A stretch of DNA of 64,000 nt from Ornithinimicrobium sp. F0845 (lineage in GTDB: Bacteria > Actinomycetota > Actinomycetes > Actinomycetales > Dermatophilaceae). A program made the translations under genes and the position numbers. Positions 1 to 64,000 of the stretch are shown piece after piece; within the stretch, counting starts at the first letter, position 1; each line of letters opens with the position of its first letter. A model generated the notes under the pieces. That model ran no database searches, had not been told where the DNA came from, and saw only the letters and a list, made by a program, of their open reading frames with translations. The stretch spans positions 62,001 through 126,000 of the forward strand of contig NZ_JALKAL010000010.1 of the NCBI RefSeq assembly GCF_023015765.1, written 5' to 3'.

Positions 1-1
1 G

Positions 2-247
2 GCCCGCATGAGTGCGCCCGCTGGGTGGGACGAGCCCGCGCAGACCCCGGTCTTCGACGAGGTGACCTATGTGATCTCCGGCGAGATCATCGTGCACACC
101 GAGGACGGTGAGCAGCGGGTGAGCGCCGGTGCCGGGATCCTCACCCGGGCGGGGGAGCGGGTCCGCTACGAGGCCGGTCCGGAGGGCGCCGACTACGTCG
201 CCGTCTGCGTGCCGGCCTTCTCCGAGGAGGGGGCCCGACGTGCCTGA
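2..247 (+). CDS. Cupin-domain protein, C-terminal part
   Basis: The reading frame is open from the first bases of the window and stops at TGA 245-247, so the gene starts upstream. The visible 80 or so residues form the second half of a small beta-barrel: [14 protein letters not shown], then a Gly/Ala turn, then [10 protein letters not shown]. This is the usual spacing of the second cupin motif (cupin_2-like). Its last bases overlap the GTG start of the adenosine deaminase gene by 8 bp, which suggests translational coupling. An internal ATG at 8 exists but would give only 79 aa, about half a cupin. Ligand and reaction cannot be read from this fragment. Confidence 0.6.
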
Positions 248-1418
248 GCAGACCGGCGGGTCCGAGTCGCGCGGCGTGCCCGAGCAGGGCGCCACGCCGA
301 CGCCCGAGCTGATCCGCGCCGCCCCCAAGGCGCTCCTGCACGACCACCTCGACGGCGGGCTGCGTGCGTCGACCGTGCTGGAGCTGTCGCGGGAGATCGG
401 CCACGAGCTGCCCGCCGATGACGTGGACGGGCTGGCCGAGTGGTTCCGCGCGAGTGCGGACTCCGGCTCCCTGGTGCGCTACCTGGAGACCTTCGACCAC
501 ACGATCGCGGTGATGCAGACCGCCGAGGGGCTGCGCCGGGTCGCGCGGGAGTGCGTGGAGGACCTGGCGGCCGACGGGGTGGTCTACGCCGAGTCGCGCT
601 ACGCCCCCGAGCAGCACCTGACGGCCGGACTGCGCCTCGACGAGGTGGTGTCCGCCGTCGAGGAGGGGATCCGGGAGGGTGAGGCCCTCGCCGCCGAGGC
701 CGGCCGGACCATCCGGGTCGACACCCTGGTCACCGCGATGCGCCACGCCGCCAAGTCCCGGGAGATCGCCGAGCTCGCGGTGCGGCACCGGGACGACGGG
801 GTGGCCGGCTTCGACATCGCCGGTGCGGAGGCAGGCTTCCCCCCGACGCGGCACCTGGACGCCTTCGAGTACCTCCGTCGCGAGAACTTCCACTTCACCA
901 TCCACGCCGGTGAGGCCTTCGGGCTGCCCTCGATCTGGGAGGCGATCCAGTGGTGCGGCGCCGAGCGGCTGGGCCACGGCGTGCGACTGGTCGACGACCT
1001 CACCCTGCACGGGGTGCCGGTGGCGCAGCTGGACGACCAGGTGCCCTACGCCGACTGGTCCGAGGATCAACTGGGCTCGGTGCACCTGGGGCGACTCGCG
1101 GCATACGTCAGGGACCGGCGGATCCCGCTGGAGATGTGTCCGTCGAGCAACCTGCAGACCGGGGCCTCCCCGACAATCGCGGCGCACCCGATCACCCTGC
1201 TGGACCGGCTGCGCTTCCGGGTCACGCTCAACACCGACAACCGGCTGATGAGCGGCACCTCGATGTCACGGGAGATGCAGCTGCTGGTCGACGAGGCCGG
1301 CTGGGGCTGGCGCCAGCTGCGCCGGGTCACCGTCAACGCGATGAAGTCGGCCTTCCTGCCGTTCGATGAGCGGCTGGAGATCATCGAGGGCGTCATCAAA
1401 CCCTTCTATGACGACTGA
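240..1418 (+). CDS. add: Adenosine deaminase
   Basis: Deaminates adenosine and deoxyadenosine to inosine and deoxyinosine in purine salvage (family knowledge). With the chosen start the protein is 392 aa. Zinc-site and catalytic motifs are all present: HDHLDGGLR (His34, His36), IHAGE (His222, catalytic Glu225), LGHGVRL (His246) and TLNTDN (Asp333). GTG 240 is preferred because GAGGAGG at 224-230 lies nine bases upstream; the frame is open further upstream, but that would bury the gene in the cupin frame. Its partners PNP and phosphosugar mutase lie 17 kb downstream on the other strand. Confidence 0.93.
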
Positions 1419-1600
1419 TCCTCACGCCCCGGCCATGCTGGGGGCCATGCCACGCGGCCGGGCCATGCCACGCCGCCCGGCCACGCGACACCTCCCGGCC
1501 ATGCGACAAAATGTGCGCCGAGGGACGTCTTGGCGGCGCGGCGCACCTTTTGTCGCATGGCCCGCGGGCTTTTGTCGCATGGCCCGCGGGCTGTCCCCGG
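1419..1600. repeat. Degenerate tandem repeats with a long hairpin between convergent genes
   Basis: This 182-bp gap lies between the ends of add and the RDD gene. A unit built on GGCCATGCGACAAAA recurs in degenerate form at about 20-22 bp spacing from 1431 on. The arms 1499-1520 and 1539-1560 form a 22-bp inverted repeat with one mismatch and an 18-nt loop. Immediately after it, the 23-mer at 1548-1570 is repeated exactly at 1570-1592. The hairpin could end transcription from both sides. I see no gene here. Confidence 0.7.
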
Positions 1601-2416
1601 TCAGCGACCGAGTGGGTCCGGGCCGAGGACCCGGGCGCGCAGGCGGTCGTCGCGCTCGAGGCGGAGCAGGTCGCGGCGGCGGCGCTCGGCCATCACGGCA
1701 GACATCACGGCCTCCGGGTGGGCGAAGGGCGGCGGCGCGGGCGACACGTAGGCCATCAGGTCGGCGTAGAGCGATGACCCGGTCGCGCCCCGGCTCGGCG
1801 GGGTCAGCTCGTCCCTGCGGGCCAGGAACTGCCGGATCGCCACCGCGAGCCCGTCGGGGATCACGCCGATGTCCGTGCCGATGGCCCAGGGGGCGAGCTC
1901 GACGGGCATCGCCGGCGGCTCGGGCAGCGTGAGGCGGACCCGCTCGCGGACCACGTAGGTGCCGGCGAGGAAGTCGCCCAGCCGCTTGGCCTTCTCGTTG
2001 GTCGCGGCGATGAGCAGCGCCAGGCTGCCCGCGGTCAGCCAGACCTCGAACCAGGCGGTCAGGCCGCGGATCAGGGCGTGCCGGAAGCCGATCGGTCCGG
2101 TGTCGTCGCGGACCGTCCGCAGCCCGAAGATCAGCTTGCCGAGGGTGCGGCCCTGGCTGAAGGTCTCGCTCGCGACCGGGACCGCCACGAGCGCGCCGAC
2201 CAGCAGCAGGATCACCAGCGCCTGGACGAGCGCGAAGTCCTCGCCGACCAGGCTCCACGGCGCGGCCCACAGGGCCACCAGCAGGATGATCACCACGACC
2301 GCGAGGTCGATGGCCCCGGACGCCATCCGCATCGGCAGGCTGGCGGCCGGCAGGTCGATCTGCACGGCCTCGGACGTGACGAAGCCGTCGCTGTCGAAGA
2401 TGCCCCGGGTCGCCAT
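1601..2416 (-). CDS. RDD-family integral membrane protein
   Basis: 271 aa. The N-terminal part is an RDD domain: Arg in RMASGAIDLAVVV of the first membrane helix, a second hydrophobic segment (ALVILLLVGALVAVPVA), then the typical GRTLGKLIFGLR loop and a third helix (WFEVWLTAGSLALLIAA). The C-terminal 80 residues are polar and cytoplasmic. The family is of poorly defined transport or envelope role. It is divergent from the SpoIIM gene. On its own strand TAGTCT (plus-strand 2426-2431) lies nine bases before the ATG, so the mRNA may be leaderless or nearly so. RDD, SpoIIM, DUF58 and MoxR genes are commonly neighbours in actinobacteria. Confidence 0.85.
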   Translation of the reverse strand: MATRGIFDSDGFVTSEAVQIDLPAASLPMRMASGAIDLAVVVIILLVALWAAPWSLVGEDFALVQALVILLLVGALVAVPVASETFSQGRTLGKLIFGLRTVRDDTGPIGFRHALIRGLTAWFEVWLTAGSLALLIAATNEKAKRLGDFLAGTYVVRERVRLTLPEPPAMPVELAPWAIGTDIGVIPDGLAVAIRQFLARRDELTPPSRGATGSSLYADLMAYVSPAPPPFAHPEAVMSAVMAERRRRDLLRLERDDRLRARVLGPDPLGR

Positions 2417-2488
2417 GGTGCCGCCAGACTACTGGCCGGGCACGCTGCGGTGAGCACACGGCATACTGCCTGCGCCTATCCTTGCCGC

Positions 2489-3484
2489 GTGGACCTTGAC
2501 GCACTGGTGACCCGGCGCCGGCCGGGGTGGGAGCGCCTGCGCGTGCTGTCCAGGCAGCGGCGGCTCGGGGGCGCGGAGGCGGATGAGCTGCTGGACGGAT
2601 ACCAGCGGGTGGCGACCGACCTGTCGACCGTGCGCTCGACCGCGCCGGACCCCTCCCTGGTCACCCACCTGTCCGGGCTGCTGGCCGGGGCCCGGCTGCG
2701 GTCCGCGGGCACCCGGACGTTCTCCTGGGACATGGTCGGGCGCTTCTTCGTCGAGGACTTCCCGGCCGCGCTCTACCGGCTGCGGTGGTGGTGGATCCTC
2801 ACGGCGCTGGCCAACGTCGTCGTGGGGTTCGCGCTCGGCATCTGGCTCTATCACAACCCCGTCGTGGAGAACTCGCTGCTCTCCTCGGCGCAGGTCCAGC
2901 AGCTGGTGCAGAGCGACTTCGAGTCCTACTACTCCGAGAACGCCGCCAGCAGCTTCGCGACCCTGGTGTGGATCAACAACGCGTGGGTCGCGGCGCAGTG
3001 CATCGTCTTCGGCGCGCTCGGGCTGCCGGTGATCTATGTCCTCTGGCAGAACATCTCCAACGTCGCTGTGATCGGGTCGCTGATGCACCAGCACGGTCGG
3101 GCGGACGTGTTCTGGGGGCTGATCACCCCGCACGGGCTGCTCGAGCTGACCGCGGTGTTCGTCGCCGGTGGGGTGGGGCTCCGGCTGTTCTGGGCGTGGG
3201 TGGCGCCCGGGCCGCGCACCCGGCTGTCGTCGCTGGCGCAGGAGGGGCGGACCGCGGCCGGCGTGTCGCTCGGGCTCATCGTGGTGCTGCTCATCTCGGG
3301 GCTCATCGAGGCGTTCGTGACGCCCTCGCCGCTGCCGACCTGGGCGCGCGTGGGCATCGGCGTGCTCGCGCTGGGGCTGTTCGTGCTCTACGTCTTCACC
3401 CTCGGCCGCTCCGCGGTCCGGCGCGGCATCAGCGGTGACGTGGACGAGAGCCTGACGGCGGCCTCGGCCCCGACGGCGGGCTGA
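2489..3484 (+). CDS. Stage II sporulation protein M family membrane protein
   Basis: 331 aa from GTG 2489. The N-terminal 90 residues are cytoplasmic and helical, followed by several membrane segments: WWWILTALANVVVGFALGIW, a loop containing the SYYSENAASSFATLVWINN stretch, AAQCIVFGALGLPVIYVL, a segment rich in GLLEL/VFVAGG, and two C-terminal helices. This pattern is typical of the SpoIIM/DUF95 family in non-sporulating actinobacteria, where the function is unknown. GTG is chosen because TATCCT (2477-2482) sits six bases before it, as in many leaderless genes here. A longer upstream frame would be antisense to the RDD gene. Confidence 0.85.
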   Translation: MDLDALVTRRRPGWERLRVLSRQRRLGGAEADELLDGYQRVATDLSTVRSTAPDPSLVTHLSGLLAGARLRSAGTRTFSWDMVGRFFVEDFPAALYRLRWWWILTALANVVVGFALGIWLYHNPVVENSLLSSAQVQQLVQSDFESYYSENAASSFATLVWINNAWVAAQCIVFGALGLPVIYVLWQNISNVAVIGSLMHQHGRADVFWGLITPHGLLELTAVFVAGGVGLRLFWAWVAPGPRTRLSSLAQEGRTAAGVSLGLIVVLLISGLIEAFVTPSPLPTWARVGIGVLALGLFVLYVFTLGRSAVRRGISGDVDESLTAASAPTAG

Positions 3485-3507
3485 GCTCCGACCCCTAGAC
3501 TCTGCCG

Positions 3508-4059
3508 GTGCTCACCGCCAGGGACCCGTTGCCGCACCGGCCGCGCCGGGTCCTCGTGGCCGGCATCAGCGGCAGCGGCAAGACCACGCTCGCGGGGCGC
3601 ATCGCGGAGGAACTCGACATCCCGCACACCGAGCTCGACGGGTTGCACCACGGCGCCGGCTGGATCCCCAGGCCGGAGTTCCTGGACGACGTCAGGTCGC
3701 TGGCCGCCCGTGAGACGTGGGTGACCGAGTGGCAGTATGCCGGGGCGCGCCCCCTCCTGGCCGCGCGGGCGGAGCTGCTGGTCTGGTTGGACCTGCCCTT
3801 CCCCCTGACCCTCAGCCGGGTGGTGCGGCGCACGGTGCGGCGCCGCGTGCGCCGGGAGGTGCTCTGGAACGGCAACGTGGAGCCGCCGCTGCACACCGTG
3901 CTCACCGACCGCGAGCACGTGGTGCGCTGGGCCATCTCCGGCCGGCACAACCTGGACCGGCGCGTGCCGGCTGTCCTGGCGGAGCATCCGCAGCTGGCCG
4001 GTGTGCGGCTCACGAGCCGACGCGACGTGGAGGCCTGGATGGCCCGCCTGCGCGGCTGA
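3508..4059 (+). CDS. FlaR-like (topology modulation) P-loop NTPase
   Basis: 183 aa with a Walker A motif GISGSGKTT at residues 19-27, then ELDGLHH and the GW-IPRPEF segment. Next comes a Walker-B-like LLVWLDLP and a basic lid (RRTVRRRVRRE) before NGN and a C-terminal helix. This is the adenylate-kinase-like family often annotated as topology modulation protein FlaR; the substrate is unknown. Start GTG 3508 is preceded by TAGACT (3496-3501) with a six-base gap, so it looks leaderless. It is the first gene of the segment that separates SpoIIM from the DUF58/MoxR genes. Confidence 0.75.
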   Translation: MLTARDPLPHRPRRVLVAGISGSGKTTLAGRIAEELDIPHTELDGLHHGAGWIPRPEFLDDVRSLAARETWVTEWQYAGARPLLAARAELLVWLDLPFPLTLSRVVRRTVRRRVRREVLWNGNVEPPLHTVLTDREHVVRWAISGRHNLDRRVPAVLAEHPQLAGVRLTSRRDVEAWMARLRG

Positions 4060-4256
4060 GCGTTGCCCCGGACTGCCTCGTGCCCGCGTGCCTGCCGTCT
4101 AAGGCGTTGCCCTGTGGGGTAAGGCGCAGCCCTGTGCACTAAGGCGAGGCCGGACCGAAAGTTAGGGCACCTGCCCGATGTGCTCACCCGTCCTTAGGGA
4201 CGACTGTTGGTGTCATCAGCCCAGCAGGGCACCGACACCACGAGGGAGCAGGAACC
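4060..4256. repeat. Three 20-bp tandem units starting TAAGGCG
   Basis: TAAGGCG occurs at 4100, 4120 and 4140, exactly 20 bp apart, with partly conserved remainders (GCCCTGTG in the first two). The unit is not seen elsewhere in the window. The rest of this 197-bp gap holds two TTAGGG words (4163 and 4194) and a purine-rich ribosome site just before the next gene, but no recognisable promoter consensus. Confidence 0.6.
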
Positions 4257-4460
4257 ATGACTTTCCAGAACATCACCGTCGCACAGTCCGTGGCCGCCGA
4301 GCGTGAGGCTGCTCTGGTCCGCAACCTGGAGATCGACCGGCGCGCAGCGCTGCGTGGTCCCGGCCTCCGGCTGGATGGCCGCACCCGCCGCGTGCCGACG
4401 CTGCTGGCGCGCGTCACCCACCTGTCGGCCGGTCCCGCTCGCATGGTCCCGTCGGCGTGA
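4257..4460 (+). CDS. Small basic hypothetical protein upstream of LuxR regulator
   Basis: 67 aa, Arg- and Ala-rich, no membrane segment and no motif I recognise. It starts MTFQNITVAQSVAAERE and ends LSAGPARMVPSA. ATG 4257 follows GAGGGAGCAGGAACC, an acceptable ribosome site, and the reading frame has normal high-GC third positions. It lies 154 bp before the large LuxR gene on the same strand, so the two may be co-expressed. The family is unknown to me; it could be a short regulatory partner or a fast-evolving orphan. Confidence 0.5.
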   Translation: MTFQNITVAQSVAAEREAALVRNLEIDRRAALRGPGLRLDGRTRRVPTLLARVTHLSAGPARMVPSA

Positions 4461-4614
4461 GTCTTGCCCGGCAGACCCGCTGGCCACCCCCACCGGGCAC
4501 ACCCGCCGGCCACCGTCGTTGACCGCCCCGCCACCAGGTGAGGCGGTCTTCGATCGTCCGGTCGCCCCTGGGGAGACCCTTTCCCCTGCTGGTCCGGACT
4601 GGCAGGATGCCCGC

Positions 4615-7587
4615 ATGGCGACCGTGGCCAGCAGTCCGAGGATGGTGGGTCGAGATCACGACCTTGCTGCGATGCTCGCGGCCCTGGAGTCCAGCAGCAA
4701 CGGTCAGCCGGTGACGATCCTCGTGCGCGGTGAGGCGGGGATCGGCAAGACCCGCCTGCTGCAGGAGTTCCACGCGGCGGTCGCCGAGCGTTCCTGGGAC
4801 AAGCCGGTGGTGACCGCGACGGGGCAGTGCCTGGACCTCGGCCCGGTGGGCGCGGCGTTCGGACCGGTGCGCCGCCTCCTGCGGGACGTGTGGGCCGAGG
4901 TGGGGCCGGACGCCTTCGTCGCTGCGGCGCAGTCGCCGGCGATCCTGGCCACGCTCGGCACGCTGGTGCCCGAGGTCGTGGTCCCGGACGGAGCGGTGAC
5001 CGGCGGGTCCGAGTTCGTGACCGAGGCCATCGAGACGCTGGTGGAGAACCTCAGCGCAGACCACCAGCTCGTGCTGGTGCTCGAGGACCTGCACTGGGCG
5101 GATGCCTCCACCCTGGCGCTGCTGAAGACCCTGGCGACGACCCTGCGTGGTGGTGACGTCATCGTCGTGCTGACCTATCGCAGCGACGACGTCGACCGGT
5201 TCCACCCCCTGCGCCCGGTCATCGCCGAGCTCGAGCGCAACCGCGCCGTGCTCCGGGTGGAGCTGGAGCGACTCAACCCCGCAGAGGTGATGGAGCTCGC
5301 CGGGGGGATCGCCAGCTCAGCCTCCTCGCAGGTCGGCCCGGATCTGGCCGACCGCAGCGGCGGCATCCCGTTCCTGGTCGAGGAACTCCTGGGCCTCGGT
5401 GACGGCGAGCTGCCAGACACGCTGCGCGACCTGCTGCTCTCGCGCTACGAACGGCTCTCCGACGCCGCCCGGACCGTGGTGCGGGTCGCCTCAGCCGGTG
5501 GTGTCCATGTGGAACACGACGTGCTGCTCGAGGTCTCCGGGGAGTCGGCCGAGGTCCTCGACGACGCGCTGCGCGAGGCCATCGAGGCGCGGGTGCTGGT
5601 GAGCGACGGCGACGGCTACGCCTTCCGGCACGCGCTCACCCAGGAGGGTGTCCACGACGACCTGCTCGCCAGCGAGCGGATCAGGTTCCACACGGCCTAC
5701 GGCGAAGCGCTCGAGCGGAGCCGGTCAGGGGGCGGCTCGGTGGAGTCCGCGGAGATCGCCTTCCACTGGCGTCTGGCCAGGGATCCGCGCCGTGCCCTCG
5801 CGGCCACGGTGGCCGCCTTCGACGAGGCTCGTGCCCGGGACGACGTCTTCACGATCCTGAAGCTGGCAGACAGCCTCGCTGACCTGTGGCCCCAGGTGCC
5901 GGACGCCGACGACGTCGCGGGGCGGGGCCTGTGGGAGGTGCTTGCGGAGGCCACTGCCGCCAGTCTGCGCGGGGATGATCCTGTGCGGGGCGTCAGGCTG
6001 GCCGACGAGGGGTTGGCGCTCTGCCCTGTGACGGCGCGCAGGACGAGGGCACGGCTGCTCCTGCTGAAACGGATGCAGCAGTACAACGCAGGGATCGAGG
6101 GTGACCCGGCACTCCTCCGGGAGGCCGCGGACCTGCTGGCCGACAGCGACGAGCAGGCGGATGAAGCGCTGCTGGCCCAGGTGCTGTCACACACCATCGC
6201 CTTCGGGGAGGGCACTGGGCAGGATGCCGCCGCCGTCATGCAACGAGCCCTGGAGATGGTGCACCGGTCCGGCTCCGCCGACGACGTGGTGCGCGTGATC
6301 ATGGCGCACGCCAGCAACCTGATCCAGGAGGGCCGCGTCCTCGAGGGGGTGGAGGTGCAGTCCCAGGTGGCGAGCCTGCCGGTGGGTCCGCTCGCCAAGT
6401 TCACGGCCGTCACCTACGAGATGGACTCCTGGTGCTACCTCGGCGAGTACGACCGCTCGATCGATCGCGGCGAGGCCGCGATCGAGGAACTGAAGGAGGC
6501 GGGGCTGGAACGGTCGATCGGGGCCGAGGTGGCCGCGAACCTGATCGAGGCGACGATCGCCGCGGGGCGTCCGGCGCGAGCACTGGAGCTGCTGCCGCGC
6601 TCGCTCCAGCTGACCCGTGGCGCACCCTGGATCTCCTACCTCGGGCGGTTGATGGCTGCCCACCACGCCTGGAACGACAACGTGGACGGGGCCGCCGAGA
6701 TGCGGGCGCTCGGCCCGGCCGAGGTACGGGCGGCCGACGCCGAGGAGCGGGCCGGATGGGCACGGGTCGATGCCGAGCGTCTGCTCGGCGAGGCCATCGA
6801 CGCTGCCTCGGCCCAGGACCGCAACCAGCTGACCGCGCAGGCGCTGTCGGCGGTCGCCCTGCTCACCCGGCCCGAGACGGAGATGTGGTTCTACCTGCTG
6901 CCGATCATCCCCGCGGCTGCTCGCGCCGTCGGAGCAGGCCGGCGACACCACGTCCCCGTCGATCCCGCGCTGGAGGCAGGACTGGCGGACCTGCTGGCCT
7001 CGCTGCCCGACTACCCGATCGCCACGGCGTGGACGGCCCTGGCCGGGGCCGAGCTGGGCGGTGCCGACCCTGCGGCGCCGGAGGCCGTGCCCGGGTGGCA
7101 GGCCGCGGTCGCGGCACTCGAGGAGGTCAGGGCGCCGGTCTGGTACCTGCCCTACGCCCACTACCGCCTGGCCGAGGCCCTGATCGCACATGGTGACCGT
7201 GACGCCGCGGTGGGCTCGTTGCAGTTCGCGGCAGAGTTCCCGGCGGAACGGGGCGTGGCCATCGTCAGCCGGTGGGCGCGCGAGCTCGCAGCACGTGCGG
7301 GCCTGACGATGACCCCCGCCGGGCACACCAGGGCCGGCACGTCGAGTCATCCGACCGGGATCGACTCGCTGACGGCTCGCGAGCAGCAGGTCCTCGCGCT
7401 GCTGGCAGAGGGTCTGTCCAACCCGGAGATCGGCAGGCAACTCTTCATCAGCCCCAAGACGGTGAGCGTGCACGTGTCGGCGATCTTCGGCAAGACCGGC
7501 ACGGGCTCACGGGCGGAGGCGGCGGCATACTTCGTGGCACACCGGGCACCGACCCATCACACGACAGACGTAAGAAGGACATCATGA
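4615..7587 (+). CDS. Large ATP-binding LuxR-family transcriptional regulator (LAL type)
   Basis: 990 aa from ATG 4615. An N-terminal AAA/STAND ATPase module carries Walker A GEAGIGKT (about residues 40-47) and Walker B LVLVLEDLHWAD (about 152-163). A long helical TPR-like middle follows, then a C-terminal LuxR helix-turn-helix from SLTAREQQVLALLAEG to GSRAEAAAYFV (about 917-978). Such regulators sense a small molecule or protein and activate neighbouring operons. Here the obvious target is the alpha/beta hydrolase gene, whose ATG overlaps this gene's stop region (7584 versus 7587). The frame stays open upstream, but 4615 puts the P-loop at the normal distance from the N-terminus. Confidence 0.88.
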   Translation: MATVASSPRMVGRDHDLAAMLAALESSSNGQPVTILVRGEAGIGKTRLLQEFHAAVAERSWDKPVVTATGQCLDLGPVGAAFGPVRRLLRDVWAEVGPDAFVAAAQSPAILATLGTLVPEVVVPDGAVTGGSEFVTEAIETLVENLSADHQLVLVLEDLHWADASTLALLKTLATTLRGGDVIVVLTYRSDDVDRFHPLRPVIAELERNRAVLRVELERLNPAEVMELAGGIASSASSQVGPDLADRSGGIPFLVEELLGLGDGELPDTLRDLLLSRYERLSDAARTVVRVASAGGVHVEHDVLLEVSGESAEVLDDALREAIEARVLVSDGDGYAFRHALTQEGVHDDLLASERIRFHTAYGEALERSRSGGGSVESAEIAFHWRLARDPRRALAATVAAFDEARARDDVFTILKLADSLADLWPQVPDADDVAGRGLWEVLAEATAASLRGDDPVRGVRLADEGLALCPVTARRTRARLLLLKRMQQYNAGIEGDPALLREAADLLADSDEQADEALLAQVLSHTIAFGEGTGQDAAAVMQRALEMVHRSGSADDVVRVIMAHASNLIQEGRVLEGVEVQSQVASLPVGPLAKFTAVTYEMDSWCYLGEYDRSIDRGEAAIEELKEAGLERSIGAEVAANLIEATIAAGRPARALELLPRSLQLTRGAPWISYLGRLMAAHHAWNDNVDGAAEMRALGPAEVRAADAEERAGWARVDAERLLGEAIDAASAQDRNQLTAQALSAVALLTRPETEMWFYLLPIIPAAARAVGAGRRHHVPVDPALEAGLADLLASLPDYPIATAWTALAGAELGGADPAAPEAVPGWQAAVAALEEVRAPVWYLPYAHYRLAEALIAHGDRDAAVGSLQFAAEFPAERGVAIVSRWARELAARAGLTMTPAGHTRAGTSSHPTGIDSLTAREQQVLALLAEGLSNPEIGRQLFISPKTVSVHVSAIFGKTGTGSRAEAAAYFVAHRAPTHHTTDVRRTS

Positions 7588-8567
7588 CCCAGACCGCACC
7601 TCCCTCCGTCAGCACGCGACACCTGGTCGACCCGGAGACGCTGGCCATGCTGGAGGTCTTCCCTCCGCTCAACCTCAGCCCGTAGTCGCTCGCGACCGTC
7701 CGGGAGATGCTGGCGATGCCGGTCGAGGGCGCACCGGACCCCGAGGAGCTCTACCCGGACGTGACCACCACCGAGCACCACGTGCCAGGGGCGGTGGGCG
7801 ACCCAGACGTGCGGATCCTGTACTACGAGCCCAAGAACAGGGCGACGACCAGCCCGGCACTGGTGTGGATCCACGGAGGCGGCTACGTCCTCGGGACGGC
7901 CGACAGTGACGAGATCCTGTGCCGGCGGATCGCCACCGAGACCGGCGCCGTCATCGCCTCGGTCGACTACCGTCTGGCGCCGGAGACCAGCGCGCCCGGT
8001 CTCGTGGAGGACTGCTACGCCGCGCTGCGGTGGGTGCACGAAAACGCCGCCGAGCTGGGCGTGGACCCCGCCCGTGTCGCGGTCGGCGGTGCCAGCGCCG
8101 GTGGTGGGCTGGCAGCGTGCCTCGCGATCCTGGCCCGGGACCGCGGTGAGTTCCCCGTCGGCTACCAACTGCTCATCTACCCGATGTTGGACGACCGCAC
8201 CTCCAGCTCGCGGGACGCCCACCCCTATGCCGGGGAGTTCATCTGGACCCCCGGTGACAACCGCTTCGGCTGGGCCTCGATCCTCGGCCACGAGCCGGGT
8301 GGTGACGGGGTCTCGCCGTACACCGCGGCCGCGCGCGTGGAGGACGTGACCGGGCTCCCTGCGACCTTCATCAGCGTGGGGGCTCTCGACCTCTTCCTCG
8401 AGGAGGACCTCGACTACGCCCGGCGACTCATCGCCGCCGGCGTAGCCACCGAGCTGCACGTCTACCCGGGTGGCTACCACGCCTACGACATGGTCGCCGA
8501 GGCGCGGGTGACGAACGCCTACTACCGGGACTTCCTCGGGGCGCTCAACCGGGCGTTCAACGGCTGA
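7584..8567 (+). pseudogene. Alpha/beta hydrolase (HSL/esterase family) interrupted by an in-frame TAG
   Basis: ATG 7584, with AAGAAGGA before it, begins a frame reading PPLNLSP, then TAG at 7683-7685. The same frame then continues without a break (SLATVREMLAMPVEG) to 8567, 327 codons in all. Family members have an acidic residue where the TAG stands (LSPE-type), so a single G-to-T change of GAG would explain it. The catalytic parts are intact: oxyanion motif HGGG near residue 96, nucleophile elbow GGASAGG near 168-174, Asp in ALDLFLEED and His in GGYHAYD. Restart at ATG 7707 would give a 286-aa protein still holding the active site. It could be a recent pseudogene, a shortened functional gene, or a sequencing error. 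Confidence 0.75.
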
Positions 8568-8589
8568 CGCAGCACCACGGACCGATCCG

Positions 8590-8621
8590 GCCGGGCGCGT
8601 AGTCACCTGACGGCGCCCGGC
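8590..8621. terminator. Hairpin between convergent hydrolase and DUF58 genes
   Basis: A perfect 9-bp inverted repeat, GCCGGGCGC at 8590-8598 and GCGCCCGGC at 8613-8621, encloses a 14-nt loop. It lies in the 68-bp gap between two converging genes, so it may stop transcription in both directions. There is no T tract. Confidence 0.5.
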
Positions 8622-8635
8622 TGCTGGCGCACCCG

Positions 8636-9931
8636 CTACAGAAGCCCCTGGGCCTTCAGCGCCAGGTAGTGGTCGGCCAGCCGCGGCGGCAGCTCCTCGG
8701 GGTCGGCGTCGATGACGTGCACGCCCATGCGCTCGAGCGCGTCGGCGGTGCGCTGGCGCAGCGAGACCGTGCGCTCGGCGGCGGCCGCGTCGTAGACCGA
8801 GTCAAGGTCCCCGAGGTCCTCGCGCATCCTGCCCAGCTCGGGGTCGGCCACGGAGGCGACCACGACGCGGTGGTGCGCGGTCAGCGCCGGCAGGACCGGG
8901 ATCAGCCCCTCCTCGACGGCGGCCGGCTCCATCGCCGTGAGCAGCACCACGAGCGCGCGGCGCCGGGTCAGCCCGGTGACCTTGCCGGCCAGCATCGTCC
9001 AGTCGGCCTCGACCAGCACCGGCTCGATCGGTGCCATCGCCGTCACCAGCTGGTGCAGCAGCGCCTTCCGGTCGGTGTTGGGTGTGACCCGCCCCCGGAC
9101 CCGACGGTCGCCGGCGATCAGGTCGATCCGGTCACCGGCCCGCGAGGCCAGTGCCGCCAGCAGCAGCGCCGCGTCCATGGCGGCGTCCAGCCGCGGCTGG
9201 TCGTCGATCCGGGCGGCGCTGGTGCGGGAGGTGTCCAGCACCAGGATCACGCGCCGGTCCCGCTCCGGCTGCCAGGTCCGCACCACGACGTGCTGCCGCC
9301 GCGCCGTCGCCCGCCAGTCGATCGAGCGCACGTCGTCACCCTCGACGTAGTCGCGCAGCGAGTCGAACTCCGTCCCCTGCCCCCGGGTCCGCACCGCGGA
9401 GCGCCCGTCGAGCTGCCGCAGCTGCGCCAGACGGCTGGGCAGGTGGCGCCGGGAGTTGAACGGCGGCAGGGCACGCACCGACCCCGCCACCTGCACCGAG
9501 CGCTGCCGCGCCGCGACCCCCAGCGGTCCCCACACCCGCACGGTCAGCCGGTCGGTCGGCCGGTCGCCCCGGCGGGTCGGCAGCAGGTGCGTGGTCAGCC
9601 GGCGTCGCTCGCCGCCCGGCACGTCGAGAGTATGCCGTGCGCTCGAGGCCCCCGCGGACGGCACCCAGGCGTCGCGCACCTGGCCGCGCATCCGGCGGCG
9701 GGTCGGGTTGGTCACCGTGAGCGTCGAGGTGGCGGGCTCGCCGAGGCGGACCTGCTGGTCCTCCGACCGGCTCCAGCCGAGCCTCCTGGGCGAGGGGGCC
9801 AGCAGCAGGTCCAGCCCGATGACGACCAGGACGCCGAGCAGCCACCAGCGGACCGTCGTCATCGACGGCCACTGCAGGATCGGGACCAGGCCCAGGAGCA
9901 CCAGGGCCACGGCCCGCCAGCTCAACGCCAT
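8636..9931 (-). CDS. DUF58 domain protein
   Basis: 431 aa. Two N-terminal membrane segments (ALVLLGLVPILQWP and WWLLGVLVVIGLDLLLA) are followed by a beta-rich region. The DUF58 signature RDYVEGDDVRSIDWRATAR lies near residues 190-210, followed by a von-Willebrand-A-like fold with LVLDTSRTSAARID. DUF58 proteins work with MoxR ATPases, which are thought to assemble or activate envelope or metal-dependent complexes. It lies 41 bp downstream of the MoxR gene on the same strand and is the last gene of a seven-gene run including DUF4350, DUF4129 and uridine kinase. Confidence 0.88.
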   Translation of the reverse strand: MALSWRAVALVLLGLVPILQWPSMTTVRWWLLGVLVVIGLDLLLAPSPRRLGWSRSEDQQVRLGEPATSTLTVTNPTRRRMRGQVRDAWVPSAGASSARHTLDVPGGERRRLTTHLLPTRRGDRPTDRLTVRVWGPLGVAARQRSVQVAGSVRALPPFNSRRHLPSRLAQLRQLDGRSAVRTRGQGTEFDSLRDYVEGDDVRSIDWRATARRQHVVVRTWQPERDRRVILVLDTSRTSAARIDDQPRLDAAMDAALLLAALASRAGDRIDLIAGDRRVRGRVTPNTDRKALLHQLVTAMAPIEPVLVEADWTMLAGKVTGLTRRRALVVLLTAMEPAAVEEGLIPVLPALTAHHRVVVASVADPELGRMREDLGDLDSVYDAAAAERTVSLRQRTADALERMGVHVIDADPEELPPRLADHYLALKAQGLL

Positions 9932-9972
9932 ACTGCCGCCCGGGGCGGGGGAGCGGGGATCATCGGCCCACC

Positions 9973-11001
9973 TCAGCGGGGGACCGGCACGGAGTTCAGC
10001 GCGCTGTCCAGCACGGAGGTCACCGACACGCCCTCGAGCTCGGCCTCGGGCCGCAGCGCGAGCCGGTGGCCCAGCGTGCCGTGCGCCAGGGCCTTGACGT
10101 CGTCGGGCGTGACGAACGAGCGACCGTTGAGCCAGGCCCAGGCCCGGCTCGTGCTCATCAGGGCGGTCGCGCCACGGGGGCTGACGCCCAGCTGCAGCGA
10201 GGGGGACTGCCGGGTGGCCCGGGCGATGTCCACGATGTAGGCCACGACCTCCGGCGCCACCTGCACCTGACGCATCGCCGCGGCCCCGGCGCGCAGGTCC
10301 GCAGGCCCGGCGACCGGTCGCACCCCGGCCCCGGCCAGGTCGCGCGGGTTGAACCCGGCGGCGTGCCGCTGCAGCACCTGCATCTCGTCCTCGCGAGGCG
10401 GGATCGGCAGCACCACCTTGAGCAGGAACCGGTCCAGCTGGGCCTCGGGGAGGGGATAGGTGCCCTCGTACTCCACCGGGTTCTGCGTCGCCGCGACGAG
10501 GAAGGGATCGGGCAGCGGCCGCGGCGTCCCGTCGATCGTCACCTGTCGCTCCTCCATCGCCTCCAGCAGCGAGGACTGGGTCTTCGGGGGCGTCCGGTTG
10601 ATCTCGTCGGCGAGCAGCAGGTTGGTGAAGACCGGTCCCTCGCGGAACTCGAAGTCGCTGGTGCGCGAGTCATAGACCAGGGATCCGGTCACGTCGCCGG
10701 GCATCAGGTCAGGGGTGAACTGCACCCGCTTGGTGTCCACGTCCAGCGCCGCGGCGAGGGTGCGGACCATGAGCGTCTTGGCCACACCGGGCACCCCCTC
10801 GAGCAGGATGTGCCCACGGGCCAGCAGCGCCACGATCAGCCCGGTGACCGCCTGGTCCTGCCCGACGAGGGCCTTGCCCACCTCGACCCGGACCCGGTGC
10901 AGCGACTCCCGGGCCTGCTCCGGGCTGCGCTCGCCCTGCCCTACGTGCCCCTGTCCGACGTGTCCCTGTCCGTCGCGTCCCTGCTCGTCCTGCGTCGTCA
11001 T
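9973..11001 (-). CDS. MoxR-family AAA+ ATPase
   Basis: 342 aa. Walker A GVPGVAKT lies near residue 67 and Walker B LLADEINRTPPKTQ near 127, followed by sensor-1-like ATQNPVEYEGTYPLPEAQ and arginine-finger LDRFLLK; this is the MoxR hallmark order. The first 25 residues are a low-complexity GQGHVGQGHVGQGE tract produced by a 15-bp direct repeat in the DNA. ATPase activity of MoxR drives remodelling of partner proteins, probably with the DUF58 neighbour. Its ATG overlaps the stop of the DUF4350 gene by 4 bp. Confidence 0.92.
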   Translation of the reverse strand: MTTQDEQGRDGQGHVGQGHVGQGERSPEQARESLHRVRVEVGKALVGQDQAVTGLIVALLARGHILLEGVPGVAKTLMVRTLAAALDVDTKRVQFTPDLMPGDVTGSLVYDSRTSDFEFREGPVFTNLLLADEINRTPPKTQSSLLEAMEERQVTIDGTPRPLPDPFLVAATQNPVEYEGTYPLPEAQLDRFLLKVVLPIPPREDEMQVLQRHAAGFNPRDLAGAGVRPVAGPADLRAGAAAMRQVQVAPEVVAYIVDIARATRQSPSLQLGVSPRGATALMSTSRAWAWLNGRSFVTPDDVKALAHGTLGHRLALRPEAELEGVSVTSVLDSALNSVPVPR

Positions 11002-12167
11002 CCGATCATCCCTTCCTCGAGGGACCGCACCTCGCGGGCGATCCGGACCAGTGTCTCGTCATCGGGTGCTGCCGGGTCGACCAGCAGCCGGTGGAGCTCG
11101 TCGGTATGCCGTCCGGTCGCCTCCGCGAGCAACCGCACGACCTGTTGTGGCTGGGCGTGGGCGCTCAGGCCGAGCCGGACCGCGAGCCGTCGGCGCGCCG
11201 CAAGCTGTAGCGCCGCGAGGGCGCGCTCGCGGTCCTCTGCACGGCGGTACATTCGGCTGCGACTCTGCGTCGTCTCCACCGAGCGGATCACGGCTGGCAG
11301 GGGCTCGGTCACGACCGGCCCCAGCCGCCGGCCGCGCCAGATCATGGTGGCTAGCAGGGCCAGCGCCAGCAGCCACACCGAGGGCAGGAAGGCGTCGGGC
11401 AGCACGTCCATGAGGGACTGCGGCGCGGCGTCGTCGCCGGCGTCGGCCACGGCTGGGACATACCAGACCAGGCGCGGGTGGGCCCCGAGGAGCCGCAGCC
11501 CCGCGGCGGCGTTGGCGTCGTCCAGGATGCGCTCGTTGGTCAGCGACCCGGCGATGCCGGCCACCACCGTGTCCGGGCGGCTCCCGTCGGCGGGGAGCTC
11601 GACGACGAACCCGGCCTGGGCGCCGCCCGCGTTGTAGCCCGGCGTCGGGGGGAAGCACGGCAGGGCCGAGCCGCGCGCGCCGGTCACCTCGACGAGCCGG
11701 TTGGCGTGGCTGAGCTCGTCTCCGTCGCGCCAGTTGACCAGGGTGGCCTCGCAACCCGGTGCCGCGGCGCCCACCTGCGGGTGGCTGGTGCCCTCCACGG
11801 GGAGCCCCAGGACGTCCTCGCTGTTGCCCTCGGGACTGAGGACGACCAGCCGACCGGCGCGCCCGGCATACTGCATCAGGTCCTGACCAGCGTCCTGGCC
11901 GATCAGGGCTGTCCCCGCGACGAGGACCGTGGTGTCGGAGGAGACGTCGGTGCGCAGCAGCTGGGGCAGGCCGCGGGCGACGGTGACGTCTACGCCCTCC
12001 TGCTCCAGCACCCGGGCCAGCGCCTGCATCCCGTTGTCCTCGGGATTGTCCGGGTCGAACGGCAGCTGGTTGGCGGTGCGCATGCCGTTGAGGACGGCCG
12101 CACCGACCGCGATGAGGAGCACGAGCAGACCCCACAGGGCCAGCCGCCGTGCCGTGCGCGCGGTCAT
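10998..12167 (-). CDS. DUF4350 domain membrane protein
   Basis: 389 aa. One N-terminal membrane helix (LALWGLLVLLIAVGAAVLNGM) is followed by an extracellular domain with ALARVLEQEGVDVTVARGLPQLL, the DUF4350 start. A second helix lies at about 275 (FLPSVWLLALALLATMIWRGRR), then a cytoplasmic tail with YRRAEDRERALAALQLAARRRLA. The family co-occurs with MoxR and DUF58; molecular role unknown. It overlaps its neighbours by 4 bp on both sides (10998-11001 and 12164-12167), so it is translationally coupled inside the operon. Confidence 0.85.
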   Translation of the reverse strand: MTARTARRLALWGLLVLLIAVGAAVLNGMRTANQLPFDPDNPEDNGMQALARVLEQEGVDVTVARGLPQLLRTDVSSDTTVLVAGTALIGQDAGQDLMQYAGRAGRLVVLSPEGNSEDVLGLPVEGTSHPQVGAAAPGCEATLVNWRDGDELSHANRLVEVTGARGSALPCFPPTPGYNAGGAQAGFVVELPADGSRPDTVVAGIAGSLTNERILDDANAAAGLRLLGAHPRLVWYVPAVADAGDDAAPQSLMDVLPDAFLPSVWLLALALLATMIWRGRRLGPVVTEPLPAVIRSVETTQSRSRMYRRAEDRERALAALQLAARRRLAVRLGLSAHAQPQQVVRLLAEATGRHTDELHRLLVDPAAPDDETLVRIAREVRSLEEGMIG

Positions 12168-12778
12168 CCGACCCGCACCCGCGCCGGTCGGGTCCGGGCC
12201 AGCACCCGGTCCAGCTCACGGACCCGCTCGGCCTCCTCGCGGGTGGCGTGCTGGTCGCCGTAGCAGACCGCGTCGAACCGGTCGGCCGCAGCCAGCAGGG
12301 GGTCGGCGTGGCCCGGGAAGGGGGCGCGGAGTCCGACGGCGATCTCGTGCGCGGTGGTGCCGGGCAGCTCGTCCAGCAGCGCCCGCTCGTCGGTGGCGGC
12401 CGCGATCGCGCGGTAGGAGTCGAGCAGCACCGCGTCCCAGTGCCCGGCGCGTGCGGCCGCCGCAGCCCGGGCGCGGTAGTCCTCGGCGGTCAGTCCGGTC
12501 TCCGCCAGCACCGGCCCGGAGGACCGGTCAGTGAGCTTGCGGGTGCGGCGCGTGCCCCGGACCGCGAAGTAGATGGCGACGCCCACGAGCGCGAGCACCA
12601 CCCCGAGCAGCAGGGTGGACAGGGCATTGGACCCGGGCATGATCTCGATGAGGCTGTTGAGGCGTTCGAGCAGCCAGTTGAGTGCCTTGACGATGAAGGA
12701 CTCGGGGCGGTTGTACTCGGCGCCCGCGAGCTCGCGCTGCAGCAGCTCCCGGGCCTCGTCCCGGTCCGGATCCAGCAC
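12164..12778 (-). CDS. DUF4129 domain protein
   Basis: 204 aa from a GTG whose complement is at 12776-12778, two bases after the stop of the preceding gene. It opens MLDPDRDEARELLQRELAGAEY. A single membrane helix (NALSTLLLGVVLALVGVAIYF) sits at about residues 50-70. The cytoplasmic C-terminus contains the DUF4129 motif around YRARAAAAARAGHWDAVLLDSYRAIA and ELPGTTAHEIA. The same frame is open much further upstream, but only as a shadow of the neighbouring membrane protein. Family function is unknown; it is part of the MoxR locus. Confidence 0.85.
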   Translation of the reverse strand: MLDPDRDEARELLQRELAGAEYNRPESFIVKALNWLLERLNSLIEIMPGSNALSTLLLGVVLALVGVAIYFAVRGTRRTRKLTDRSSGPVLAETGLTAEDYRARAAAAARAGHWDAVLLDSYRAIAAATDERALLDELPGTTAHEIAVGLRAPFPGHADPLLAAADRFDAVCYGDQHATREEAERVRELDRVLARTRPARVRVG

Positions 12779-12780
12779 GG

Positions 12781-14250
12781 TCAGTCCCGTCGGGCGGCGG
12801 CGCGCTCCTGCGCGGCCCGGACCAGACCGACGTCGAGGCCCTCGCGGCGGATCCGCTGGTCGAGGTAGAGCAGGGCCGTCACACCTGCGGTGAACGGGGT
12901 CACGATGGCGCCGATCAGGAAGGTGCTCAGGTGGTCGATGATGACCTGCAGGTAGTACTGCGTGCTGACGTCGCCGGAGAACAGCTCGATCAGCATCCCG
13001 ATCAGCACCCCCAGGAGCCCGCCGACCATCGCGGAGAACAGCAGGGCCACGATCCCGGCGAGCAGCGTGATGCCCAGCACGCGCCAGGCCTGCCCGCCCT
13101 GGGTGAGCGCCCAGCTGCGCTTCAACCCGGTGACCGGCCCGGCCTTCTCCAGGACGACCGCGGCCGGGCCCAGGGAGAGCCGTGCGTAGAGCCAGAGCAT
13201 CAGCGGGATGAACGCCAGCATCCCCAGCACCATCAGGATCGCCCCGATCGGACCGATGGCGAAGGTCAGGGCGAGGCCGCCGAGGATCACCACGAGACCG
13301 AGCCCGAAGATCGCCAGGAAGGACAGGATGGAGATGCCGATGAGCGCCGGGATCCGGCCCTTGACGGCCTGCCAGGTCTGCCCGATCCCGACCCGGTCGC
13401 CGAGCGCCGCCTCGCTGACGACGTAGATCACGAAGCCGCTGAGCGCCAGCGTGGCCAGCGAGTTGAGGAGCGTCGGGACCAGGCTGGCGATCGCGATCTG
13501 GTCGATGAGCCCGAGGTTCGGGAAGAGCGTGGGGATCACCATCGTGAACGCGAGCGAGGGCACGAGCATCACGGCGAGCACCAGCACGGCCATCCCGATC
13601 GTGGCCTCGGGGTTGCGCCGCATCGTCTTCAGCGAGCCCTCGAACATGTCGCCCAGCGTCAGGCGCCGCAGCGGGATGACCCCGGGCTGGTGCATCCGGA
13701 CCAGGTCCTCCGGCGGGAGGTTGTGCCACGGGGTCTGCTGTCCGTAGGCGGGGTGTTGGCCATAGGCGGGGGGCTGCTGGCCGTAGCCCTGGCCATAGGC
13801 GGGGGGCTGCTGGCCGTAGCCCTGGCCGTACGCGGGGGGCTGCTGGCCGTAGCCCTGGCCGTACGCGGGAGGTTGCTGGCCGTAGGCGGGCGGTTGTTCG
13901 CCGTACGGGGACTGAGCGCCGTAGCCCTGGCCGTAGGCGGGCGGCTGGTTGCCGTACGGCGGCGGGAACGCCGAGGTCTGCGGAGGCTGCGGGATCGGCG
14001 AGGTCTGGGGAGCCTGCGGGATCGGCGACGTCTGCGGCGGCTGCTGAACCGGCCCCGTGGGCGGGGGAGGGACCTGACCCGCCTGCCCCACGTCATACTG
14101 CGGCTGATCAGTCTCCTCGGCAGGCGGCTGCAGGCCACCGTCCTCGGGTCGGACATAGCGACCGGGCTGCCAGTAGTCCTGCCCGTCGGAGGAGTCAGCG
14201 TCGTCCGCGCCGGGCGCGGACCAGCGGTTCTCGTCAGGAGGCTGTCCCAC
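12781..14250 (-). CDS. Multi-pass membrane protein with PYGQ-rich N-terminus
   Basis: 489 aa. About 170 N-terminal residues are low complexity: PQTSPIPQ units, then four copies of an [11 protein letters not shown]-type unit coded by near-identical 33-bp repeats around 13770-13870. A bridging segment ([34 protein letters not shown]) is followed by six or so hydrophobic helices to about residue 470. The membrane part resembles the glycerophosphoryl-diester-phosphodiesterase-associated or DUF7544-like membrane domain often found at MoxR loci. Function is unknown. The start overlaps the uridine kinase stop by 17 bp. Confidence 0.8.
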
Positions 14251-14890
14251 GTCGCCACCCCTCCTGCTCGTCGTGCACGGTCAGTTGCCGGACCCTGGCC
14301 TCGGCCTCGCGCGCGGTCATCGGCTCGGCGCCCAGTGCCTGCTGTGCCCTGACGATACCCGGCTCGAGGCGACGCAACGCCAGCCCGCGCCGCACCAGCG
14401 TCAGGGGCGGCTTGCGGCGCTCGGAGAGATCGCGCACGAGGCGCCGGGCGAAGGTCTTGGTCGGGTGGTTGCGGATGCACCAGGCCGCGGCCAGCAGTCC
14501 GCGCTCGGACAGGCCAGGCACCGTGTCGGCGGCGAAGATGCCCTCGGCGATGACGATCGGGTGCCCCCCGCGCTCGAGCTGCTGGGTGCCGGTCGCGCGG
14601 GAGGTCGAGATGTCGTAGACCGGGACCTCGACGGCGCCCTCGCGGCACAGCGTCTCCAGCGCGTCGAGCGCGTCGTCCAGCCGCCAGGAGCGCACGTCGT
14701 CCCAGTCCGGCAGGCCCGCCTGCGGGCTCATCGGCAGGCCGGGGTCGTCGCCGTCGCGATAGAAGTCGTCGAGCTGCACCACCGGCCAGGCGTGCGCGGC
14801 GTGCAGCCGCTTCGCCAGCCGCGACTTGCCGGCACCGCTGGGGCCGGCGAGCACCAGCACCCGGGCGGGGCGGGAGGGATCGGTGCTCAT
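14234..14890 (-). CDS. Uridine kinase-like P-loop kinase
   Basis: 218 aa with Walker [15 protein letters not shown] at about residues 16-29, [14 protein letters not shown] (the substrate Asp and DFY typical of uridine kinases), VPVYDISTS and IVIAEGIFA. It would phosphorylate uridine or cytidine in pyrimidine salvage. It is first in the leftward run that continues into the MoxR locus. On its strand TAAACT (plus 14899-14904) stands eight bases before the ATG, so it is probably leaderless. Confidence 0.8.
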
Positions 14891-14898
14891 GGGGGCCG

Positions 14899-14904
14899 AG
14901 TTTA
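14899..14904 (-). promoter_or_regulatory. Minus-strand -10 element of the uridine kinase gene
   Basis: Read on the minus strand this is TAAACT, eight bases before the ATG. It fits the TANNNT-plus-short-gap pattern seen before many genes in the window. It faces the plus-strand -10 at 15049-15054 across a block of tandem repeats. Confidence 0.5.
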
Positions 14905-14925
14905 CGTGTCGCCCCCGGGCCCGGC

Positions 14926-15020
14926 GTGCCCTGTCGCGCAGGGTTCCGCGTGCCCTGTCGCGCGGGGCTCCGCGTGACCAATCGCGCAGGGTCCCGTGTG
15001 CCCAGTCGCGCAGGGTCCGC
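14926..15020. repeat. Four 24-bp tandem repeats between divergent promoters
   Basis: Units begin at 14926, 14950, 14974 and 14998 (24, 24, 24 and 23 bp). Their core is GTGCCCTGTCGCGCAGGG, in which CCCTG and CAGGG can pair. They fill the space between two divergent leaderless promoters and overlap where both -35 regions must lie. They could be operator copies or slippage products. Confidence 0.75.
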
Positions 15021-15048
15021 GTGCCCCGGCCCGGACAGGCCGGCGCTC

Positions 15049-15054
15049 TAGACT
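15049..15054 (+). promoter_or_regulatory. -10 element of the PH-like membrane protein gene
   Basis: TAGACT, nine bases before the ATG at 15064; probably gives a leaderless or nearly leaderless mRNA. Confidence 0.45.
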
Positions 15055-15063
15055 GACCGCACC

Positions 15064-15654
15064 ATGGCTACCGCTGAGACGACGACCTATCGCACGCTGC
15101 CGGCACGGATCACCGGGACCGCGATCGTGGTGGCTGCCCTCGTCCTCGCGGCCGTGATGGGGGCGATCGAGGGCAACCTCGGCAACAACCCGCTGTCGCC
15201 GATCGCGTTCATGGGGGTCATCGCTGCGATCGCCTGGGTGCTGCTGCTGCGACCGCGCGTGGTCCTCGGCCCCGACCGCGTGGAGCTGCGCAACCTGGTG
15301 ACCGACGTGGTCGTGCCCTTCTCCCGGCTGGCCTCCGTCGAGCGCAAGTGGGCCCTCGAGTTGGTCGACAACGCCGGGACCAAGCACAGCTCGTGGGCCA
15401 TCCCGATCCGGCGCGAGCTGCGCCCGCGCAAGGACATCGACAGCTATGCGGAGGCGACGACCCGCGGCAAGACCGCCGAGGGCAACAACGCCGAGGTCAT
15501 CTCCGGTCACGTCGAGCGCGAGGTGCAGCGGTGGAAGCTGGCGGGCGGGGTCGACGAACCGGGCGAGGGGGCGCACCGCACCTGGGCGCGCAGCGCGATC
15601 CTGCCGCTGCTGGTCTCGGTGGTCTTCCTGGTGGTCGTGCTCACGTTCGGGTGA
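15064..15654 (+). CDS. PH-like domain membrane protein
   Basis: 196 aa. Two N-terminal membrane helices (AIVVAALVLAAVMGAI and IAFMGVIAAIAWVLLLRP) are followed by a small beta-rich domain (VVLGPDRVELRNLVTDVVVPFSRLASVERK). This resembles the bacterial PH-like domains of short actinobacterial membrane proteins. A polar stretch and a final C-terminal helix (ILPLLVSVVFLVVVLTFG) complete it. Substrate and partners are not evident. It is divergent from the uridine kinase across the 24-bp repeats. Confidence 0.7.
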   Translation: MATAETTTYRTLPARITGTAIVVAALVLAAVMGAIEGNLGNNPLSPIAFMGVIAAIAWVLLLRPRVVLGPDRVELRNLVTDVVVPFSRLASVERKWALELVDNAGTKHSSWAIPIRRELRPRKDIDSYAEATTRGKTAEGNNAEVISGHVEREVQRWKLAGGVDEPGEGAHRTWARSAILPLLVSVVFLVVVLTFG

Positions 15655-15731
15655 CTCTGTCCGCAGAACCTCGGTCTGACGGTCGCGGCCGCCTCTCGTC
15701 GGGTATCCGCGCGTTGCGTGTGGGATCTGTG

Positions 15732-15780
15732 CCCGTGTGTGGCTTTTGGTCCCCTCTGGGGGCTTTTTCCCACACACGGG
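15732..15780. repeat. Interrupted palindrome, family P, copy 1
   Basis: CCCGTGTGTGG at 15732-15742 pairs perfectly with CCACACACGGG at 15770-15780. An inner CCCC/GGGG stem lies between. Read on the minus strand it matches the pattern GTGGGA..GAG..CCCC..TGG..CCCAC shared with five other copies. It lies 72 bp beyond the stop of the first AbiEi/DUF559 gene and also 77 bp beyond the PH-like gene's stop. The surrounding gap 15655-15851 holds nothing else I recognise. Confidence 0.8.
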
Positions 15781-15851
15781 AACAAAGTCCACACGCGAGA
15801 GCGTGAGATAGGCCCAGGCGCACGGGCGCCTGGAGATGCACGCCGAGTTCC

Positions 15852-16982
15852 TCACGTCGACGTCACCGATGAGGAGGCAGCCTTCCCTGCAGGTTGAGTG
15901 CGTGCACTCCACTGCTCGAGGATGTCGCAAGCCGGGCTGCACGGTGTCGGTACCCCGTCCCAGCCCCGGTGGGCCATCGTGGAGGCTACGTCCAACGCGA
16001 CCTGGCACGGGTCCTCCGCCGCGTCCCAGGTCACCCGCAGGGTCATCTCGCCCCTCGCAGCCGCTTGCCGGTCCCGGCGCCGGTCCTCGTGGAAGCGGTC
16101 GCCACCGTGCCAGGCCACACCGTCACCCTCGATGCGGATGCCGAGTGCCCGGTTGCGCAGGTCGCAGCGCCGGACTCGGCGTCCACCAGCGCTGACGCCA
16201 TCGTCCGGTGCACCTCCAGGGGCGGAGCGGTTCTCCGTCGCATCGGGGGGCCTGACGTCCGTAGAAGTGCTGGGTGTGCGGCTGTCGTCGTCGAGCTGGT
16301 CCTGCACGTCGAGCGGGTCCTGCAACCGGAAGCCGGGCAGGCCGTGTGCCCTGATCACGTGTCGGAGTATCCGGGACTCCAGTGAACTCTCGACGCCCTC
16401 CGCTGCGTCGGCGCAGGCAGCGCGCAGTCTGTTCGACATCGGGTGCCCATGCTGTGCGTCCAACAATTCGAGCAGTGCGGAGGGCTCGAGCAGATTCTTC
16501 TGGGCTGCACGACCGAGGAGGGCCGCGGTGTCGTCGAGCGTGAACCCTGCTTGGGCGGTCAGATCGAGCACGGTCTGCCGGATGCTGGTCACCGGAAGCC
16601 TCTTTCGTCGGACGACCTCGACTCGCCGTCTCCGCATGACGCGAAAGCCTGGTTGACGCTTCACCGTGCGCTCCGCCGGGACTGACACGGTGAGCATGGC
16701 GGGCTGTGACTTCTCAAGCCCCCAGACGTAGGCCGCAGCGTAGTGCGAGAGTGCTGCACCCTTGCCGGCGTACAGGACTGCGGCCCAGGCACGGGTCCAC
16801 CAGTCGACCTTCGCATTGTGCGTCGCGTAAACGCCGGGGTGGATGTTCTGCCACTTCTTCGTCCGCACCTGCAACGCAACTTCCTTGGCGGTCATGCCGG
16901 CGGCCAGCGCCTGCTTTCTGCTGATCGCCCAGTGTTGCTGGCCCGCGAGACTCCGCACGGTTTGCTCGGTCTGGTGATCCAT
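15852..16982 (-). CDS. AbiEi-like winged-helix protein with DUF559 (Vsr-fold) C-terminus, paralogue 1
   Basis: 376 aa. Residues 5-55 look like an AbiEi-type winged helix (ISRKQALAAGMTAKEVALQVRTKKW), followed by the AbiEi body with IHPGVYATH, ALSHYAAAYVWGL and the SIRQTVLDLTA segment near 145. A variable linker (about 225-270) leads to a DUF559/very-short-patch-repair-like end: DLRNRALGIRIEGDGVAWHG, then FHEDRRRDRQAAARGE and LRVTWDA. The Asp, Glu and Asp spacing of the nuclease fold is retained, so DNA cleavage is possible but unproven. A paralogue lies at 50655-51725. No toxin partner (AbiEii) is adjacent. Palindromic repeats lie beyond both ends. Confidence 0.75.
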   Translation of the reverse strand: MDHQTEQTVRSLAGQQHWAISRKQALAAGMTAKEVALQVRTKKWQNIHPGVYATHNAKVDWWTRAWAAVLYAGKGAALSHYAAAYVWGLEKSQPAMLTVSVPAERTVKRQPGFRVMRRRRVEVVRRKRLPVTSIRQTVLDLTAQAGFTLDDTAALLGRAAQKNLLEPSALLELLDAQHGHPMSNRLRAACADAAEGVESSLESRILRHVIRAHGLPGFRLQDPLDVQDQLDDDSRTPSTSTDVRPPDATENRSAPGGAPDDGVSAGGRRVRRCDLRNRALGIRIEGDGVAWHGGDRFHEDRRRDRQAAARGEMTLRVTWDAAEDPCQVALDVASTMAHRGWDGVPTPCSPACDILEQWSARTQPAGKAASSSVTST

Positions 16983-17143
16983 CGCCGCAGCCTGCCGGAC
17001 GACCCAGGTCGGCCGCAGGAACTATCCACAGCCCCGGCCTGTGCGTGCGGGCGACGAACGCGGGCACGAGCGGGGCGCGGCACGGGCGGTGGGTGGCGCG
17101 GGCGGTGGGGTGGCACGGCCCGGCGGGGTGTGTGGAAAATGTG

Positions 17144-17193
17144 CCCCTGTGTGGGATCTGACCCCGCTGGAGGGGTCAATAGCCACACACGGG
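17144..17193. repeat. Interrupted palindrome, family P, copy 2
   Basis: CCCCTGTGTGG at 17144-17154 pairs with CCACACACGGG at 17183-17193 (one mismatch). The inner arms ACCCC (17161-17165) and GGGGT (17172-17176) pair perfectly. The right arm word CCACACACGGGAACG is repeated again at 17202, and a shorter form CGGGAACGGATGCCACAC occurs at 17190 and 17223. It lies 162 bp before the AbiEi/DUF559 gene and 69 bp after the mutase gene. The gap 16983-17261 shows no other feature. Confidence 0.8.
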
Positions 17194-17261
17194 AACGGAT
17201 GCCACACACGGGAACGTCACTACGGGAACGGATGCCACACGGGAGAGCCCGTGGCGGCAGG

Positions 17262-18995
17262 TCAGGCCCGGGTGAGCTCCTCCATGGTGGCCCGGACAGC
17301 GGCCAGGCGGCGGGCAGCCTCGGCACGGGCGTTCGCGAGAGCGCGTGCAGCCTCGGCACGGGCGTTCGCCAGAGCACGGGCAGCCTCCGCGGGCTCCGCC
17401 AGACCCACACCCTCCACGGGCACGATCGCCTCGAGGTAGACCTTGAGCTTGGGCTCGGTGCCGCTCGGTCGCACGATCACGCGGGTGTCGTCGGCCAGGA
17501 GGTACCGCAGGCCCTCGGTAGGCGGCAGGCCGCCGGCGCCCAGGGCGAGGTCCTCGACGCTGGTCACGGCCGAGCCACCCAGCTCGGTCGGCGGCGCGGC
17601 GCGGAGCCGGTCCATGACCGGGGCGATGAGCGCGAGGTCGGTGACCCGCACCGAGAACGCGTCGGTCTGGTGGACGCCGTGGGCCAGGGCCAGGTCGTCC
17701 AGCACGTCCGTCAGCCGACGACCGTCAGCCTTGAGTGTCGCCGCGAGCTCGGCGACCAGCAGGGCCGCGGTGATCCCGTCCTTGTCCGGCACGTTGGCGG
17801 GGTCGACGCAGTAGCCGAGCGCCTCCTCATAACCGAACCGCAGACCCTCGACGCGGCCGATCCACTTGAAGCCGGTGAGCGTCTCCTGCGCGGGCAGTCC
17901 CGCGGCACGAGCCATCGCGGCGAGCAACCGCGAGGAGACGATGGACCGCGCCAGGACGGTGTGCTCGCCCTCAGGGTCCACGCCGCGGTTGATGATGTGC
18001 TGCCCCAGCAGGGCGCCGACCTCGTCGCCGCGCAGCATGCGCCACCCCTGGCCGTCCTCGACGGCGACAGCGCACCGGTCGGCGTCCGGGTCGTTGGCGA
18101 TCACGAGATCGGGCCGGACCTTCTCGGCCTGCGCCAGAGCGGCATCGATCGCGCCCGGCTCCTCGGGGTTGGGGAAGGAGACCGTCGGGAACTCGGGGTC
18201 CGGAGCGGACTGGGTGAGCACGGCCTGCGGCTCCGGGAACCCGGCCGCGGCGAAGGCACGCAGCACGGTGTCTGAGCCCACCCCGTGCAGCGCGGTGTGG
18301 ACCACCGAGACGTCACGGGGGCTGTCGGGAGCCACGACGGAGGCGGCGGTCGCGACATACTCATCGAGCAGCCGGTCGTCCAGGGTCTCCCAGCCGGTCC
18401 TGGCCAGAGGCACGTCCGCGGCGCGGGTCACGGCGGCGATGTGCGCGGCGATGTCGCTGTCGACCGGGGGCACGATCTGCGAGCCGTCGCCGAGATAGAC
18501 CTTGTAACCGTTGTCCTGCGGCGGGTTGTGGCTGGCCGTCACCATCACGCCCGCGTCGGCGCCCAGGTGCCCGATCGCGAAGGCGAGCACGGGCGTCGGC
18601 AGCGGGCGGGGCAGCACCAGCGCCCGCCCGCCGGCCGCGGTCACCACGGCCGCGGTGTCCCGGGCGAACACGTCGGAGTTGTAGCGCGCGTCGAAGCCGA
18701 TCACCACGGTCGGCTCGGGATCGACCCGCTCCCTCAAGTATGTCGTGAGGCCGGCTGCCGCACGGATCACCACCACCCGGTTCATCCGGTTGGGCCCGGC
18801 ACCCAGTGCCCCGCGCAGGCCGGCCGTGCCGAACTCCAGGAACCCGGAGAACCGGTCCGCCAGGTCGGCGAGCGCCTCCTCGTCGGAGGAGCGGGCCGCC
18901 TCCAGGACGCCGGACAGCTCGGCGCGGGTGTCCGGGTCGGGGTCGTCGGCGAGCCACGCCTCGGCGAGGGAGACGAGGTCGGTGGGTGACGGCAT
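17262..18995 (-). CDS. Phosphoglucomutase/phosphomannomutase-type phosphosugar mutase
   Basis: 577 aa from the ATG complementary to 18993-18995, two bases after the PNP stop. Alpha-D-phosphohexomutase features: FGTAGLRG near 45, phosphoserine loop TASHNPPQDNGYK near 154, metal loop NDPDADRCAV near 301, sugar loop EEALGY, and phosphate loop VRPSGTEPKLKVY near the end. Next to PNP it probably acts as phosphopentomutase in nucleoside salvage (M. tuberculosis pmmB/deoD context). The last 45 residues are an unusual Ala/Arg/Glu tail with ARALANARAEA repeated, coded by a 42-bp direct repeat at about 17311-17395. Confidence 0.9.
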   Translation of the reverse strand: MPSPTDLVSLAEAWLADDPDPDTRAELSGVLEAARSSDEEALADLADRFSGFLEFGTAGLRGALGAGPNRMNRVVVIRAAAGLTTYLRERVDPEPTVVIGFDARYNSDVFARDTAAVVTAAGGRALVLPRPLPTPVLAFAIGHLGADAGVMVTASHNPPQDNGYKVYLGDGSQIVPPVDSDIAAHIAAVTRAADVPLARTGWETLDDRLLDEYVATAASVVAPDSPRDVSVVHTALHGVGSDTVLRAFAAAGFPEPQAVLTQSAPDPEFPTVSFPNPEEPGAIDAALAQAEKVRPDLVIANDPDADRCAVAVEDGQGWRMLRGDEVGALLGQHIINRGVDPEGEHTVLARSIVSSRLLAAMARAAGLPAQETLTGFKWIGRVEGLRFGYEEALGYCVDPANVPDKDGITAALLVAELAATLKADGRRLTDVLDDLALAHGVHQTDAFSVRVTDLALIAPVMDRLRAAPPTELGGSAVTSVEDLALGAGGLPPTEGLRYLLADDTRVIVRPSGTEPKLKVYLEAIVPVEGVGLAEPAEAARALANARAEAARALANARAEAARRLAAVRATMEELTRA

Positions 18996-18997
18996 AC

Positions 18998-19804
18998 TCA
19001 GATCCTCGCCACGATCTGGGAGAGCAGCTCGCCGCAGCGCTGGGCCGCGGCCTGACCTGCCTGCATGACCTCCTCGTGGGACAGCGCGGTCTCGCTGATG
19101 CCGGCCGCGGCGTTGGTGACCAGGGACACGCCCAGGACGTCCATCCCGGCCTCGCGCGCCGCGATCGCCTCCAGCGTCGTGGACATCCCGACGAGGTCGC
19201 CACCCAGGATCTTGGCCATCTGGACCTCGGCCGGTGTCTCGTAGTGCGGCCCGCGGAACTGGACGTAGACACCCTCGTCGAGGCTCGGGTCGACCTCGCG
19301 TGCCAGGTCGCGCAGCCGCGGGGTGTAGAGGTCGGTGAGGTCGACGAAGTTGGCGCCCTCGACGGGCGACTCGCCCGTCAGGTTGATGTGGTCCCGGATG
19401 AGCACGGGCGTGCCGGGAGCCCAGGCCGGGTTGAGGCCGCCGCAGCCGTTGGTGAGCACGATCGTCCGGCAACCCGCCGCGGCCGCCGTGCGCACGGCGT
19501 GCACGACCGCGCGGACGCCGCGGCCCTCGTAGAAGTGGGTGCGGGTGCCGAAGACCAGGGCGCGCTTGCGGCTGCCGGACACGGCGACCGAGCGCATGGT
19601 GCCGGTGTGGCCGGCGACGGCTGCGCCGGTGAAGCCCGGTACCGCTGTGTTGTCGACGGTGGCGACCGTCTCACCGATGAGATCGGCGGTCGGTCCCCAC
19701 CCGGATCCGAGGACCAGGGCGATGTCGTGGGTGGCGGCGCCGGTGCGCTCGGCGATGACGGTGGCCGCGGCGCGGGCCACCTCTGCAGGGGTTTCGGTGG
19801 TCAC
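18998..19804 (-). CDS. Purine nucleoside phosphorylase
   Basis: 268 aa from GTG at 19802-19804. A start further upstream (to 19855) is possible but would overlap the divergent LpdA gene. It splits inosine or guanosine with phosphate into base and ribose-1-phosphate, supplying the adjacent mutase. Motifs: LVLGSGWG, VPGF, RTHFYEG, the LTNGCGGLNP loop, GPHYETPAEV and the VGMSTTLEA segment, all of the trimeric PNP class. Commonly named deoD or punA in actinobacteria. Confidence 0.92.
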   Translation of the reverse strand: MTTETPAEVARAAATVIAERTGAATHDIALVLGSGWGPTADLIGETVATVDNTAVPGFTGAAVAGHTGTMRSVAVSGSRKRALVFGTRTHFYEGRGVRAVVHAVRTAAAAGCRTIVLTNGCGGLNPAWAPGTPVLIRDHINLTGESPVEGANFVDLTDLYTPRLRDLAREVDPSLDEGVYVQFRGPHYETPAEVQMAKILGGDLVGMSTTLEAIAAREAGMDVLGVSLVTNAAAGISETALSHEEVMQAGQAAAQRCGELLSQIVARI

Positions 19805-19827
19805 CGGGGCAGCGTACCGATGGTTGG

Positions 19828-21294
19828 ATGGGTCCCGTGAGTGGAACGCAGACATCAGTGGTCATCGTCGGAGGCGGCCCGGGCGGATATGAGGCTGCCC
19901 TGCCCGCTGCGCACCTGGGAGCCAGGGTCACCGTGGTCGAGCGCGAGGGTGTGGGGGGCGCCGCCGTGCTCACCGACTGCGTTCCCAGCAAGGCGCTGAT
20001 CGCGACCGCCGACTTCATGGACCGCTTCAGCGCGGCCGAGCGGATCGGTGTCCACTTCGACGACGCGCCGGGCGACCAGGGGGTGACCGCGCACCTGCCC
20101 GAGGTCAACGAGCGCATCATGGGCCTGGCCGGGGCGCAGAGCCAGGACATCCGGGGCAAGCTGGTCGCCGCGGGCGTCGAGGTCGTCCAGGGCGCCGGCC
20201 GCATCGTCCGCCCCGGACTGGTCGAGGTGGCGACCGGCGTGGGGAGCGTCGAGTCGGGTGAGGAGCCGGCGCCGTCCGGCGCCGAGCGGGCCGGCCAGAC
20301 CAGGAGCCTCGAGGCCGACATGATCCTGGTCGCCACCGGGGCCCGCCCCCGGGTGCTGGACACGGCGGTGCCCGACGGCGAGCGCATCCTGACCTGGCAG
20401 CAGATCTATGACCTGACCGAACTGCCCGAGCACCTGATCGTCATCGGGTCCGGTGTGACCGGTGCCGAGCTCGCCCACGCCTATCTCGGTCTCGGGTGCC
20501 GCGTCACGCTGGTCTCCTCCCGGGACCGTGTCCTGCCCGGCGAGGACCAAGACGCCGCGACCGTGCTGGAGGAGGTCTTCCGCGGCCGCGGCATGGAGGT
20601 GCTCAACCGGTCCCGCGCAGGTGGGGTCGTCCGCGACGGCGACGAGGTGGTGGTGACCCTCGTGGACGGGCGCGAGGTCCGGGGCTCCCACGCGCTGCTG
20701 GCCGTCGGTTCCATCCCGAACACCCAGGACCTGGGGCTGGAGGAGTCGGGCGTCGTGCTCTCGGAGTCGGGCCACGTCGTGGTCGACCGGGTCTCGCGGA
20801 CCTCGGTGCCCGGGATCTATGCCGCAGGGGACTGCACGGGCGTCCTGCCCCTGGCTTCCGTGGCGGCGATGCAGGGTCGGATCGCGGTCGCGCACGCCCT
20901 GGGCGACGCGGTCGCGCCGCTCAACCTCGGGCGGGTCAGCTCCAACATCTTCACCGACCCCGAGATCGCCACCGTCGGTGTCTCCCAGGCCGATGTGGAC
21001 TCCGGCAAGGTCGACGCACGCTCGGTGATGCTGCCGCTGACCGGCAACCCGCGCGCCAAGATGCAGAACACCAAGCACGGGTTCGTCAAGATCTTCGCGC
21101 GCAAGGGCAGCGACACGATCCTGGGCGGCGTCGTCGTGGCCCCCCGGGCCAGCGAGCTGATCTTCCCGATCACGCTGGCCGTGGCCAACCGGCTCAACGT
21201 CGACCAGTTCGCCTCGACGTTCACCGTGTATCCCTCGATGTCCGGCTCCATCGCCGAGGCGGCCCGGCAGCTGCACAGCACGGAGACCGACTGA
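19828..21294 (+). CDS. lpdA: NAD(P)H-quinone dehydrogenase, LpdA type (flavoprotein disulfide reductase family)
   Basis: 488 aa (GTG 19837 is an alternative start). FAD motif VVIVGGGPGGYEAAL and a second NAD motif IVIGSGVTGAELAHAYLGLG near 205. The FAD motif with GIYAAGDCTG and the C-terminal dimerisation domain with FTVYPSMSGSIAEAARQL complete the fold. At the usual redox CXXXXC site it reads GGAAVLTDCVPSK, so the first Cys is missing, as I recall for mycobacterial LpdA, which reduces quinones rather than lipoamide. Divergent from the PNP gene. Confidence 0.88.
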   Translation: MGPVSGTQTSVVIVGGGPGGYEAALPAAHLGARVTVVEREGVGGAAVLTDCVPSKALIATADFMDRFSAAERIGVHFDDAPGDQGVTAHLPEVNERIMGLAGAQSQDIRGKLVAAGVEVVQGAGRIVRPGLVEVATGVGSVESGEEPAPSGAERAGQTRSLEADMILVATGARPRVLDTAVPDGERILTWQQIYDLTELPEHLIVIGSGVTGAELAHAYLGLGCRVTLVSSRDRVLPGEDQDAATVLEEVFRGRGMEVLNRSRAGGVVRDGDEVVVTLVDGREVRGSHALLAVGSIPNTQDLGLEESGVVLSESGHVVVDRVSRTSVPGIYAAGDCTGVLPLASVAAMQGRIAVAHALGDAVAPLNLGRVSSNIFTDPEIATVGVSQADVDSGKVDARSVMLPLTGNPRAKMQNTKHGFVKIFARKGSDTILGGVVVAPRASELIFPITLAVANRLNVDQFASTFTVYPSMSGSIAEAARQLHSTETD

Positions 21295-21320
21295 TCGCGG
21301 CGTCTGGTCTCCCCCCGGCG

Positions 21321-21345
21321 CTCACCGGGACTGGTGCCCGGTGAG
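21321..21345. terminator. Hairpin after lpdA
   Basis: CTCACCGGG (21321-21329) and CCCGGTGAG (21337-21345) form a perfect 9-bp stem with a 7-nt loop, 27 bases after the lpdA stop. It lies between converging lpdA and nhaC genes, so it may serve both. Confidence 0.5.
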
Positions 21346-21417
21346 GCGTGAATGCGGGGTTGGTGCTCGGCTAGGCCGAATGCCGCGCAGTGAGCAGTGT
21401 GACTGGTGTGGCAACGG

Positions 21418-23028
21418 CTAGGCCTGGACGCGTTCTGCCTGCTCCTCGGTCGGGATCTCCTCCTCCAGCGGCGTGAGCAGGGTCTTGGCCGCGAGGGCTC
21501 CCAGCGCCAGGAAGCCGAGCGTGGCCAGCAGGCCGACCAACCCGTTGATTGTCAGGGCGAACACGACATAACCCAGCAGGGCGATGGCTGCGCTGACGAG
21601 GGCATAGGGCAGCTGGGTGGTCACGTGCGTCATGACGTTGGCCCCGGATCCGGTGCTGGACAGGATGGTCGTGTCGCTGATGGGGGAGCAGTGGTCGCCG
21701 AAGACAGCGCCAGCGAGCACCGCGCCGAAGGCCGGGAGCAGGAGCTCGGCGCCGCCGTCGACGCTGTTCATGATCTGCCCTGCGATGGGCAGCAGCAGAC
21801 CGAACGAGCCCCACGAGGTGCCGGTGGAGAAGGCCATCGCCCCGGCCAGGCAGAACATCAGGGGGATCAGCCAGGCGGGGGGCACCGCGGCGTGGTTGAC
21901 CAGGTCGCCGAGGTACTGGCCGGTGCCGAGCTGGCCGATCAGGTCGCCGAGCATCCACGCGAGCAGCAGGATCGACACCGCGGGCATCATCGACTTGATG
22001 CCTTCCCAGAAGCCGAGCCCGAGGGTTGAGGGGCTGAACTTCGGGTTGGCCGTGGTGTAGCGGAGGTAGTAGTAGAGGGCCGCGGCCAGACCGAGTCCGC
22101 CGCCCCAGAGGAGCGACAGGCTGACGTCGGTGTTGGCGAAGATCGAGAGCACGTCCCAGCTGCCACCACCCTGGTAGCCGGTCCAGATGATGCCCCCGAG
22201 GACGCCGACGACCAGGAGGACGAACGGGATGATCAGGGCGCGCTTGGAGCCGGGGTGGTGCACGGGCAGGTCCTCGGCCAGCTCACCGGGGATGATCTCG
22301 TCGGGGTTGAAGGTCCTGCCGGCGGTGATAGCTCGCCGCTCCTCGGTGCGCATCGGGCCGATCTCGACGTGCAGCATGACGGTGACCCAGACCATCAGGA
22401 CGGCCACGATGGCGTAGTAGTTCATGGCGGCGGCGCCCAGGAACGCCTCCACATCGCTGACCACCAGCGCGGAGCTGGCGACGATGGGCGCCATGATGCC
22501 GATGATGCTGGCGCCCCAGCTGGAGAACGGTGCCAGCACGGCGACCGGCGCCGAGGTGGAGTCGACGACGTAGGCGAGCTTGGCCCGGGACACGTTGTGC
22601 TTGTCGGTCACCGGACGGGCCACCTGCCCGACGGCCAGGGCGTTGAAGTAGTCGTCGATGAAGATGACGATGCCGAGGACGGCCGGGAGGATCTTGGCGC
22701 CGCGCCGCGTGTGGATGCGCTCGACCGCCCAGTCCGAGAAGGCTCGCGTGCCCCCGGACATCATGATCAGGGCCGCGATGATCCCCAGGAGCAGGGTGAA
22801 GACCAGGATGAAGACGTAGTAGGTGTTCACCGCGCCCTCGTCCCAGAAGATCACGCGGAAGGCGTTCCACACCAGGCTGAGGGTCTCCAGCGGATTGAAG
22901 CCGGCCACCAGCAGCGCGCTGGCCACCACGCCGGAGCCCAGGCTGAGCAGGACCCGTTTGGTGATGAGCACCAGCGCGATCGCGATGACCGGCGGCAGGA
23001 CCGTCAGGATGGGGTAGTCGTCGACCAT
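21418..23028 (-). CDS. NhaC-family Na+/H+ (or amino-acid/proton) antiporter
   Basis: 536 aa from the ATG at 23026-23028, which has GGAGGG upstream on its strand. It has about 12 hydrophobic segments. Family features include GTRAFSDWAVERIHTRRGAK, FIDDYFNALAVGQVARPVTDKH, DSTSAPVAVLAPFSSWG and GTSWGSFGLLLPIAG, and a tail with SPISDTTILSSTG. It imports protons in exchange for sodium, or exchanges small organic acids in some members. It stands alone between lpdA (convergent) and the biotin carboxylase gene; a start at 23064 would add an unlikely basic leader. Confidence 0.88.
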   Translation of the reverse strand: MVDDYPILTVLPPVIAIALVLITKRVLLSLGSGVVASALLVAGFNPLETLSLVWNAFRVIFWDEGAVNTYYVFILVFTLLLGIIAALIMMSGGTRAFSDWAVERIHTRRGAKILPAVLGIVIFIDDYFNALAVGQVARPVTDKHNVSRAKLAYVVDSTSAPVAVLAPFSSWGASIIGIMAPIVASSALVVSDVEAFLGAAAMNYYAIVAVLMVWVTVMLHVEIGPMRTEERRAITAGRTFNPDEIIPGELAEDLPVHHPGSKRALIIPFVLLVVGVLGGIIWTGYQGGGSWDVLSIFANTDVSLSLLWGGGLGLAAALYYYLRYTTANPKFSPSTLGLGFWEGIKSMMPAVSILLLAWMLGDLIGQLGTGQYLGDLVNHAAVPPAWLIPLMFCLAGAMAFSTGTSWGSFGLLLPIAGQIMNSVDGGAELLLPAFGAVLAGAVFGDHCSPISDTTILSSTGSGANVMTHVTTQLPYALVSAAIALLGYVVFALTINGLVGLLATLGFLALGALAAKTLLTPLEEEIPTEEQAERVQA

Positions 23029-23105
23029 GGCACGCCCTCCGCTCAAGTGGTGGGTCCGAGCCAACCACTGTCAGGCCACGGCCGCTACCCGTCTGCGGGC
23101 GGGCG

Positions 23106-24878
23106 TCAGTCCTTGAGCTCGCAGATGGCAGCGCCGTTGCCGACGGTCTGGCCGACCTCGGCGGACAGGCCGGTGACGGTGCCGGCCTTGTGGGCGTTGA
23201 TCGGCTGCTCCATCTTCATCGCCTCGAGCACCACGACCAGGTCACCCTCGGCGACCTGTTGGCCCTCCTCGACAGCGATCTTGACGATCGTGCCCTGCAT
23301 CGGCGCGGTCACGGCGTCGCCCGAGGCCGCGGCGGCACCGCCGCCGGAGCGGGAGCGCTTCGGGGCCTTCTTCCGCGCGCCGCCGCCGCTGCCGCCACCC
23401 AGGGCCAGGCCGCCCGGCAGGGAGACCTCGATGCGCTTACCGCCGACCTCGACCACGAGGTTCTGGCGCTCCGCGGGCTGGTCGTCGGCGTCTGCCGTTG
23501 GCCCGGCATACGGCTCGATCTGGTTGTCGAACTCGGTCTCCATCCAGCGGGTGTGAACCGAGAACGGCTGCTCGGGGTCCTCCGGGGCGAAGGCCGGGTC
23601 CTCCACGACGGCGCGGTGGAAGGTGAGCGCGGTCGGCATCCCCTCCACGACGAACTCGGCGAGCGCGCGGCGGGAGCGGGCCAGCGCCTCCTGGCGGTCC
23701 CGGCCGGTGACGATCAGCTTGGCCAGCATGGAGTCGAAGGCGCCGGCGACCACGTCACCCTCCTCGACGCCGGAGTCCAGGCGGACACCCGGCCCGCTGG
23801 GCACCTTGTAGGTCAGCACGCTGCCCGGCGCCGGCAGGAAGCCACGGCCCGGGTCCTCGCCGTTGATGCGGAACTCGATGGAGTGCCCGCGGACCTGCGT
23901 GGCGTCGTATCCCAGCTCCTCGCCGTCGGCGATCCGGAACTGCTCGCGGACCAGGTCGATGCCGGTGACCTCCTCGGTGACCGGGTGCTCAACCTGCAGG
24001 CGGGTGTTGACCTCGAGGAAGGAGATGGTGCCGTCCTGGCCGACGAGGAACTCGCAGGTGCCGGCCCCGACGTAGCCGGCCTCCGTCAGGATCGCCTTGG
24101 AGGCGCGGTCCAGCTCGGCCTGCTGCTCCGAGGACAGGAACGGCGCGGGGGCCTCCTCGACCAGCTTCTGGTGGCGGCGCTGCAGGGAGCAGTCGCGCGT
24201 GGACACCACGACGACGTTGCCGTGCTGGTCGGCCAGGCACTGGGTCTCCACGTGCCGCGGCTTGTCGAGATAGCGCTCCACGAAGCACTCGCCGCGCCCG
24301 AAGGCGGAGACCGCCTCGCGGACCGCCGAGTCGAACAGCTCGGGGATCTCCTCGATGGTGCGGGCCACCTTCAGGCCGCGGCCGCCACCGCCGTAGGCCG
24401 CCTTGATCGCGACCGGCAGACCGTGCTCCTGGGCGAACGCCACGACCTCGTCGGCGTCGGCGACCGGGTCATTGGTGCCGGGCACCAGCGGCGCGCCGGC
24501 CGCGGTCGCGATGTGCCGCGCCTTGACCTTGTCACCGAGGGAGTCGATCGCCTCGGGGCCGGGCCCGATCCAGGTCAGGCCCGCGTCGATCACCGCTTGG
24601 GCGAAGGAGGCGTTCTCGGCGAGGAAGCCGTAGCCGGGGTGCACCGCGTCGGCGCCCGCCTGGCGCGCGACGTCGATCAGCTTCTCCTGCACCAGGTAGG
24701 AGTCGCCGGGGGTGCTGCCGCCCAGCGCGTAGGCCTCGTCAGCCACCTTGACGTGCAACGCGTCCCGGTCGGGCTCGGCATACACGGCGACGGACCCGAG
24801 GCCGGCGTCCTTGCAGGCGCGGGCGATGCGGACGGCGATCTCGCCGCGGTTGGCGATAAGGACCTTGCTGATCGGCAT
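23106..24878 (-). CDS. Acyl-CoA carboxylase alpha subunit (biotin carboxylase plus biotin carrier)
   Basis: 590 aa. Biotin carboxylase domain: [17 protein letters not shown] at the N-terminus, [16 protein letters not shown]-grasp loop [11 protein letters not shown] near 165, [16 protein letters not shown] near 290. A basic Ala/Lys linker is followed by a C-terminal biotinyl domain with EAMKM (acceptor Lys near 555). It carboxylates biotin with ATP and bicarbonate for acyl-CoA carboxylases; the matching beta and epsilon subunits are at 52.2-54.1 kb. The minus-strand TACAGT (plus 24885-24890) is six bases before ATG, so it is leaderless. Equivalent to actinobacterial accA3. Confidence 0.92.
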
Positions 24879-24911
24879 GGGGTCACTGTAATGGCAGGGG
24901 TCAGCGCCCCT

Positions 24912-26114
24912 TCACCGTGGCAGGGTGCGCAGCGCCTCCAGCAGCCGGTCGACATCGGAGGCGTCGTTGTAGGGCGCCAGCCCGACGCGCACCCCACCCT
25001 CGGCGCCCAGCCCCAGGCGCTGACTGGTCTCCCAGGCGTAGAAGTGGCTCGCGGGGGCGTTGACGCCGTGGTCGGCCAGGTGCTGCCGGACGACCTGGCT
25101 GTCGACGCCGTCGACGGTGAACAGCACCGTGGGGGTGCGGCGCACGGCATTGCTGTAGACCCGGACCCCCGGCAGCTCGCGGAGCGGTCCCTCGAGCCGT
25201 GCGAGCAGCTCCTCCTCGTGCTCCTCCAGCGCGGAGTATGACGTCACGAGCCGCTCCCTGCGCGTGCCGGTCCGTCCCGGGACCAGGTCGGCGAGGACGT
25301 CGACCGCGGCCGTGGTCCCGGCCATCAGCTCGTAGGGGAGGGTGCCCAGCTCGAAACGCTCGGGCACGACGTCGGGGGAGGGCAGCAGCTTGGCCGGGCG
25401 CAGCGGCTCCAGCGTCTCGGGCCGGGCTGCCAGCACACCGCAGTGCGGCCCGAGAAACTTGTAGGGGGAGCTGACCCAGAAGTCCGCGCCCGAGGCCTCC
25501 AGATCGGGCAGCACGTGCGCCGTCGCGTGCACCCCGTCGACGTAGACCTGGGCACCCTCCTCGTGCACCATCTCGGCGAGGACCGGCAGGTCCGGGCGGG
25601 TGCCGATGAGGTTCGAGGCGGCCGTCAGGGCCACGAGCCGGGTCCGGTCCGAGAGCACCCTCGCGAGGTGGTCGGTCGTGAGCTCGCCCGTCGCGGGGTC
25701 GAAGTCGAGCCAGCGCAGCGTGGCGCCGGACTGCTCAGCGGCGTAGACCCACGGCCGCACGTTGCAGTCGTGGTCGAGGCGGCTCACCACGATCTCGTCG
25801 CCCGGACCCCAGTCGGCGGCCAGGGTGCGGCTGAACTGGAAGGTCAGCTCGGTGGCCGACCGACCGAAGACGATGCCGCGTGGGTCGGCCGCCAGCAGGT
25901 CGCCCATCGCCTCCCGGGCCTCGGCCACGATCTGCTCGGCCCGGCGCTCGGCCGCCGTGACCGTGCCGCGGTTGGCCACGGCTGCGGTCAGGGTGGCCGC
26001 GACGGCCCGCGCCACCCGTTCGGGCGTCTGGGTGCCGCCCGGGCCGTCGAAGTGGGCGGCCCCCTCGGTGAGGGCGGGGAACTGGGCACGGACGGAGGCC
26101 ACGTCATACTGCAT
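24912..26114 (-). CDS. SufS/CsdA-like cysteine desulfurase-like protein (class V aminotransferase)
   Basis: 400 aa PLP enzyme. Features: [13 protein letters not shown] at the N-terminus, [53 protein letters not shown] and the PLP lysine in [12 protein letters not shown] near 220. This matches the 'cysteine desulfurase-like' subgroup, whose substrate is uncertain, rather than a housekeeping SufS, since no suf genes are nearby. It ends 33 bp before the carboxylase ATG and has the same direction. Confidence 0.82.
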
Positions 26115-26219
26115 GAGCTGATCCTGCCCCGTCGCCCCCGGTCAGGTTCAGGGGGGTCGGACCGCGCGGGACGGGACCACCCGGCATCCTTGGGGGACAC
26201 GTCATACGAAGGAGGCCAC

Positions 26220-27482
26220 GTGGTCCAGCGACAGGTGCCCCGGGCGGCCGAGGTCTTTGAGCTGATGCGCTTGCGCAGGTTCGAGCGCAACGGGAGGACA
26301 CGGCGCCTCCAGTCGGCGCAGACCATCGAGGACCTGCGCCGGATCGCCAAGCGCCGCACGCCGGCGGCGGCCTTCGACTACACCGACGGCGCGGCCGAGG
26401 CGGAGATCTCGCTGCAGCGCGCGGTGCAGGCCTTCGAGGACGTGGAGTTCCACCCGGCGATCCTTAACGACGTCTCGGAGGTCGACACGTCCACGACGGT
26501 GCTCGGTGGTCCCTCGGCGCTACCGTTCGGGATCGCGCCGACCGGGTTCACCCGGCTGATGCAGACCGAGGGAGAGGTGGCGGGTGCGGGGTCGGCCGGG
26601 GCGGCGGGGATCCCGTTCACACTGTCCACGCTGGGGACGACCTCGATCGAGGACGTGAGGGCGGCGAACCCGCACGGGCGCAACTGGTTCCAGCTGTACG
26701 TCATGCGGCAGCGGGAGATCTCCTACGGCCTGGTCGAGCGGGCGGCTGCCGCTGGGTTCGACACCCTGTTCTTCACCGTCGACACGCCGGTGGCCGGGGC
26801 CCGGCTGCGGGACACCCGCAACGGCTTCTCGATCCCGCCGCAGCTCGCGCTGCGCACCGTCGCCAACGCCTCGCTCCGGCCCTGGTGGTGGTGGGACTTC
26901 CTGACCACGCCGAAGCTGGAGTTCGCCTCCCTGTCCGAGACCGGCGGCACCGTCGGGGAGCTGCTCAACTCGGCGATGGACCCCTCGATCAACTTCGACG
27001 ACCTGGCCGAGATCCGGGCAATGTGGCCGGGCAAGCTGGCGGTCAAGGGAGTGCAGACGGTGCAGGACGCCAAGACGCTCACCGACCTCGGCGTGGACGC
27101 GATCCTGCTGTCCAACCACGGCGGCCGCCAGCTGGACCGTGCGCCCGTCCCCTTCCACCTGCTGCCCGAGGTGGTGCGCGAGGTCGGCGCGGACACCGAG
27201 GTCATGGTGGACACCGGCATCCGCAACGGTGCCGACGTGGTGGCCTCCCTGGCGCTGGGTGCCCGGTTCACGCTCGTCGGGCGCGCCTATCTGTATGGCC
27301 TGATGGCCGGCGGTCGCGAGGGCGTGGACCGGGCGATCGCGATCCTGGCCGACCAGGTCCGGCGCACCATGCAGCTGCTGCAGGTCCGCACCGTCGAGGA
27401 GCTCACCCCCGCGCACGTCACGCAGCTGACGCGCTTCAACCGGGTGGACGTCCAGACGCGGGCGGCCACCGAGGGCGGCTGA
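26220..27482 (+). CDS. FMN-dependent alpha-hydroxy-acid dehydrogenase (LldD-like)
   Basis: 420 aa from GTG 26220, with AAGGAGG at 26209-26215; the spacing is short, and ATG at residue 16 is an alternative. Hallmarks: [70 protein letters not shown] and the catalytic His/Arg motif [15 protein letters not shown] near 300. It oxidises L-lactate or a related 2-hydroxy acid and passes electrons to the quinone pool or oxygen. It is divergent from the desulfurase-like gene and followed by a toxin-antitoxin pair. Confidence 0.88.
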
Positions 27483-27516
27483 ACTCCGGGTCAAGTGCCA
27501 AAGTAGTGAGAGTTGT

Positions 27517-27546
27517 ACGTAAATGTACATAGATGTACATTTACGT
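27517..27546. promoter_or_regulatory. Perfect inverted-repeat operator before the vapB-like gene
   Basis: ACGTAAATGTACAT (27517-27530), two bases AG, then its exact reverse complement (27533-27546), ending one base before the antitoxin ATG. Each arm contains the self-complementary word ATGTACAT. The block is AT-rich in a GC-rich genome. This is the expected place and form of a site bound by the antitoxin or toxin-antitoxin complex for autorepression (inference). Confidence 0.75.
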
Positions 27547-27547
27547 C

Positions 27548-27835
27548 ATGGCCAGCATTAGCGTGAGCACTGCCCGTCAGACGTTGCCCGCCCAGCTCGA
27601 CCGGGTGCAGGCGGGCGAGGAGGTCGCCATCACCCGACACGGTCGGGTGGTCGCTGTGCTGGTGCACCCAGACGCACTCGCTGCACGCAGAGCGCCTGAG
27701 GCCTGGGCCGACGCGGAGGCCATCGGTGCGCGCCTGGAGAGTGCGCGACGGGAGCCGCTGGGGCGACCCGCGATAGTGCGGGAGCGTGCGGAGGCGTTGG
27801 TCGACGCGGTGCGCGAGGGTCGGGCTGGGGGATGA
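27548..27835 (+). CDS. Phd/YefM-family antitoxin
   Basis: 95 aa. The N-terminus SISVSTARQTLPAQLDRVQAGEEVAITRHGRVVAVLVHP is a typical Phd/YefM DNA-binding fold. The Arg/Glu-rich C-terminal half would wrap the toxin. ATG 27548 lies directly after the operator; an upstream ATG at 27533 lies inside the operator and is unlikely. The stop overlaps the toxin ATG by 4 bp (ATGA), the normal coupling of such pairs. No homologous pair is seen elsewhere in the window. Confidence 0.85.
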   Translation: MASISVSTARQTLPAQLDRVQAGEEVAITRHGRVVAVLVHPDALAARRAPEAWADAEAIGARLESARREPLGRPAIVRERAEALVDAVREGRAGG

Positions 27836-28287
27836 CGCCGCTGACGGCGTTCGACGCCGATGTGCTCATCTATGCCGCAGCCGCGGATCATGAGCTGGGA
27901 TCGCGCGTCGCCGCACTCTTCGCCGACCCTGACGAGGCCGGCGTGGCGGGCACCGGATCGGTGTTGCTGCTGCCGGAGGTGCTCGCAAAGCCGATGCGGG
28001 ATGACCCGGAGTCGGAGGAGGTCGCGGGCCTGCTTGGTCTGTTGAGCCGACTGGAGCTGAGGGCTCTCGATGAGGCCACCGGCAGGCTGGCGCTGGCCCT
28101 GGCGGTCAGGCACGGCCTGCGTGCAGCAGATGCGGCACACCTCGCGACGGCGGTCGCTGCGGGAGCCGATCGATTTCTCACCAACAACCGCAAGGACTTC
28201 CCGCAGACGATCACCGAGATCGATGTGGTCTACCCCGACGATCTGCCGTCGGTGGGCGGACCGATCGGTAGTCCCCGGCAAGGGTGA
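27832..28287 (+). CDS. PIN-domain ribonuclease toxin, VapC-like
   Basis: 151 aa. Acidic residues of the PIN nuclease fold are visible: FDADVLIYAAA at the N-terminus (Asp8), Glu in LLPEVLAKP near 49, and LRAADAAHLATAVAAGADRFLTNN near 100-123 with its Asp and the typical TNN end. It would cleave RNA when free of the antitoxin encoded just upstream. Its stop is followed by the E-type repeats and the convergent MerR gene. Confidence 0.88.
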   Translation: MTPLTAFDADVLIYAAAADHELGSRVAALFADPDEAGVAGTGSVLLLPEVLAKPMRDDPESEEVAGLLGLLSRLELRALDEATGRLALALAVRHGLRAADAAHLATAVAAGADRFLTNNRKDFPQTITEIDVVYPDDLPSVGGPIGSPRQG

Positions 28288-28330
28288 GCGGGCGGGCGTG
28301 CAAAACCTCGCCAAGAACGCGGCCGGGGCG

Positions 28331-28385
28331 GACCAGCAAAACCACTACGAAAAGCCGGGGTGGACCAGCAAAACCACTACGAAAA
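28331..28385 (-). repeat. Paired E element containing the merR stop codon
   Basis: Minus-strand copies of TTTTCGTAGTGGTTTTG followed by CTGGTC occupy 28363-28385 and 28331-28353, exactly 32 bp apart, separated by a CCCGGC-type link. The first copy contains the merR stop: CAA TTT TCG TAG. The same arrangement with the same period is at the end of purE (63518-63572). Nothing else is seen between 28288 and 28376. Confidence 0.88.
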
Positions 28386-28808
28386 TTGGGCGAGGTCCTC
28401 GTGGCAGCGGCGTTCCAGGGTGTCCAGCTCGGCGAGGGACTGCTCGATGTCGCGGCGGCGGCTCTCCAGGTCGGCGCGGCGGTCGTCGATCTGGGCCAGC
28501 AGGTAGCGCAGCTGTCCGGCCTCGCCGGGCTGCTCGTCATACATGTTGATGATCGTGCGGATCTCCTCCAGCGGGAAGCCGATCCGGCGACCCCGGAGGA
28601 TCAGCGCGAGGCGGATGCGGTCGCGGGGGTGGAAGACGCGCTGGGTGCCGCGTCGCTCGGGGGAGAGCAGGCCGAGGTCCTCGTAGTGACGGACCGCCCG
28701 GTGGGTCACGCCGAACTCCTCGGCGACCTCCGCGATCGTCCAGGTCGCGTTGTCGGTCGCGTTGTCGGTGGTCGCGTTCTCCGGGGTCGCGGCCTGCGCA
28801 CTTGTCAT
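28377..28808 (-). CDS. MerR-family regulator, LiuR-like
   Basis: 143 aa. After a 20-residue Asn/Thr/Ala leader (NATTDNATDNAT, a short DNA repeat), the MerR helix-turn-helix reads WTIAEVAEEFGVTHRAVRHYEDLGLLSPERRGTQ and is followed by a long coiled-coil dimerisation helix. No effector-domain cysteines are seen, so it is not a metal or redox type. Position opposite an acyl-CoA dehydrogenase and carboxyltransferase suggests the LiuR group that controls branched-chain amino-acid breakdown. The last three residues, QFS and the stop, come from the E element. Confidence 0.85.
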   Translation of the reverse strand: MTSAQAATPENATTDNATDNATWTIAEVAEEFGVTHRAVRHYEDLGLLSPERRGTQRVFHPRDRIRLALILRGRRIGFPLEEIRTIINMYDEQPGEAGQLRYLLAQIDDRRADLESRRRDIEQSLAELDTLERRCHEDLAQFS

Positions 28809-28822
28809 GGCACCCCATGATG

Positions 28823-28846
28823 CTTTACGTTTACGTTAACGTCAAG
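28823..28846. promoter_or_regulatory. Candidate LiuR/MerR operator between divergent genes
   Basis: The site reads CTTTACGTTTACGTTAACGT followed by CAAG. It is AT-rich, has repeated ACGT words and partial dyad symmetry (CTT..AAG ends). LiuR-type MerR proteins are known to bind TTTACGT-rich sites of this length. It is 15 bp before the merR ATG and 38 bp before the acyl-CoA dehydrogenase ATG, so one site could control both. Confidence 0.65.
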
Positions 28847-28883
28847 CACGCTTGAGCGTGCCTACCCGAGAGGCCAGCCCCCG

Positions 28884-30068
28884 ATGTTTGAGCTCAGCAG
28901 CGACCACGAGGACTTCCGTCGACTCGTCCGTGACTTCGCGGAGGCCGAGATCGGCCCCCACGTGGAGGAGTGGGACAGAGACAGCCACTTCCCGGTCCAC
29001 CTGGTGCCCAAGATGGGCGAGCTCGGGCTGTTCGGCCTCGAGGCGCCCGAGGAGTTCGGTGGTGCCGGGATGGGCCACGAGGGCTTCTCCTACCTGTGCG
29101 TCGCGATCGAGGAGCTCGGCCGGGTCGACCAGGCCATGGGCATCACCCTGGAGGCCGGCGTCGGTCTGGGCATCAACCCGATCCAGACCTACGGCTCCCA
29201 GGAGCAGAAGGAGCGCTGGCTCCCGGACCTGCTCGCCGGCAAGGCCCTGGCGGGCTTCGGCCTGACCGAGCCCGAGGCCGGGTCCGACGCCGGGGCCACC
29301 CGCACGCGCGCGGTGCTCGAGGACGGCGAGTGGGTCATCAACGGCGCCAAGTCGTTCATCACCAACTCCGGCACCGACATCACCTCGGTCGTCACCGTCA
29401 CGGCCAAGACCGGGGAGACCGCCGACGGGAAGCCCGAGATCAGCGCGATCATCGTGCCCACCGGCACCGACGGCTTCACCGTCGAGCCGCCCTACCGCAA
29501 GCTCGGCTGGCACATCTCCGACACCCACGGTCTGACCTTCGACGGTGCCCGGGTCCCCGAGGCCAACCTGCTCGGTGAGCGCGGGCACGGGTTCAAGCAG
29601 TTCCTCAAGACCCTCGACGACGGCCGGATCGCCATCGCCGCGCTCGCCGTCGGCTGCCTGCAGCGGATGCTCGAGGAGACCACCCGCTACAGCCAGGAGC
29701 GTCTGGCCTTCGGCAAGCCGATCGCGACCTACCAGGGTGTCTCGTTCCAGGTCGCCGACATCGCGGTGATGACCGAGGCCGCCCGGGCGCTGGTCTACAA
29801 GGCCGCGTGGCTGCGCGAGCAGCACGCCGCCGGCAAGCGCTCGATGGCCCAGGTCAAGCAGGCGGCCTCGATCGCCAAGCTCTACGCCACCGAGTCGGCG
29901 GTCACCGCGACGCGCATCGGCACCCAGGTCTTCGGCGGCAACGGCTTCATGGAGGAGTACCCCGTCGCCCGCTTCTATCGCGACGCCAAGATCCTGGAGA
30001 TCGGCGAGGGCACCTCCGAGGTGCAGCGCATGCTCATCGCGCGCGGCCTCGGCCTGCCCGCCGCCTGA
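28884..30068 (+). CDS. Acyl-CoA dehydrogenase
   Basis: 394 aa FAD enzyme. Motifs: GFGLTEPEAGSDAGATRTRA, INGAKSFITNSGT, DGRIAIAALAVGCLQRMLEE, AFGKPIATYQGVSFQVADIA and QVFGGNGFMEEYPVARFYRDAKILEIGEGTSEVQRM in turn. The catalytic Glu is in the last block (near 375), as in short-chain enzymes, rather than in the isovaleryl-CoA position. With the LiuR-like regulator and the next gene it probably acts in branched-chain or short-chain acyl-CoA breakdown. The carboxyltransferase gene starts 18 bp after its stop. Confidence 0.9.
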   Translation: MFELSSDHEDFRRLVRDFAEAEIGPHVEEWDRDSHFPVHLVPKMGELGLFGLEAPEEFGGAGMGHEGFSYLCVAIEELGRVDQAMGITLEAGVGLGINPIQTYGSQEQKERWLPDLLAGKALAGFGLTEPEAGSDAGATRTRAVLEDGEWVINGAKSFITNSGTDITSVVTVTAKTGETADGKPEISAIIVPTGTDGFTVEPPYRKLGWHISDTHGLTFDGARVPEANLLGERGHGFKQFLKTLDDGRIAIAALAVGCLQRMLEETTRYSQERLAFGKPIATYQGVSFQVADIAVMTEAARALVYKAAWLREQHAAGKRSMAQVKQAASIAKLYATESAVTATRIGTQVFGGNGFMEEYPVARFYRDAKILEIGEGTSEVQRMLIARGLGLPAA

Positions 30069-30086
30069 GCGGCGGCACCTGACACC

Positions 30087-31688
30087 ATGAGCGGCATGAC
30101 ACCGCAGTCAGTTCCCGGCGAGGCCCCGTTCGCCGACCCCTCGGAGGGGACCGACGCCCGGGTGGGCGACCTCCGCGGCCGGTTCGCCACGGCATACTCC
30201 GCCTCCGACGCGCCGAGCGAGAAGGCGCGCGCCAAGCTCGACTCGCAGAACAAGCTCTATGTCCGCGAGCGGATCGCGCTCCTCTTCGACGAGGGCACCT
30301 TCGTCGAGGACGGGCGCTACGCCAACGCCATGGCGGCCGGGCTGCCCGCCGACGGCGTGGTGACCGGTCGCGGCGAGGTCGACGGCCGTGCGGCGATCGT
30401 GGTCGCCAACGACCCGACGGTGAAGGCCGGCTCGTGGGGGGCGCGGACCGTGGAGAAGATCATCCGGGCCACCGAGATGGCGCTGCGCGAGGAGCTGCCG
30501 ATCTTCTGGTTCGTGGACTCCGCCGGAGCCCGGATCACCGACCAGGTCGAGCTCTTCCCGGGGCGTCGCGGAGCGGGGCGGATCTTCCACAACCAGGTCG
30601 CGCTGTCCGGCAAGGTCCCGCAGATCTGCTGCCTGTTCGGGCCGTCGGCCGCCGGTGGCGCCTACATCCCCAGCTTCACCGACCTGATCATCATGGTCGA
30701 GGGCAACGCCTCGATGTATCTGGGCAGCCCCCGGATGGCCGAGATGGTCGTCGGCGAGAAGGTCTCCCTGGAGGAGATGGGCGGTGCCCGGATGCACTGC
30801 ACCGTCTCCGGGGTGGGCGACCTGCTGGCCACCGACGACACCGAGGCGATCGAGCTGGCCAAGCTGTACTTCTCCTACGTGCCCGACAACTGGCGCACCC
30901 CCGGCCCCCGCTACGAGGCGGAGGCGCCCGCGGTGCCGCTCACCCGGCATACCGTCCCCGAGGCGGAGTCACTCCCGTTCGACATCCGAGAGGTGATCGA
31001 CGGGCTGGTCGACGACGACAGCTTCTTCGAGATCAAGCCGCTGTTCGCCGCCGAGCTGGTCGTCGGCTTCGGCCGGATGGCGGGGGAGACCGTCGGCATC
31101 GTCGCGAACAACTCCGCGGTCAAGGGCGGCGTGCTCTTCACCGACTCCGCGGACAAGGCGACCCGCTTCATCTGGCTGTGCGACGCGTTCGGGATCCCGC
31201 TGATCTACCTGGCGGACGTGCCGGGATTCATGATCGGCTCGGAGGTCGAGCGCGGCGGCATCATCCGGCACGGCGCCAAGATGGTCTCGGCCGTTTCCGA
31301 GGCGACCGTCCCGCAGTTCTGCGTCGTGGTGCGCAAGGCCTACGGGGCCGGGCTCTATGCGATGGGTGGCCCGGGCTTCATGCCGGACGCCACGCTCGCG
31401 CTGCCCACCGCCAAGATCGCGGTCATGGGGCCCGAGGCGGCCGTCAACGCGGTCTACGCCAACAAGATCGCCGAGATCGCCGACCCCGACGAGCAGGCGG
31501 CGTTCATCGCGGCGCGGCGTGCGGAGTACGAGGAGGACGTCGACCTCGAGCGCCTCGCCGCTGACCTGGTGATCGACGGGGTGATCGAGGCGGACGCGCT
31601 GCGTGAGGAGCTCCTGCACCGGCTGAGGTATGCCGCGCGGCGGGACCGGCACTTCTCGAGCCGGCACCGGGCGGTCCCGCCGGTCTGA
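30087..31688 (+). CDS. Acyl-CoA carboxylase beta subunit (methylcrotonyl-CoA carboxylase-like)
   Basis: 533 aa carboxyltransferase. Features: KLDSQNKLYVRERIALLFDEGTF, ARTVEKIIRATEMALRE, VDSAGARITDQVELFPGRRGAGRIFHNQ, FGPSAAGGAYIPSFTD and, in the second half, the oxyanion-forming IPLIYLADVPGFMIGSEVERGGIIRHGAK and MGGPGFMPDATLALPTAKIAVMG. The YIPSF and no-ATP pattern fits the methylcrotonyl/geranyl-CoA branch better than propionyl-CoA. It would use a biotinylated alpha subunit; none is adjacent, so the subunit at 23-25 kb may be shared. Confidence 0.88.
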   Translation: MSGMTPQSVPGEAPFADPSEGTDARVGDLRGRFATAYSASDAPSEKARAKLDSQNKLYVRERIALLFDEGTFVEDGRYANAMAAGLPADGVVTGRGEVDGRAAIVVANDPTVKAGSWGARTVEKIIRATEMALREELPIFWFVDSAGARITDQVELFPGRRGAGRIFHNQVALSGKVPQICCLFGPSAAGGAYIPSFTDLIIMVEGNASMYLGSPRMAEMVVGEKVSLEEMGGARMHCTVSGVGDLLATDDTEAIELAKLYFSYVPDNWRTPGPRYEAEAPAVPLTRHTVPEAESLPFDIREVIDGLVDDDSFFEIKPLFAAELVVGFGRMAGETVGIVANNSAVKGGVLFTDSADKATRFIWLCDAFGIPLIYLADVPGFMIGSEVERGGIIRHGAKMVSAVSEATVPQFCVVVRKAYGAGLYAMGGPGFMPDATLALPTAKIAVMGPEAAVNAVYANKIAEIADPDEQAAFIAARRAEYEEDVDLERLAADLVIDGVIEADALREELLHRLRYAARRDRHFSSRHRAVPPV

Positions 31689-31703
31689 TCGGCCCACCCT
31701 TCG

Positions 31704-31844
31704 CTGTGCCGAGAAGACGGGTCTGACACCCCTGGGCAACTGGTCGACGAGGCCCGCGAGAAGGGCTTCGACGCGGAGGCCAGGGCCGGCGAGATCGTGG
31801 AGTGGCTCAAGGCCGACCTCGACCTTCCCCAGCCCACGACGTGA
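31704..31844 (+). pseudogene. Remnant of a DUF4287-like gene
   Basis: One frame reads AEKTGLTPLG from 31708, and the next frame continues GQLVDEAREKGFDAEARAGEIVEWLKADLDLP from 31734 to TGA 31842-31844. Joined, this resembles the core of DUF4287 proteins (E-K-TG-TP, then KAG-IV-WL). The usual GRGHAMAL ending and the N-terminus are absent, and a one-base shift separates the two parts. A decayed fragment is the simplest reading; short length limits certainty. Confidence 0.45.
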
Positions 31845-31898
31845 GGGTGGGTCGATAGCAGGGCCTGAGCCTGAGGGGAGGTCGAGCCGGGGCTGCGA

Positions 31899-32010
31899 TA
31901 GAGTCGTGCGCAGCGACGGCGCACCGCCGTCGCTTTCGTGTGCCTGTGTGGCCTCCGGTGCTGCGCAACGACACCTGCGGACAACGTCGCCGTGAGCCCG
32001 CGGGTCCCAC
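31899..32010 (+). promoter_or_regulatory. Promoter and structured leader before sulP
   Basis: TAGAGT at 31899-31904 could be a -10. Around it, the sequence at 31912-31921 and 31925-31934 forms a 10-bp stem (AGCGACGGCG/CGCCGTCGCT) with a 3-nt loop followed by TTCGT. GTCGTGCGCAGC (31903-31914) can also pair with GCTGCGCAACGAC (31960-31972), using one bulge, in competition with that stem. CAACGT (31983-31988) and ACGTTG (32009-32014) pair downstream. I cannot match it to a known riboswitch. The gap 31845-32040 has no gene. Confidence 0.4.
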
Positions 32011-32040
32011 GTTGCCGCATCCCTGCCTGCAAGGAGCCAG

Positions 32041-33612
32041 ATGGCCGAGCCGACCACCACCGTGCCCGCTGACCGTCCGACCGCTGTCGTCCCCGAGGCA
32101 GGAGAGCGAGACACCTCCACCCGCGCCGCGCTCCGCAACCCGCGGCGGCTGCGCACCGAGGTCCTTGCCGGCCTGGTCGTGGCGCTCGCCCTGATCCCGG
32201 AGGCGATCTCCTTCTCGATCATCGCCGGCGTTGACCCCCGCGTGGGGCTGTTCTCCAGCTTCGTCATGGCCGTCACGATCGCCGTCGTCGGTGGGCGTCC
32301 GGCGATGATCTCCGCCGCCACCGGCGCGGTGGCGCTCGTCATCGCACCCGTCGCCCGGGAGTACGGGCTCGACTACTTCCTCGCCACGGTCATCCTCGCG
32401 GGGATCCTGCAGATCCTGCTCGCGGTGCTCGGCGTGGCCAAGCTGATGCGGTTCATCCCGCGCATGGTCATGGTCGGCTTCGTCAACGCTCTGGCCATCC
32501 TCATCTTCATGGCTCAGCTCCCCCATCTGGTCGGCGTGCCCTGGCTGGTCTACCCGATGGTCGCGCTCGGCCTGCTCATCCTGGTGGCGCTGCCCCGCCT
32601 GACCACGGTGGTGCCGGCTCCGCTCGTCGCGATCGTCGTGATCACCGCCCTGGTGTGGGCAGCAGGCTGGGAGCTGCCGGACGTGTCCGACCAGGGCGAG
32701 CTGCCGACGTCGCTGCCCGAGCTGCTGGTGCCGATCGTGCCGCTGACCCTGGAGACCCTGCAGATTATCGGGCCCGTCGCCCTGGCGATGGCCCTGGTCG
32801 GGCTGTTGGAGTCGCTGATGACCGCCAAGCTCGTCGACGGCATCACCGACACACACTCAAACAAGACCCGCGAGAGCTGGGGGCAGGGCGTCGCCAACGT
32901 GGCCTCCGGACTGTTCGGCGGCATGGGTGGCTGCGCGATGATCGGCCAGACCATGATCAACGTGAAGGTGTCCGGAGCGCGCACCCGCATCTCGACCTTC
33001 CTGGCCGGCGTCTTCCTGCTCGCCCTCGTGGTCGGCGCGGGACCGGTGGTCGGGATGATCCCGATGGCGGCCCTGGTCGCGGTGATGGTCATGGTCTCCG
33101 CCGCCACCTTCGACTGGCACAGCATCCACCCGGCGACCCTGCGGCGCATGCCGCACAGTGAGAACCTGGTGATGCTCCTCACGGTCCTGGTGACGGTCCT
33201 GACCGACAACCTGGCCTACGGCGTCATCGTCGGGGTGAACGCCGCGATCATCCTCTTCGCACGGCGGGTGGCGCACTTCGCCTCGGTCGCGCCCGTCACC
33301 GAGAGCGTCAACGGTGACGGCGGTGACGACGACGTCCGAGAGTCTGACGTGCGCACCTACAAGGTGTCGGGCGAGCTGTTCTTTGCCACCAGCAACGATC
33401 TGGTCTACCAGTTCGACTATGCCGGCGACCCGCCCCGGATCGTCATCGACCTGTCGGACAGCCACATCTGGGATGCCTCGACGGTGGCGGCACTGGACGC
33501 CGTGCGGACCAAGTACGAGCGCCTCGGGAAGGAGGTCGAGATCACCGGGCTCAACTGGTCCTCGGCCGCCCGTCACGACCTGCTGACCGGACAGCTGGGC
33601 GGCGGACACTAG
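32041..33612 (+). CDS. SulP-family anion transporter with STAS domain
   Basis: 523 aa. The N-terminal LRTEVLAGLVVALALIPEAISFSIIAGVDPRVGLFSSF is the SulP signature, followed by about ten membrane segments including MISAATGAVALVIAP and GLFGGMGGCAMIGQTMINVKVSG. The C-terminal 110 residues form a cytoplasmic STAS domain (RTYKVSGELFFATSNDLV, RIVIDLSDSHIWDASTVAALD). It probably imports sulfate, bicarbonate or another anion. Ribosome site AAGGAG is six bases before ATG. It stands alone, with a structured upstream region. Confidence 0.9.
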   Translation: MAEPTTTVPADRPTAVVPEAGERDTSTRAALRNPRRLRTEVLAGLVVALALIPEAISFSIIAGVDPRVGLFSSFVMAVTIAVVGGRPAMISAATGAVALVIAPVAREYGLDYFLATVILAGILQILLAVLGVAKLMRFIPRMVMVGFVNALAILIFMAQLPHLVGVPWLVYPMVALGLLILVALPRLTTVVPAPLVAIVVITALVWAAGWELPDVSDQGELPTSLPELLVPIVPLTLETLQIIGPVALAMALVGLLESLMTAKLVDGITDTHSNKTRESWGQGVANVASGLFGGMGGCAMIGQTMINVKVSGARTRISTFLAGVFLLALVVGAGPVVGMIPMAALVAVMVMVSAATFDWHSIHPATLRRMPHSENLVMLLTVLVTVLTDNLAYGVIVGVNAAIILFARRVAHFASVAPVTESVNGDGGDDDVRESDVRTYKVSGELFFATSNDLVYQFDYAGDPPRIVIDLSDSHIWDASTVAALDAVRTKYERLGKEVEITGLNWSSAARHDLLTGQLGGGH

Positions 33613-33704
33613 GCCCCTGCTGGCCACTGGCCGGTGCCGGTGACCACGGGCCAGGCCGAGTCGCGGTCGCGGAGCCGATCGTCAGACCTGGTCGGTGACG
33701 CGGG

Positions 33705-34490
33705 TCAGTCGTCCTCGAAGCGTGCCTCGACGACCGAGTGCTCGGCGCAATGGTCGGCCTGGGCGTTGTCCACGCGCAGGGTCAGGACCTCGCCGGTCTG
33801 CGTCTCGGTGTAGGTCACAATCGTGGAGCCGGCGGCTCCCTCGGTGCTGATCCGCTCCCAGTGCGGGCTGCCACGGTCGCCCAGGGTGTGCACGACCTCG
33901 TCGGTGGCCAGACGCTGCATGGCGGCCCGGTCACCCTCACCCCAGGCCACGACCAGGGTGTCGGCATAGTCCTCCGGCGCGGTCGGCAGCGCGTCCTGGC
34001 TGTCATCGGCGGTGGTGTACTGCGCCTCGACGACGGCCTGCCCGGCCCCCTGACCGACCAACTCGTTCTCGAGGCGCAGGGCGAGCGTGTCGCCGGTCTC
34101 CGTGTTGGTGTAGGTCACGATGGTGGACCCGGCGGCTCCTTCTGCGCTGGTCTGGTCCCAGTGGGGGCCGCCCCGGTCGTCAAGGCTCTGGACGACCTCG
34201 TCGGTCGCCAGGCGTGCCATGGTGGTCTGGTCGTCTGATCCCCAGGCTCGGACGAAGTGGTCGGCGTAGTCCGTCGGCACGGTTGGCAGCGCGCTCGTGC
34301 TCCCCGAGGCAGCGTCACCCGAGGCGGTCTCACCCGGGGTGCTGGGGGCGGTGGCCTGCGAGTCGTCCGGCGGCACCACGGAGCCGGTGCTGGTCGGCGT
34401 GGGCTGGTCGTTGTCTCCCGAACAGCCTGACAGCAGCGCGACGAGTGCGCTGGTCGCGATGATGGCGGTGGTGGTGCTCCTTCGATCCAT
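33705..34490 (-). CDS. Lipoprotein with two tandem homologous domains
   Basis: 261 aa from the ATG at 34488-34490; an upstream in-frame ATG at 34541 would place 17 polar residues before the signal peptide. MDRRSTTTAIIATSALVALLSGC is a lipoprotein signal with the lipobox LLSGC. After a Thr/Ser/Pro linker two repeats follow: DYADHFVRAWGSDDQ..LATDEVVQSL and DYADTLVVAWGEGDR..LATDEVVHTL, each ending in EGAAGSTIVTYT and a TGDTLALRL-like strand. The repeats are about 60% alike. It would sit on the outer face of the membrane. No family name is known to me. Confidence 0.75.
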   Translation of the reverse strand: MDRRSTTTAIIATSALVALLSGCSGDNDQPTPTSTGSVVPPDDSQATAPSTPGETASGDAASGSTSALPTVPTDYADHFVRAWGSDDQTTMARLATDEVVQSLDDRGGPHWDQTSAEGAAGSTIVTYTNTETGDTLALRLENELVGQGAGQAVVEAQYTTADDSQDALPTAPEDYADTLVVAWGEGDRAAMQRLATDEVVHTLGDRGSPHWERISTEGAAGSTIVTYTETQTGEVLTLRVDNAQADHCAEHSVVEARFEDD

Positions 34491-34562
34491 GATGTCTTCC
34501 CTGCCTTCGTGGTGCGCGTGAGTGTGCACCACTGCCATCAAGGCACTTGGGACTGGGAGGAT

Positions 34563-35039
34563 TCAGGGAGTCTGCTGAGAGTTCTGTGACGGTCTTGCGG
34601 CTGTCTCTGCGGGCGTCGCCTCGTGCCCGGGGAGGCCGGCCGAGCGCCGCTCCTGCTTGAGCCGCGCCTCGTGCAGGTGTCGGGTGCCGCCGACCAGGGT
34701 CTCGCGAGCCTCCTTCTCCAGGGCTCGGAACACCGACCAGTAGGTGTCGTCGTAGTCCTCCACGATCTGGAAGGTCCACCGGCCGGGGAGCACGTTGCGG
34801 CCCACGAGCTCGGTGTCGATGCGGTCCGCCAGCCGGTCGTGCCCTGCCCGGCGGAGCAGTCCTACGGCGTCGCCCAGGGCGAAGTCCGCCGACCCGGTCA
34901 TCTGGTGGAACCGGTACAGGTCGCCCCGGGCGATCTCGACCTTCTCCAGCGCCTCACTCAGCTTGCCCAGCGCCTCCACGGTCAGCTCGTCGACATCGGG
35001 AGGGGTGCGGTGGTCGTTGTCGGGCAGGTCACCGTCCAT
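34563..35039 (-). CDS. Conserved hypothetical soluble protein
   Basis: 158 aa, acidic N-terminus then a helical core: LGKLSEALEKVEIARGDLYRFHQMTGSADFALGDAVGLL, ADRIDTELVGRNVLPGRWTFQIVEDYDDTYW and ALEKEARETLVGGTRHLHEARLKQERR. No membrane segment or catalytic motif is visible. The GRWTFQIVE-YDD-YW centre recalls a short actinobacterial family without a name. Same direction as the HEAT and Maf genes, 13 bp after the HEAT gene's stop, so probably co-transcribed. Confidence 0.7.
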   Translation of the reverse strand: MDGDLPDNDHRTPPDVDELTVEALGKLSEALEKVEIARGDLYRFHQMTGSADFALGDAVGLLRRAGHDRLADRIDTELVGRNVLPGRWTFQIVEDYDDTYWSVFRALEKEARETLVGGTRHLHEARLKQERRSAGLPGHEATPAETAARPSQNSQQTP

Positions 35040-35052
35040 GGCGCCACGCTAC

Positions 35053-35466
35053 CTACGTCGAGCGCAGGGCGCGCTCGGCAGCCGCACGCACCCGCGCGTT
35101 GTCGTCCTTCCGCAGGTCGGCCACCTCACCGGTGAGCTCGGAGAGCCCGTGGGCACGGACCACCTTCAGGCCCATCTCACGCACCCGCCAGTGCTCGTCA
35201 CGCAGCGCCACGGAGACCGCCGCGAGCGCGCTGTCGTCCCAGACGTAGAGCAGTCCTCGCGCTCCCCACACGCGCCGCCAGTAGGCCGCCCAGTCCTCCG
35301 TGCCGCCCAGCCACGCCAGGTCCGGGTCGTCGGCGCGTTCCTGCCCCAGCACGAGCCGCACGCACCAGTCGGCCACGGTGTCCTCGCCGAGGACCTCGGC
35401 GGCCGAGGCCAGCAGGACCCGCGGGTGTGCTCCCCGGGGCGGTCCGCTGGGCCGGCCGGTCGTCAT
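35053..35466 (-). CDS. Small HEAT-repeat-like protein
   Basis: 137 aa. The second half reads as helix pairs typical of HEAT repeats: ALAAVSVALRDEHWRVREMGLKVVRAHGL and VADLRKDDNARVRAAAERALRS. The first half contains WAAYWRRVWGARGLLYVW, possibly a further degenerate pair. It would be a protein-interaction adaptor; no catalytic residues. Its GTG or ATG region overlaps the Maf stop by 4 bp, so translation is coupled to Maf. Confidence 0.75.
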   Translation of the reverse strand: MTTGRPSGPPRGAHPRVLLASAAEVLGEDTVADWCVRLVLGQERADDPDLAWLGGTEDWAAYWRRVWGARGLLYVWDDSALAAVSVALRDEHWRVREMGLKVVRAHGLSELTGEVADLRKDDNARVRAAAERALRST

Positions 35467-36107
35467 ACTGCCGATCGCAGGGTGTGCCAGGGGATCCCGA
35501 GGTCGCCGAGCAGCGTCCGCAGGACGGGCAGGGACAGACCGACGACCGTGTGGAAGTCGCCCTCGATCCCGGTCACGTAGGGCCCGCCGAGGCCGTCGAC
35601 GGTGAACGCCCCGGCCACCCGCAGCGGCTCCCCGGTGGCGACATAGTCCTCGATCTCGGCATCGCTCAGGTCGGCGAAGTGCACGAGTGTGGAGGACGTG
35701 GCGCCGACCGTGCCGCCGGTCCCGCCCTCGTCGGCCTCGCGCAGGTCGATGAGCCAGTGGCCGGTGTGCAGTATGCCGGAGCGCCCCCGCATCCTGCGCC
35801 AGCGGCTGACCGCCTCGGCCGGGTCGGCGGGCTTGCCGTGGACCTCACCGTCCAGCTCCAGGACCGAATCGCACCCGAGCACCAGGTCGGTGTCGAGGTC
35901 GCCGGCGGCGACGTCCTCGCACTTCGCCCGGGCGAGGAGCAGCGCGATGTCGGACGGCTCCAGGGCACCGTCGGCCGCCGTCTCCGCCGCGGCCTGGACC
36001 GCGGTCTCGTCGACCGTGGAGATGACGACGACCGGCTCGACGCCCGCCGATCGCAGGGTGGACAGTCGGGCCGGGGAGGCGGAGGCGAGGACGAGTCGGG
36101 TCGGCAC
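35463..36107 (-). CDS. Maf-family nucleotide pyrophosphatase
   Basis: 214 aa from GTG at 36105-36107. Hydrolyses non-canonical nucleoside triphosphates (dTTP/UTP or m7GTP types). Motifs: LVLASASPARLSTLRSAGV at the N-terminus, VDET, ALLLARAKCEDVA (with K in the A-K pair), VLGCDSVLELDG, GKPADPAEA and a central WRRMRGRSGILHTGHW, then the YVTGIEGDFHTVVGL end. TACCGT (complement at 36115-36120) is seven bases upstream, so it is leaderless. In M. tuberculosis maf lies beside accE/accD, but here 16 kb of other genes intervene. Confidence 0.9.
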   Translation of the reverse strand: MPTRLVLASASPARLSTLRSAGVEPVVVISTVDETAVQAAAETAADGALEPSDIALLLARAKCEDVAAGDLDTDLVLGCDSVLELDGEVHGKPADPAEAVSRWRRMRGRSGILHTGHWLIDLREADEGGTGGTVGATSSTLVHFADLSDAEIEDYVATGEPLRVAGAFTVDGLGGPYVTGIEGDFHTVVGLSLPVLRTLLGDLGIPWHTLRSAV

Positions 36108-36130
36108 GGGACCTACGGTAACCGTCGGCG

Positions 36131-36710
36131 ATGACGGTCAACGGCCGCGGCGTGGCCCGCCACGACGACAGGTTCGACCGAGCGAGAGACGCTCATCGAG
36201 ATCTATGACGACCAGCGACACAATCTCCTGATCGCGATGAACGGGTTGACCGAGGAGCAGGCACGCACCCGCAGCACGGCGAGCCAGTTGACGCTGGGCG
36301 GGCTGCTCAAGCACGTCACGCTCAACGAACGCGGCTGGATCGACACCATCACCCGGGCGGACCCCGACGCGGAGTTCGACATGGAGGCCGTCGCCCACGC
36401 CTACGAGCTGACCGCCGATGAGACCTTCGCGCAGTGGTTGGAGGAGTTCGCGGCGCAGGCCGAGCGGACCAACAGCTTCATCCGGGAGGTGCCCGACCTG
36501 GACGCGATGATCCCGCTGCCCCGTGCCCCCTGGGACCCCCAGCCCGGCCACCAGAGCGTGCGGCGGATCCTGCTGCACATGTTCCGCGAGACGGCCCACC
36601 ACAGCGGGCACGCGGACATCATCCGGGAGGAGCTGGACGGCGAGAACACGACGATGACGATGGCGCGCGACGCGGGGATGACCTTCGAGGAGGAGGTCCC
36701 TCAGGAGTGA
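36131..36710 (+). CDS. DinB/DUF664-family protein with probable N-terminal frameshift
   Basis: The DinB helical bundle reads RETLIEIYDDQRHNLLIAMNGLTEEQARTR, LTLGGLLKHVTLNERGWID and HMFRETAHHSGHADIIREELDG, including the metal-binding His near each block. The first ATG in this frame (36237) would cut off the first helix. The upstream part (AWPATTTGSTERETLI) has no ATG, GTG or TTG in frame. ATG 36131 lies in another frame and would join smoothly if one G in CGCGGCG near 36146-36152 were absent. So either a one-base insertion or a sequence error is likely; otherwise a 157-aa shortened protein starts at 36237. The end overlaps the convergent gene by 10 bp. Confidence 0.6.
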
Positions 36711-37609
36711 TCCGCCCGGGCCAGTGACTCCTCCACGGGCGGGCCGCCGTCCGGGTCGAACCTGTGCACGCGGTCGCCGGGGTGCAGCCGGGGGTCGGAC
36801 AGGAACCAGCACCGCAGTGCCTCCTCCGCCACCGAGTTCCCCGCGTCCGCCGCCACCACCTGGGCAGCGACCCGGTCGGTGAGGGTCACCAGGTCCTCGG
36901 GGACGTCCCGTCCAGGGGGTGCCATCGCTCCCCACGCATCCCACAGGAGCAGCTCCTCCCCGAAGCGGTGGGCGAGGTCGCGCAGCACATACTGCTGGAT
37001 CATCGTGGGCCCACCCTCAGGATGACCGGGTGCGACGCCGTACTGCTGGGGGTCGATCTGCCCCGCACGCCAGGAACGCCACACCTCGGCAGCGGTCGGG
37101 AATGGCGAGTCTGGCCCCGTCGGCATGTCCATCGGCGTGTCCAGCCCGCCCTGCGGGCCGCTGAGCTCGGGGTCGAAACGCACCCACCGGCCGTCGGGAC
37201 CATCGAGCCGCGCCTCGACGACGACGTGGTCGTGGTGGAAACCGGGGTTGAGGTAGCCGGCGAAGCCCAGGCGGCCCCGCGCCGCGATGCCGTGCTGGCG
37301 CAGGACCGCGCAGGCGAACAGGGTGTGGTCCCGGCAGCAGCCCTGGACCCGCTCCTCGGGTGCGCGTGCCACGTCCAGGGCGGCGGAGCCGTGGCGCTGC
37401 TGGTCCCGCTCGAGGGACCGGACGAGCCATCGGGCGTGGATGTCGTCACGGGTGTGTGGAGGGGTGGCCACCGCGTCGTCGCGGTAGTGCACGATGACGT
37501 TGCGGGCCACCGCGGACAGCACCGCCGGGTCTGGCTCGACCGCCGTCAGGAGGTCGGCCCACGGGCCGGGGTCGCTGTACGCCGTGTGCCGGTCGAGTCG
37601 GAGGGCCAT
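36701..37609 (-). CDS. Transglutaminase-like cysteine protease fold protein
   Basis: 302 aa. The catalytic triad of the transglutaminase-like superfamily is visible: Cys in VQGCCRDHTLFACAVLRQHGI (near 96), His in PGFHHDHVVVEARL (near 128) and Asp in VRFDPELSG (near 147). The N-terminal residues LTAVEPDPAVLSAVARNVIVHY and the C-terminal region, with repeated Trp and Asp, do not suggest a narrower family. No signal peptide. It may act in peptide or amide turnover. Convergent with the DinB gene. Confidence 0.78.
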   Translation of the reverse strand: MALRLDRHTAYSDPGPWADLLTAVEPDPAVLSAVARNVIVHYRDDAVATPPHTRDDIHARWLVRSLERDQQRHGSAALDVARAPEERVQGCCRDHTLFACAVLRQHGIAARGRLGFAGYLNPGFHHDHVVVEARLDGPDGRWVRFDPELSGPQGGLDTPMDMPTGPDSPFPTAAEVWRSWRAGQIDPQQYGVAPGHPEGGPTMIQQYVLRDLAHRFGEELLLWDAWGAMAPPGRDVPEDLVTLTDRVAAQVVAADAGNSVAEEALRCWFLSDPRLHPGDRVHRFDPDGGPPVEESLARADHS

Positions 37610-37767
37610 GCGTCGAGGGTCCGCTGCGCGAGGGATGGCGTCAACCGGTTATGGCCGCAGGGCGCCGTGGCCAGCCGCTCTCTCACGGTGGCGTGCGCGG
37701 GGTAGTGTCATCGACCGGCACCGGCGGGGAACGGCGTGCCCGGGGATCGAGCGGAGGAGCGGACATC

Positions 37768-38568
37768 GTGTGGAGCTGGCAGATCAAGGCGCACCAGACG
37801 TGGATCGCCATGATCGTCATCGGGGTGATCTTCACCCTGGGCGGTCTCGGGGTCCTGGTGGGGGCGTTGCTCGTCGACGACACCTTCGTGCGCTGGGTGC
37901 TGATCGTGGTCGGCGTGCTGGTCCTCGTCGTGGGCGTCGCTCCCTTGGCGTATGCCCCGCGAGCCAGGCGCGAGACCGGGCGCAAGGTCGCCGCCGACCT
38001 GGTGCGTGCTGAGCCGAAACCGGGTGCCGACACCCTCGGCAGGCCCTGGCCGGTTCCCGTGCTGGCCGGCGCGCTGGCCCACGAGCTGCAGGGCACGCCC
38101 TACGTCGTCGAGCACAACGACCGGCTGATCCGGGTGACGTGGGACCTGGGCGACAGGTCCTGGTGGGTCCTCGCCCAGCGCAACGGGACCCGCCGGGCCT
38201 TCGAGACCCGGCTGGTGCTTGCCGGCCCCGGCAAGGTCACCCGTACGGACCACTGGCACTCTCTGGACTGGCAGGCAGGCGTGCCGGTGCTCGGTTCGGT
38301 GCGGTCACAGACCTCGGGTGGGCGCGTGTGGCGCTACGAGAAGCGCATCGAGCTCGGCACCGACCGGGACGGCCTGACCAGGGCGGTGGAGTACACCTTC
38401 AGCACCGAGGATCTGGATCGTCCCCTGGCGGCCGTGCTCCAGCGCGCCGGCTGGGACAAGCCGGCCTGGGGTGCTGAGGCCAAGGGCGCGCTGATCGTCG
38501 CCGGGATCGGCGCCTCGTCGGTCGTGCTGGTGCCGCTGGGATTCCTGCTCAACCACTGGCTGGGCTGA
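37768..38568 (+). CDS. Membrane protein of unknown function
   Basis: 266 aa from GTG 37768, which has GGAGGAG eight bases upstream; the frame is open to 37651 but with an unlikely Arg/Gly leader. Two N-terminal helices (WIAMIVIGVIFTLGGLGVLVGALL and VRWVLIVVGVLVLVVGVAPLAY) are followed by about 150 residues of beta-rich soluble domain (LIRVTWDLGDRSWWVLAQ, VWRYEKRIELG). One C-terminal helix (ALIVAGIGASSVVLVPLGFLLNHW) ends the protein. No family recognised. Convergent with the DUF885 gene. Confidence 0.65.
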   Translation: MWSWQIKAHQTWIAMIVIGVIFTLGGLGVLVGALLVDDTFVRWVLIVVGVLVLVVGVAPLAYAPRARRETGRKVAADLVRAEPKPGADTLGRPWPVPVLAGALAHELQGTPYVVEHNDRLIRVTWDLGDRSWWVLAQRNGTRRAFETRLVLAGPGKVTRTDHWHSLDWQAGVPVLGSVRSQTSGGRVWRYEKRIELGTDRDGLTRAVEYTFSTEDLDRPLAAVLQRAGWDKPAWGAEAKGALIVAGIGASSVVLVPLGFLLNHWLG

Positions 38569-38587
38569 GCCGGACTGACCGCTAGCC

Positions 38588-38660
38588 GGAGCCATGCGAC
38601 CGGATGGGCGCGCTGCGACGTCATGGCACTCGCCTGGCGCACATCTGGTCGCACGGCTCC
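38588..38660. repeat. Long imperfect hairpin between convergent genes
   Basis: The 19-nt arms 38588-38606 and 38642-38660 are complementary except for two positions; the loop is 35 nt. The arms contain CCATGCGACC and GGTCGCACGG, resembling the GGCCATGCGAC unit at 1.4-1.6 kb. It sits just after the + gene's stop and just before the end of the - gene, so it may stop transcription from both. Confidence 0.5.
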
Positions 38661-38671
38661 TCGGTGCCCGC

Positions 38672-40357
38672 TCAGAGCTCGCCGAGCACCGCCTGGCGGA
38701 GCGTGTCCAGGCCGACGCCCCCGATGTCGAGCGCGCGCCGGTGGAAGGCCTTGAGGTCGAAGGCCTCGCCCTCGGCCTCGCGCACCTGGTCGCGCAGCTG
38801 CAGCCACAGGCGCTCGCCGATCTTGTAGGCCGGCGCCTGGCCCGGCCAGCCGAGATAGCGGTCCAGCTCGAACCGCGCGAACCCCTCCTCCATGTTGGTG
38901 TGGTTGTTGAGGAACTCCCACGCCTTGTCGTAGGTCCAGTCGCCGCCCCCGACCTCCAACGGCGCCTCGAAGCCGCAGTGGATGCCGATGTCGAGCACCA
39001 CCCGGGTGGCGCGCAGCGCCTGGCCGTCCAGCAGCCCCATCCGGTTGCCCGGGTCGTCCATGTAGCCCAGGTCGGCCATCAGCCACTCGGCATACAGCGC
39101 CCAGCCCTCGCCGTGACCGGAGGTCCAGGAGGCCATCCGGCGCCACCGGTTGAGCAGTTCGCCGCGATAGACCGTCTGCCCGATCTGCAGGTGGTGGCCC
39201 GGGACGCCCTCGTGATAGACGGTCGTCAGCTCGCGCCAGGTGGTGAACTCAGTGACGCCCTTGGGGACCGACCACCACATGCGACCGGGGCGGGAGAAGT
39301 CCTCGCTCGGCCCGGTGTAGTAGACGCCGCCGGTCTGGCTCGGCGCGATCATGCACTCGATGCGGCGCACCGGCTCGGGGATGTCGAAGTGGCTGTCGGC
39401 CAGGTCGCGGACCACCTCGTCGGCCTTCTCCTGCATCCACTCGCGCAGCGCGTCGGTGCCGTTGAGCTGATAGGCGGGGTCGGCGTCCAGGACCTCGATG
39501 GCCTCCTTCACCGTGGATCCGGCCCGGATGGCCTGCGCGGTCTCCAGCATCAGGGCATCGATCCGCGCGACCTCCTCCAGGCCCCAGGCATAGGTCTCCG
39601 CCAGGTCGATCTCCGCCCCCAGGAACTGTCGCGAGGCCAGGCGATACCGCTCGACCCCCGAAGCGTCGGACTCCGGCGCCTGCGGCAGGATCTCCTCGGT
39701 CAGGTAGCGACCGAGGGTGCCGAAGGCCGCCTTGGCCTCCTCGACGGCGGCCGCCAGGTCACGGCGCACCTCCTCGGGCTGCTCCTGCGCCTCGGTCAGC
39801 AGCGCCCAGTAGGTGGAGGCGTCGCCCGCCTGGTCGGCGCACTGCTCGGCGACCTTCTCCACCTGCCGGCGAGGGGAGACCGACCCGCGCTCGGCCGAGT
39901 AGGCCAGCGCACCGGCATACTGCTGCAGCGCCGGACCCACCGCCCTGAGGCGACGGGTGATGGTGCCCCAGTCCTCCGCGCTCTCCTTGGTCATGATGTC
40001 GAAGATGTCGCGGACCGACTGCACCGGGCAGGCGATCACGTTGAGCTCCACCGGGTCCCGGCCGTCCAGGGTGCGCTGCAGCCCCTCGATCTCCAGCGAC
40101 AGCCGCTCGCGCATCGCCGCCACGGTGACCTTGTCGACATCGTCGGCCGGGGTCGCCCCGTCCAGCTCGGCCAGGGTCTGCTGATCCAGCGCGAGGTAGG
40201 CCCGGTATCCCTCCACCGAGAGGTCGTCGAGCTCGTCCTCACGCCCGGGCACGCCCAGGTAGGTGGCGGTCATCGGGCTCAGGTCGACCGTCGCCTGCAG
40301 GTGCGCCTCGGCGATGCGGTCGATGTCGGTCTGGGGACGGCTCGTGGTCTCAGTCAC
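38672..40357 (-). CDS. DUF885-family protein (putative metallopeptidase-like)
   Basis: 561 aa from GTG at 40355-40357. The frame extends much further upstream but only as a shadow of other genes. The conserved centre has the zinc-protease-like HEGVPGHHLQIGQTVYRG near 405 and ASWTSGHGEGWALYAEWLM. It also has IAPSQTGGVYYTGPSEDFSRPG and the C-terminal FLNNHTNMEEGFARFELDRYLGWPGQA. DUF885 proteins are thought to be peptidases of unknown substrate. TAGCGT (complement of 40365-40370) is seven bases upstream, so it is leaderless. A fragment of a second copy of this gene lies at 44.98-45.06 kb. Confidence 0.85.
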   Translation of the reverse strand: MTETTSRPQTDIDRIAEAHLQATVDLSPMTATYLGVPGREDELDDLSVEGYRAYLALDQQTLAELDGATPADDVDKVTVAAMRERLSLEIEGLQRTLDGRDPVELNVIACPVQSVRDIFDIMTKESAEDWGTITRRLRAVGPALQQYAGALAYSAERGSVSPRRQVEKVAEQCADQAGDASTYWALLTEAQEQPEEVRRDLAAAVEEAKAAFGTLGRYLTEEILPQAPESDASGVERYRLASRQFLGAEIDLAETYAWGLEEVARIDALMLETAQAIRAGSTVKEAIEVLDADPAYQLNGTDALREWMQEKADEVVRDLADSHFDIPEPVRRIECMIAPSQTGGVYYTGPSEDFSRPGRMWWSVPKGVTEFTTWRELTTVYHEGVPGHHLQIGQTVYRGELLNRWRRMASWTSGHGEGWALYAEWLMADLGYMDDPGNRMGLLDGQALRATRVVLDIGIHCGFEAPLEVGGGDWTYDKAWEFLNNHTNMEEGFARFELDRYLGWPGQAPAYKIGERLWLQLRDQVREAEGEAFDLKAFHRRALDIGGVGLDTLRQAVLGEL

Positions 40358-40417
40358 GGAGGCGACGCTATCCCAGCAGGCGGCCGGAGTGACACCGACT
40401 TTGGCTACCTTGGGGCC

Positions 40418-40843
40418 ATGGCTCTCACCGACGCGCACCGCGAGTTCCTGTCCGCCCACGGCCTGGCGAGCCTGGCCACCATCAAGCGGGACGGACGCCC
40501 GCAGCTGTCCCAGGTCGGCTACCACTTCGACCCCGCCACCGACACCTTCCGCGTCTCGATCACGGGCACCCGGGCCAAGTTCACGAACCTGCGGCGCGAC
40601 CCGCGGGCGACGTTCCTGGTGGCGGGCGGTCGCTGGGAGTACGTCGTGGTCGACGGCGACGCCACCCTCGGCGAGATCACCACCGACCCGCACGACGCCG
40701 CCGGCGACGCCCTCGTCGACCTCTACCGCACCCAGGCGGGGGAGCACCCGGACTGGGAGGAGTACCGCGCGGCGATGGTGGCCGAGCAGCGCCTGGTGCT
40801 GACGGTGACGGCCACGCACGCCTACGGCATACTCCCCTCCTGA
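40418..40843 (+). CDS. PPOX-class F420-dependent oxidoreductase-like protein
   Basis: 141 aa split-barrel flavin/F420 protein. FLSAHGLASLATIKRDGRPQLSQVGYHFD is the family start, followed by VSITGTRAKFTNLRRDPRATFLVAG and the C-terminal RLVLTVTATHAYGILP. Such proteins reduce small substrates with F420H2 or protect against them. ATG 40418 is preceded by TACCTT (40406-40411) with a six-base gap, so it is leaderless. It is divergent from DUF885; the two starts are 61 bp apart. Confidence 0.85.
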   Translation: MALTDAHREFLSAHGLASLATIKRDGRPQLSQVGYHFDPATDTFRVSITGTRAKFTNLRRDPRATFLVAGGRWEYVVVDGDATLGEITTDPHDAAGDALVDLYRTQAGEHPDWEEYRAAMVAEQRLVLTVTATHAYGILPS

Positions 40844-40873
40844 TCCGCCGACCCGGCCCCGTACCGTAGGCGC

Positions 40874-41575
40874 ATGCCTCACCCCGCCCGCGTCCTGTCC
40901 GTGAACGTCGGGAAGGCGGTGCCCACCGACCACACGAGCGCCCCCACCGGCACCACCGGGATCGACAAGTATGCCGTGAGCTCGCTGAGCGTGCGCGCGC
41001 CCGGCCCGAAGGTCGGCGGCCTGGGCAGTGGGGTGGTGGGGGACCACGTCGGTGACCAGCGCTTCCACGGTGGGGACAACAAGGCGGTCTACCTGTTCGC
41101 CCGCGAGGAACTCGACTGGTGGGAGACCGAGCTGGACCGGCCGCTGCGCTCGGGAATCTTCGGCGAGAACCTCACCACCACCGGTCTCGCCGTCGATGAC
41201 CTCGTCGTGGGCTCGCTGATCGCGGTCGGCGGCCCTGAGGCACCCGGCGTGGTGCTGCGGGTGGCTGGACCGAGGATCCCGTGCCGCACCTTCGCCGGGC
41301 ACCTGGGGGAGCGGCAGTGGATCAAGCGGTTCTCCCACCGCGGGCTGACGGGTGCATACTGCGCGGTGGCCGCACCGGGGGCGATCCGCGCCGACGACGC
41401 GCTGACCGTCCACGACGTCCCGGCGCATGGGCTGACCGTGCCGCAGATGTTCCGGGCGCTCACCGGTGACCTGGAGCTGGTCGAGCGGGTGCTCGCCTCC
41501 GGCGTGCTCGCCGGGGAGGAGTTCGCGCAGCTGGCCGAGTCCTTCGAGCGCCGCACCGGCCGCGCGCCGGCCTGA
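40874..41575 (+). CDS. MOSC-domain protein
   Basis: 233 aa. VLSVNVGKAV at the start, then VGGLGSGVVGDHVGDQRFHGGDNKAVYLFAREELDWW and FGENLTTTGLAVDDLVVGSLIAVGG. The GPRIPCRTFAGHL element, with the conserved Cys, holds the molybdenum-cofactor or sulfur site of the YiiM-like MOSC group. Probable role: sulfur or molybdopterin transfer for reduction of N-hydroxylated bases. TACCGT (40862-40867) lies six bases before ATG. It is 30 bp after the F420 gene, with its own promoter. Confidence 0.85.
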   Translation: MPHPARVLSVNVGKAVPTDHTSAPTGTTGIDKYAVSSLSVRAPGPKVGGLGSGVVGDHVGDQRFHGGDNKAVYLFAREELDWWETELDRPLRSGIFGENLTTTGLAVDDLVVGSLIAVGGPEAPGVVLRVAGPRIPCRTFAGHLGERQWIKRFSHRGLTGAYCAVAAPGAIRADDALTVHDVPAHGLTVPQMFRALTGDLELVERVLASGVLAGEEFAQLAESFERRTGRAPA

Positions 41576-41609
41576 CCTAGCTGACCGGTCGGCCGCGCGT
41601 GCCGCGGAC

Positions 41610-42008
41610 CTATGCGCGCAGGATTTTGCCCATCGCCTTGCCCTTGGCCAGCTCGTCGACCAGCTTGTCGAGATACCGGATCTTCTGCAGCAGCGGGTCC
41701 TGGATGTCCTCGACCCGGATCCCGCACACGACCCCCGAGATCAGGGAGGCGTTGGGGTTCATGGTCACGTGGTCGAAGAGGTCCTCCAACGAGGTCTCCG
41801 CGTCAAGGTGCCCTCGGAGCTCGGTCTCGTCCAGGCCGGTGAGCCAGCCGATGACCTCGTCCAGCTCGCCGCGGGTCCGGCCCTTCCGCTCGACCTTGGT
41901 CACGTAGTGGGGGTACACCGACGCGAGTGGCATCCTGGCGAGCCGGGCATTGTTCGCGGCCCGCCGGGCCGCGGTCTTCTCAGCATCGCCCTTCGGTGCG
42001 GGAGTCAT
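41610..42008 (-). CDS. DUF2200 family protein
   Basis: 132 aa. The sequence RMPLASVYPHYVTKVERKGRTRGELDEVIGWLTGL continues through SLEDLFDHVTMNPNASLISGVVCGIRVEDIQDPLLQKIRYLDKLVDELAKGK and matches the DUF2200 pattern across its whole length. No known function. It ends close to the convergent MOSC gene (34 bp) and is divergent from the flavoprotein gene; it could be co-regulated with neither. Confidence 0.85.
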   Translation of the reverse strand: MTPAPKGDAEKTAARRAANNARLARMPLASVYPHYVTKVERKGRTRGELDEVIGWLTGLDETELRGHLDAETSLEDLFDHVTMNPNASLISGVVCGIRVEDIQDPLLQKIRYLDKLVDELAKGKAMGKILRA

Positions 42009-42095
42009 GGAGCCAGTCTCTCAGGCACCACACTCCGGTGGGGCGGTGCCCACCACGCGGTGCCCGGTGTGGACCGCTGTGGGAGGGTCGACCCC

Positions 42096-43475
42096 ATGAC
42101 GCACCGGATCGTGGTGATCGGCGCCGACGCCGCCGGGATGTCCGCGGCGCACCAGGCGCTGCGGGCCGCGCGCCGGGTCGGTCGGGAGATCTCGGTCCTC
42201 GCCTTCGAGGCGACGTCGCACACCTCCTACAGCGCGTGCGGCCTGCCCTACTGGGTGGCTGGCCACGTCGACTCCCCGGAGGACCTGGTCGCCCGGACCG
42301 TCGAGGAGCATCGCGCGGCCGGCATCGAGCTGCGGATGGGCACCCGGGTCACCGCGGTCGACCTGGAGGCTCGGACCGTGACGGCAGAGGGTCCCGCCGG
42401 TGTCGAGGAGTTCGGCTACGACGACGTCGTCATCGCCACCGGCGCCGCACCGGTCGTGCCGGACTGGGCCCGGGGCGAGGACTCCGCCCCGATAGTCGGG
42501 TCGGGTGCCGTGACGACGCTCGACGAGGGCAGGGAGTGGGTGGAGCGGCTCAAGACCCGGGGCGACGTGCTCGTCGCCGGCGGCGGCTACATCGGCCTGG
42601 AGATGGTCGAGGCGGCGCTGGCGCGCGGGCACCGGTGCACCCTCCTGACGCGCGGCAGGTTCATGCACAGCCTCGACCCCGAGATGGGCCGGCGGGTCGT
42701 GGACGCGATGCGCAGGGCAGGGGTTGACGTCCGCGAGGACGCTGAGGTGATCGGGCTGGACGTCGAGGCCGGTCGCGTCGCCGGAGCACGGACCGCGGAC
42801 GGCCAGCGAGTTCCGGCCGACCTGGTCGTGCTCGCACTCGGCCTGTCGCCCCGCACCGAGATGGTGGCCGACCAACTGCCCCTCGGCCAGCACCGCGGGC
42901 TCTTGCCCGACGCCCGGGGTCGGGCAGACGCAGACCGCAGCGTATGGGCCGCCGGTGACTGCTGCGAGGTGCGGCACCGGCTGTTGGGCGAGCCGCGCTT
43001 CCTGCCGCTGGGCACGCACGCCAACAAGCTGGGTCGCGCGCTCGGGGACAACCTCGGGGACCCCGCCAGCCAGCTCACATTTGACGGCGCCCTCGGCACG
43101 TCGATCACCCGATTCGTCGGGGGCGAGGAGTACCTCGAGATCGCGATGACCGGTCTCACCGAGGAGGTCGCGGTCGAGGCCGGGCTGGACGTCCTCGCCT
43201 CGACCCTCGAGGGGACCACAGCCTCGGGCTACATGCCGGAGGCCGAGCCGATCGCGATCCGGGTCGTCGCCGAGCGCGGCACCCGCCGGTTGCTCGGGGT
43301 CCAGATCGTCGGCGGGCACGGGGCGGGCAAGCGCGTCGACGCTGCTGCCGCGGTGCTCTGGTCGGGCGGGACGGTCGACGACCTGGCGTGGATGGACCTG
43401 GCCTACGCGCCGCCGTTCGCCACGTCCTGGGAGGTGCTCTCGGTCGCCGCCCGGCGCGTCGCCGAGCGTCTCTGA
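42096..43475 (+). CDS. Pyridine nucleotide-disulfide oxidoreductase, CoA-disulfide-reductase-like
   Basis: 459 aa. FAD motif IVVIGADAAGMSAAHQAL, single active Cys48 in TSYSACGLPYWVAG, NAD motif VLVAGGGYIGLEMVEAALARG near 155, second FAD site SVWAAGDCCEVRHRLLG and a C-terminal domain with QIVGGHGAGKRVDAAAAVLWSGG. The single Cys, rather than a CXXXXC pair, is typical of CoA-disulfide reductase/persulfide-reductase (CoADR/Nsr) enzymes. ATG has GGGAGGG 7 bases upstream. It stands alone; likely role in thiol redox balance. Confidence 0.85.
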   Translation: MTHRIVVIGADAAGMSAAHQALRAARRVGREISVLAFEATSHTSYSACGLPYWVAGHVDSPEDLVARTVEEHRAAGIELRMGTRVTAVDLEARTVTAEGPAGVEEFGYDDVVIATGAAPVVPDWARGEDSAPIVGSGAVTTLDEGREWVERLKTRGDVLVAGGGYIGLEMVEAALARGHRCTLLTRGRFMHSLDPEMGRRVVDAMRRAGVDVREDAEVIGLDVEAGRVAGARTADGQRVPADLVVLALGLSPRTEMVADQLPLGQHRGLLPDARGRADADRSVWAAGDCCEVRHRLLGEPRFLPLGTHANKLGRALGDNLGDPASQLTFDGALGTSITRFVGGEEYLEIAMTGLTEEVAVEAGLDVLASTLEGTTASGYMPEAEPIAIRVVAERGTRRLLGVQIVGGHGAGKRVDAAAAVLWSGGTVDDLAWMDLAYAPPFATSWEVLSVAARRVAERL

Positions 43476-43522
43476 CCTGGCCAGGTGGTCGCGGAGTCGG
43501 CACGGCACCTCCCGCAAACCGG

Positions 43523-43551
43523 TTGTCGAGCACCGGGTTGGCCCGTATCCT
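43523..43551 (+). promoter_or_regulatory. Promoter of the MFS-gene leader
   Basis: TTGTCG (43523-43528), a 17-bp spacer, then TATCCT (43546-43551), a close match to the vegetative consensus. The leader-peptide ATG lies seven bases after the -10, so the transcript should begin at or near that ATG. Confidence 0.7.
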
Positions 43552-43558
43552 CCACGCC

Positions 43559-43576
43559 ATGCACATCACGTTCTGA
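43559..43576 (+). CDS. Five-codon leader peptide MHITF
   Basis: ATG CAC ATC ACG TTC TGA starts seven bases after the -10 element, so it is probably translated as a leaderless mini-ORF. It stands 158 bp before the exporter start. Very short leader peptides before resistance or exporter genes often let a stalled ribosome remodel the mRNA. No direct proof that it is translated. Confidence 0.55.
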   Translation: MHITF

Positions 43577-43615
43577 GCAGGTCGGTGCTCCCCGATCGTG
43601 TGGTCGCTCTCGCGC

Positions 43616-43728
43616 GGGCGGCCACGTGGGCACCGGTCATGACGACGGCACACCACAGAGGTGTCGAGCCGTCGCGTCGCGAAGCCCTTCGCCGATGACC
43701 GCGGCCGACGGCCGCCCTGCACAAAGGA
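43616..43728 (+). promoter_or_regulatory. Possible attenuator: two exclusive hairpins and the exporter ribosome site
   Basis: GGCCGC (43710-43715) can pair with GCGGCC just upstream (43701-43706, loop GAC). Alternatively GGCCGCCC (43710-43717) can pair with GGGCGGCC (43616-43623). Only one can form. The first hairpin ends eight bases before AAAGGA (43723-43728), the ribosome site of the GTG start at 43735. A stalled ribosome on MHITF could shift the balance, although the leader stop (43576) is about 40 nt from the first arm. Confidence 0.4.
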
Positions 43729-43734
43729 CTCCAC

Positions 43735-44973
43735 GTGCTGCCACCCGGACGTCTCTCACACCCCGCCCGGACCTACCTCGTCCTCAAGGGCGGGTGGGCC
43801 TTCCTCTGGGCCGTGGCCTTCACCCTCTCGCTCGTCTACCAGGTCGACGTCGTCGGGCTGACCCCCTTCCAGCTCATCGTCATCGGCACCGTCCTGGAGA
43901 CGACCTGCTTCCTCGGTGAGATCCCGACGGGCGTGGTCGCCGACCTCCACTCACGCAAGGTGTCGGTCATCATCGGCCTGGTCACGATCGGTGCGGGCGT
44001 GTGCCTGATGGCCGTTCCCGAGTTCTGGGTCATCCTGGCCGCACAGGTCGTCTGGGGCCTGGGCTACACCTTCGTCTCCGGTGCCGCCGAGGCGTGGGTC
44101 ACCGACGAGGTCGGCCAGGACGCCGTCCAGCCCGTGTTCACCCGTGGTCACCAGGTCAGCCTCGGGATGACGATCGCGGGCATCCTCGCCGCGGGCTTCC
44201 TCGGCCAGGCCGCCCTGGCCTGGCCGATCGTCGCCGGTGGTGTCGGCTTCGTCCTGCTCGGTGCGGTCATGGCCGTCCTGATGCGTGAGGACAACTTCGC
44301 CCCGACCCCGCGCGGGGACCGGGACACCTGGGGGCACCTGTGGGCAACCACCAGAGAGGGCCTGTATGCCGCAACACGCCACCGCGTCATCCGCACCTTC
44401 CTCCTGGTCGGGTTGCTCGCCGGCCTGACCAGCGAGGTCCTGGACCGTCTCTGGGTCGACCGGATCATCAACCACATCGGCCTGCCCGAGCTGGGGACCG
44501 GTGACGACGTCGCCACGTGGTTCACGCTGTTCGCGCTCGCTGCCGCGCTGGTCGGCCTGGTGGCCTCCGTGCTCGCCAACCGCCTGGCACCGGCCGCACT
44601 GAACGCCGAGCACCCGACCAGGGTCATGGCGACGCTCGTCCTGGTCGAGGTGGCCGGGGTGGCCCTGTTCGCGCTGTCCGGCAACCTCGGGGCCGCCCTG
44701 GCCGGCAAGTGGACCCGCGACGCGGCTCAGTCCGTGAGCTGGCCGGTGGCCCACGCCTGGCTCAACCGGAGCATCACCAACCCCGGCTCTCGGGCGACCA
44801 CCCTGTCGATGATGGGCCAGGCCGACGCCGTCGGACAGATCGCCGGCGGGCCCGCGCTGGGTCTGGTCGCCAACAGGGCAGGAGTGCAGACCGCGCTGCT
44901 GCTGGCCGCTGCGATCCAGGTGCCCGCGGCCCTCCTCTATGCCAGGCTCCGTCCGCGTCGGACCCGCCGGTGA
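43735..44973 (+). CDS. MFS transporter, drug-exporter-like
   Basis: 412 aa, about 12 membrane segments with the MFS helix-2/3 loop GVVADLHSRKVSVIIGLV and a central polar loop (RGDRDTWGHLWATTREGL). The first segments read YLVLKGGWAFLWAVAFTLSLVYQVDVVGLTPFQL. No substrate is obvious. A leader peptide and alternative hairpins upstream suggest inducible expression by a translation inhibitor. The next region on this strand holds only gene remnants. Confidence 0.82.
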   Translation: MLPPGRLSHPARTYLVLKGGWAFLWAVAFTLSLVYQVDVVGLTPFQLIVIGTVLETTCFLGEIPTGVVADLHSRKVSVIIGLVTIGAGVCLMAVPEFWVILAAQVVWGLGYTFVSGAAEAWVTDEVGQDAVQPVFTRGHQVSLGMTIAGILAAGFLGQAALAWPIVAGGVGFVLLGAVMAVLMREDNFAPTPRGDRDTWGHLWATTREGLYAATRHRVIRTFLLVGLLAGLTSEVLDRLWVDRIINHIGLPELGTGDDVATWFTLFALAAALVGLVASVLANRLAPAALNAEHPTRVMATLVLVEVAGVALFALSGNLGAALAGKWTRDAAQSVSWPVAHAWLNRSITNPGSRATTLSMMGQADAVGQIAGGPALGLVANRAGVQTALLLAAAIQVPAALLYARLRPRRTRR

Positions 44974-44975
44974 GT

Positions 44976-45055
44976 TGGCCGGAGGTCCAGGAGTCCATCC
45001 GGTGCCAGCAGGTGAGGAGATCGCCGCGATAGACGGTCTGCCCAATGCGCAGGTC
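44976..45055 (-). pseudogene. Fragment of a second DUF885 gene
   Basis: On the minus strand an open run reads LRIGQTVYRGDLLTCWHRMDSWTSG. It aligns with residues IGQTVYRGELLNRWRRMASWTSG of the intact DUF885 gene at 38.7-40.4 kb; the DNA is likewise similar (shared GCCGCGATAGAC block at 45023 and near 39160). Both flanks are lost. It is a decayed remnant squeezed between the MFS gene and the Uma2 pseudogene, evidence for a second DUF885 copy once present here. Confidence 0.7.
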
Positions 45056-45070
45056 GACGATGTGCGCCTG

Positions 45071-45625
45071 CTATTCCAGGAGCAAGTCGGCCGGGGTGAA
45101 GTCCAGCGGGAACGGGGCAGTCACCTTGACGCGTTCGGTGCCTCGCCGGACCTGCACCTCGCGGTAGGCGCCGTCCTCGAGTTCCAGGACCTGCACCGAC
45201 GGCTCGAGGGGGTCGATGAGCCACTAGGAGGCGACCCCCGCAGCGGCGAAGCGATCACGCTTGAGCAGGAGGTCGATGCGCCGGGTGCTCGGCGAGAGGA
45301 CCTCCACCGCGAGCAGTGGCGCGGTCGGCAGCTCCTTGTCCGTGAGGTCCTTGGCGCGGGTGACGAGGAGGTCGGGCTGGAGCACGGTGTCCTCTGACAG
45401 CGCGACGTCGAAGGGCGCGGTCTTGACCACCAGTCCCTCGGGTCTGTGCGTGCGCAGCAGCACGGTCAGCTCGACAACAGCCGCTTGGTGCCACCGGCCA
45501 GGTCCGGGCGTCACGATGATCGACCCGTCCAACAGTTCATAGCGCTCCGACCCCTCCAGGGGGCGCAGCGCGTCAAGGTCCGCCCGTGTCAACGGACCTG
45601 CGTGCGAGGTCGACACCACGCTCAC
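45071..45625 (-). pseudogene. Uma2-family (PD-(D/E)XK) endonuclease interrupted by TAG
   Basis: From GTG at 45623-45625 the frame reads SERYELLDGSIIVTPGPGRWHQ, VLQPDLLVTRAKDL and LAVEVLSPSTRRIDLLLKRDRFAAAGVAS, which is the full Uma2 nuclease core including PDLL and EVLSP. It meets a TAG at 45224-45226 where relatives have Tyr (ASYWLIDP). After it the same frame continues WLIDPLEPSVQVLELEDG to a TAG at 45071-45073, giving the normal family length of about 185 codons. One base change (TAC to TAG) explains the break. The catalytic core lies before the stop, so a 133-aa truncated product could still be made. Confidence 0.75.
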
Positions 45626-45803
45626 TACTGTGCCCCCAATCGTCTGGTGGCGCGACTATTGCACCGCGGGTCGGAGTGCGTGTGGTCGTTGTCAAGTGCG
45701 CAGGGTGAGCGCCCGTCCCGATTTGCGTGGTCGGGGCGGGCGGTGGCCCAGCGATGGGTATCGGCGGCCGCGCGGGGAGCGAGGGGGAGAACGGACCTCA
45801 GGA
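45626..45803. other. Gap without recognised feature
   Basis: 178 bp between the starts of the Uma2 pseudogene and the end of the aminotransferase. It is GC-rich with no repeat, promoter consensus or reading frame that I would defend. Confidence 0.5.
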
Positions 45804-47114
45804 TCAGGCGGGCAGGACCTCGTGCACGGCAGCGGCGACGAGGTCGGCAAGCCGATCCACCTGCTTCGGTGTGATGACCAGCGGCGGCCCGAGGACGAGC
45901 AGGTCACCGTCGGTGCCGTTGGCGCAGCCGGTGCCGGGATAGATCAGGACGCCTGCGGCCTTGCCGGCGGCGAGGATCCGCTCGGTCACCCGCTCGGCCC
46001 GCGGGAAGGGAGCCTTGGTGCCGCGGTCTGCGACCAGCTCGACCGCCTGAAGCAGGCCCAGTCCCCGCACGTCGCCGACGTGCTGATGGTCACCCAGCCG
46101 CGCGGAGAGCGCCGTGCCCAGCTGCACACCGCGCTCGGCGGAGGCCGCGACCAGGTCGTGCTCGGTGAGGTAGTCCAGCACCGCTAGGCCGGCAGCAGCT
46201 CCGACGTGGTGGTGGGAGTAGGTGAACCCGTGCGTCAGCGAGGCCTCGCCGATCGTGTCGTGCACCTGACCGCTGGCCACGGCCAGCCCCAGCGGCCAGT
46301 AGCCCGAGGCGGCGCCCTTGGCCGCGACCAGCAGGTCCGGCACGAGCCCGAAGTGCTCGCTGGCGAACCACGCCCCGGTGCGGCCGAAGCCGGTCATCAC
46401 CTCGTCCGCCACGACGAGCAGGCCGTGGTGGCGGCATACTGCCTGCATCGCCGGCCAGTAGTCCTCCGGCGGCACGCACGCACCCAGCGCGGCACCCGAC
46501 ACCGGCTCGGCGATGAAGGCCGCCACCTGCTGCGGACCGATCTGCTCGATCAGCGCGTCGAGCCGATCCGCGTGCCACTGCCCGCAGCCGTGCGGGTGGG
46601 CGGGGGCGGCGCAGCGGTACTCGTAGGGCGTGCCGGTGTGGGCCGCCTGCCCGAGCCAGGGCAGGTAGGGGGCCCGCAGTCCGTCGCGGGCCCCGACGTC
46701 CAGCGCCCCGCGGGTGTTGCCGTGGTAGGAACCGGACCGCCCGATCACCACGTGCCGGTCCTCGCCGCGAGCCAGGTGGTAGGCGCGCGCCATCTTCAGC
46801 GCCGTCTCCACCGCCTCGCTGCCACCCGAGACCGGATAGACCCGGGCGTCGGTGACGGGCAGTATGCCGGCCAGCCGGTCGGCATACTGCTCCAGGGTGT
46901 CGGTGGTGAAGGCGCTGCCGTGGGCGTAGGCGAGGCGCGCGGACTGGGCGGCGATCGCCTCGCCGACCTCGGTGACGCCGTGGCCGATGCCGACCACGAT
47001 CGCGCCGCCGGAGCCGTCGAGGTAGGTGCGGCCGTCGGCGTCGACGATCTCGCAACCCTGCCCGCGGACCGCGACCGGCAGGTCACGGCCGCGGGCGAAG
47101 ACGTGTCCGCCCAC
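45804..47114 (-). CDS. Class-III aminotransferase
   Basis: 436 aa PLP enzyme. Features: DGRTYLDGSGGAIVVGIGHG, VYPVSGGSEAVETALKMARAYH, GRSGSYHGNTRGAL, FIAEPVSGAALGACVPPEDYWPAM, VVADEVMTGFGRTGAWFA and the PLP Lys in LVAAKGAASGYWPLG near 265. Substrate would be an omega-amino acid or a diamine; the exact choice cannot be read. It is last in a leftward group of three with gabT-like and semialdehyde dehydrogenase genes; 10 bp separate it from gabT. Confidence 0.85.
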   Translation of the reverse strand: MGGHVFARGRDLPVAVRGQGCEIVDADGRTYLDGSGGAIVVGIGHGVTEVGEAIAAQSARLAYAHGSAFTTDTLEQYADRLAGILPVTDARVYPVSGGSEAVETALKMARAYHLARGEDRHVVIGRSGSYHGNTRGALDVGARDGLRAPYLPWLGQAAHTGTPYEYRCAAPAHPHGCGQWHADRLDALIEQIGPQQVAAFIAEPVSGAALGACVPPEDYWPAMQAVCRHHGLLVVADEVMTGFGRTGAWFASEHFGLVPDLLVAAKGAASGYWPLGLAVASGQVHDTIGEASLTHGFTYSHHHVGAAAGLAVLDYLTEHDLVAASAERGVQLGTALSARLGDHQHVGDVRGLGLLQAVELVADRGTKAPFPRAERVTERILAAGKAAGVLIYPGTGCANGTDGDLLVLGPPLVITPKQVDRLADLVAAAVHEVLPA

Positions 47115-47124
47115 GCGCCGTCGC

Positions 47125-48477
47125 TCAGGCCTCGAGCGCGGCGAGCGCCTCGCCCAGGACGCGCAGTGCGGTGCTCGCCTCGTCGGCGGTGAAGACCAGC
47201 GGCGGGGACATGCGAATGGTCCGGACCCCGCAGTCGAGCACCAGCAGACCGCGGCGGAAGGCCTGGTTCTGGGCCTCGGCGGCGGTCTCCGCGTCGCGGA
47301 ACTCCACGCCGATCATCAGCCCGACCCCGCGCACGTCGGTGATCACCTCAGGATGCTTGGCCTGCAGCTCGCGCAGCCCGGTCAGCAGCTGCTCACCGAC
47401 GGTGGTGGCGTTGGCCAGCAGGCCCTCCTCCTGGATCGTGCGCAGCGTGGCCAACCCTGCGGCGCAGGGTATCGGGCTGCCGCCGTAGGTGGAGCCGTGG
47501 GCGCCCGCGCCCCACGTCTCCATCAGGTCGGCGCGGGCCGCGAACGCGCCGAGCGGGAGCCCGGAGGCCAGACCCTTGGCGCTGATCAGGATGTCGGGCT
47601 GGACGTCGGCCAGCTCGATGGCCCACATCTTGCCGGTGCGGCCCATGCCGGACTGCACCTCGTCGGCGACGAGGAGGATGCCGTGCTCGTCGCAGAGCGC
47701 GCGCAGCCGCTGCACCCAGGACGCCGGCGGGATGATGTAGCCGCCCTCGCCCTGCACCGGCTCCAGGAAGATCGCGGCGACCTCACTCGGCGCGACCTCG
47801 GTCTCGAACAGCCGCTCCAGCTCGGTGAACGTGGCCTCCTCGTCGTGGCTGCGGTGACCGGACTCGTCGATCTCGGCGAAGGCGTAGGGCACGTGGTGCA
47901 CGCCGGGCAGCAGCGGGCCGAAGCCCTTGTGGTACTTCGCCTTCGACGCGGTCAGGCTGACCGCGCCGTAGGTCCGGCCGTGGAAGGCACCGAAGAAGCT
48001 GATCAGGTGCTGGCGACCGGTGGCGTATCGGGCCAGCTTGATCGCGCCCTCGACCGCCTCGGCGCCGGAGTTGGTGAGGAACACGCGGGTCGGGCCCTCG
48101 ATCGGCAGGGTCTGCGCCAGCGCCTCGCACATCTCCGAGTAGATCGGCAGGTAGAAGTCGCTGGCGGAGTAGTGCAGCAGCTTCTCCGCCTGCTCCTTGA
48201 CCGCCGCAACCACGGCCGGGTGGGTGTGCCCGGTGGAGTTCACCGCGATGCCGGCGTTGAGGTCGAGGAACAGGTTGCCGTCGACGTCCTCCATCGTCGA
48301 CCCGTGGGCCCGCTGGGGGACCAGGGGGTAGGCCCGGGGCAGGGACGGGCTGGTCACGGCGCCGTCGCGGTCCAGCACCTTCTGCCCCTCCGGACCGGGC
48401 AGGGCCGTGCGGATGTCCGGCACGGGACGGCTGGTGTCGATGCCCTGCTGGTCGGTCTCGGTGATCGTGGCGCTCAT
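47125..48477 (-). CDS. 4-aminobutyrate aminotransferase-like (GabT)
   Basis: 450 aa. DGNLFLDLNAGIAVNSTGHTHP, VFLTNSGAEAVEGAIKLARYATGRQ, FFGAFHGRTYGAVSLTASK, FLEPVQGEGGYIIPPASWVQRL, LVADEVQSGMGRTGKMWAIE and PLP Lys in ISAKGLASGLPLGAF near 290. It transfers the amino group of GABA or a similar omega-amino acid to 2-oxoglutarate. The semialdehyde formed would be oxidised by the enzyme encoded upstream. Ten bases separate it from the second aminotransferase. Confidence 0.85.
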   Translation of the reverse strand: MSATITETDQQGIDTSRPVPDIRTALPGPEGQKVLDRDGAVTSPSLPRAYPLVPQRAHGSTMEDVDGNLFLDLNAGIAVNSTGHTHPAVVAAVKEQAEKLLHYSASDFYLPIYSEMCEALAQTLPIEGPTRVFLTNSGAEAVEGAIKLARYATGRQHLISFFGAFHGRTYGAVSLTASKAKYHKGFGPLLPGVHHVPYAFAEIDESGHRSHDEEATFTELERLFETEVAPSEVAAIFLEPVQGEGGYIIPPASWVQRLRALCDEHGILLVADEVQSGMGRTGKMWAIELADVQPDILISAKGLASGLPLGAFAARADLMETWGAGAHGSTYGGSPIPCAAGLATLRTIQEEGLLANATTVGEQLLTGLRELQAKHPEVITDVRGVGLMIGVEFRDAETAAEAQNQAFRRGLLVLDCGVRTIRMSPPLVFTADEASTALRVLGEALAALEA

Positions 48478-48522
48478 CTGCTGAGGGGTCCTCTCGTTCT
48501 GCTCACTGCATTGGTATGTCGG

Positions 48523-48568
48523 GTGGTCACGGTGTGTCGGGTGTGGTCACGGTGTGTGGGGTGGTCAC
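48523..48568. repeat. Short tandem repeat after the aldehyde dehydrogenase gene
   Basis: GTGGTCACGGTGTGT begins at 48523 and 48543 and the word GTGGTCAC again at 48561. On the minus strand this is just after the dehydrogenase stop and before the gabT start. Not seen elsewhere in the window. Confidence 0.6.
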
Positions 48569-48575
48569 CTGGCCG

Positions 48576-50141
48576 TCAGGAGACCACGGTGCGGGACTGC
48601 TCGCGCATGAACTGCTGCAGGTAGTAGAGACCGCCGCCGGCGTTGCCGTAGGTGCCCGAGCCCTTCCAACCACCGAACGGCTGGACGCCCGGCCACGCAC
48701 CGGTCGTGGCCCCGGCAGGGCGGTTGACGTAGACGACGCCGGCCTCGATGCCGTCGAAGAACTGCTGGATCTCCGCCTCGTCGGTGGAGAAGAAGCCGGC
48801 GGTCAGGCCAAGGTCGGAGTCGTTGGCCAGCTCCAGGCCCTGCTCGAGGGAGTCGACCGGCGCGATCGCCAGGAAGGGAAGGAACAGCTCGTCGCGGAAC
48901 AGCTGGTCATCGACCGGCAGGTCGGTGACGATCGTGGGGGAGACGTAGTAGCCCTGCGTGCCGTCGGGGGTCGCCCCGATGACCTCGCCGCCGAGGACGA
49001 CGGTGCCCGCCTCCTTGGCGTGGGCGACCGCCTTCTCGTAGCGGCGCACCGACTCCTCCTCGATCACCGGGCCGAGGAAGGTGTCCCGCTTGGTCGGGTC
49101 GTCCAGGACCAGCGACTGGGCGCGCTCGACGATCTTGCCCAGCAGCTCGTCATACACCTCCCTCTCGACATAGACGCGGGAGTTCGCCGAGCACTTCTGG
49201 CCCGAGAAGCTGAAGGCGGAGCGGGCGATCCCCTGGGCCGCGAGGTCCAGGTCGGCCTTGGCCGTGACGATCGTGGGGTTCTTGCCGCCCATCTCGCAGA
49301 TGACCGGCTTGGGGTAGGCGCTGGCGAAGTCGCGGTAGATCGACATGCCGACCGCGTAGGAGCCGGTGAACGTGATGCCGTCGACATCCGGGTTGGACAC
49401 GATGGCCTGGCCGACCTCGTCGCCGCCGGGGAGCATGTGGAAGGCGTCGGCGGGCACACCGGCCTCGCGCAGGCAGTCGGTGAGCAGGGCGGATGAGAAG
49501 GTGCCCTGGGGCGCCGGCTTGAGGACGACCGTGTTGCCCGCGACGAGGGCGCCGCCGGCGGGACCTGCGGCCAGGGCCATCGGGTAGTTGAAGGGCACGA
49601 TGACGCCCCACACGCCGTAGGGGCGCATGACGCTGCGGGTGTTCTCCTTCTCGAGGAGCTTGTCCATGTCCTTGGCAAAGCCGTCGTTCTGCTCCATCTG
49701 GGTGCAGTAGTAGCGGATCAGGTCCGCTGCCTCCTCCACGTCACCCAGCGCCTCGAGGCGGTTCTTGCCGACCTCCATGGTCATCACCGCGGCGAACTCG
49801 GCGCACCGGTCGCTGATCATCTCGGCGGCCGCACGGAGGATGCGGACTCGCTCCTGCCAGTCGGTGTTGCCCCAGCTGCTGCGGCCCGCCTTGGCCGCGG
49901 CCACGGCGTCGGCGATGTCGTCGGTGGTGGCCGACGCGACCGTGCACAGGGTCACCGAGGTGTCGACCGGGCTGTGCACCTCGAAGGTCTGCCCGCCGGG
50001 GCGCTCCTCGCCGTTGACGAAGGGGGTGATGTGCCGGCCCAACCAGCCGCGGGCAGTCTCCAGCCCCTCCTCGTACCAGGTGTGCAGGTCCTCGTTGTCG
50101 GCGGACAGGGTCGCGTACGTGACCCGGAAGCGGGACGCCAT
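48576..50141 (-). CDS. Aldehyde dehydrogenase, glutamate/succinate-semialdehyde type
   Basis: 521 aa from ATG at 50139-50141, which has GGAGG seven bases upstream; a further ATG at 50147 sits directly on that site. Domains: GVWGVIVPFNYPMALAAGPAGGALVAGNTVVLKP, GITFTGSYAVGMSIY, Glu in VICEMGGKNPTIV and catalytic Cys in FSFSGQKCSANSRVYV near 290. The latter motif is typical of P5C/glutamate-semialdehyde dehydrogenases (RocA/PruA) but SSADH is also possible. First gene of the omega-amino-acid group. Confidence 0.82.
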   Translation of the reverse strand: MASRFRVTYATLSADNEDLHTWYEEGLETARGWLGRHITPFVNGEERPGGQTFEVHSPVDTSVTLCTVASATTDDIADAVAAAKAGRSSWGNTDWQERVRILRAAAEMISDRCAEFAAVMTMEVGKNRLEALGDVEEAADLIRYYCTQMEQNDGFAKDMDKLLEKENTRSVMRPYGVWGVIVPFNYPMALAAGPAGGALVAGNTVVLKPAPQGTFSSALLTDCLREAGVPADAFHMLPGGDEVGQAIVSNPDVDGITFTGSYAVGMSIYRDFASAYPKPVICEMGGKNPTIVTAKADLDLAAQGIARSAFSFSGQKCSANSRVYVEREVYDELLGKIVERAQSLVLDDPTKRDTFLGPVIEEESVRRYEKAVAHAKEAGTVVLGGEVIGATPDGTQGYYVSPTIVTDLPVDDQLFRDELFLPFLAIAPVDSLEQGLELANDSDLGLTAGFFSTDEAEIQQFFDGIEAGVVYVNRPAGATTGAWPGVQPFGGWKGSGTYGNAGGGLYYLQQFMREQSRTVVS

Positions 50142-50414
50142 TGTCATTCCTCCGTGAGTGCGGGTGGGTGTGGACGGCTCTGCTTCGGACAGTACCTCAG
50201 CACCGGTCCGCAACGCACGGCAGATCCTGCCGAACCGCCCTAATGGTGATGTTTTTCCTGTCGAGGCGCCGGTTTGACGATGATCTTCCTGTGGATCGCT
50301 CGCGCGACGCGACGTTCCTCACGGCCCGACGCGCGTGCGGGGCACGCCCGAGCCGTCGTGCGGGCACGCCCGAACCGGCGGGCGGGGCCCATCTGGCTAC
50401 CGTCGAGCCCCTGG

Positions 50415-50457
50415 GTGCTGTGGGGTTTGGGCCATCAGGGTGCTCGAATCCCACAGT
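50415..50457. repeat. Interrupted palindrome, family P, copy 5
   Basis: Left arm GTGCTGTGGGG (50415-50425), right arm TCCCACAGTGC (50449-50459). As RNA of the plus strand all 11 positions can pair (three G-U pairs). Inner sequence GCCATCAGGGTGCTCG matches copy 6. Confidence 0.75.
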
Positions 50458-50574
50458 GCAGTGCGTGCCCGGCAGGATGTCGGCGCGGGCCCGCACGCTG
50501 CCCTGAACTCCGTCGCAGCCTCCTCCTCAGCCCGCGTGCGGGCGGGGCGCATCTCCCGACCGTCAAGCCCTTGG

Positions 50575-50619
50575 GTGCTGTGGGGTTTTGGCCATCAGAG
50601 TGCTCGAATCCCACAGTGC
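50575..50619. repeat. Interrupted palindrome, family P, copy 6
   Basis: Same arms as copy 5: GTGCTGTGGGG (50575-50585) and TCCCACAGTGC (50609-50619), with a slightly different inner part (GGCCATCAGAGTGCTCG). It is about 35 bp beyond the AbiEi/DUF559 stop. Confidence 0.75.
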
Positions 50620-50654
50620 CTGCCGACAGTGCGGACGGCGCGGTCGCCTCCTCC

Positions 50655-51725
50655 TCAGCTGGCCGCCCGTCCTGTCTCGGCAGCCCACCGATCGACGACA
50701 TCGCACGACGGCCCGCATGCGGTCGGCACCCCGGTCCAGCCCCGGTGTGTCATCGTCAGGGCGAGGTCGAGGGCCACCTCGCACGGTTGTTCTGCCGCGG
50801 CCCAGGTGATCCTGAGAGTGAGATCGCCAGCTGCGGCGGCCTTGAGGTCCCGGCGTCGGTCCTCGTGGAAGGTGTCGCGGTGCCACTCCAGGCCGTCTCC
50901 CTCGATCCTGATGCCGTGGGCAGCGTTGCGCAGATCGCTGCGCTCCACCCGAGGTCGTGAGCCTGTGATGTTCCTCGAGATGACTCCAACGTCCGTGGTG
51001 TGCGCGCCCGAGTTTGGTGCCGCCCCGTGGGTCGCGGCGACCCCTTCGTCGTCGTGAGGCACCTGCAGCGCGAAACCTGGGAGGCCATGGGCACGGATGA
51101 CGGTGCGGAGGATTCTCGACTCGAGGGAGCTCTCGACGCCGTCGGCCGCATCTGCGCAGGCACGTCGCAGCACGTCGGCCAGCGGGTGGTTCCAATAGGC
51201 ATCGAGCGCATCCAGCAACTGGTCCGGCAGGAGCAACTGCCGCTGCGCGGCTCGCCCCAGAAGTGCTGCTGTCTCGTCAAGGGTGAAACCCGGCTCTGCG
51301 GTGAGGTCGAGAACCGTCTGTCGGACGCTGGTGACTGGAAAGTTCTTACGCTTGACCACCTCGATGGCTCGTCGTCGCGTCACCCGGGTGCCCGTGGGTC
51401 GGACGATCGTGCGCTCTTCAGGAATCGCGACGTGCAGCATGCTGGGCGCCTTGGGCTCCAGACCCCACAGGTAGGCCGCGGCACCGAGCGACAGTACTGC
51501 TCCGGTCCCGGCACGGAGAAGCGCCGCCCACGCACGAGCATTCCAGTTGGCACTGCCCGAGTGAGTCAGGTAGACGCCAGGGTGGATCCTCTTCCAGCGT
51601 CCGCTGCGGACGGCGTGCGCGATCTGCTTGGGTGACAACTGGCACTCCAGCGCCTGCGCTCTGCTGATGACACCGTGCTGTGCCTTGGCCACGCGCTTCA
51701 CTGCCTGCACGATCGTCGGGTCCAT
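50655..51725 (-). CDS. AbiEi-like winged-helix protein with DUF559 (Vsr-fold) C-terminus, paralogue 2
   Basis: 356 aa from ATG at 51723-51725, which aligns with the paralogue start; an upstream ATG at 51740 adds five residues. The order is as in paralogue 1: winged helix (ISRAQALECQLSPKQIAHAVRSGRW), IHPGVYLTHSG, ALSLGAAAYLWGLEPKAPSM-type body, SVRQTVLDLTAEPGFTLDETAALLGRAAQ, variable linker, then DLRNAAHGIRIEGDGLEWH and FHEDRRRDLKAAAAGDLTLRITWAA. Outside the linker the two proteins are about 60% alike. No AbiEii toxin neighbour. Repeats crowd both sides. Possible DNA-binding nuclease; activity unknown. Confidence 0.75.
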   Translation of the reverse strand: MDPTIVQAVKRVAKAQHGVISRAQALECQLSPKQIAHAVRSGRWKRIHPGVYLTHSGSANWNARAWAALLRAGTGAVLSLGAAAYLWGLEPKAPSMLHVAIPEERTIVRPTGTRVTRRRAIEVVKRKNFPVTSVRQTVLDLTAEPGFTLDETAALLGRAAQRQLLLPDQLLDALDAYWNHPLADVLRRACADAADGVESSLESRILRTVIRAHGLPGFALQVPHDDEGVAATHGAAPNSGAHTTDVGVISRNITGSRPRVERSDLRNAAHGIRIEGDGLEWHRDTFHEDRRRDLKAAAAGDLTLRITWAAAEQPCEVALDLALTMTHRGWTGVPTACGPSCDVVDRWAAETGRAAS

Positions 51726-51790
51726 CGGGCCAGCGTGCACGATTTAGAGCAGGCACCGCCCGAACTGTCCACAGGCCCGTCCCTGCCGAA

Positions 51791-51880
51791 GCTGGACCGT
51801 GAAGTCCGGGGCTGGACCGTGAAGGTGTTTGACCGTCCGAAGTTGGACCGTGAAGTCCGGAGTTGGACCGTCAAGTCCGA
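51791..51880. repeat. Four 20-bp units of GCTGGACCGTGAAGTCCGG type
   Basis: GCTGGACCGTGAAG at 51791 and 51811, and GTTGGACCGTGAAG or -CAAG at 51842 and 51862, are 20 bp apart within each pair. They lie about 70-140 bp upstream of the second AbiEi/DUF559 gene. Confidence 0.75.
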
Positions 51881-51920
51881 GACGGACAGTGGCGTCGCCT
51901 GCCGGCCGGTGCCCCACCGT

Positions 51921-51967
51921 CACTGCGTGGGAATCGTTCCACCAGGGGGACTCGATCCCACGCAATG
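51921..51967. repeat. Interrupted palindrome, family P, copy 3
   Basis: CACTGCGTGGGA (51921-51932) and TCCCACGCAATG (51956-51967) pair with one mismatch; ATCG/CGAT words just inside extend the stem. Inner block TTCCACCAGGGGGAC. Confidence 0.8.
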
Positions 51968-51983
51968 CCAGCTGCGCGGGTGT

Positions 51984-52030
51984 CACTGCGTGGGAATCGT
52001 TCCATCTGGGGGACTCAATCCCACGCAATG
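51984..52030. repeat. Interrupted palindrome, family P, copy 4
   Basis: CACTGCGTGGGA (51984-51995) and TCCCACGCAATG (52019-52030) repeat copy 3 exactly in the arms, with two or three changes inside (CCATCTGGGGGACTCA). Distance from copy 3 is 63 bp. Confidence 0.8.
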
Positions 52031-52085
52031 CCCCAGCCGCGTGCGTGCCTCCGCTGAGCGGGCATGACGCGGGTGACGGGGATGG

Positions 52086-52166
52086 GCTGGGCGCGACGAC
52101 GTGGGCGCGGTGACGCAGGCGACGGGGGATGCGCTGGGCGCGATGACGTGGGCGCGGTGACGCAGG
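52086..52166. repeat. 34-bp direct repeat after accE
   Basis: The 34 bp at 52086-52119 recur at 52133-52166 with one difference (core GACGTGGGCGCGGTGACGCAGG before a 13-bp spacer). The second copy ends 14 bp before the accE stop. The gap 51741-52180 thus contains three unrelated repeat types and no gene. Confidence 0.75.
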
Positions 52167-52180
52167 GGCCGTGTAGCTCG

Positions 52181-52494
52181 TCAGTGGGGCAGCCCGGAGG
52201 CGCGCCAGGCACCGGGCCCCGGCGGCAGACGGTGACCGGGGACGCGGGAGGTGCGACTCCACAGGGAGGTCGGAGCCGGGGGTGACGGCTCGTCCCCACC
52301 GCCGGACACGGCCGCCACCACTGCGGTGAGCACCGCGATCTCCACGGCGGTCGGGTTGCCGGAGACGACGCGCAGCACGGGGTGTGCGGCGGTCCCGTCC
52401 GCGTCGGCTGCCGCGGCACCCGCGTCGGCTGCCGCGGCACCCGCGTCGGCTGCCGCGGCACCCGTGCCGGTGTCCGCATCCTTCTCCGGCGTGC

Positions 52495-52498
<4 letters not shown>
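52181..52498 (-). CDS. Acyl-CoA carboxylase epsilon subunit
   Basis: 105 aa. After an Ala/Asp-rich leader with three copies of a 21-bp repeat (AAADAG units), the conserved epsilon core reads [27 protein letters not shown] tryptophan-containing end follows, [23 protein letters not shown], typical of AccE. It binds the biotin carboxylase/carboxyltransferase complex and stabilises it. Its start overlaps the beta-subunit stop by 4 bp. Confidence 0.85.
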
Positions 52499-54111
<1,613 letters not shown>

Positions 54112-54121
54112 GCAGGACAAC

Positions 54122-55270
54122 TTATCCTCTGGCAGAGTCGGTGAACCTGCGCGGGTCGAGGAAGGCGGTGTCGGTGAACCGGGGCTCGCCGCAGGCCCAC
54201 TGGGCCGCCAGCTCCCCGAGCGCGGCGGCGTGCTTGAACGAGTGACCCGAGCAGCCACCGGCGACGATGACGCGGTCGGAGCCACCGCTCGGACCGAGCA
54301 GGAACTGCCCGTCCGGTGTGTGCGCCATGACGCAGGTCATCTGCTCGGCCGGTTGAGGGTCGAGGTCGTCGAAGGTGGCGGCCACCAGGCTGGCGACGTG
54401 GTCGGTCTCCCCGGCGTGGATCACCCGGTCGATGTCATTGGGGTCGTCGGCCTCGAACGGCCCGTCGAACTCGTCCCCGACCTTGGCCAGGTCGCCGGGC
54501 AGGGCGCCGTGCCCCCACACCCAGTCGTCCGTCTCCGGCACGCGGCGGATGAAGACGGGCAGGTGGTCCAGGTCGGCACGGTGGCCAGGGCGCGGACGGA
54601 ACCAGGTCATCACGTAGCGGTGCGGCGTCAGGGGCACACCCGGCAGGAGCGTGGCCAGCCAGGGGCCTGCGGCCACGACCACCCGGTCGGCGCGCAGTTC
54701 CCGATCCGCCAGGTGGACAGTGACCCCGTCGGCGTCCGGCTCCACGGAGCGCACCCGCTGGCCGGTGACCAGCTCGGCGCCCGCCGCACGGGCCGCCTCC
54801 GTGGCCGCCACGATCGCGGCCTCGGGTCGCAGCACTCCGGCGTCGGGGTCCCACACGCCGATGTCACCGGGCGCGACCCGGGCGTGCCCGGGGGCGCGCT
54901 GGGCGATCTGCTCGGGGGTGAGGACCTCGACCGGCAACCCGTGCGCCCGCGCGGCAGCCAGGGTGCCCTCGATGATGCGCGATCCCGGCGGCCCGATCAT
55001 CAGGCCCCCGGTCTCCAGGAGCAGCTCCTGCCCGCTGTGGACGCCCAGCTCGCGCCACAGCTCACGGGCCCGCAGTGCGATCGGCACCAGGCCCGGGTGC
55101 TCCAGGCAGGCCACCCGGAACAGCCGGGTCCGGCCGTGCGACCCGCCCCACGGATGGCCCGGCTCGAACTGGTCCACCCCCACGACCTGCACACCTCGCC
55201 GGGCCAGCCGCCAGGCTGCGGCGGACCCGAGCGCCCCGAGACCCACGACAATGACGTCCGTCCGCTCCAT
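54122..55270 (-). CDS. Monomeric sarcosine/N-methyl amino-acid oxidase-like flavoprotein (SolA-like)
   Basis: 382 aa from ATG at 55268-55270. FAD motif [22 protein letters not shown], then [26 protein letters not shown] and [12 protein letters not shown]. The covalent-flavin Cys lies in [16 protein letters not shown] near 315, followed by [21 protein letters not shown] near the end. This matches monomeric sarcosine oxidase/SolA enzymes that oxidise N-methyl amino acids to formaldehyde and amine with peroxide. It ends 10 bp before AccD and may share its transcript. Confidence 0.85.
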
Positions 55271-55391
55271 ACTCCGCCTTCCTGATGAGCGACTTGTCCA
55301 GGTGCGGCCATGGTCGCACGCGTGTGCGCCGGACACAGGCGTGTGCGCCGTACAGGTCTCCCCTGAGCCGGGCGCGCCCTACCCTGACCTG

Positions 55392-56186
55392 GTGACCCCC
55401 ATCTCCTGGGAGACCCCCGAGTGGCACCCGAGCATCGACTCGACCAACCTCGAGGCAGCGCGCGACCCTCGGCCGGGTCGCGTGGTCGTCGCCGACCACC
55501 AGAGCGCTGGGCTGGGCCGCCGCGGCCGCAGCTGGACCGCGCCGCCGGACACCTCGGTCGCCATCACCGTGGTCCTTCCTGCCCCCGAGCCCGGGCTGAT
55601 CGGGTGGGTCCCGCTCGTCGCCGGGCTCGCCGTCGCGGAGGCGCTGGAGCAGAGTCCGTATGCCGTGCGCGCCGTCCTGAAGTGGCCGAACGACGTCCTC
55701 GTGCGGGAGGGGGGTCACGGCGGGACAGGACAACCGGCGGGAGAGGCCTGGGGCAAGGTCTGTGGGGTGCTGGCGCAGGCGTTGCCCGGGAGCCCCGCCG
55801 GGCCGGTGGTGATCGTCGGTGCCGGGATCAACATCGACCAGACCCGCGACCAGCTCTCGGTGCCGACCGCGATCTCCTGGCGCCTGGCGCGCGGCGGCGG
55901 GGCCCCGCTCCCCGACGGCGCTCGCGAACAGGTGGTGACCGACTACCTGGCCCGGTTGTCGGACCTGATGAGCGCCCTGGTGAGCGACCCGGGGAGGGTG
56001 CGTGCGGCCTATCGGCAGAGGTGCGCGACCCTCGGCCAGCAGGTGGCCGTGCACCTGCCCGGCGGCGGCACCAGCGACGGCACGGCCGTCGCGGTCGACG
56101 ACTCGGGCGCGCTGGTCGTGGAGAGGGCCGGTGCCCGGATCGTCCATGTCGCCGGTGACGTCGTGCACGTCCGCCCGGCCGGGTAG
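55392..56186 (+). CDS. birA: Biotin-[acetyl-CoA-carboxylase] ligase, class I
   Basis: 264 aa from GTG 55392. STN-LEAARDP, the biotinyl-AMP loop GLGRRGRSWTAPPDTSVAITVVL near 45, KWPNDVLV with the catalytic Lys near 100, GKVCGVL and VIVGAGINI; a C-terminal SH3-like part ends HVAGDVVHVRP. No N-terminal repressor helix-turn-helix, so ligase only. It biotinylates the BCCP domain encoded at 23-25 kb. TACCCT (55380-55385) lies six bases before GTG: leaderless. It is divergent from the SolA-like gene. Confidence 0.9.
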   Translation: MTPISWETPEWHPSIDSTNLEAARDPRPGRVVVADHQSAGLGRRGRSWTAPPDTSVAITVVLPAPEPGLIGWVPLVAGLAVAEALEQSPYAVRAVLKWPNDVLVREGGHGGTGQPAGEAWGKVCGVLAQALPGSPAGPVVIVGAGINIDQTRDQLSVPTAISWRLARGGGAPLPDGAREQVVTDYLARLSDLMSALVSDPGRVRAAYRQRCATLGQQVAVHLPGGGTSDGTAVAVDDSGALVVERAGARIVHVAGDVVHVRPAG

Positions 56187-56216
56187 GCCTCGGACCTGCT
56201 CGCTAACCTTGCCGCC

Positions 56217-57029
56217 ATGAGCGACGTGACGACCGGTGATGCCCCGACGATGCTGCAGGTCAACCGACACGGCGAGGGCGGTCACGTCGCGGAGCTGGTG
56301 CTCGACCGACCGGAGGCGATGAACGCGATCTCGACGGCCTTCGCTGAGGAGATCACCGCCGCGACGAGCGCCCTCGCGGCCGACCCGAGCGTGCGGGTGG
56401 TCGTGGTCACCTCGACGCACCCCAAGGCGTTCTGCGTCGGCGCCGACCTCAAGGAGCGCAACTCCTTCACCGACGCCGACCTGATGCGGCAGCGGCCGAT
56501 CACCCAGCAGGCCTACGGCGGGGTGCTCAACCTGCCGGTGCCGGCCTTCGCCGCGGTCGAGGGCTTCGCGCTCGGCGGCGGGCTGGAGATCGCGCTGTCC
56601 TGCGACGTGATCATCGCGGGCGAGGGCGCGCTCGTCGGCCTCCCCGAGGTGTCGGTCGGGGTGATCCCCGGGGGCGGCGGCACCCAGCTGCTGACCCGCC
56701 GGGTCGGCTGGTCCCGGGCGGCCAGGGCGATCTTCACCGCCGCCAAGCTGCCGGCGGCCGAGGCCTTCGAGCTGGGGATCGTCGACGAGCTCGTCACTCC
56801 TGGCACCGCCCGCGACCGCGCCCTGGAGCTGGCCGCGACCGTCGCGCGGCACAGTCCCGTCGGTGTCCGCAACGCCAAGCGGGCCATGCGGCTCGGGGCC
56901 GACGTCGACCTGCAGACCGGTCTGCAGGTGGAGGACGCCTGCTGGCGGGCGACCGCCTTCTCCGCCGACCGGGCCGAGGGTGTCGCGGCCTTCGCCGAGA
57001 AGCGCGCGCCCGACTGGCCTGGCCACTGA
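56217..57029 (+). CDS. Enoyl-CoA hydratase/isomerase family protein
   Basis: 270 aa crotonase. VLDRPEAMNAISTAFAEEI, oxyanion residues in TSTHPKAFCVGADLKERNS and VEGFALGGGLEIALSCDVIIAGEGALVGLPEVSVGVIPGGGGTQLLTRRVGW. The Glu in GGGLE and the LPEVSVG block correspond to the hydratase acids. It hydrates enoyl-CoA or isomerises it; the exact acyl chain is unknown. TAACCT (56204-56209) is seven bases before ATG: leaderless. Its stop lies inside a tandem repeat (57021-57062). Confidence 0.88.
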   Translation: MSDVTTGDAPTMLQVNRHGEGGHVAELVLDRPEAMNAISTAFAEEITAATSALAADPSVRVVVVTSTHPKAFCVGADLKERNSFTDADLMRQRPITQQAYGGVLNLPVPAFAAVEGFALGGGLEIALSCDVIIAGEGALVGLPEVSVGVIPGGGGTQLLTRRVGWSRAARAIFTAAKLPAAEAFELGIVDELVTPGTARDRALELAATVARHSPVGVRNAKRAMRLGADVDLQTGLQVEDACWRATAFSADRAEGVAAFAEKRAPDWPGH

Positions 57030-57062
57030 GCGGACAGATCCGGCCACTGGGCGGACGGATCA
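57021..57062 (+). repeat. Two 21-bp tandem units covering the enoyl-CoA hydratase stop
   Basis: GGCCACTGAGCGGACAGATC begins at 57021 and contains the stop TGA; GGCCACTGGGCGGACGGATC follows at 57042. Third example in this window of a repeat unit that spans the stop codon and recurs just downstream. The rest of 57063-57196 shows only the response-regulator promoter. Confidence 0.7.
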
Positions 57063-57196
57063 GGCTGGGGCAGAACCGGGCCGACACCAAGGCCGAGCGC
57101 TGGACGCCGACCCAGCCACCCGGCATACTCACGATGGCACGCGGCACAACCACGGCTGTCGGGGATTCGCGGAGAGGACTACGTATCATCAACACC

Positions 57197-57880
57197 ATGA
57201 CGAGGGTGTTGCTGGCTGAGGACGACGAGACCATCTCCGAGCCGCTGGCTCGAGCGCTGCGACGTGAGGGCTACGACGTCGACGTGTGCGGTGATGGCCG
57301 CAAGGCCCTGCAGGCAGCTGCACAGCAGACGCCCGACCTGGTGATCCTCGACCTCGGGCTGCCCTACGTGGACGGCCTGGACGTCTGCCGGCAGCTGCGC
57401 CGGGACGGCCTCACCAGCCCCGTGCTGATCCTGACCGCGCGCGGCGACGAGGTCGACACGGTCGTGGGTCTGGACGCCGGCGCGGACGACTACGTCACCA
57501 AGCCGTTCCGGCTCGCCGAGCTGCTCGCCCGGGTCCGGGCGCTGCTGCGGCGCGGCGGCGAGGGCCGTGAGGACGACCAGGAGCGGCCGATCACGATCGA
57601 CACCAAGGCGCGGCGCGCGTTCTTCCGCGGCCAGGAGCTGCAGCTCACCGCCAAGGAGTTCGACCTGCTGCGGGTGCTGATGCGCGAGGGCGGCCGGGTC
57701 GTCTCGCGCGAGGACCTGATGCGCGAGGTGTGGGACTCCGCCTGGTACGGCTCGACCAAGACGCTCGACATGCACATCTCCGTGCTCCGCCGCAAGATCG
57801 GTGACGACGCCGCCGACCCCAGGCACATCGTCACCGTGCGCGGGGTGGGCTTCCGCTTCGAGAACGAACCCGAGAGCTAG
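57197..57880 (+). CDS. Response regulator, OmpR/PhoB type
   Basis: 227 aa. Receiver domain with acidic pocket EDD (8-10), phosphoacceptor Asp52 in VILDLGLPYVDG, Thr in LTARGD and Lys102 in YVTKPF. The DNA-binding winged helix from ITIDTKARRAF to TVRGVGFRFEN (about 130-220) contains the LTAKEFDLLRVLMREGGRVVSREDL element. ATG 57197 has TATCAT (57184-57189) seven bases upstream: leaderless. The partner kinase follows after 8 bp. Target genes are unknown. Confidence 0.93.
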   Translation: MTRVLLAEDDETISEPLARALRREGYDVDVCGDGRKALQAAAQQTPDLVILDLGLPYVDGLDVCRQLRRDGLTSPVLILTARGDEVDTVVGLDAGADDYVTKPFRLAELLARVRALLRRGGEGREDDQERPITIDTKARRAFFRGQELQLTAKEFDLLRVLMREGGRVVSREDLMREVWDSAWYGSTKTLDMHISVLRRKIGDDAADPRHIVTVRGVGFRFENEPES

Positions 57881-57888
57881 CTTCTCCG

Positions 57889-58941
57889 GTGAGCTCCGAG
57901 TTCCGGTGGGTCGCTCTCGTCGCCGGGGTCGGCTCGGCGGTCCTGGCCCTGGTCGTCTCGTGGCTCGTAGCGACCCTGCTGCTGGTGGTCCAGCGGGACC
58001 GGGCCGTTGCCGACGCACCACTGGTCTCGCCGTGGATCCTGGGCTTCCTGATCGTCTTCTCCTCGGCGCTGGTGATCGCCGTCATCTGGTATGCCGTGCG
58101 CCGCTTCGCCGAGCGGCGTGCCCTCCGCACGGGGCGGGCCATGCGTCAGGTGACCCAGCGAGCGGAGGAGTATGGCGCCGGAGGGTTCGCCTTCGAACCG
58201 CTCACCGGTGACGAGCTGGTGCCGCTGACCTCGGGGATGGAGGAGATCGACACCCTGTCGCGGGTCCTGGACCGCAACCACCACGCGCTGATGCGAGCGC
58301 TCACCGCCGAGCGGTCCTTCGCCGCGGACGCCTCCCACCAGCTGCGCACCCCGCTGGCGGCGCTGCTGCTGCGGCTGGAGGAGATCAGCGAGGCACCCGA
58401 CATCGAGACCGCCCGTCACGAGGCGGAGATCGCCATCGGCCAGACCGAGCGGCTGTCCAACGTCGTGGACGACCTGCTGCACCGCACGCGTGCCGGGCAC
58501 GCCGACGGGGGACGGTCGGTGTCGCTCGACACGGTGCTGACCCAGCTGCTCAAGGAGTGGGAGCCCTCGTTCGCCGGCACCGGCCGGTCGCTGACCTCCT
58601 CGATCGAGCGGGGCATGATCCTGCGCTCCAGCTCCTCGGCGATCTCCCAGATCCTCAACACTCTGGTGGAGAACTCCCTGGCGCACGGCGCGGGCAACGT
58701 CCAGGTGCGGGCCCGCCGCAGCGGGCCGTCGGCGGTGATCGAGGTGACCGACCAGGGGGAGGGCATCGCGCCCGAGCTGGCCCGCGTGATCTTCGACCGC
58801 GGCACGACCACCGGCAGCGGGACCGGCCTCGGCCTGGCCGTCGCCCGCGAGACCGCCGAGTCCTTCGGCGGCCGTCTCGAGCTGACCTCGGCGCAGCCGA
58901 CGGTGTTCGCGCTGTTCGTCTCGATGGCGACCGGCCGCTAA
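57889..58941 (+). CDS. Sensor histidine kinase
   Basis: 350 aa from GTG 57889. Two membrane helices (ALVAGVGSAVLALVVSWLVATLLLV and WILGFLIVFSSALVIAVIWYA) with almost no external loop. A HAMP-like linker leads to the dimerisation helix with phosphoacceptor His150 in FAADASHQLRTPLAALLLRLEE. The ATPase domain has N box ILNTLVENSLAHG, G1 VTDQGEGIAP and G2 GTGLGLAVARETAESFGG. The small external part suggests a membrane-borne signal. Paired with the preceding regulator. Confidence 0.92.
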   Translation: MSSEFRWVALVAGVGSAVLALVVSWLVATLLLVVQRDRAVADAPLVSPWILGFLIVFSSALVIAVIWYAVRRFAERRALRTGRAMRQVTQRAEEYGAGGFAFEPLTGDELVPLTSGMEEIDTLSRVLDRNHHALMRALTAERSFAADASHQLRTPLAALLLRLEEISEAPDIETARHEAEIAIGQTERLSNVVDDLLHRTRAGHADGGRSVSLDTVLTQLLKEWEPSFAGTGRSLTSSIERGMILRSSSSAISQILNTLVENSLAHGAGNVQVRARRSGPSAVIEVTDQGEGIAPELARVIFDRGTTTGSGTGLGLAVARETAESFGGRLELTSAQPTVFALFVSMATGR

Positions 58942-58998
58942 GCAGCGTCGGCTCCCGCCAGGCCACCCGCGGTCAGGTGGTTCGTTCACGTCGTTCGC

Positions 58999-60225
58999 TC
59001 AGGTCGTTCGCTCCAGCGGTTCGGGCGCACGGAGCCAGGGCAGGACCCCGATCAGGCAGATCAGGCCGGTGACGGCGAAGGCGACCTCGAAGCCCACGGC
59101 GTCCGCCACTACCCCGACGAGGACCGGCCCCACGATCGCGCCGCCGTCCTGGGACATCTGGAAGGTGGACAGCACGGTGCCGCCGTTGCGGTCGTGCCCG
59201 ACGACGTCCGCGACCGCCGCCTGCTGTGCGGGGTTCACCAGGCCGGCGCCGATGCCGGAGGTCACGGACAGCGCGAAGAGCAGGCCCAGCCCGGCGCCGG
59301 TCGGCATCGTGGGGTGCTGGGCCATCCCGAGCAGGCCGAACGAGGCGGCCATCACCAGCAGCCCGGCGATCACCAGCGGCCGACGGCCCACCCGGTCCAC
59401 CCAGCGACCGGAGAACTGCAGCGTCCCGGCGGTCCCCACCGCGCCGACCGCCAGCACCGCCCCGGCGACCCAGGGCTGGTCGAGGACCGCGGCGGCCAGC
59501 AGGGGCAGCAGCGCCATCCGGACCCCGAAGTTGGTCCAGCCGTTCGCGGCGCCCGAGACCAGCACCGCGCGATAGACCGGTGACTCCAGGGCCTGCCGCA
59601 CGGTCAGGGTGGGCCGCGTCGCCTGACCCGGCGCCGGGCGCAGTCGCGCCCCACCCAGCCCGATACCCACGACGAGGGCGGCGAGGACCAGCGCCACGCC
59701 ATACACGATGAAGGGTGCGCGCAGACCGAGGCCGGCCAGCGCCCCACCCAGCAGGGGACCGACCATCCCGCCGATCAGGAAGGCGGAGCCGTAGGCCGAG
59801 GACACCCGGCCCCGGGCCGAGGGCGGAGCGAGCCGCACCAGCAGCGCCATCGCCGAGACGGTGAACATCGTGGAGCCGATGCCGCCGAGCCCGCGGAAGA
59901 GCAGCAGCTGGCCGTAGCTCTGGGCGAAGGCGGTGGCGAAGGAGGATGCCGCCACGACGAGCAGCCCGGTGAGATAGACGGGCCGTTCGCCGAGGCGGGC
60001 CACGAGCAGCCCGCCGGCCGGTGCGAAGACGAGGCGGAAGAAGGCGAACGCCGAGACGATGACCGAGGCCGCTGCGACCCCCACGTCGAAGGAGCGGGCG
60101 TAGGCGGGCAGGACCGGCGAGACGATGCCGAAGCCGATCGCGATGACGAACGCGGCGCCGACCAGGATCCAGATCTCGCGGGGGATGCCCGGTCGCGGGA
60201 GCGCTGCGGGGGAGGTGTCGCTCAG
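58999..60225 (-). CDS. MFS transporter, probably started at CTG
   Basis: 408 aa if started at CTG (complement of 60223-60225); that codon overlaps the stop of the dehydratase gene (CTGA in place of the usual ATGA). No ATG, GTG or TTG occurs in frame between that point and GTG 60084, and starting there would lose the first membrane helix (IWILVGAAFVIAIGFGIVSPVLPAYARSF). Twelve membrane segments, loop GGLLVARLGERPVYLTGLLV, GRGRVSSAYGSAFLIGGMVGPLLGG. Substrate unknown; drug-exporter-like family. Confidence 0.75.
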   Translation of the reverse strand: MSDTSPAALPRPGIPREIWILVGAAFVIAIGFGIVSPVLPAYARSFDVGVAAASVIVSAFAFFRLVFAPAGGLLVARLGERPVYLTGLLVVAASSFATAFAQSYGQLLLFRGLGGIGSTMFTVSAMALLVRLAPPSARGRVSSAYGSAFLIGGMVGPLLGGALAGLGLRAPFIVYGVALVLAALVVGIGLGGARLRPAPGQATRPTLTVRQALESPVYRAVLVSGAANGWTNFGVRMALLPLLAAAVLDQPWVAGAVLAVGAVGTAGTLQFSGRWVDRVGRRPLVIAGLLVMAASFGLLGMAQHPTMPTGAGLGLLFALSVTSGIGAGLVNPAQQAAVADVVGHDRNGGTVLSTFQMSQDGGAIVGPVLVGVVADAVGFEVAFAVTGLICLIGVLPWLRAPEPLERTT

Positions 60226-61196
60226 GGCGCACCCACCAGCTCGGCGAACCGCGCCAGGTCGACGTTGCCGCCGGAGAGCAGCACGCCGACCCGCAGGCCG
60301 GCGGTATCCGGGATGGCGCCGGAGAGGACCGCGGCCAGGGCGAGCACGCCCGTGGGCTCCACGACCTGCTTGAGTATGCCGGCCATCACCTTCATCGCCC
60401 CGACCAGCTCCTCGTCGGTCGCGGTCACGACGTCGGTCACGCCGTCCCGGATGATCGGGAAGGTCAGGTGGCCCAGGTGGGTGGTCTGGGCGCCGTCGGC
60501 CAGGGTGCGTGGGGTCTCGATGGTGACGATGCGGCCCTCGCGCAGGGAGCGGCGACCGTCGTCGCCCGCCGCCGGCTCGACGCCGTAGACGCGCGCCCGC
60601 GGCGCCAGGGCGCCGGCCGCCAGGATGCTCCCGGAAAGCAGGCCTCCGCCGCCCAGGGGCGTGACGACGACGTCGAGCGCGCCGCTGTCCTCCAGGAGCT
60701 CCTTGACCGCGGTGCCCTGGCCGGCGATGACGTGCGGGTGGTCGTAGGGCGGGACCACGGTCATCCCGCGCTCGGCGGCCAGGTCGGCGGCGATCTGCTC
60801 GCGGTCCTGGGTGTAGCGGTCGTAGCGCACCACCTCGGCGCCGTAGCCACGGGTCGCCGCCACCTTGGCCTCGGGGGCGTCGTGCGGCATGACGATCACG
60901 GCGGGCATCCCCGTCTCGCGAGCGGCCAGGGCGATCGCCTGGGCGTGGTTGCCTGAGGAGTAGGCGATCACCCCGCCGCGCCGCTGCCCGGCGTCGAACG
61001 CCGACAGCGCGTTGAGCGCGCCCCGGAACTTGAACGCGCCGACCCGTTGCAGGTGCTCGGCCTTGAGATGGATCTCGCAGCCGGCGCGCTCGTCCAGGCG
61101 GCGGGACCGCAGCACGGGTGTGCGGTGAGCGCGGCCCTCGATGACGGTGGCAGCGGCCTCGACGTCGGCGTAGGTGGGAAGGGAGTCGGCGGGCAC
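60222..61196 (-). CDS. Threonine/serine dehydratase (IlvA/TdcB-like)
   Basis: 324 aa PLP enzyme without a regulatory ACT domain. PLP Lys56 in RVGAFKFRGALNAL, SSGNHAQAIALAARETGMPAVIVMPHDAPEAK, phosphate loop TPLGGGGLLSGSILAAG near 185 and VEPTGVLALAAVLSG. It would convert threonine to 2-oxobutyrate and ammonia, or serine to pyruvate; short length suits the catabolic class. GTG start at 61194-61196. Its stop overlaps the MFS start, so both are probably one transcript. Confidence 0.85.
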   Translation of the reverse strand: MPADSLPTYADVEAAATVIEGRAHRTPVLRSRRLDERAGCEIHLKAEHLQRVGAFKFRGALNALSAFDAGQRRGGVIAYSSGNHAQAIALAARETGMPAVIVMPHDAPEAKVAATRGYGAEVVRYDRYTQDREQIAADLAAERGMTVVPPYDHPHVIAGQGTAVKELLEDSGALDVVVTPLGGGGLLSGSILAAGALAPRARVYGVEPAAGDDGRRSLREGRIVTIETPRTLADGAQTTHLGHLTFPIIRDGVTDVVTATDEELVGAMKVMAGILKQVVEPTGVLALAAVLSGAIPDTAGLRVGVLLSGGNVDLARFAELVGAP

Positions 61197-61205
61197 GGCC
61201 TCAGG

Positions 61206-61712
61206 CTAGTGGCGGGGCGGGGCGAGCGCGTCGCCCTTGAAGACGTAGGTGCGGTAGGCCCAGAACCGGAACAGGGTGCCCAGCACCAGGCCGACGCCGT
61301 TGGCGCTGATGTTGTCGGCGACCTGGCTGTGCAGGTCCAGCACGTAGCGGGAGAAGGCCAGGCAGGCCACCGCGATCAGCAGGCCGAGGATGTTGAACCA
61401 GATGAACAGCAGGAACTCGTGGAAGGCCTCCGGCCGCCGGGTGTGGCGGAAGGTCCAGTAGCGGTTGCCGAGCCAGGAGAAGACCGTCGCGATCGCCGTG
61501 GCCAGGATCTTGGCGCGCAGCGGGATGTCGTGCAGCGGGCCGGCCTCCATGCCGGGCAAGCCGAAGACGAAGTAGTTGTAGAGCGTGGTGTCCAGGATGA
61601 AGGCCAGCAGCCCGATCGTGCCGAACTTGGCGACCTCCCGGGCGAGCACGTCATAGGCTCCCCGGATCCGCCCGACGAGCCCCGTATCGCTCGTCAGGCG
61701 GGTTTGGGTCAC
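61206..61712 (-). CDS. GtrA-family membrane protein
   Basis: 168 aa with four helices: GTIGLLAFILDTTLYNYFVF, RAKILATAIATVFSWLGNRYWTF, FLLFIWFNILGLLIAVACLAFS and ISANGVGLVLGTLFRFWAYRTYVF. The NRYWTF and FWAYRTYVF signatures are typical of GtrA, which moves lipid-linked sugars or aids wall polymer assembly. GTG at 61710-61712 has TACACT (complement 61719-61724) six bases upstream: leaderless. Divergent from purK, as in M. tuberculosis. Confidence 0.88.
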   Translation of the reverse strand: MTQTRLTSDTGLVGRIRGAYDVLAREVAKFGTIGLLAFILDTTLYNYFVFGLPGMEAGPLHDIPLRAKILATAIATVFSWLGNRYWTFRHTRRPEAFHEFLLFIWFNILGLLIAVACLAFSRYVLDLHSQVADNISANGVGLVLGTLFRFWAYRTYVFKGDALAPPRH

Positions 61713-61773
61713 GTCCGGAGTGTACGTCCGACCGCTGCGCAAGGTTCCCTCGCGAGGGCTTAGGGTGATCGGC

Positions 61774-62988
61774 GTGACCGAGGCACAGCGAACCCGACCA
61801 CTGCGCGCGGAGGGCGGCTTCCCGGTCGTCGGGATCATCGGCGGGGGCCAGCTCGCGCGGATGTCGCAGCAACCGGCCATCGCCCTGTCGGTCACGCTCT
61901 CCGTCCTGGCCGAGTCCGAGACCGCGTCGGCCGCGCTCGTCGTGCCGCACGCCCCGGTCGGCGACCACACCGACCTGGAGACGGTCCGCGCCTTCGCCCG
62001 GGACGTCGACGTGGTGACCTTCGACCACGAGCACGTGCCGCCGGAGGTGATCTCCGCGCTGATCGAGGACGGGGTCCCGGTGCACCCCGGCCCCGACGCG
62101 CTGCTGCACGCCCAGGACAAGATCGTCATGCGGCGCCGGCTCACCGAGCTGGGCATCCCCTGCCCGCGCTGGACGGCCGCGACCACCGCCGAGGACGTCA
62201 CCGCCTTCGGGGAGGAGATCGGCTGGCCGGTCATCGCCAAGACCCCCAGGGGCGGGTATGACGGCAAGGGAGTCCGCAGGATCTCCTCACCCGAGCAGGT
62301 GGCCGACTGGCTCGAGGTGGTCGGGCAGGACGGCCCGATGCGCGAGGGTGTCCTGCTGGAGGAGGCGGTCGACTTCACCCGCGAGCTCGCGGTGATGGTG
62401 GCGCGCAGCCCCAGCGGCCAGGCCGCCACGTGGCCGGTCGTCGAGACCGTCCAGACCAACAGCATCTGCACCGAGGTCCTCGCACCAGCCCCTGGCCTCG
62501 ACCCGGACCTCGCCACCCGGATCGGCGAGGCCGCCCTGCGGATCGCCGGCGAGCTCGGCGTCACGGGCGTGATGGCTGTGGAGTTGTTCGAGGTGAGGGA
62601 CCGGGAGACCGGTGCCCCGGCATACTTGGTCAACGAACTGGCGATGCGGCCGCACAACTCCGGTCACTGGACCATCGACGGAGCCGTGACCAGCCAGTTC
62701 GAGCAGCACCTGCGCGCGGTCCTGGACCTGCCGCTGGGCGACCCGTCGGCGCGCCAGGAGTGGACCGTCATGGCCAACGTCCTCGGTGGGGAGCACCCGG
62801 ATCTCTACCCGACCTACCGCCACCTCATGGCCCGCGACCCGGGGCTGAGGATCCACCTCTACGGCAAGGGCGTGCGGCCCGGGCGCAAGCTCGGGCACGT
62901 CAACGTGACCGGCGACGGGGACGTCGAGGCGCTGCGCGAGCGGGCCAAGCACGCCGCCGACTACCTGCAGGGAGTCATCGATGAGTGA
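61774..62988 (+). CDS. purK: 5-(carboxyamino)imidazole ribonucleotide synthase
   Basis: 404 aa from GTG 61774. ATP-grasp enzyme of purine synthesis that carboxylates AIR with bicarbonate and [50 protein letters not shown] (grasp loop), ELAVMVARS and [31 protein letters not shown] are the family blocks. TAGGGT (61761-61766) stands seven bases before GTG: leaderless. It overlaps purE by 8 bp. Confidence 0.95.
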
Positions 62989-63526
62989 GCCTTCAGTGAG
63001 TGAGCACAGCGGGAGCGGTCCGGTGGTCGGACTGGTCATGGGCAGCGACAGCGACTGGCCCGTGATGGAGGCCGCGGCGCAGATGCTGGAGGAGTTCGGC
63101 GTGGCCTACGAGGCCGACGTCGTCTCGGCGCACCGGATGCCGGCGGAGATGATCGACTACGGCCGGTCCGCGGAGGAGCGCGGGCTGCGGGTGATCATCG
63201 CCGGGGCCGGGGGAGCCGCGCACCTGCCGGGCATGCTGGCCTCGGTCACGGTGCTGCCGGTGATCGGCGTGCCGGTGCCGCTGAAACACCTGGACGGCAT
63301 GGACTCCCTGCTCTCGATCGTGCAGATGCCCGGCGGCATCCCGGTCGCGACGGTCTCCATCGCCGGCGCCAAGAACGCCGGGCTGCTCGCCGTGCGGGTC
63401 CTGGGAGCCGGGGACGGGGACGAGGCGCGGCGTCTGCGGGAGGCCCTGTCGGCATACTCCTCGGAGCTGCGGGACCAGGCCCACGCCAAGGGCGAGAAGC
63501 TGCGGTCCCGCCCCCAATTTTCGTAG
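62981..63526 (+). CDS. purE: N5-carboxyaminoimidazole ribonucleotide mutase
   Basis: 181 aa. It moves the carboxyl group in the step after Pur[54 protein letters not shown] and [43 protein letters not shown]. The usual helical end is followed by RSRPQFS and the stop, which come from the E element (CAA TTT TCG TAG). This tail is not part of the normal family sequence. Translation is coupled to purK. Confidence 0.93.
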
Positions 63527-63572
63527 TGGTTTTGTCGGTCGATCCCGGCTTTTCGTAGTGGTTTTGTCGGTC
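63518..63572 (+). repeat. Paired E element containing the purE stop codon
   Basis: TTTTCGTAGTGGTTTTG followed by TCGGTC at 63518-63540 and again at 63550-63572, exactly 32 bp apart with CCCGGC in the link. The first copy contains the purE stop TAG. The same structure ends merR near 28.4 kb, in the same orientation relative to the gene. Confidence 0.9.
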
Positions 63573-63598
63573 GGGTCCGACCGGTGTCCGCAGGGACA

Positions 63599-63624
63599 GA
63601 ACCTTTTGGGCGCCGTGGAAGTCT
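63599..63624 (+). promoter_or_regulatory. Possible ECF-type promoter before the sigma gene
   Basis: GAACC (63599-63603), 17 bp, then GTCT (63621-63624), eight bases before the GTG. The form (AAC-rich -35, GTC -10) suits an ECF-type sigma factor, so the gene may drive itself. Judged by eye only. Confidence 0.4.
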
Positions 63625-63631
63625 CATCAGC

Positions 63632-64000
63632 GTGAGCAGTTCCCAGGAGCGTGAGGCCGACTTCGCCGCGTTCGTCGCGGCCCGGTCTGCCCATCTCGTG
63701 CACTTCGCCAGGATGCTGTGCGGTGACCTGCACCCGGGCCCAGGACCTGGTGCAGGCGGCGCTGGAGAAGATCTTCAGAGTATGGCGGAAGCGCGAGATC
63801 GAGCACCCGTTCGCCTATGCGCGGCGAGCGGTGCTGAACGAGTACCTGTCGGGCGCGCGCAGCCGCTGGCGTGAGACACCCGTCGCCGATCCCGCGGAGC
63901 ACCACGAGCAGGCGGAGCCGGACCATGCGGCCGGACTGGTCGACCGGGACGCGCTGCTGGCGGCGCTCGCCAGCCTGGCGCCGCGTGAGCGGGCGGTCAT
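63632..64000 (+). pseudogene. SigE-family RNA polymerase sigma factor, apparent frameshift, runs off the window
   Basis: GTG 63632 starts SSSQEREADFAAFVAARSAHLVHFARMLCGD, the usual region-2 start of SigE-family (ECF-like) sigma factors. At about 63727-63735 the frame shifts by one base: the sense continues TRAQDLVQAALEKIFRVWRKREIEHPFAYARRAVLNEYLSGARSRW in the next frame and reads to the window end (SLAPRERAV of region 4). One extra C in GACCTGCACC would explain it. Either the gene is broken or the base is an error. The end lies outside the window. Confidence 0.75.

What the first reader, a model, noticed from the sequence alone, without database searches (positions are those of the whole stretch)
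15732..52030. Six-copy palindrome family found only next to the two AbiEi/DUF559 genes
Seen: interrupted palindromes of about 45-50 bp at 15732-15780, 17144-17193, 51921-51967, 51984-52030, 50415-50459 and 50575-50619. Read in one orientation all share GTGGGA, GAG, CCCC, TGG and CCCAC in order. The outer arms change together (CTGTGGG/CCCACAG, GCGTGGG/CCCACGC, TGTGTGG/CCACACA), so pairing is kept while sequence differs. All six lie within about 310 bp of one of the two AbiEi/DUF559 genes, on both sides of each. Established analogy: REP palindromes cluster near RAYT nucleases in enterobacteria. Inference: the DUF559 Vsr-fold proteins might act on, or have spread with, these palindromes. Alternative: all six also lie downstream of some gene's 3' end (pgm, accE, DUF559), so they could be ordinary 3'-end elements and the link to DUF559 coincidental.
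Basis: partly seen in the sequence, partly recalled or inferred. Interest (0 to 1): 0.8.

Follow-up and report, generated by a model that had tools for sequence, protein, structure and literature searches.

The report
Nuclease-like genes with private palindromes
In actinobacteria, many genes for a DNA-binding protein fused to a nuclease-like domain sit beside palindromic DNA repeats of their own kind, and copies of these repeats are scattered elsewhere in the genome, which suggests an undescribed sort of mobile DNA.

Summary
The six palindromes are real but form three families, not one: A flanks gene 1, B lies upstream and C downstream of gene 2. Their link to AbiEi/DUF559-type genes is real and wider: up- and downstream flanks of such genes match, with a hairpin on at least one side, in 38 of 58 named loci (16 named genera plus MAGs) against 1 of 114 control window pairs, and in 24 of 36 genus loci against 0 of 82 control genes. 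Dispersed copies prefer convergent gene gaps, differ between species, and can occur without the gene: family X is scattered here, while an X-flanked gene is in two related species. No Y1 (RAYT-type) transposase was found in 31 of 31 genomes. The protein is an AbiEi module fused to a PD-(D/E)XK-like domain. Published AbiEi binds two 23-bp inverted repeats, the layout seen here. Best reading: a REP/RAYT-like but non-homologous system: the AbiEi part binds its palindrome, the nuclease part spreads it. Association and dispersal are shown; binding and mobilisation are inferred. Our searches found no prior report.

The parts
15852..16982 (-). g1, AbiEi-type N-terminus + DUF559-like C-terminus, 376 aa
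   Evidence: ORF; AbiEi_4 18 bits, below cut-off 25; 60% identical to g2
50655..51740 (-). g2, same architecture, 361 aa
   Evidence: ORF; AbiEi_4 40.9 bits, cut-off 25
15716..15796 (.). family A palindrome downstream of g1 (core 15732-15780, outer arms also pair)
17128..17209 (.). family A palindrome upstream of g1 (core 17144-17193)
17183..17250 (.). tandem half-units CCACACACGGGAACGGATG next to the upstream A palindrome
   Evidence: family D1
51919..51981 (.). family B unit 1 upstream of g2 (palindrome 51921-51967)
   Evidence: D3; score 22.0 (reversed control 9.5) to the locus of a g2-like gene in G006
51982..52044 (.). family B unit 2 upstream of g2 (palindrome 51984-52030)
   Evidence: D3
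50378..50459 (.). family C unit 1 downstream of g2 (palindrome 50415-50459)
   Evidence: D2, 90% identical to unit 2
50538..50619 (.). family C unit 2 downstream of g2 (palindrome 50575-50619)
   Evidence: D2
51786..51895 (.). tandem ~20-nt repeats (TGGACCGTGAAGTCCG) upstream of g2
   Evidence: D1
17022..17031 (.). CTATCCACAG motif upstream of g1 (DnaA-box-like or promoter-like)
   Evidence: read; motif class enriched upstream of family genes
51765..51774 (.). CTGTCCACAG motif upstream of g2
   Evidence: read
1497..1562 (.). family X palindrome, solitary, convergent intergenic gap
   Evidence: gene with X flanks in G005 and G024
38588..38660 (.). family X palindrome, solitary, convergent intergenic gap; found at the same site in 1 of 28 relatives examined

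Best explanation
Each gene of this family encodes a DNA-binding AbiEi module fused to a PD-(D/E)XK (Vsr/DUF559-like) nuclease-like domain, and most have their own 40-80 bp interrupted palindrome. SHOWN: gene-specific palindromes on one or both sides of most family genes examined in this order; copies dispersed through the genome, enriched in convergent gene gaps; presence or absence differing between species at the same site; palindromes where no cognate gene is seen. INFERRED: the AbiEi winged helix binds the two ~23-nt half-sites of its palindrome, as true AbiEi binds its operator, so the upstream copy may also serve autoregulation; the fused domain nicks or cuts at the bound (perhaps extruded) palindrome; and repair or strand transfer copies the palindrome elsewhere, with insertions tolerated in 3' gaps. 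The gene with its palindromes would be the master unit, solitary palindromes the non-autonomous units. It works like REP/RAYT with an unrelated enzyme.
Confidence: 0.6

Rival explanations
1. The palindromes are operators. The AbiEi part represses its own gene through the upstream copy and controls a regulon through the dispersed ones; the nuclease-like part does something else (for example defence).
For: AbiEi and Rv2827c autoregulate through inverted repeats of the same layout. Where an upstream hairpin was found (28 of 58), it ends a median 129 nt before the matched gene region.
Against: Downstream hairpins are as common as upstream ones (36 vs 28 of 58). Dispersed copies prefer convergent gaps and are rare in divergent ones. 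Copies differ between species at the same site and, read by eye, decay in place.
Confidence: 0.18
2. The palindromes are mobilised by something else (host replication or repair, another transposase), and the genes merely carry copies as passengers.
For: REP-like CGTC repeats without a dedicated transposase are described (PMC3733652, passages). Tandem half-units near the genes suggest slippage. Only Y1 transposases were searched for.
Against: Pairing is gene-specific in most loci. An orphan family led to genes of this family with the same palindromes in two other species.
Confidence: 0.12
3. A selfish or defensive nuclease whose palindromes act as self-marks or decoys that restrain it.
For: PADLOC AbiEi models match 47 of 51 members and a methyl-directed REase model 23 of 51. 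A DUF559 protein causes an SOS response in Caulobacter when a cytosine methylase is lost (PMC12907096, passages).
Against: No modification gene or AbiEii partner among the five Pfam-scanned neighbours of g1 and g2. Does not explain the context bias or the spread.
Confidence: 0.06
4. Ordinary 3'-end elements such as terminators, with no tie to the gene.
For: Copies are enriched in convergent gaps.
Against: Upstream copies; gene-specific sequence shared by both sides of one gene; control genes lack it.
Confidence: 0.04

Closest known systems
REP sequences with RAYT (TnpA_REP), REPtrons
   Same: Gene-specific short palindromes flank a nuclease gene and are dispersed outside genes, often at 3' ends; orphan families; several families per genome
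   Different: No Y1 HUH transposase found in 31 genomes; no GTAG tag enrichment (3 of 62 palindromes); about 40-80 bp rather than 20-40 bp (PMC3733652, abstract in listing); enzyme is AbiEi + PD-(D/E)XK-like. In the passages seen, that paper lists no Actinobacteria among its GTAG or CGTC phyla, but cites untagged REP-like families in M. tuberculosis
AbiE type IV toxin-antitoxin, AbiEi antitoxin and operator
   Different: No AbiEii/DUF1814 partner among the scanned neighbours of g1 and g2; extra nuclease-like domain; palindromes on both sides and dispersed
Vsr / DUF559 / PvuRts1I-type PD-(D/E)XK endonucleases
   Same: Conserved E...D...E-x2-G-x2-H residues (A6 invariants); DUF559 matches in 7 of 51 members
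   Different: Fused to a whole AbiEi module; tied to palindromes; no methylase among the scanned neighbours
CGTC-tagged REPs, described as lacking a dedicated transposase
   Same: Dispersed palindromes without RAYT
   Different: Here a candidate cognate enzyme exists; CGTC near an end in 11 of 62, about 5 expected under uniform bases, so inconclusive in GC-rich DNA

Membership tests
REP/RAYT | Y1 (HUH) transposase gene in the genome | tested here: not met
   PF01797: 0 of 31 genomes at E<=0.001; rings in 5 of 14 control genomes
REP/RAYT | GTAG tetranucleotide next to the palindrome | tested here: not met
   3 of 62 palindromes, about 5 by chance
REP/RAYT | Dispersed extragenic palindromes, biased to gene 3' ends | tested here: met
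   8 of 18 copies convergent, 1 divergent, 2 inside a called gene; 16, 2 and 4 of 36
REP/RAYT | Nuclease gene flanked by its own palindromes | tested here: met
   38 of 58 vs 1 of 114, 24 of 36 vs 0 of 82; the nuclease is of another superfamily
REP/RAYT | Protein cleaves its single-stranded palindrome | not testable with these tools
   needs biochemistry
AbiE toxin-antitoxin | AbiEi fold | tested here: met
AbiE toxin-antitoxin | Adjacent AbiEii (DUF1814) toxin gene | tested here: not met
   Five neighbours of g1 and g2: weak bPH_6, PGM, Aldedh, ACC_epsilon, Carboxyl_trans; other loci not scanned
AbiE toxin-antitoxin | Two inverted repeats upstream bound by AbiEi | tested here: inconclusive
   Palindromes of that layout are upstream; binding untested
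PD-(D/E)XK, DUF559/Vsr-like | Family profile match | tested here: inconclusive
   DUF559 in 7 of 51, none in g1 or g2; weak PvuRts1I profile hit E 0.012
PD-(D/E)XK, DUF559/Vsr-like | Catalytic-type residues conserved | tested here: met
   E186, D217, E228, G231, H234, D243 invariant in A6; like residues in g1 and g2; the role of these residues is recalled, not from a call
Classical MITE or transposon | Target-site duplication | tested here: inconclusive
   No close enough empty site
Intrinsic terminator | Hairpin followed by T run | not tested
   scan not run

The most novel reading that the evidence does not exclude
A new class of mobile system in which a transcription-factor-type antitoxin (AbiEi) captured a nuclease domain and now spreads its own operator: regulator and operator form one selfish unit, seeding look-alike operators through actinobacterial genomes and re-inventing the REP/RAYT strategy with unrelated parts.
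Probability: 0.4. Interest if true: 0.95.

Novelty: categorically new. Interest (0 to 1): 0.85.

Why it matters
REP biology has rested on one enzyme class (recalled), and a survey of palindromic repeats left families without a transposase unexplained (PMC3733652, passages). Here is a candidate second enzyme class, in a phylum not named among that survey's tagged families in the passages seen, with dozens of gene/palindrome pairs that make recognition rules directly testable. It would also suggest a function for a widespread protein family (matches in 102 of 296 sampled genomes of the phylum) annotated by profiles only as AbiEi or DUF559. By logic rather than descent one could equally call it a new variant of the REP/RAYT kind.

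Tried and rejected
One six-copy family: rejected. RAYT-driven repeats: not supported in this genus. Known RNA element: no Rfam match in the window at gathering scores. Family X as belonging to an own-genome gene: none of the 8 gene loci has X-like sequence (best 14.0); the nearest protein, D, is 53% identical to the X gene but has its own palindromes. Y palindromes of L040 as a pair around a family gene: rejected, no family match; the region reads like an ABC transporter. Exact insertion junction of the g1 unit: not readable. Covariation as the main proof of structure: weak. A two-sequence structure model of g1/g2: useless (pLDDT 37.8). Relatives by g2 alone in genome contigs: none. Foldseek against the PDB: tool off. 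Weak or absent fold matches for the nuclease-like domain are not evidence of a new fold.

Caveats on controls: same-locus control windows are often coding, so (flanks of called genes) is the fairer control. A flank match alone can be a non-palindromic repeat (for example L191, L259, L263, L271); the stricter counts are. The genus set and the named set share some loci, and orthologous copies are counted separately, so neither is independent. The background for one search is this genome, the copies are from eight others. Gene calls for context are a home-made GC-frame heuristic. Dropped before counting: L028, L184 and L195, L253, L255, L272, L273; G015 had no locus, and G017 and G023 had no usable locus. 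An earlier count said 10 of 18 convergent; one search shows 8.

Full report
What is in the window. The window is G000:C2:62001-126000 of a 4.2 Mb, 59-contig genome. Two genes, g1 and g2 (60% identical), have an AbiEi-type N-terminus (g2 above, g1 below the Pfam cut-off) and a C-terminus with a DUF559-like D...IEGDG..H stretch. All six palindromes exist and fold better than shuffles. They form three families: A on both sides of g1, B upstream of g2, C downstream of g2. A is not clearly like B or C; B and C share a faint core.

The same genome tells a wider story. It has eight genes of this family. Seven have palindromes nearby: besides g1 and g2, genes D (C12), E (C1) and F (C34) have quite different palindromes on both sides, and so have G (C45:52147) and H (C10). 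Up and down flanks match at score 17 or more for 5 of 8 (g1, D, E, G, H); g2, F and the eighth gene do not reach it, though the F palindromes share a 17-nt arm. The eighth shows no palindrome.

Genus and named relatives. All 31 genus genomes carry family matches, 3 to 17 each. Of 37 loci scored one lacked a downstream flank; in 25 of the other 36 the up and down flanks match, against 2 of 82 control genes of this genome and 13 of 420 mismatched pairs of flanks; hairpins of 12.5 or more lie upstream in 72% (controls 9%) and downstream in 61% (10%). Of 60 named loci two were too short; 48 of 58 match versus 7 of 114 control window pairs; hairpins upstream 28 of 58 and downstream 36 of 58, controls 0 and 3 of 114; at least one side 43 of 58, both sides 21 of 58. 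Because a flank match can also be a non-palindromic repeat, I recounted: match plus a hairpin on a side, 38 of 58 versus 1 of 114, and 24 of 36 versus 0 of 82; shared segment itself hairpin-forming, 33 of 58 versus 1 of 114, and 19 of 36 versus 0 of 82. Examples with nearly the same palindrome on both sides: L183, L182, L162. The 58 loci come from 16 named genera plus MAGs. In the wider phylum 102 of 296 genomes have a match, but of 29 loci (4 cut by contig ends) only 10 of 25 pass, controls 0 of 25, and 6 of 25 with a hairpin. The pairing is thus strongest in this order and its neighbours.

Palindrome and protein change together. Cross-side similarity between different genes reaches 17 in 31 of 103 pairs with protein identity of 60% or more and in 36 of 1550 below. 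The rank correlation over all pairs is weak (0.06), and the few scores above 100 are probably homologous neighbouring sequence. The g2-like gene of G006 has a B-like palindrome (22.0, reversed control 9.5); the related gene of G002 only a doubtful A-like one (12.5 against 8.0).

Dispersed copies. In about 500 kb searched, families A, E, F, G and H each have one or two copies away from their gene; over all 19 queries the reversed palindromes, a control with equal self-pairing, gave none at 20 or more and one at 17 or more; B, C and D showed no further copy at 20 or more. Family X has 21 half-site matches genome-wide, 1 for the backwards pattern. The family GTTCTGGACATAGG, found beside the genes of L017 and L018, has 50 half-sites in 8 of 31 genomes and none backwards; a protein at 75% identity or more to that of L017 was seen in only two of those eight, the next at 52-58%, so in six the family may be orphaned. 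Thirty-six copies share a 52-bp core: conservation is high within it and near background outside. Of 18 copies in this genome 8 lie between convergent genes, 6 in tandem gaps, 1 between divergent genes, 2 inside a called gene, 1 unclear; of the 36 copies 16 convergent, 14 tandem, 2 divergent, 4 inside, against 35 convergent and 39 divergent of 167 background gaps in this genome. Gene calls are heuristic.

Gain, loss and orphans. In 29 of 29 relatives whose pgm locus was fetched, the neighbouring 196-aa gene is there, no g1/g2-like gene is found by tblastn, and A-like sequence scores no higher than reversed controls (13.0 and 13.0; own locus 82). The X copy at 38588 is matched at the same site in G024 only, of 28 relatives examined. 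X has no gene here among the eight, but a BLAST listing placed X copies next to family genes in G005 and G024; reading those loci showed X copies on both sides of the gene in G005, and upstream plus one cut by the contig end downstream in G024. One convergent gap, read by eye, holds the 52-bp element in G027 and G013, apparent remnants in G004 and G028, other palindromes in G002 and G020, the X palindrome in this genome (1497-1562), and none in G012 and G016, where the genes are closer and a deletion is possible.

Other recurrent anatomy. A TTATCCACA/TTGTCCACA-type motif lies within about 250 nt upstream in 23 of 58 genes and in 0 of 231 control windows. It equals a DnaA box (recalled) but may be a promoter. 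Short tandem repeats of 13-24 nt border g1, g2, D, E and F.

Is it known? Searches for DUF559+palindrom (2 papers, not relevant by title), DUF559+transposon (0), DUF559 alone (14), AbiEi+palindromic+REP (13), MTES_1575 (4), RAYT+Actinobacteria+endonuclease (12), three of four of repetitive extragenic palindromic/RAYT/nuclease/Actinobacteria (17), REP-associated tyrosine transposase+Vsr (0), AbiEi with inverted repeats/operator/autoregulation (75, 8 listed), extragenic palindromic+Actinobacteria+REP elements (2) listed no report of such a link. The library holds open-licence PMC papers only, and listings were judged by title and start of abstract; passages were read in four papers. A report elsewhere is not excluded, and untagged REP-like repeats in M. 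tuberculosis are cited in PMC3733652.

Verdict. Association, gene-specificity, dispersal, convergent-gap bias and lineage-dependent presence are shown. That the protein binds the palindrome is likely (about 0.85). That its nuclease-like domain spreads it is the best current reading, not a result (about 0.6).

Noticed in passing
window 17183-17250, 51786-51895; L007:6492-6596; L008:6703-6867; L009:5070-5153: Short tandem repeats (13-24 nt units, different in each case) beside each of five family genes; in g1 the unit is one arm of the palindrome.
   Followed up: partly
window 17022-17031 and 51765-51774; upstream of family genes in named loci: TTATCCACA-like motif upstream in 23 of 58 genes, 0 of 231 control windows; DnaA box or promoter element.
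   Followed up: partly
window 1419-1600; L310-L334: One convergent intergenic gap carries different palindrome families, remnants or none in different species.
   Followed up: yes
L040:6193-6239, L040:7873-7958, L055:357-443; L050:5318-5389, L059:18205-18282, L041:9941-10009: Two more dispersed palindrome families (Y, Z) in this genome with no cognate gene found.
   Followed up: partly
window 27517-27546: 30-nt palindrome ACGTAAATGTACATAGATGTACATTTACGT, unlike the others, possibly a regulator site.
   Followed up: no
window 52405-52464: 20-nt tandem repeat inside the ACC epsilon gene (52181-52498), coding for alanine-rich repeats.
   Followed up: no
G000:C45:135992-136666 (L066): Eighth family gene with no palindrome seen; CGATCCCG-bearing short repeats upstream.
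   Followed up: partly
L128, L130, L133, L141, L156, L063: Arms of several palindromes contain the same word twice, about 20 nt apart, so the palindrome is nested.
   Followed up: no
L191, L259, L263, L271: Up and down flanks share long repeats without a strong hairpin (or tandem arrays); what these are is unexplained.
   Followed up: no
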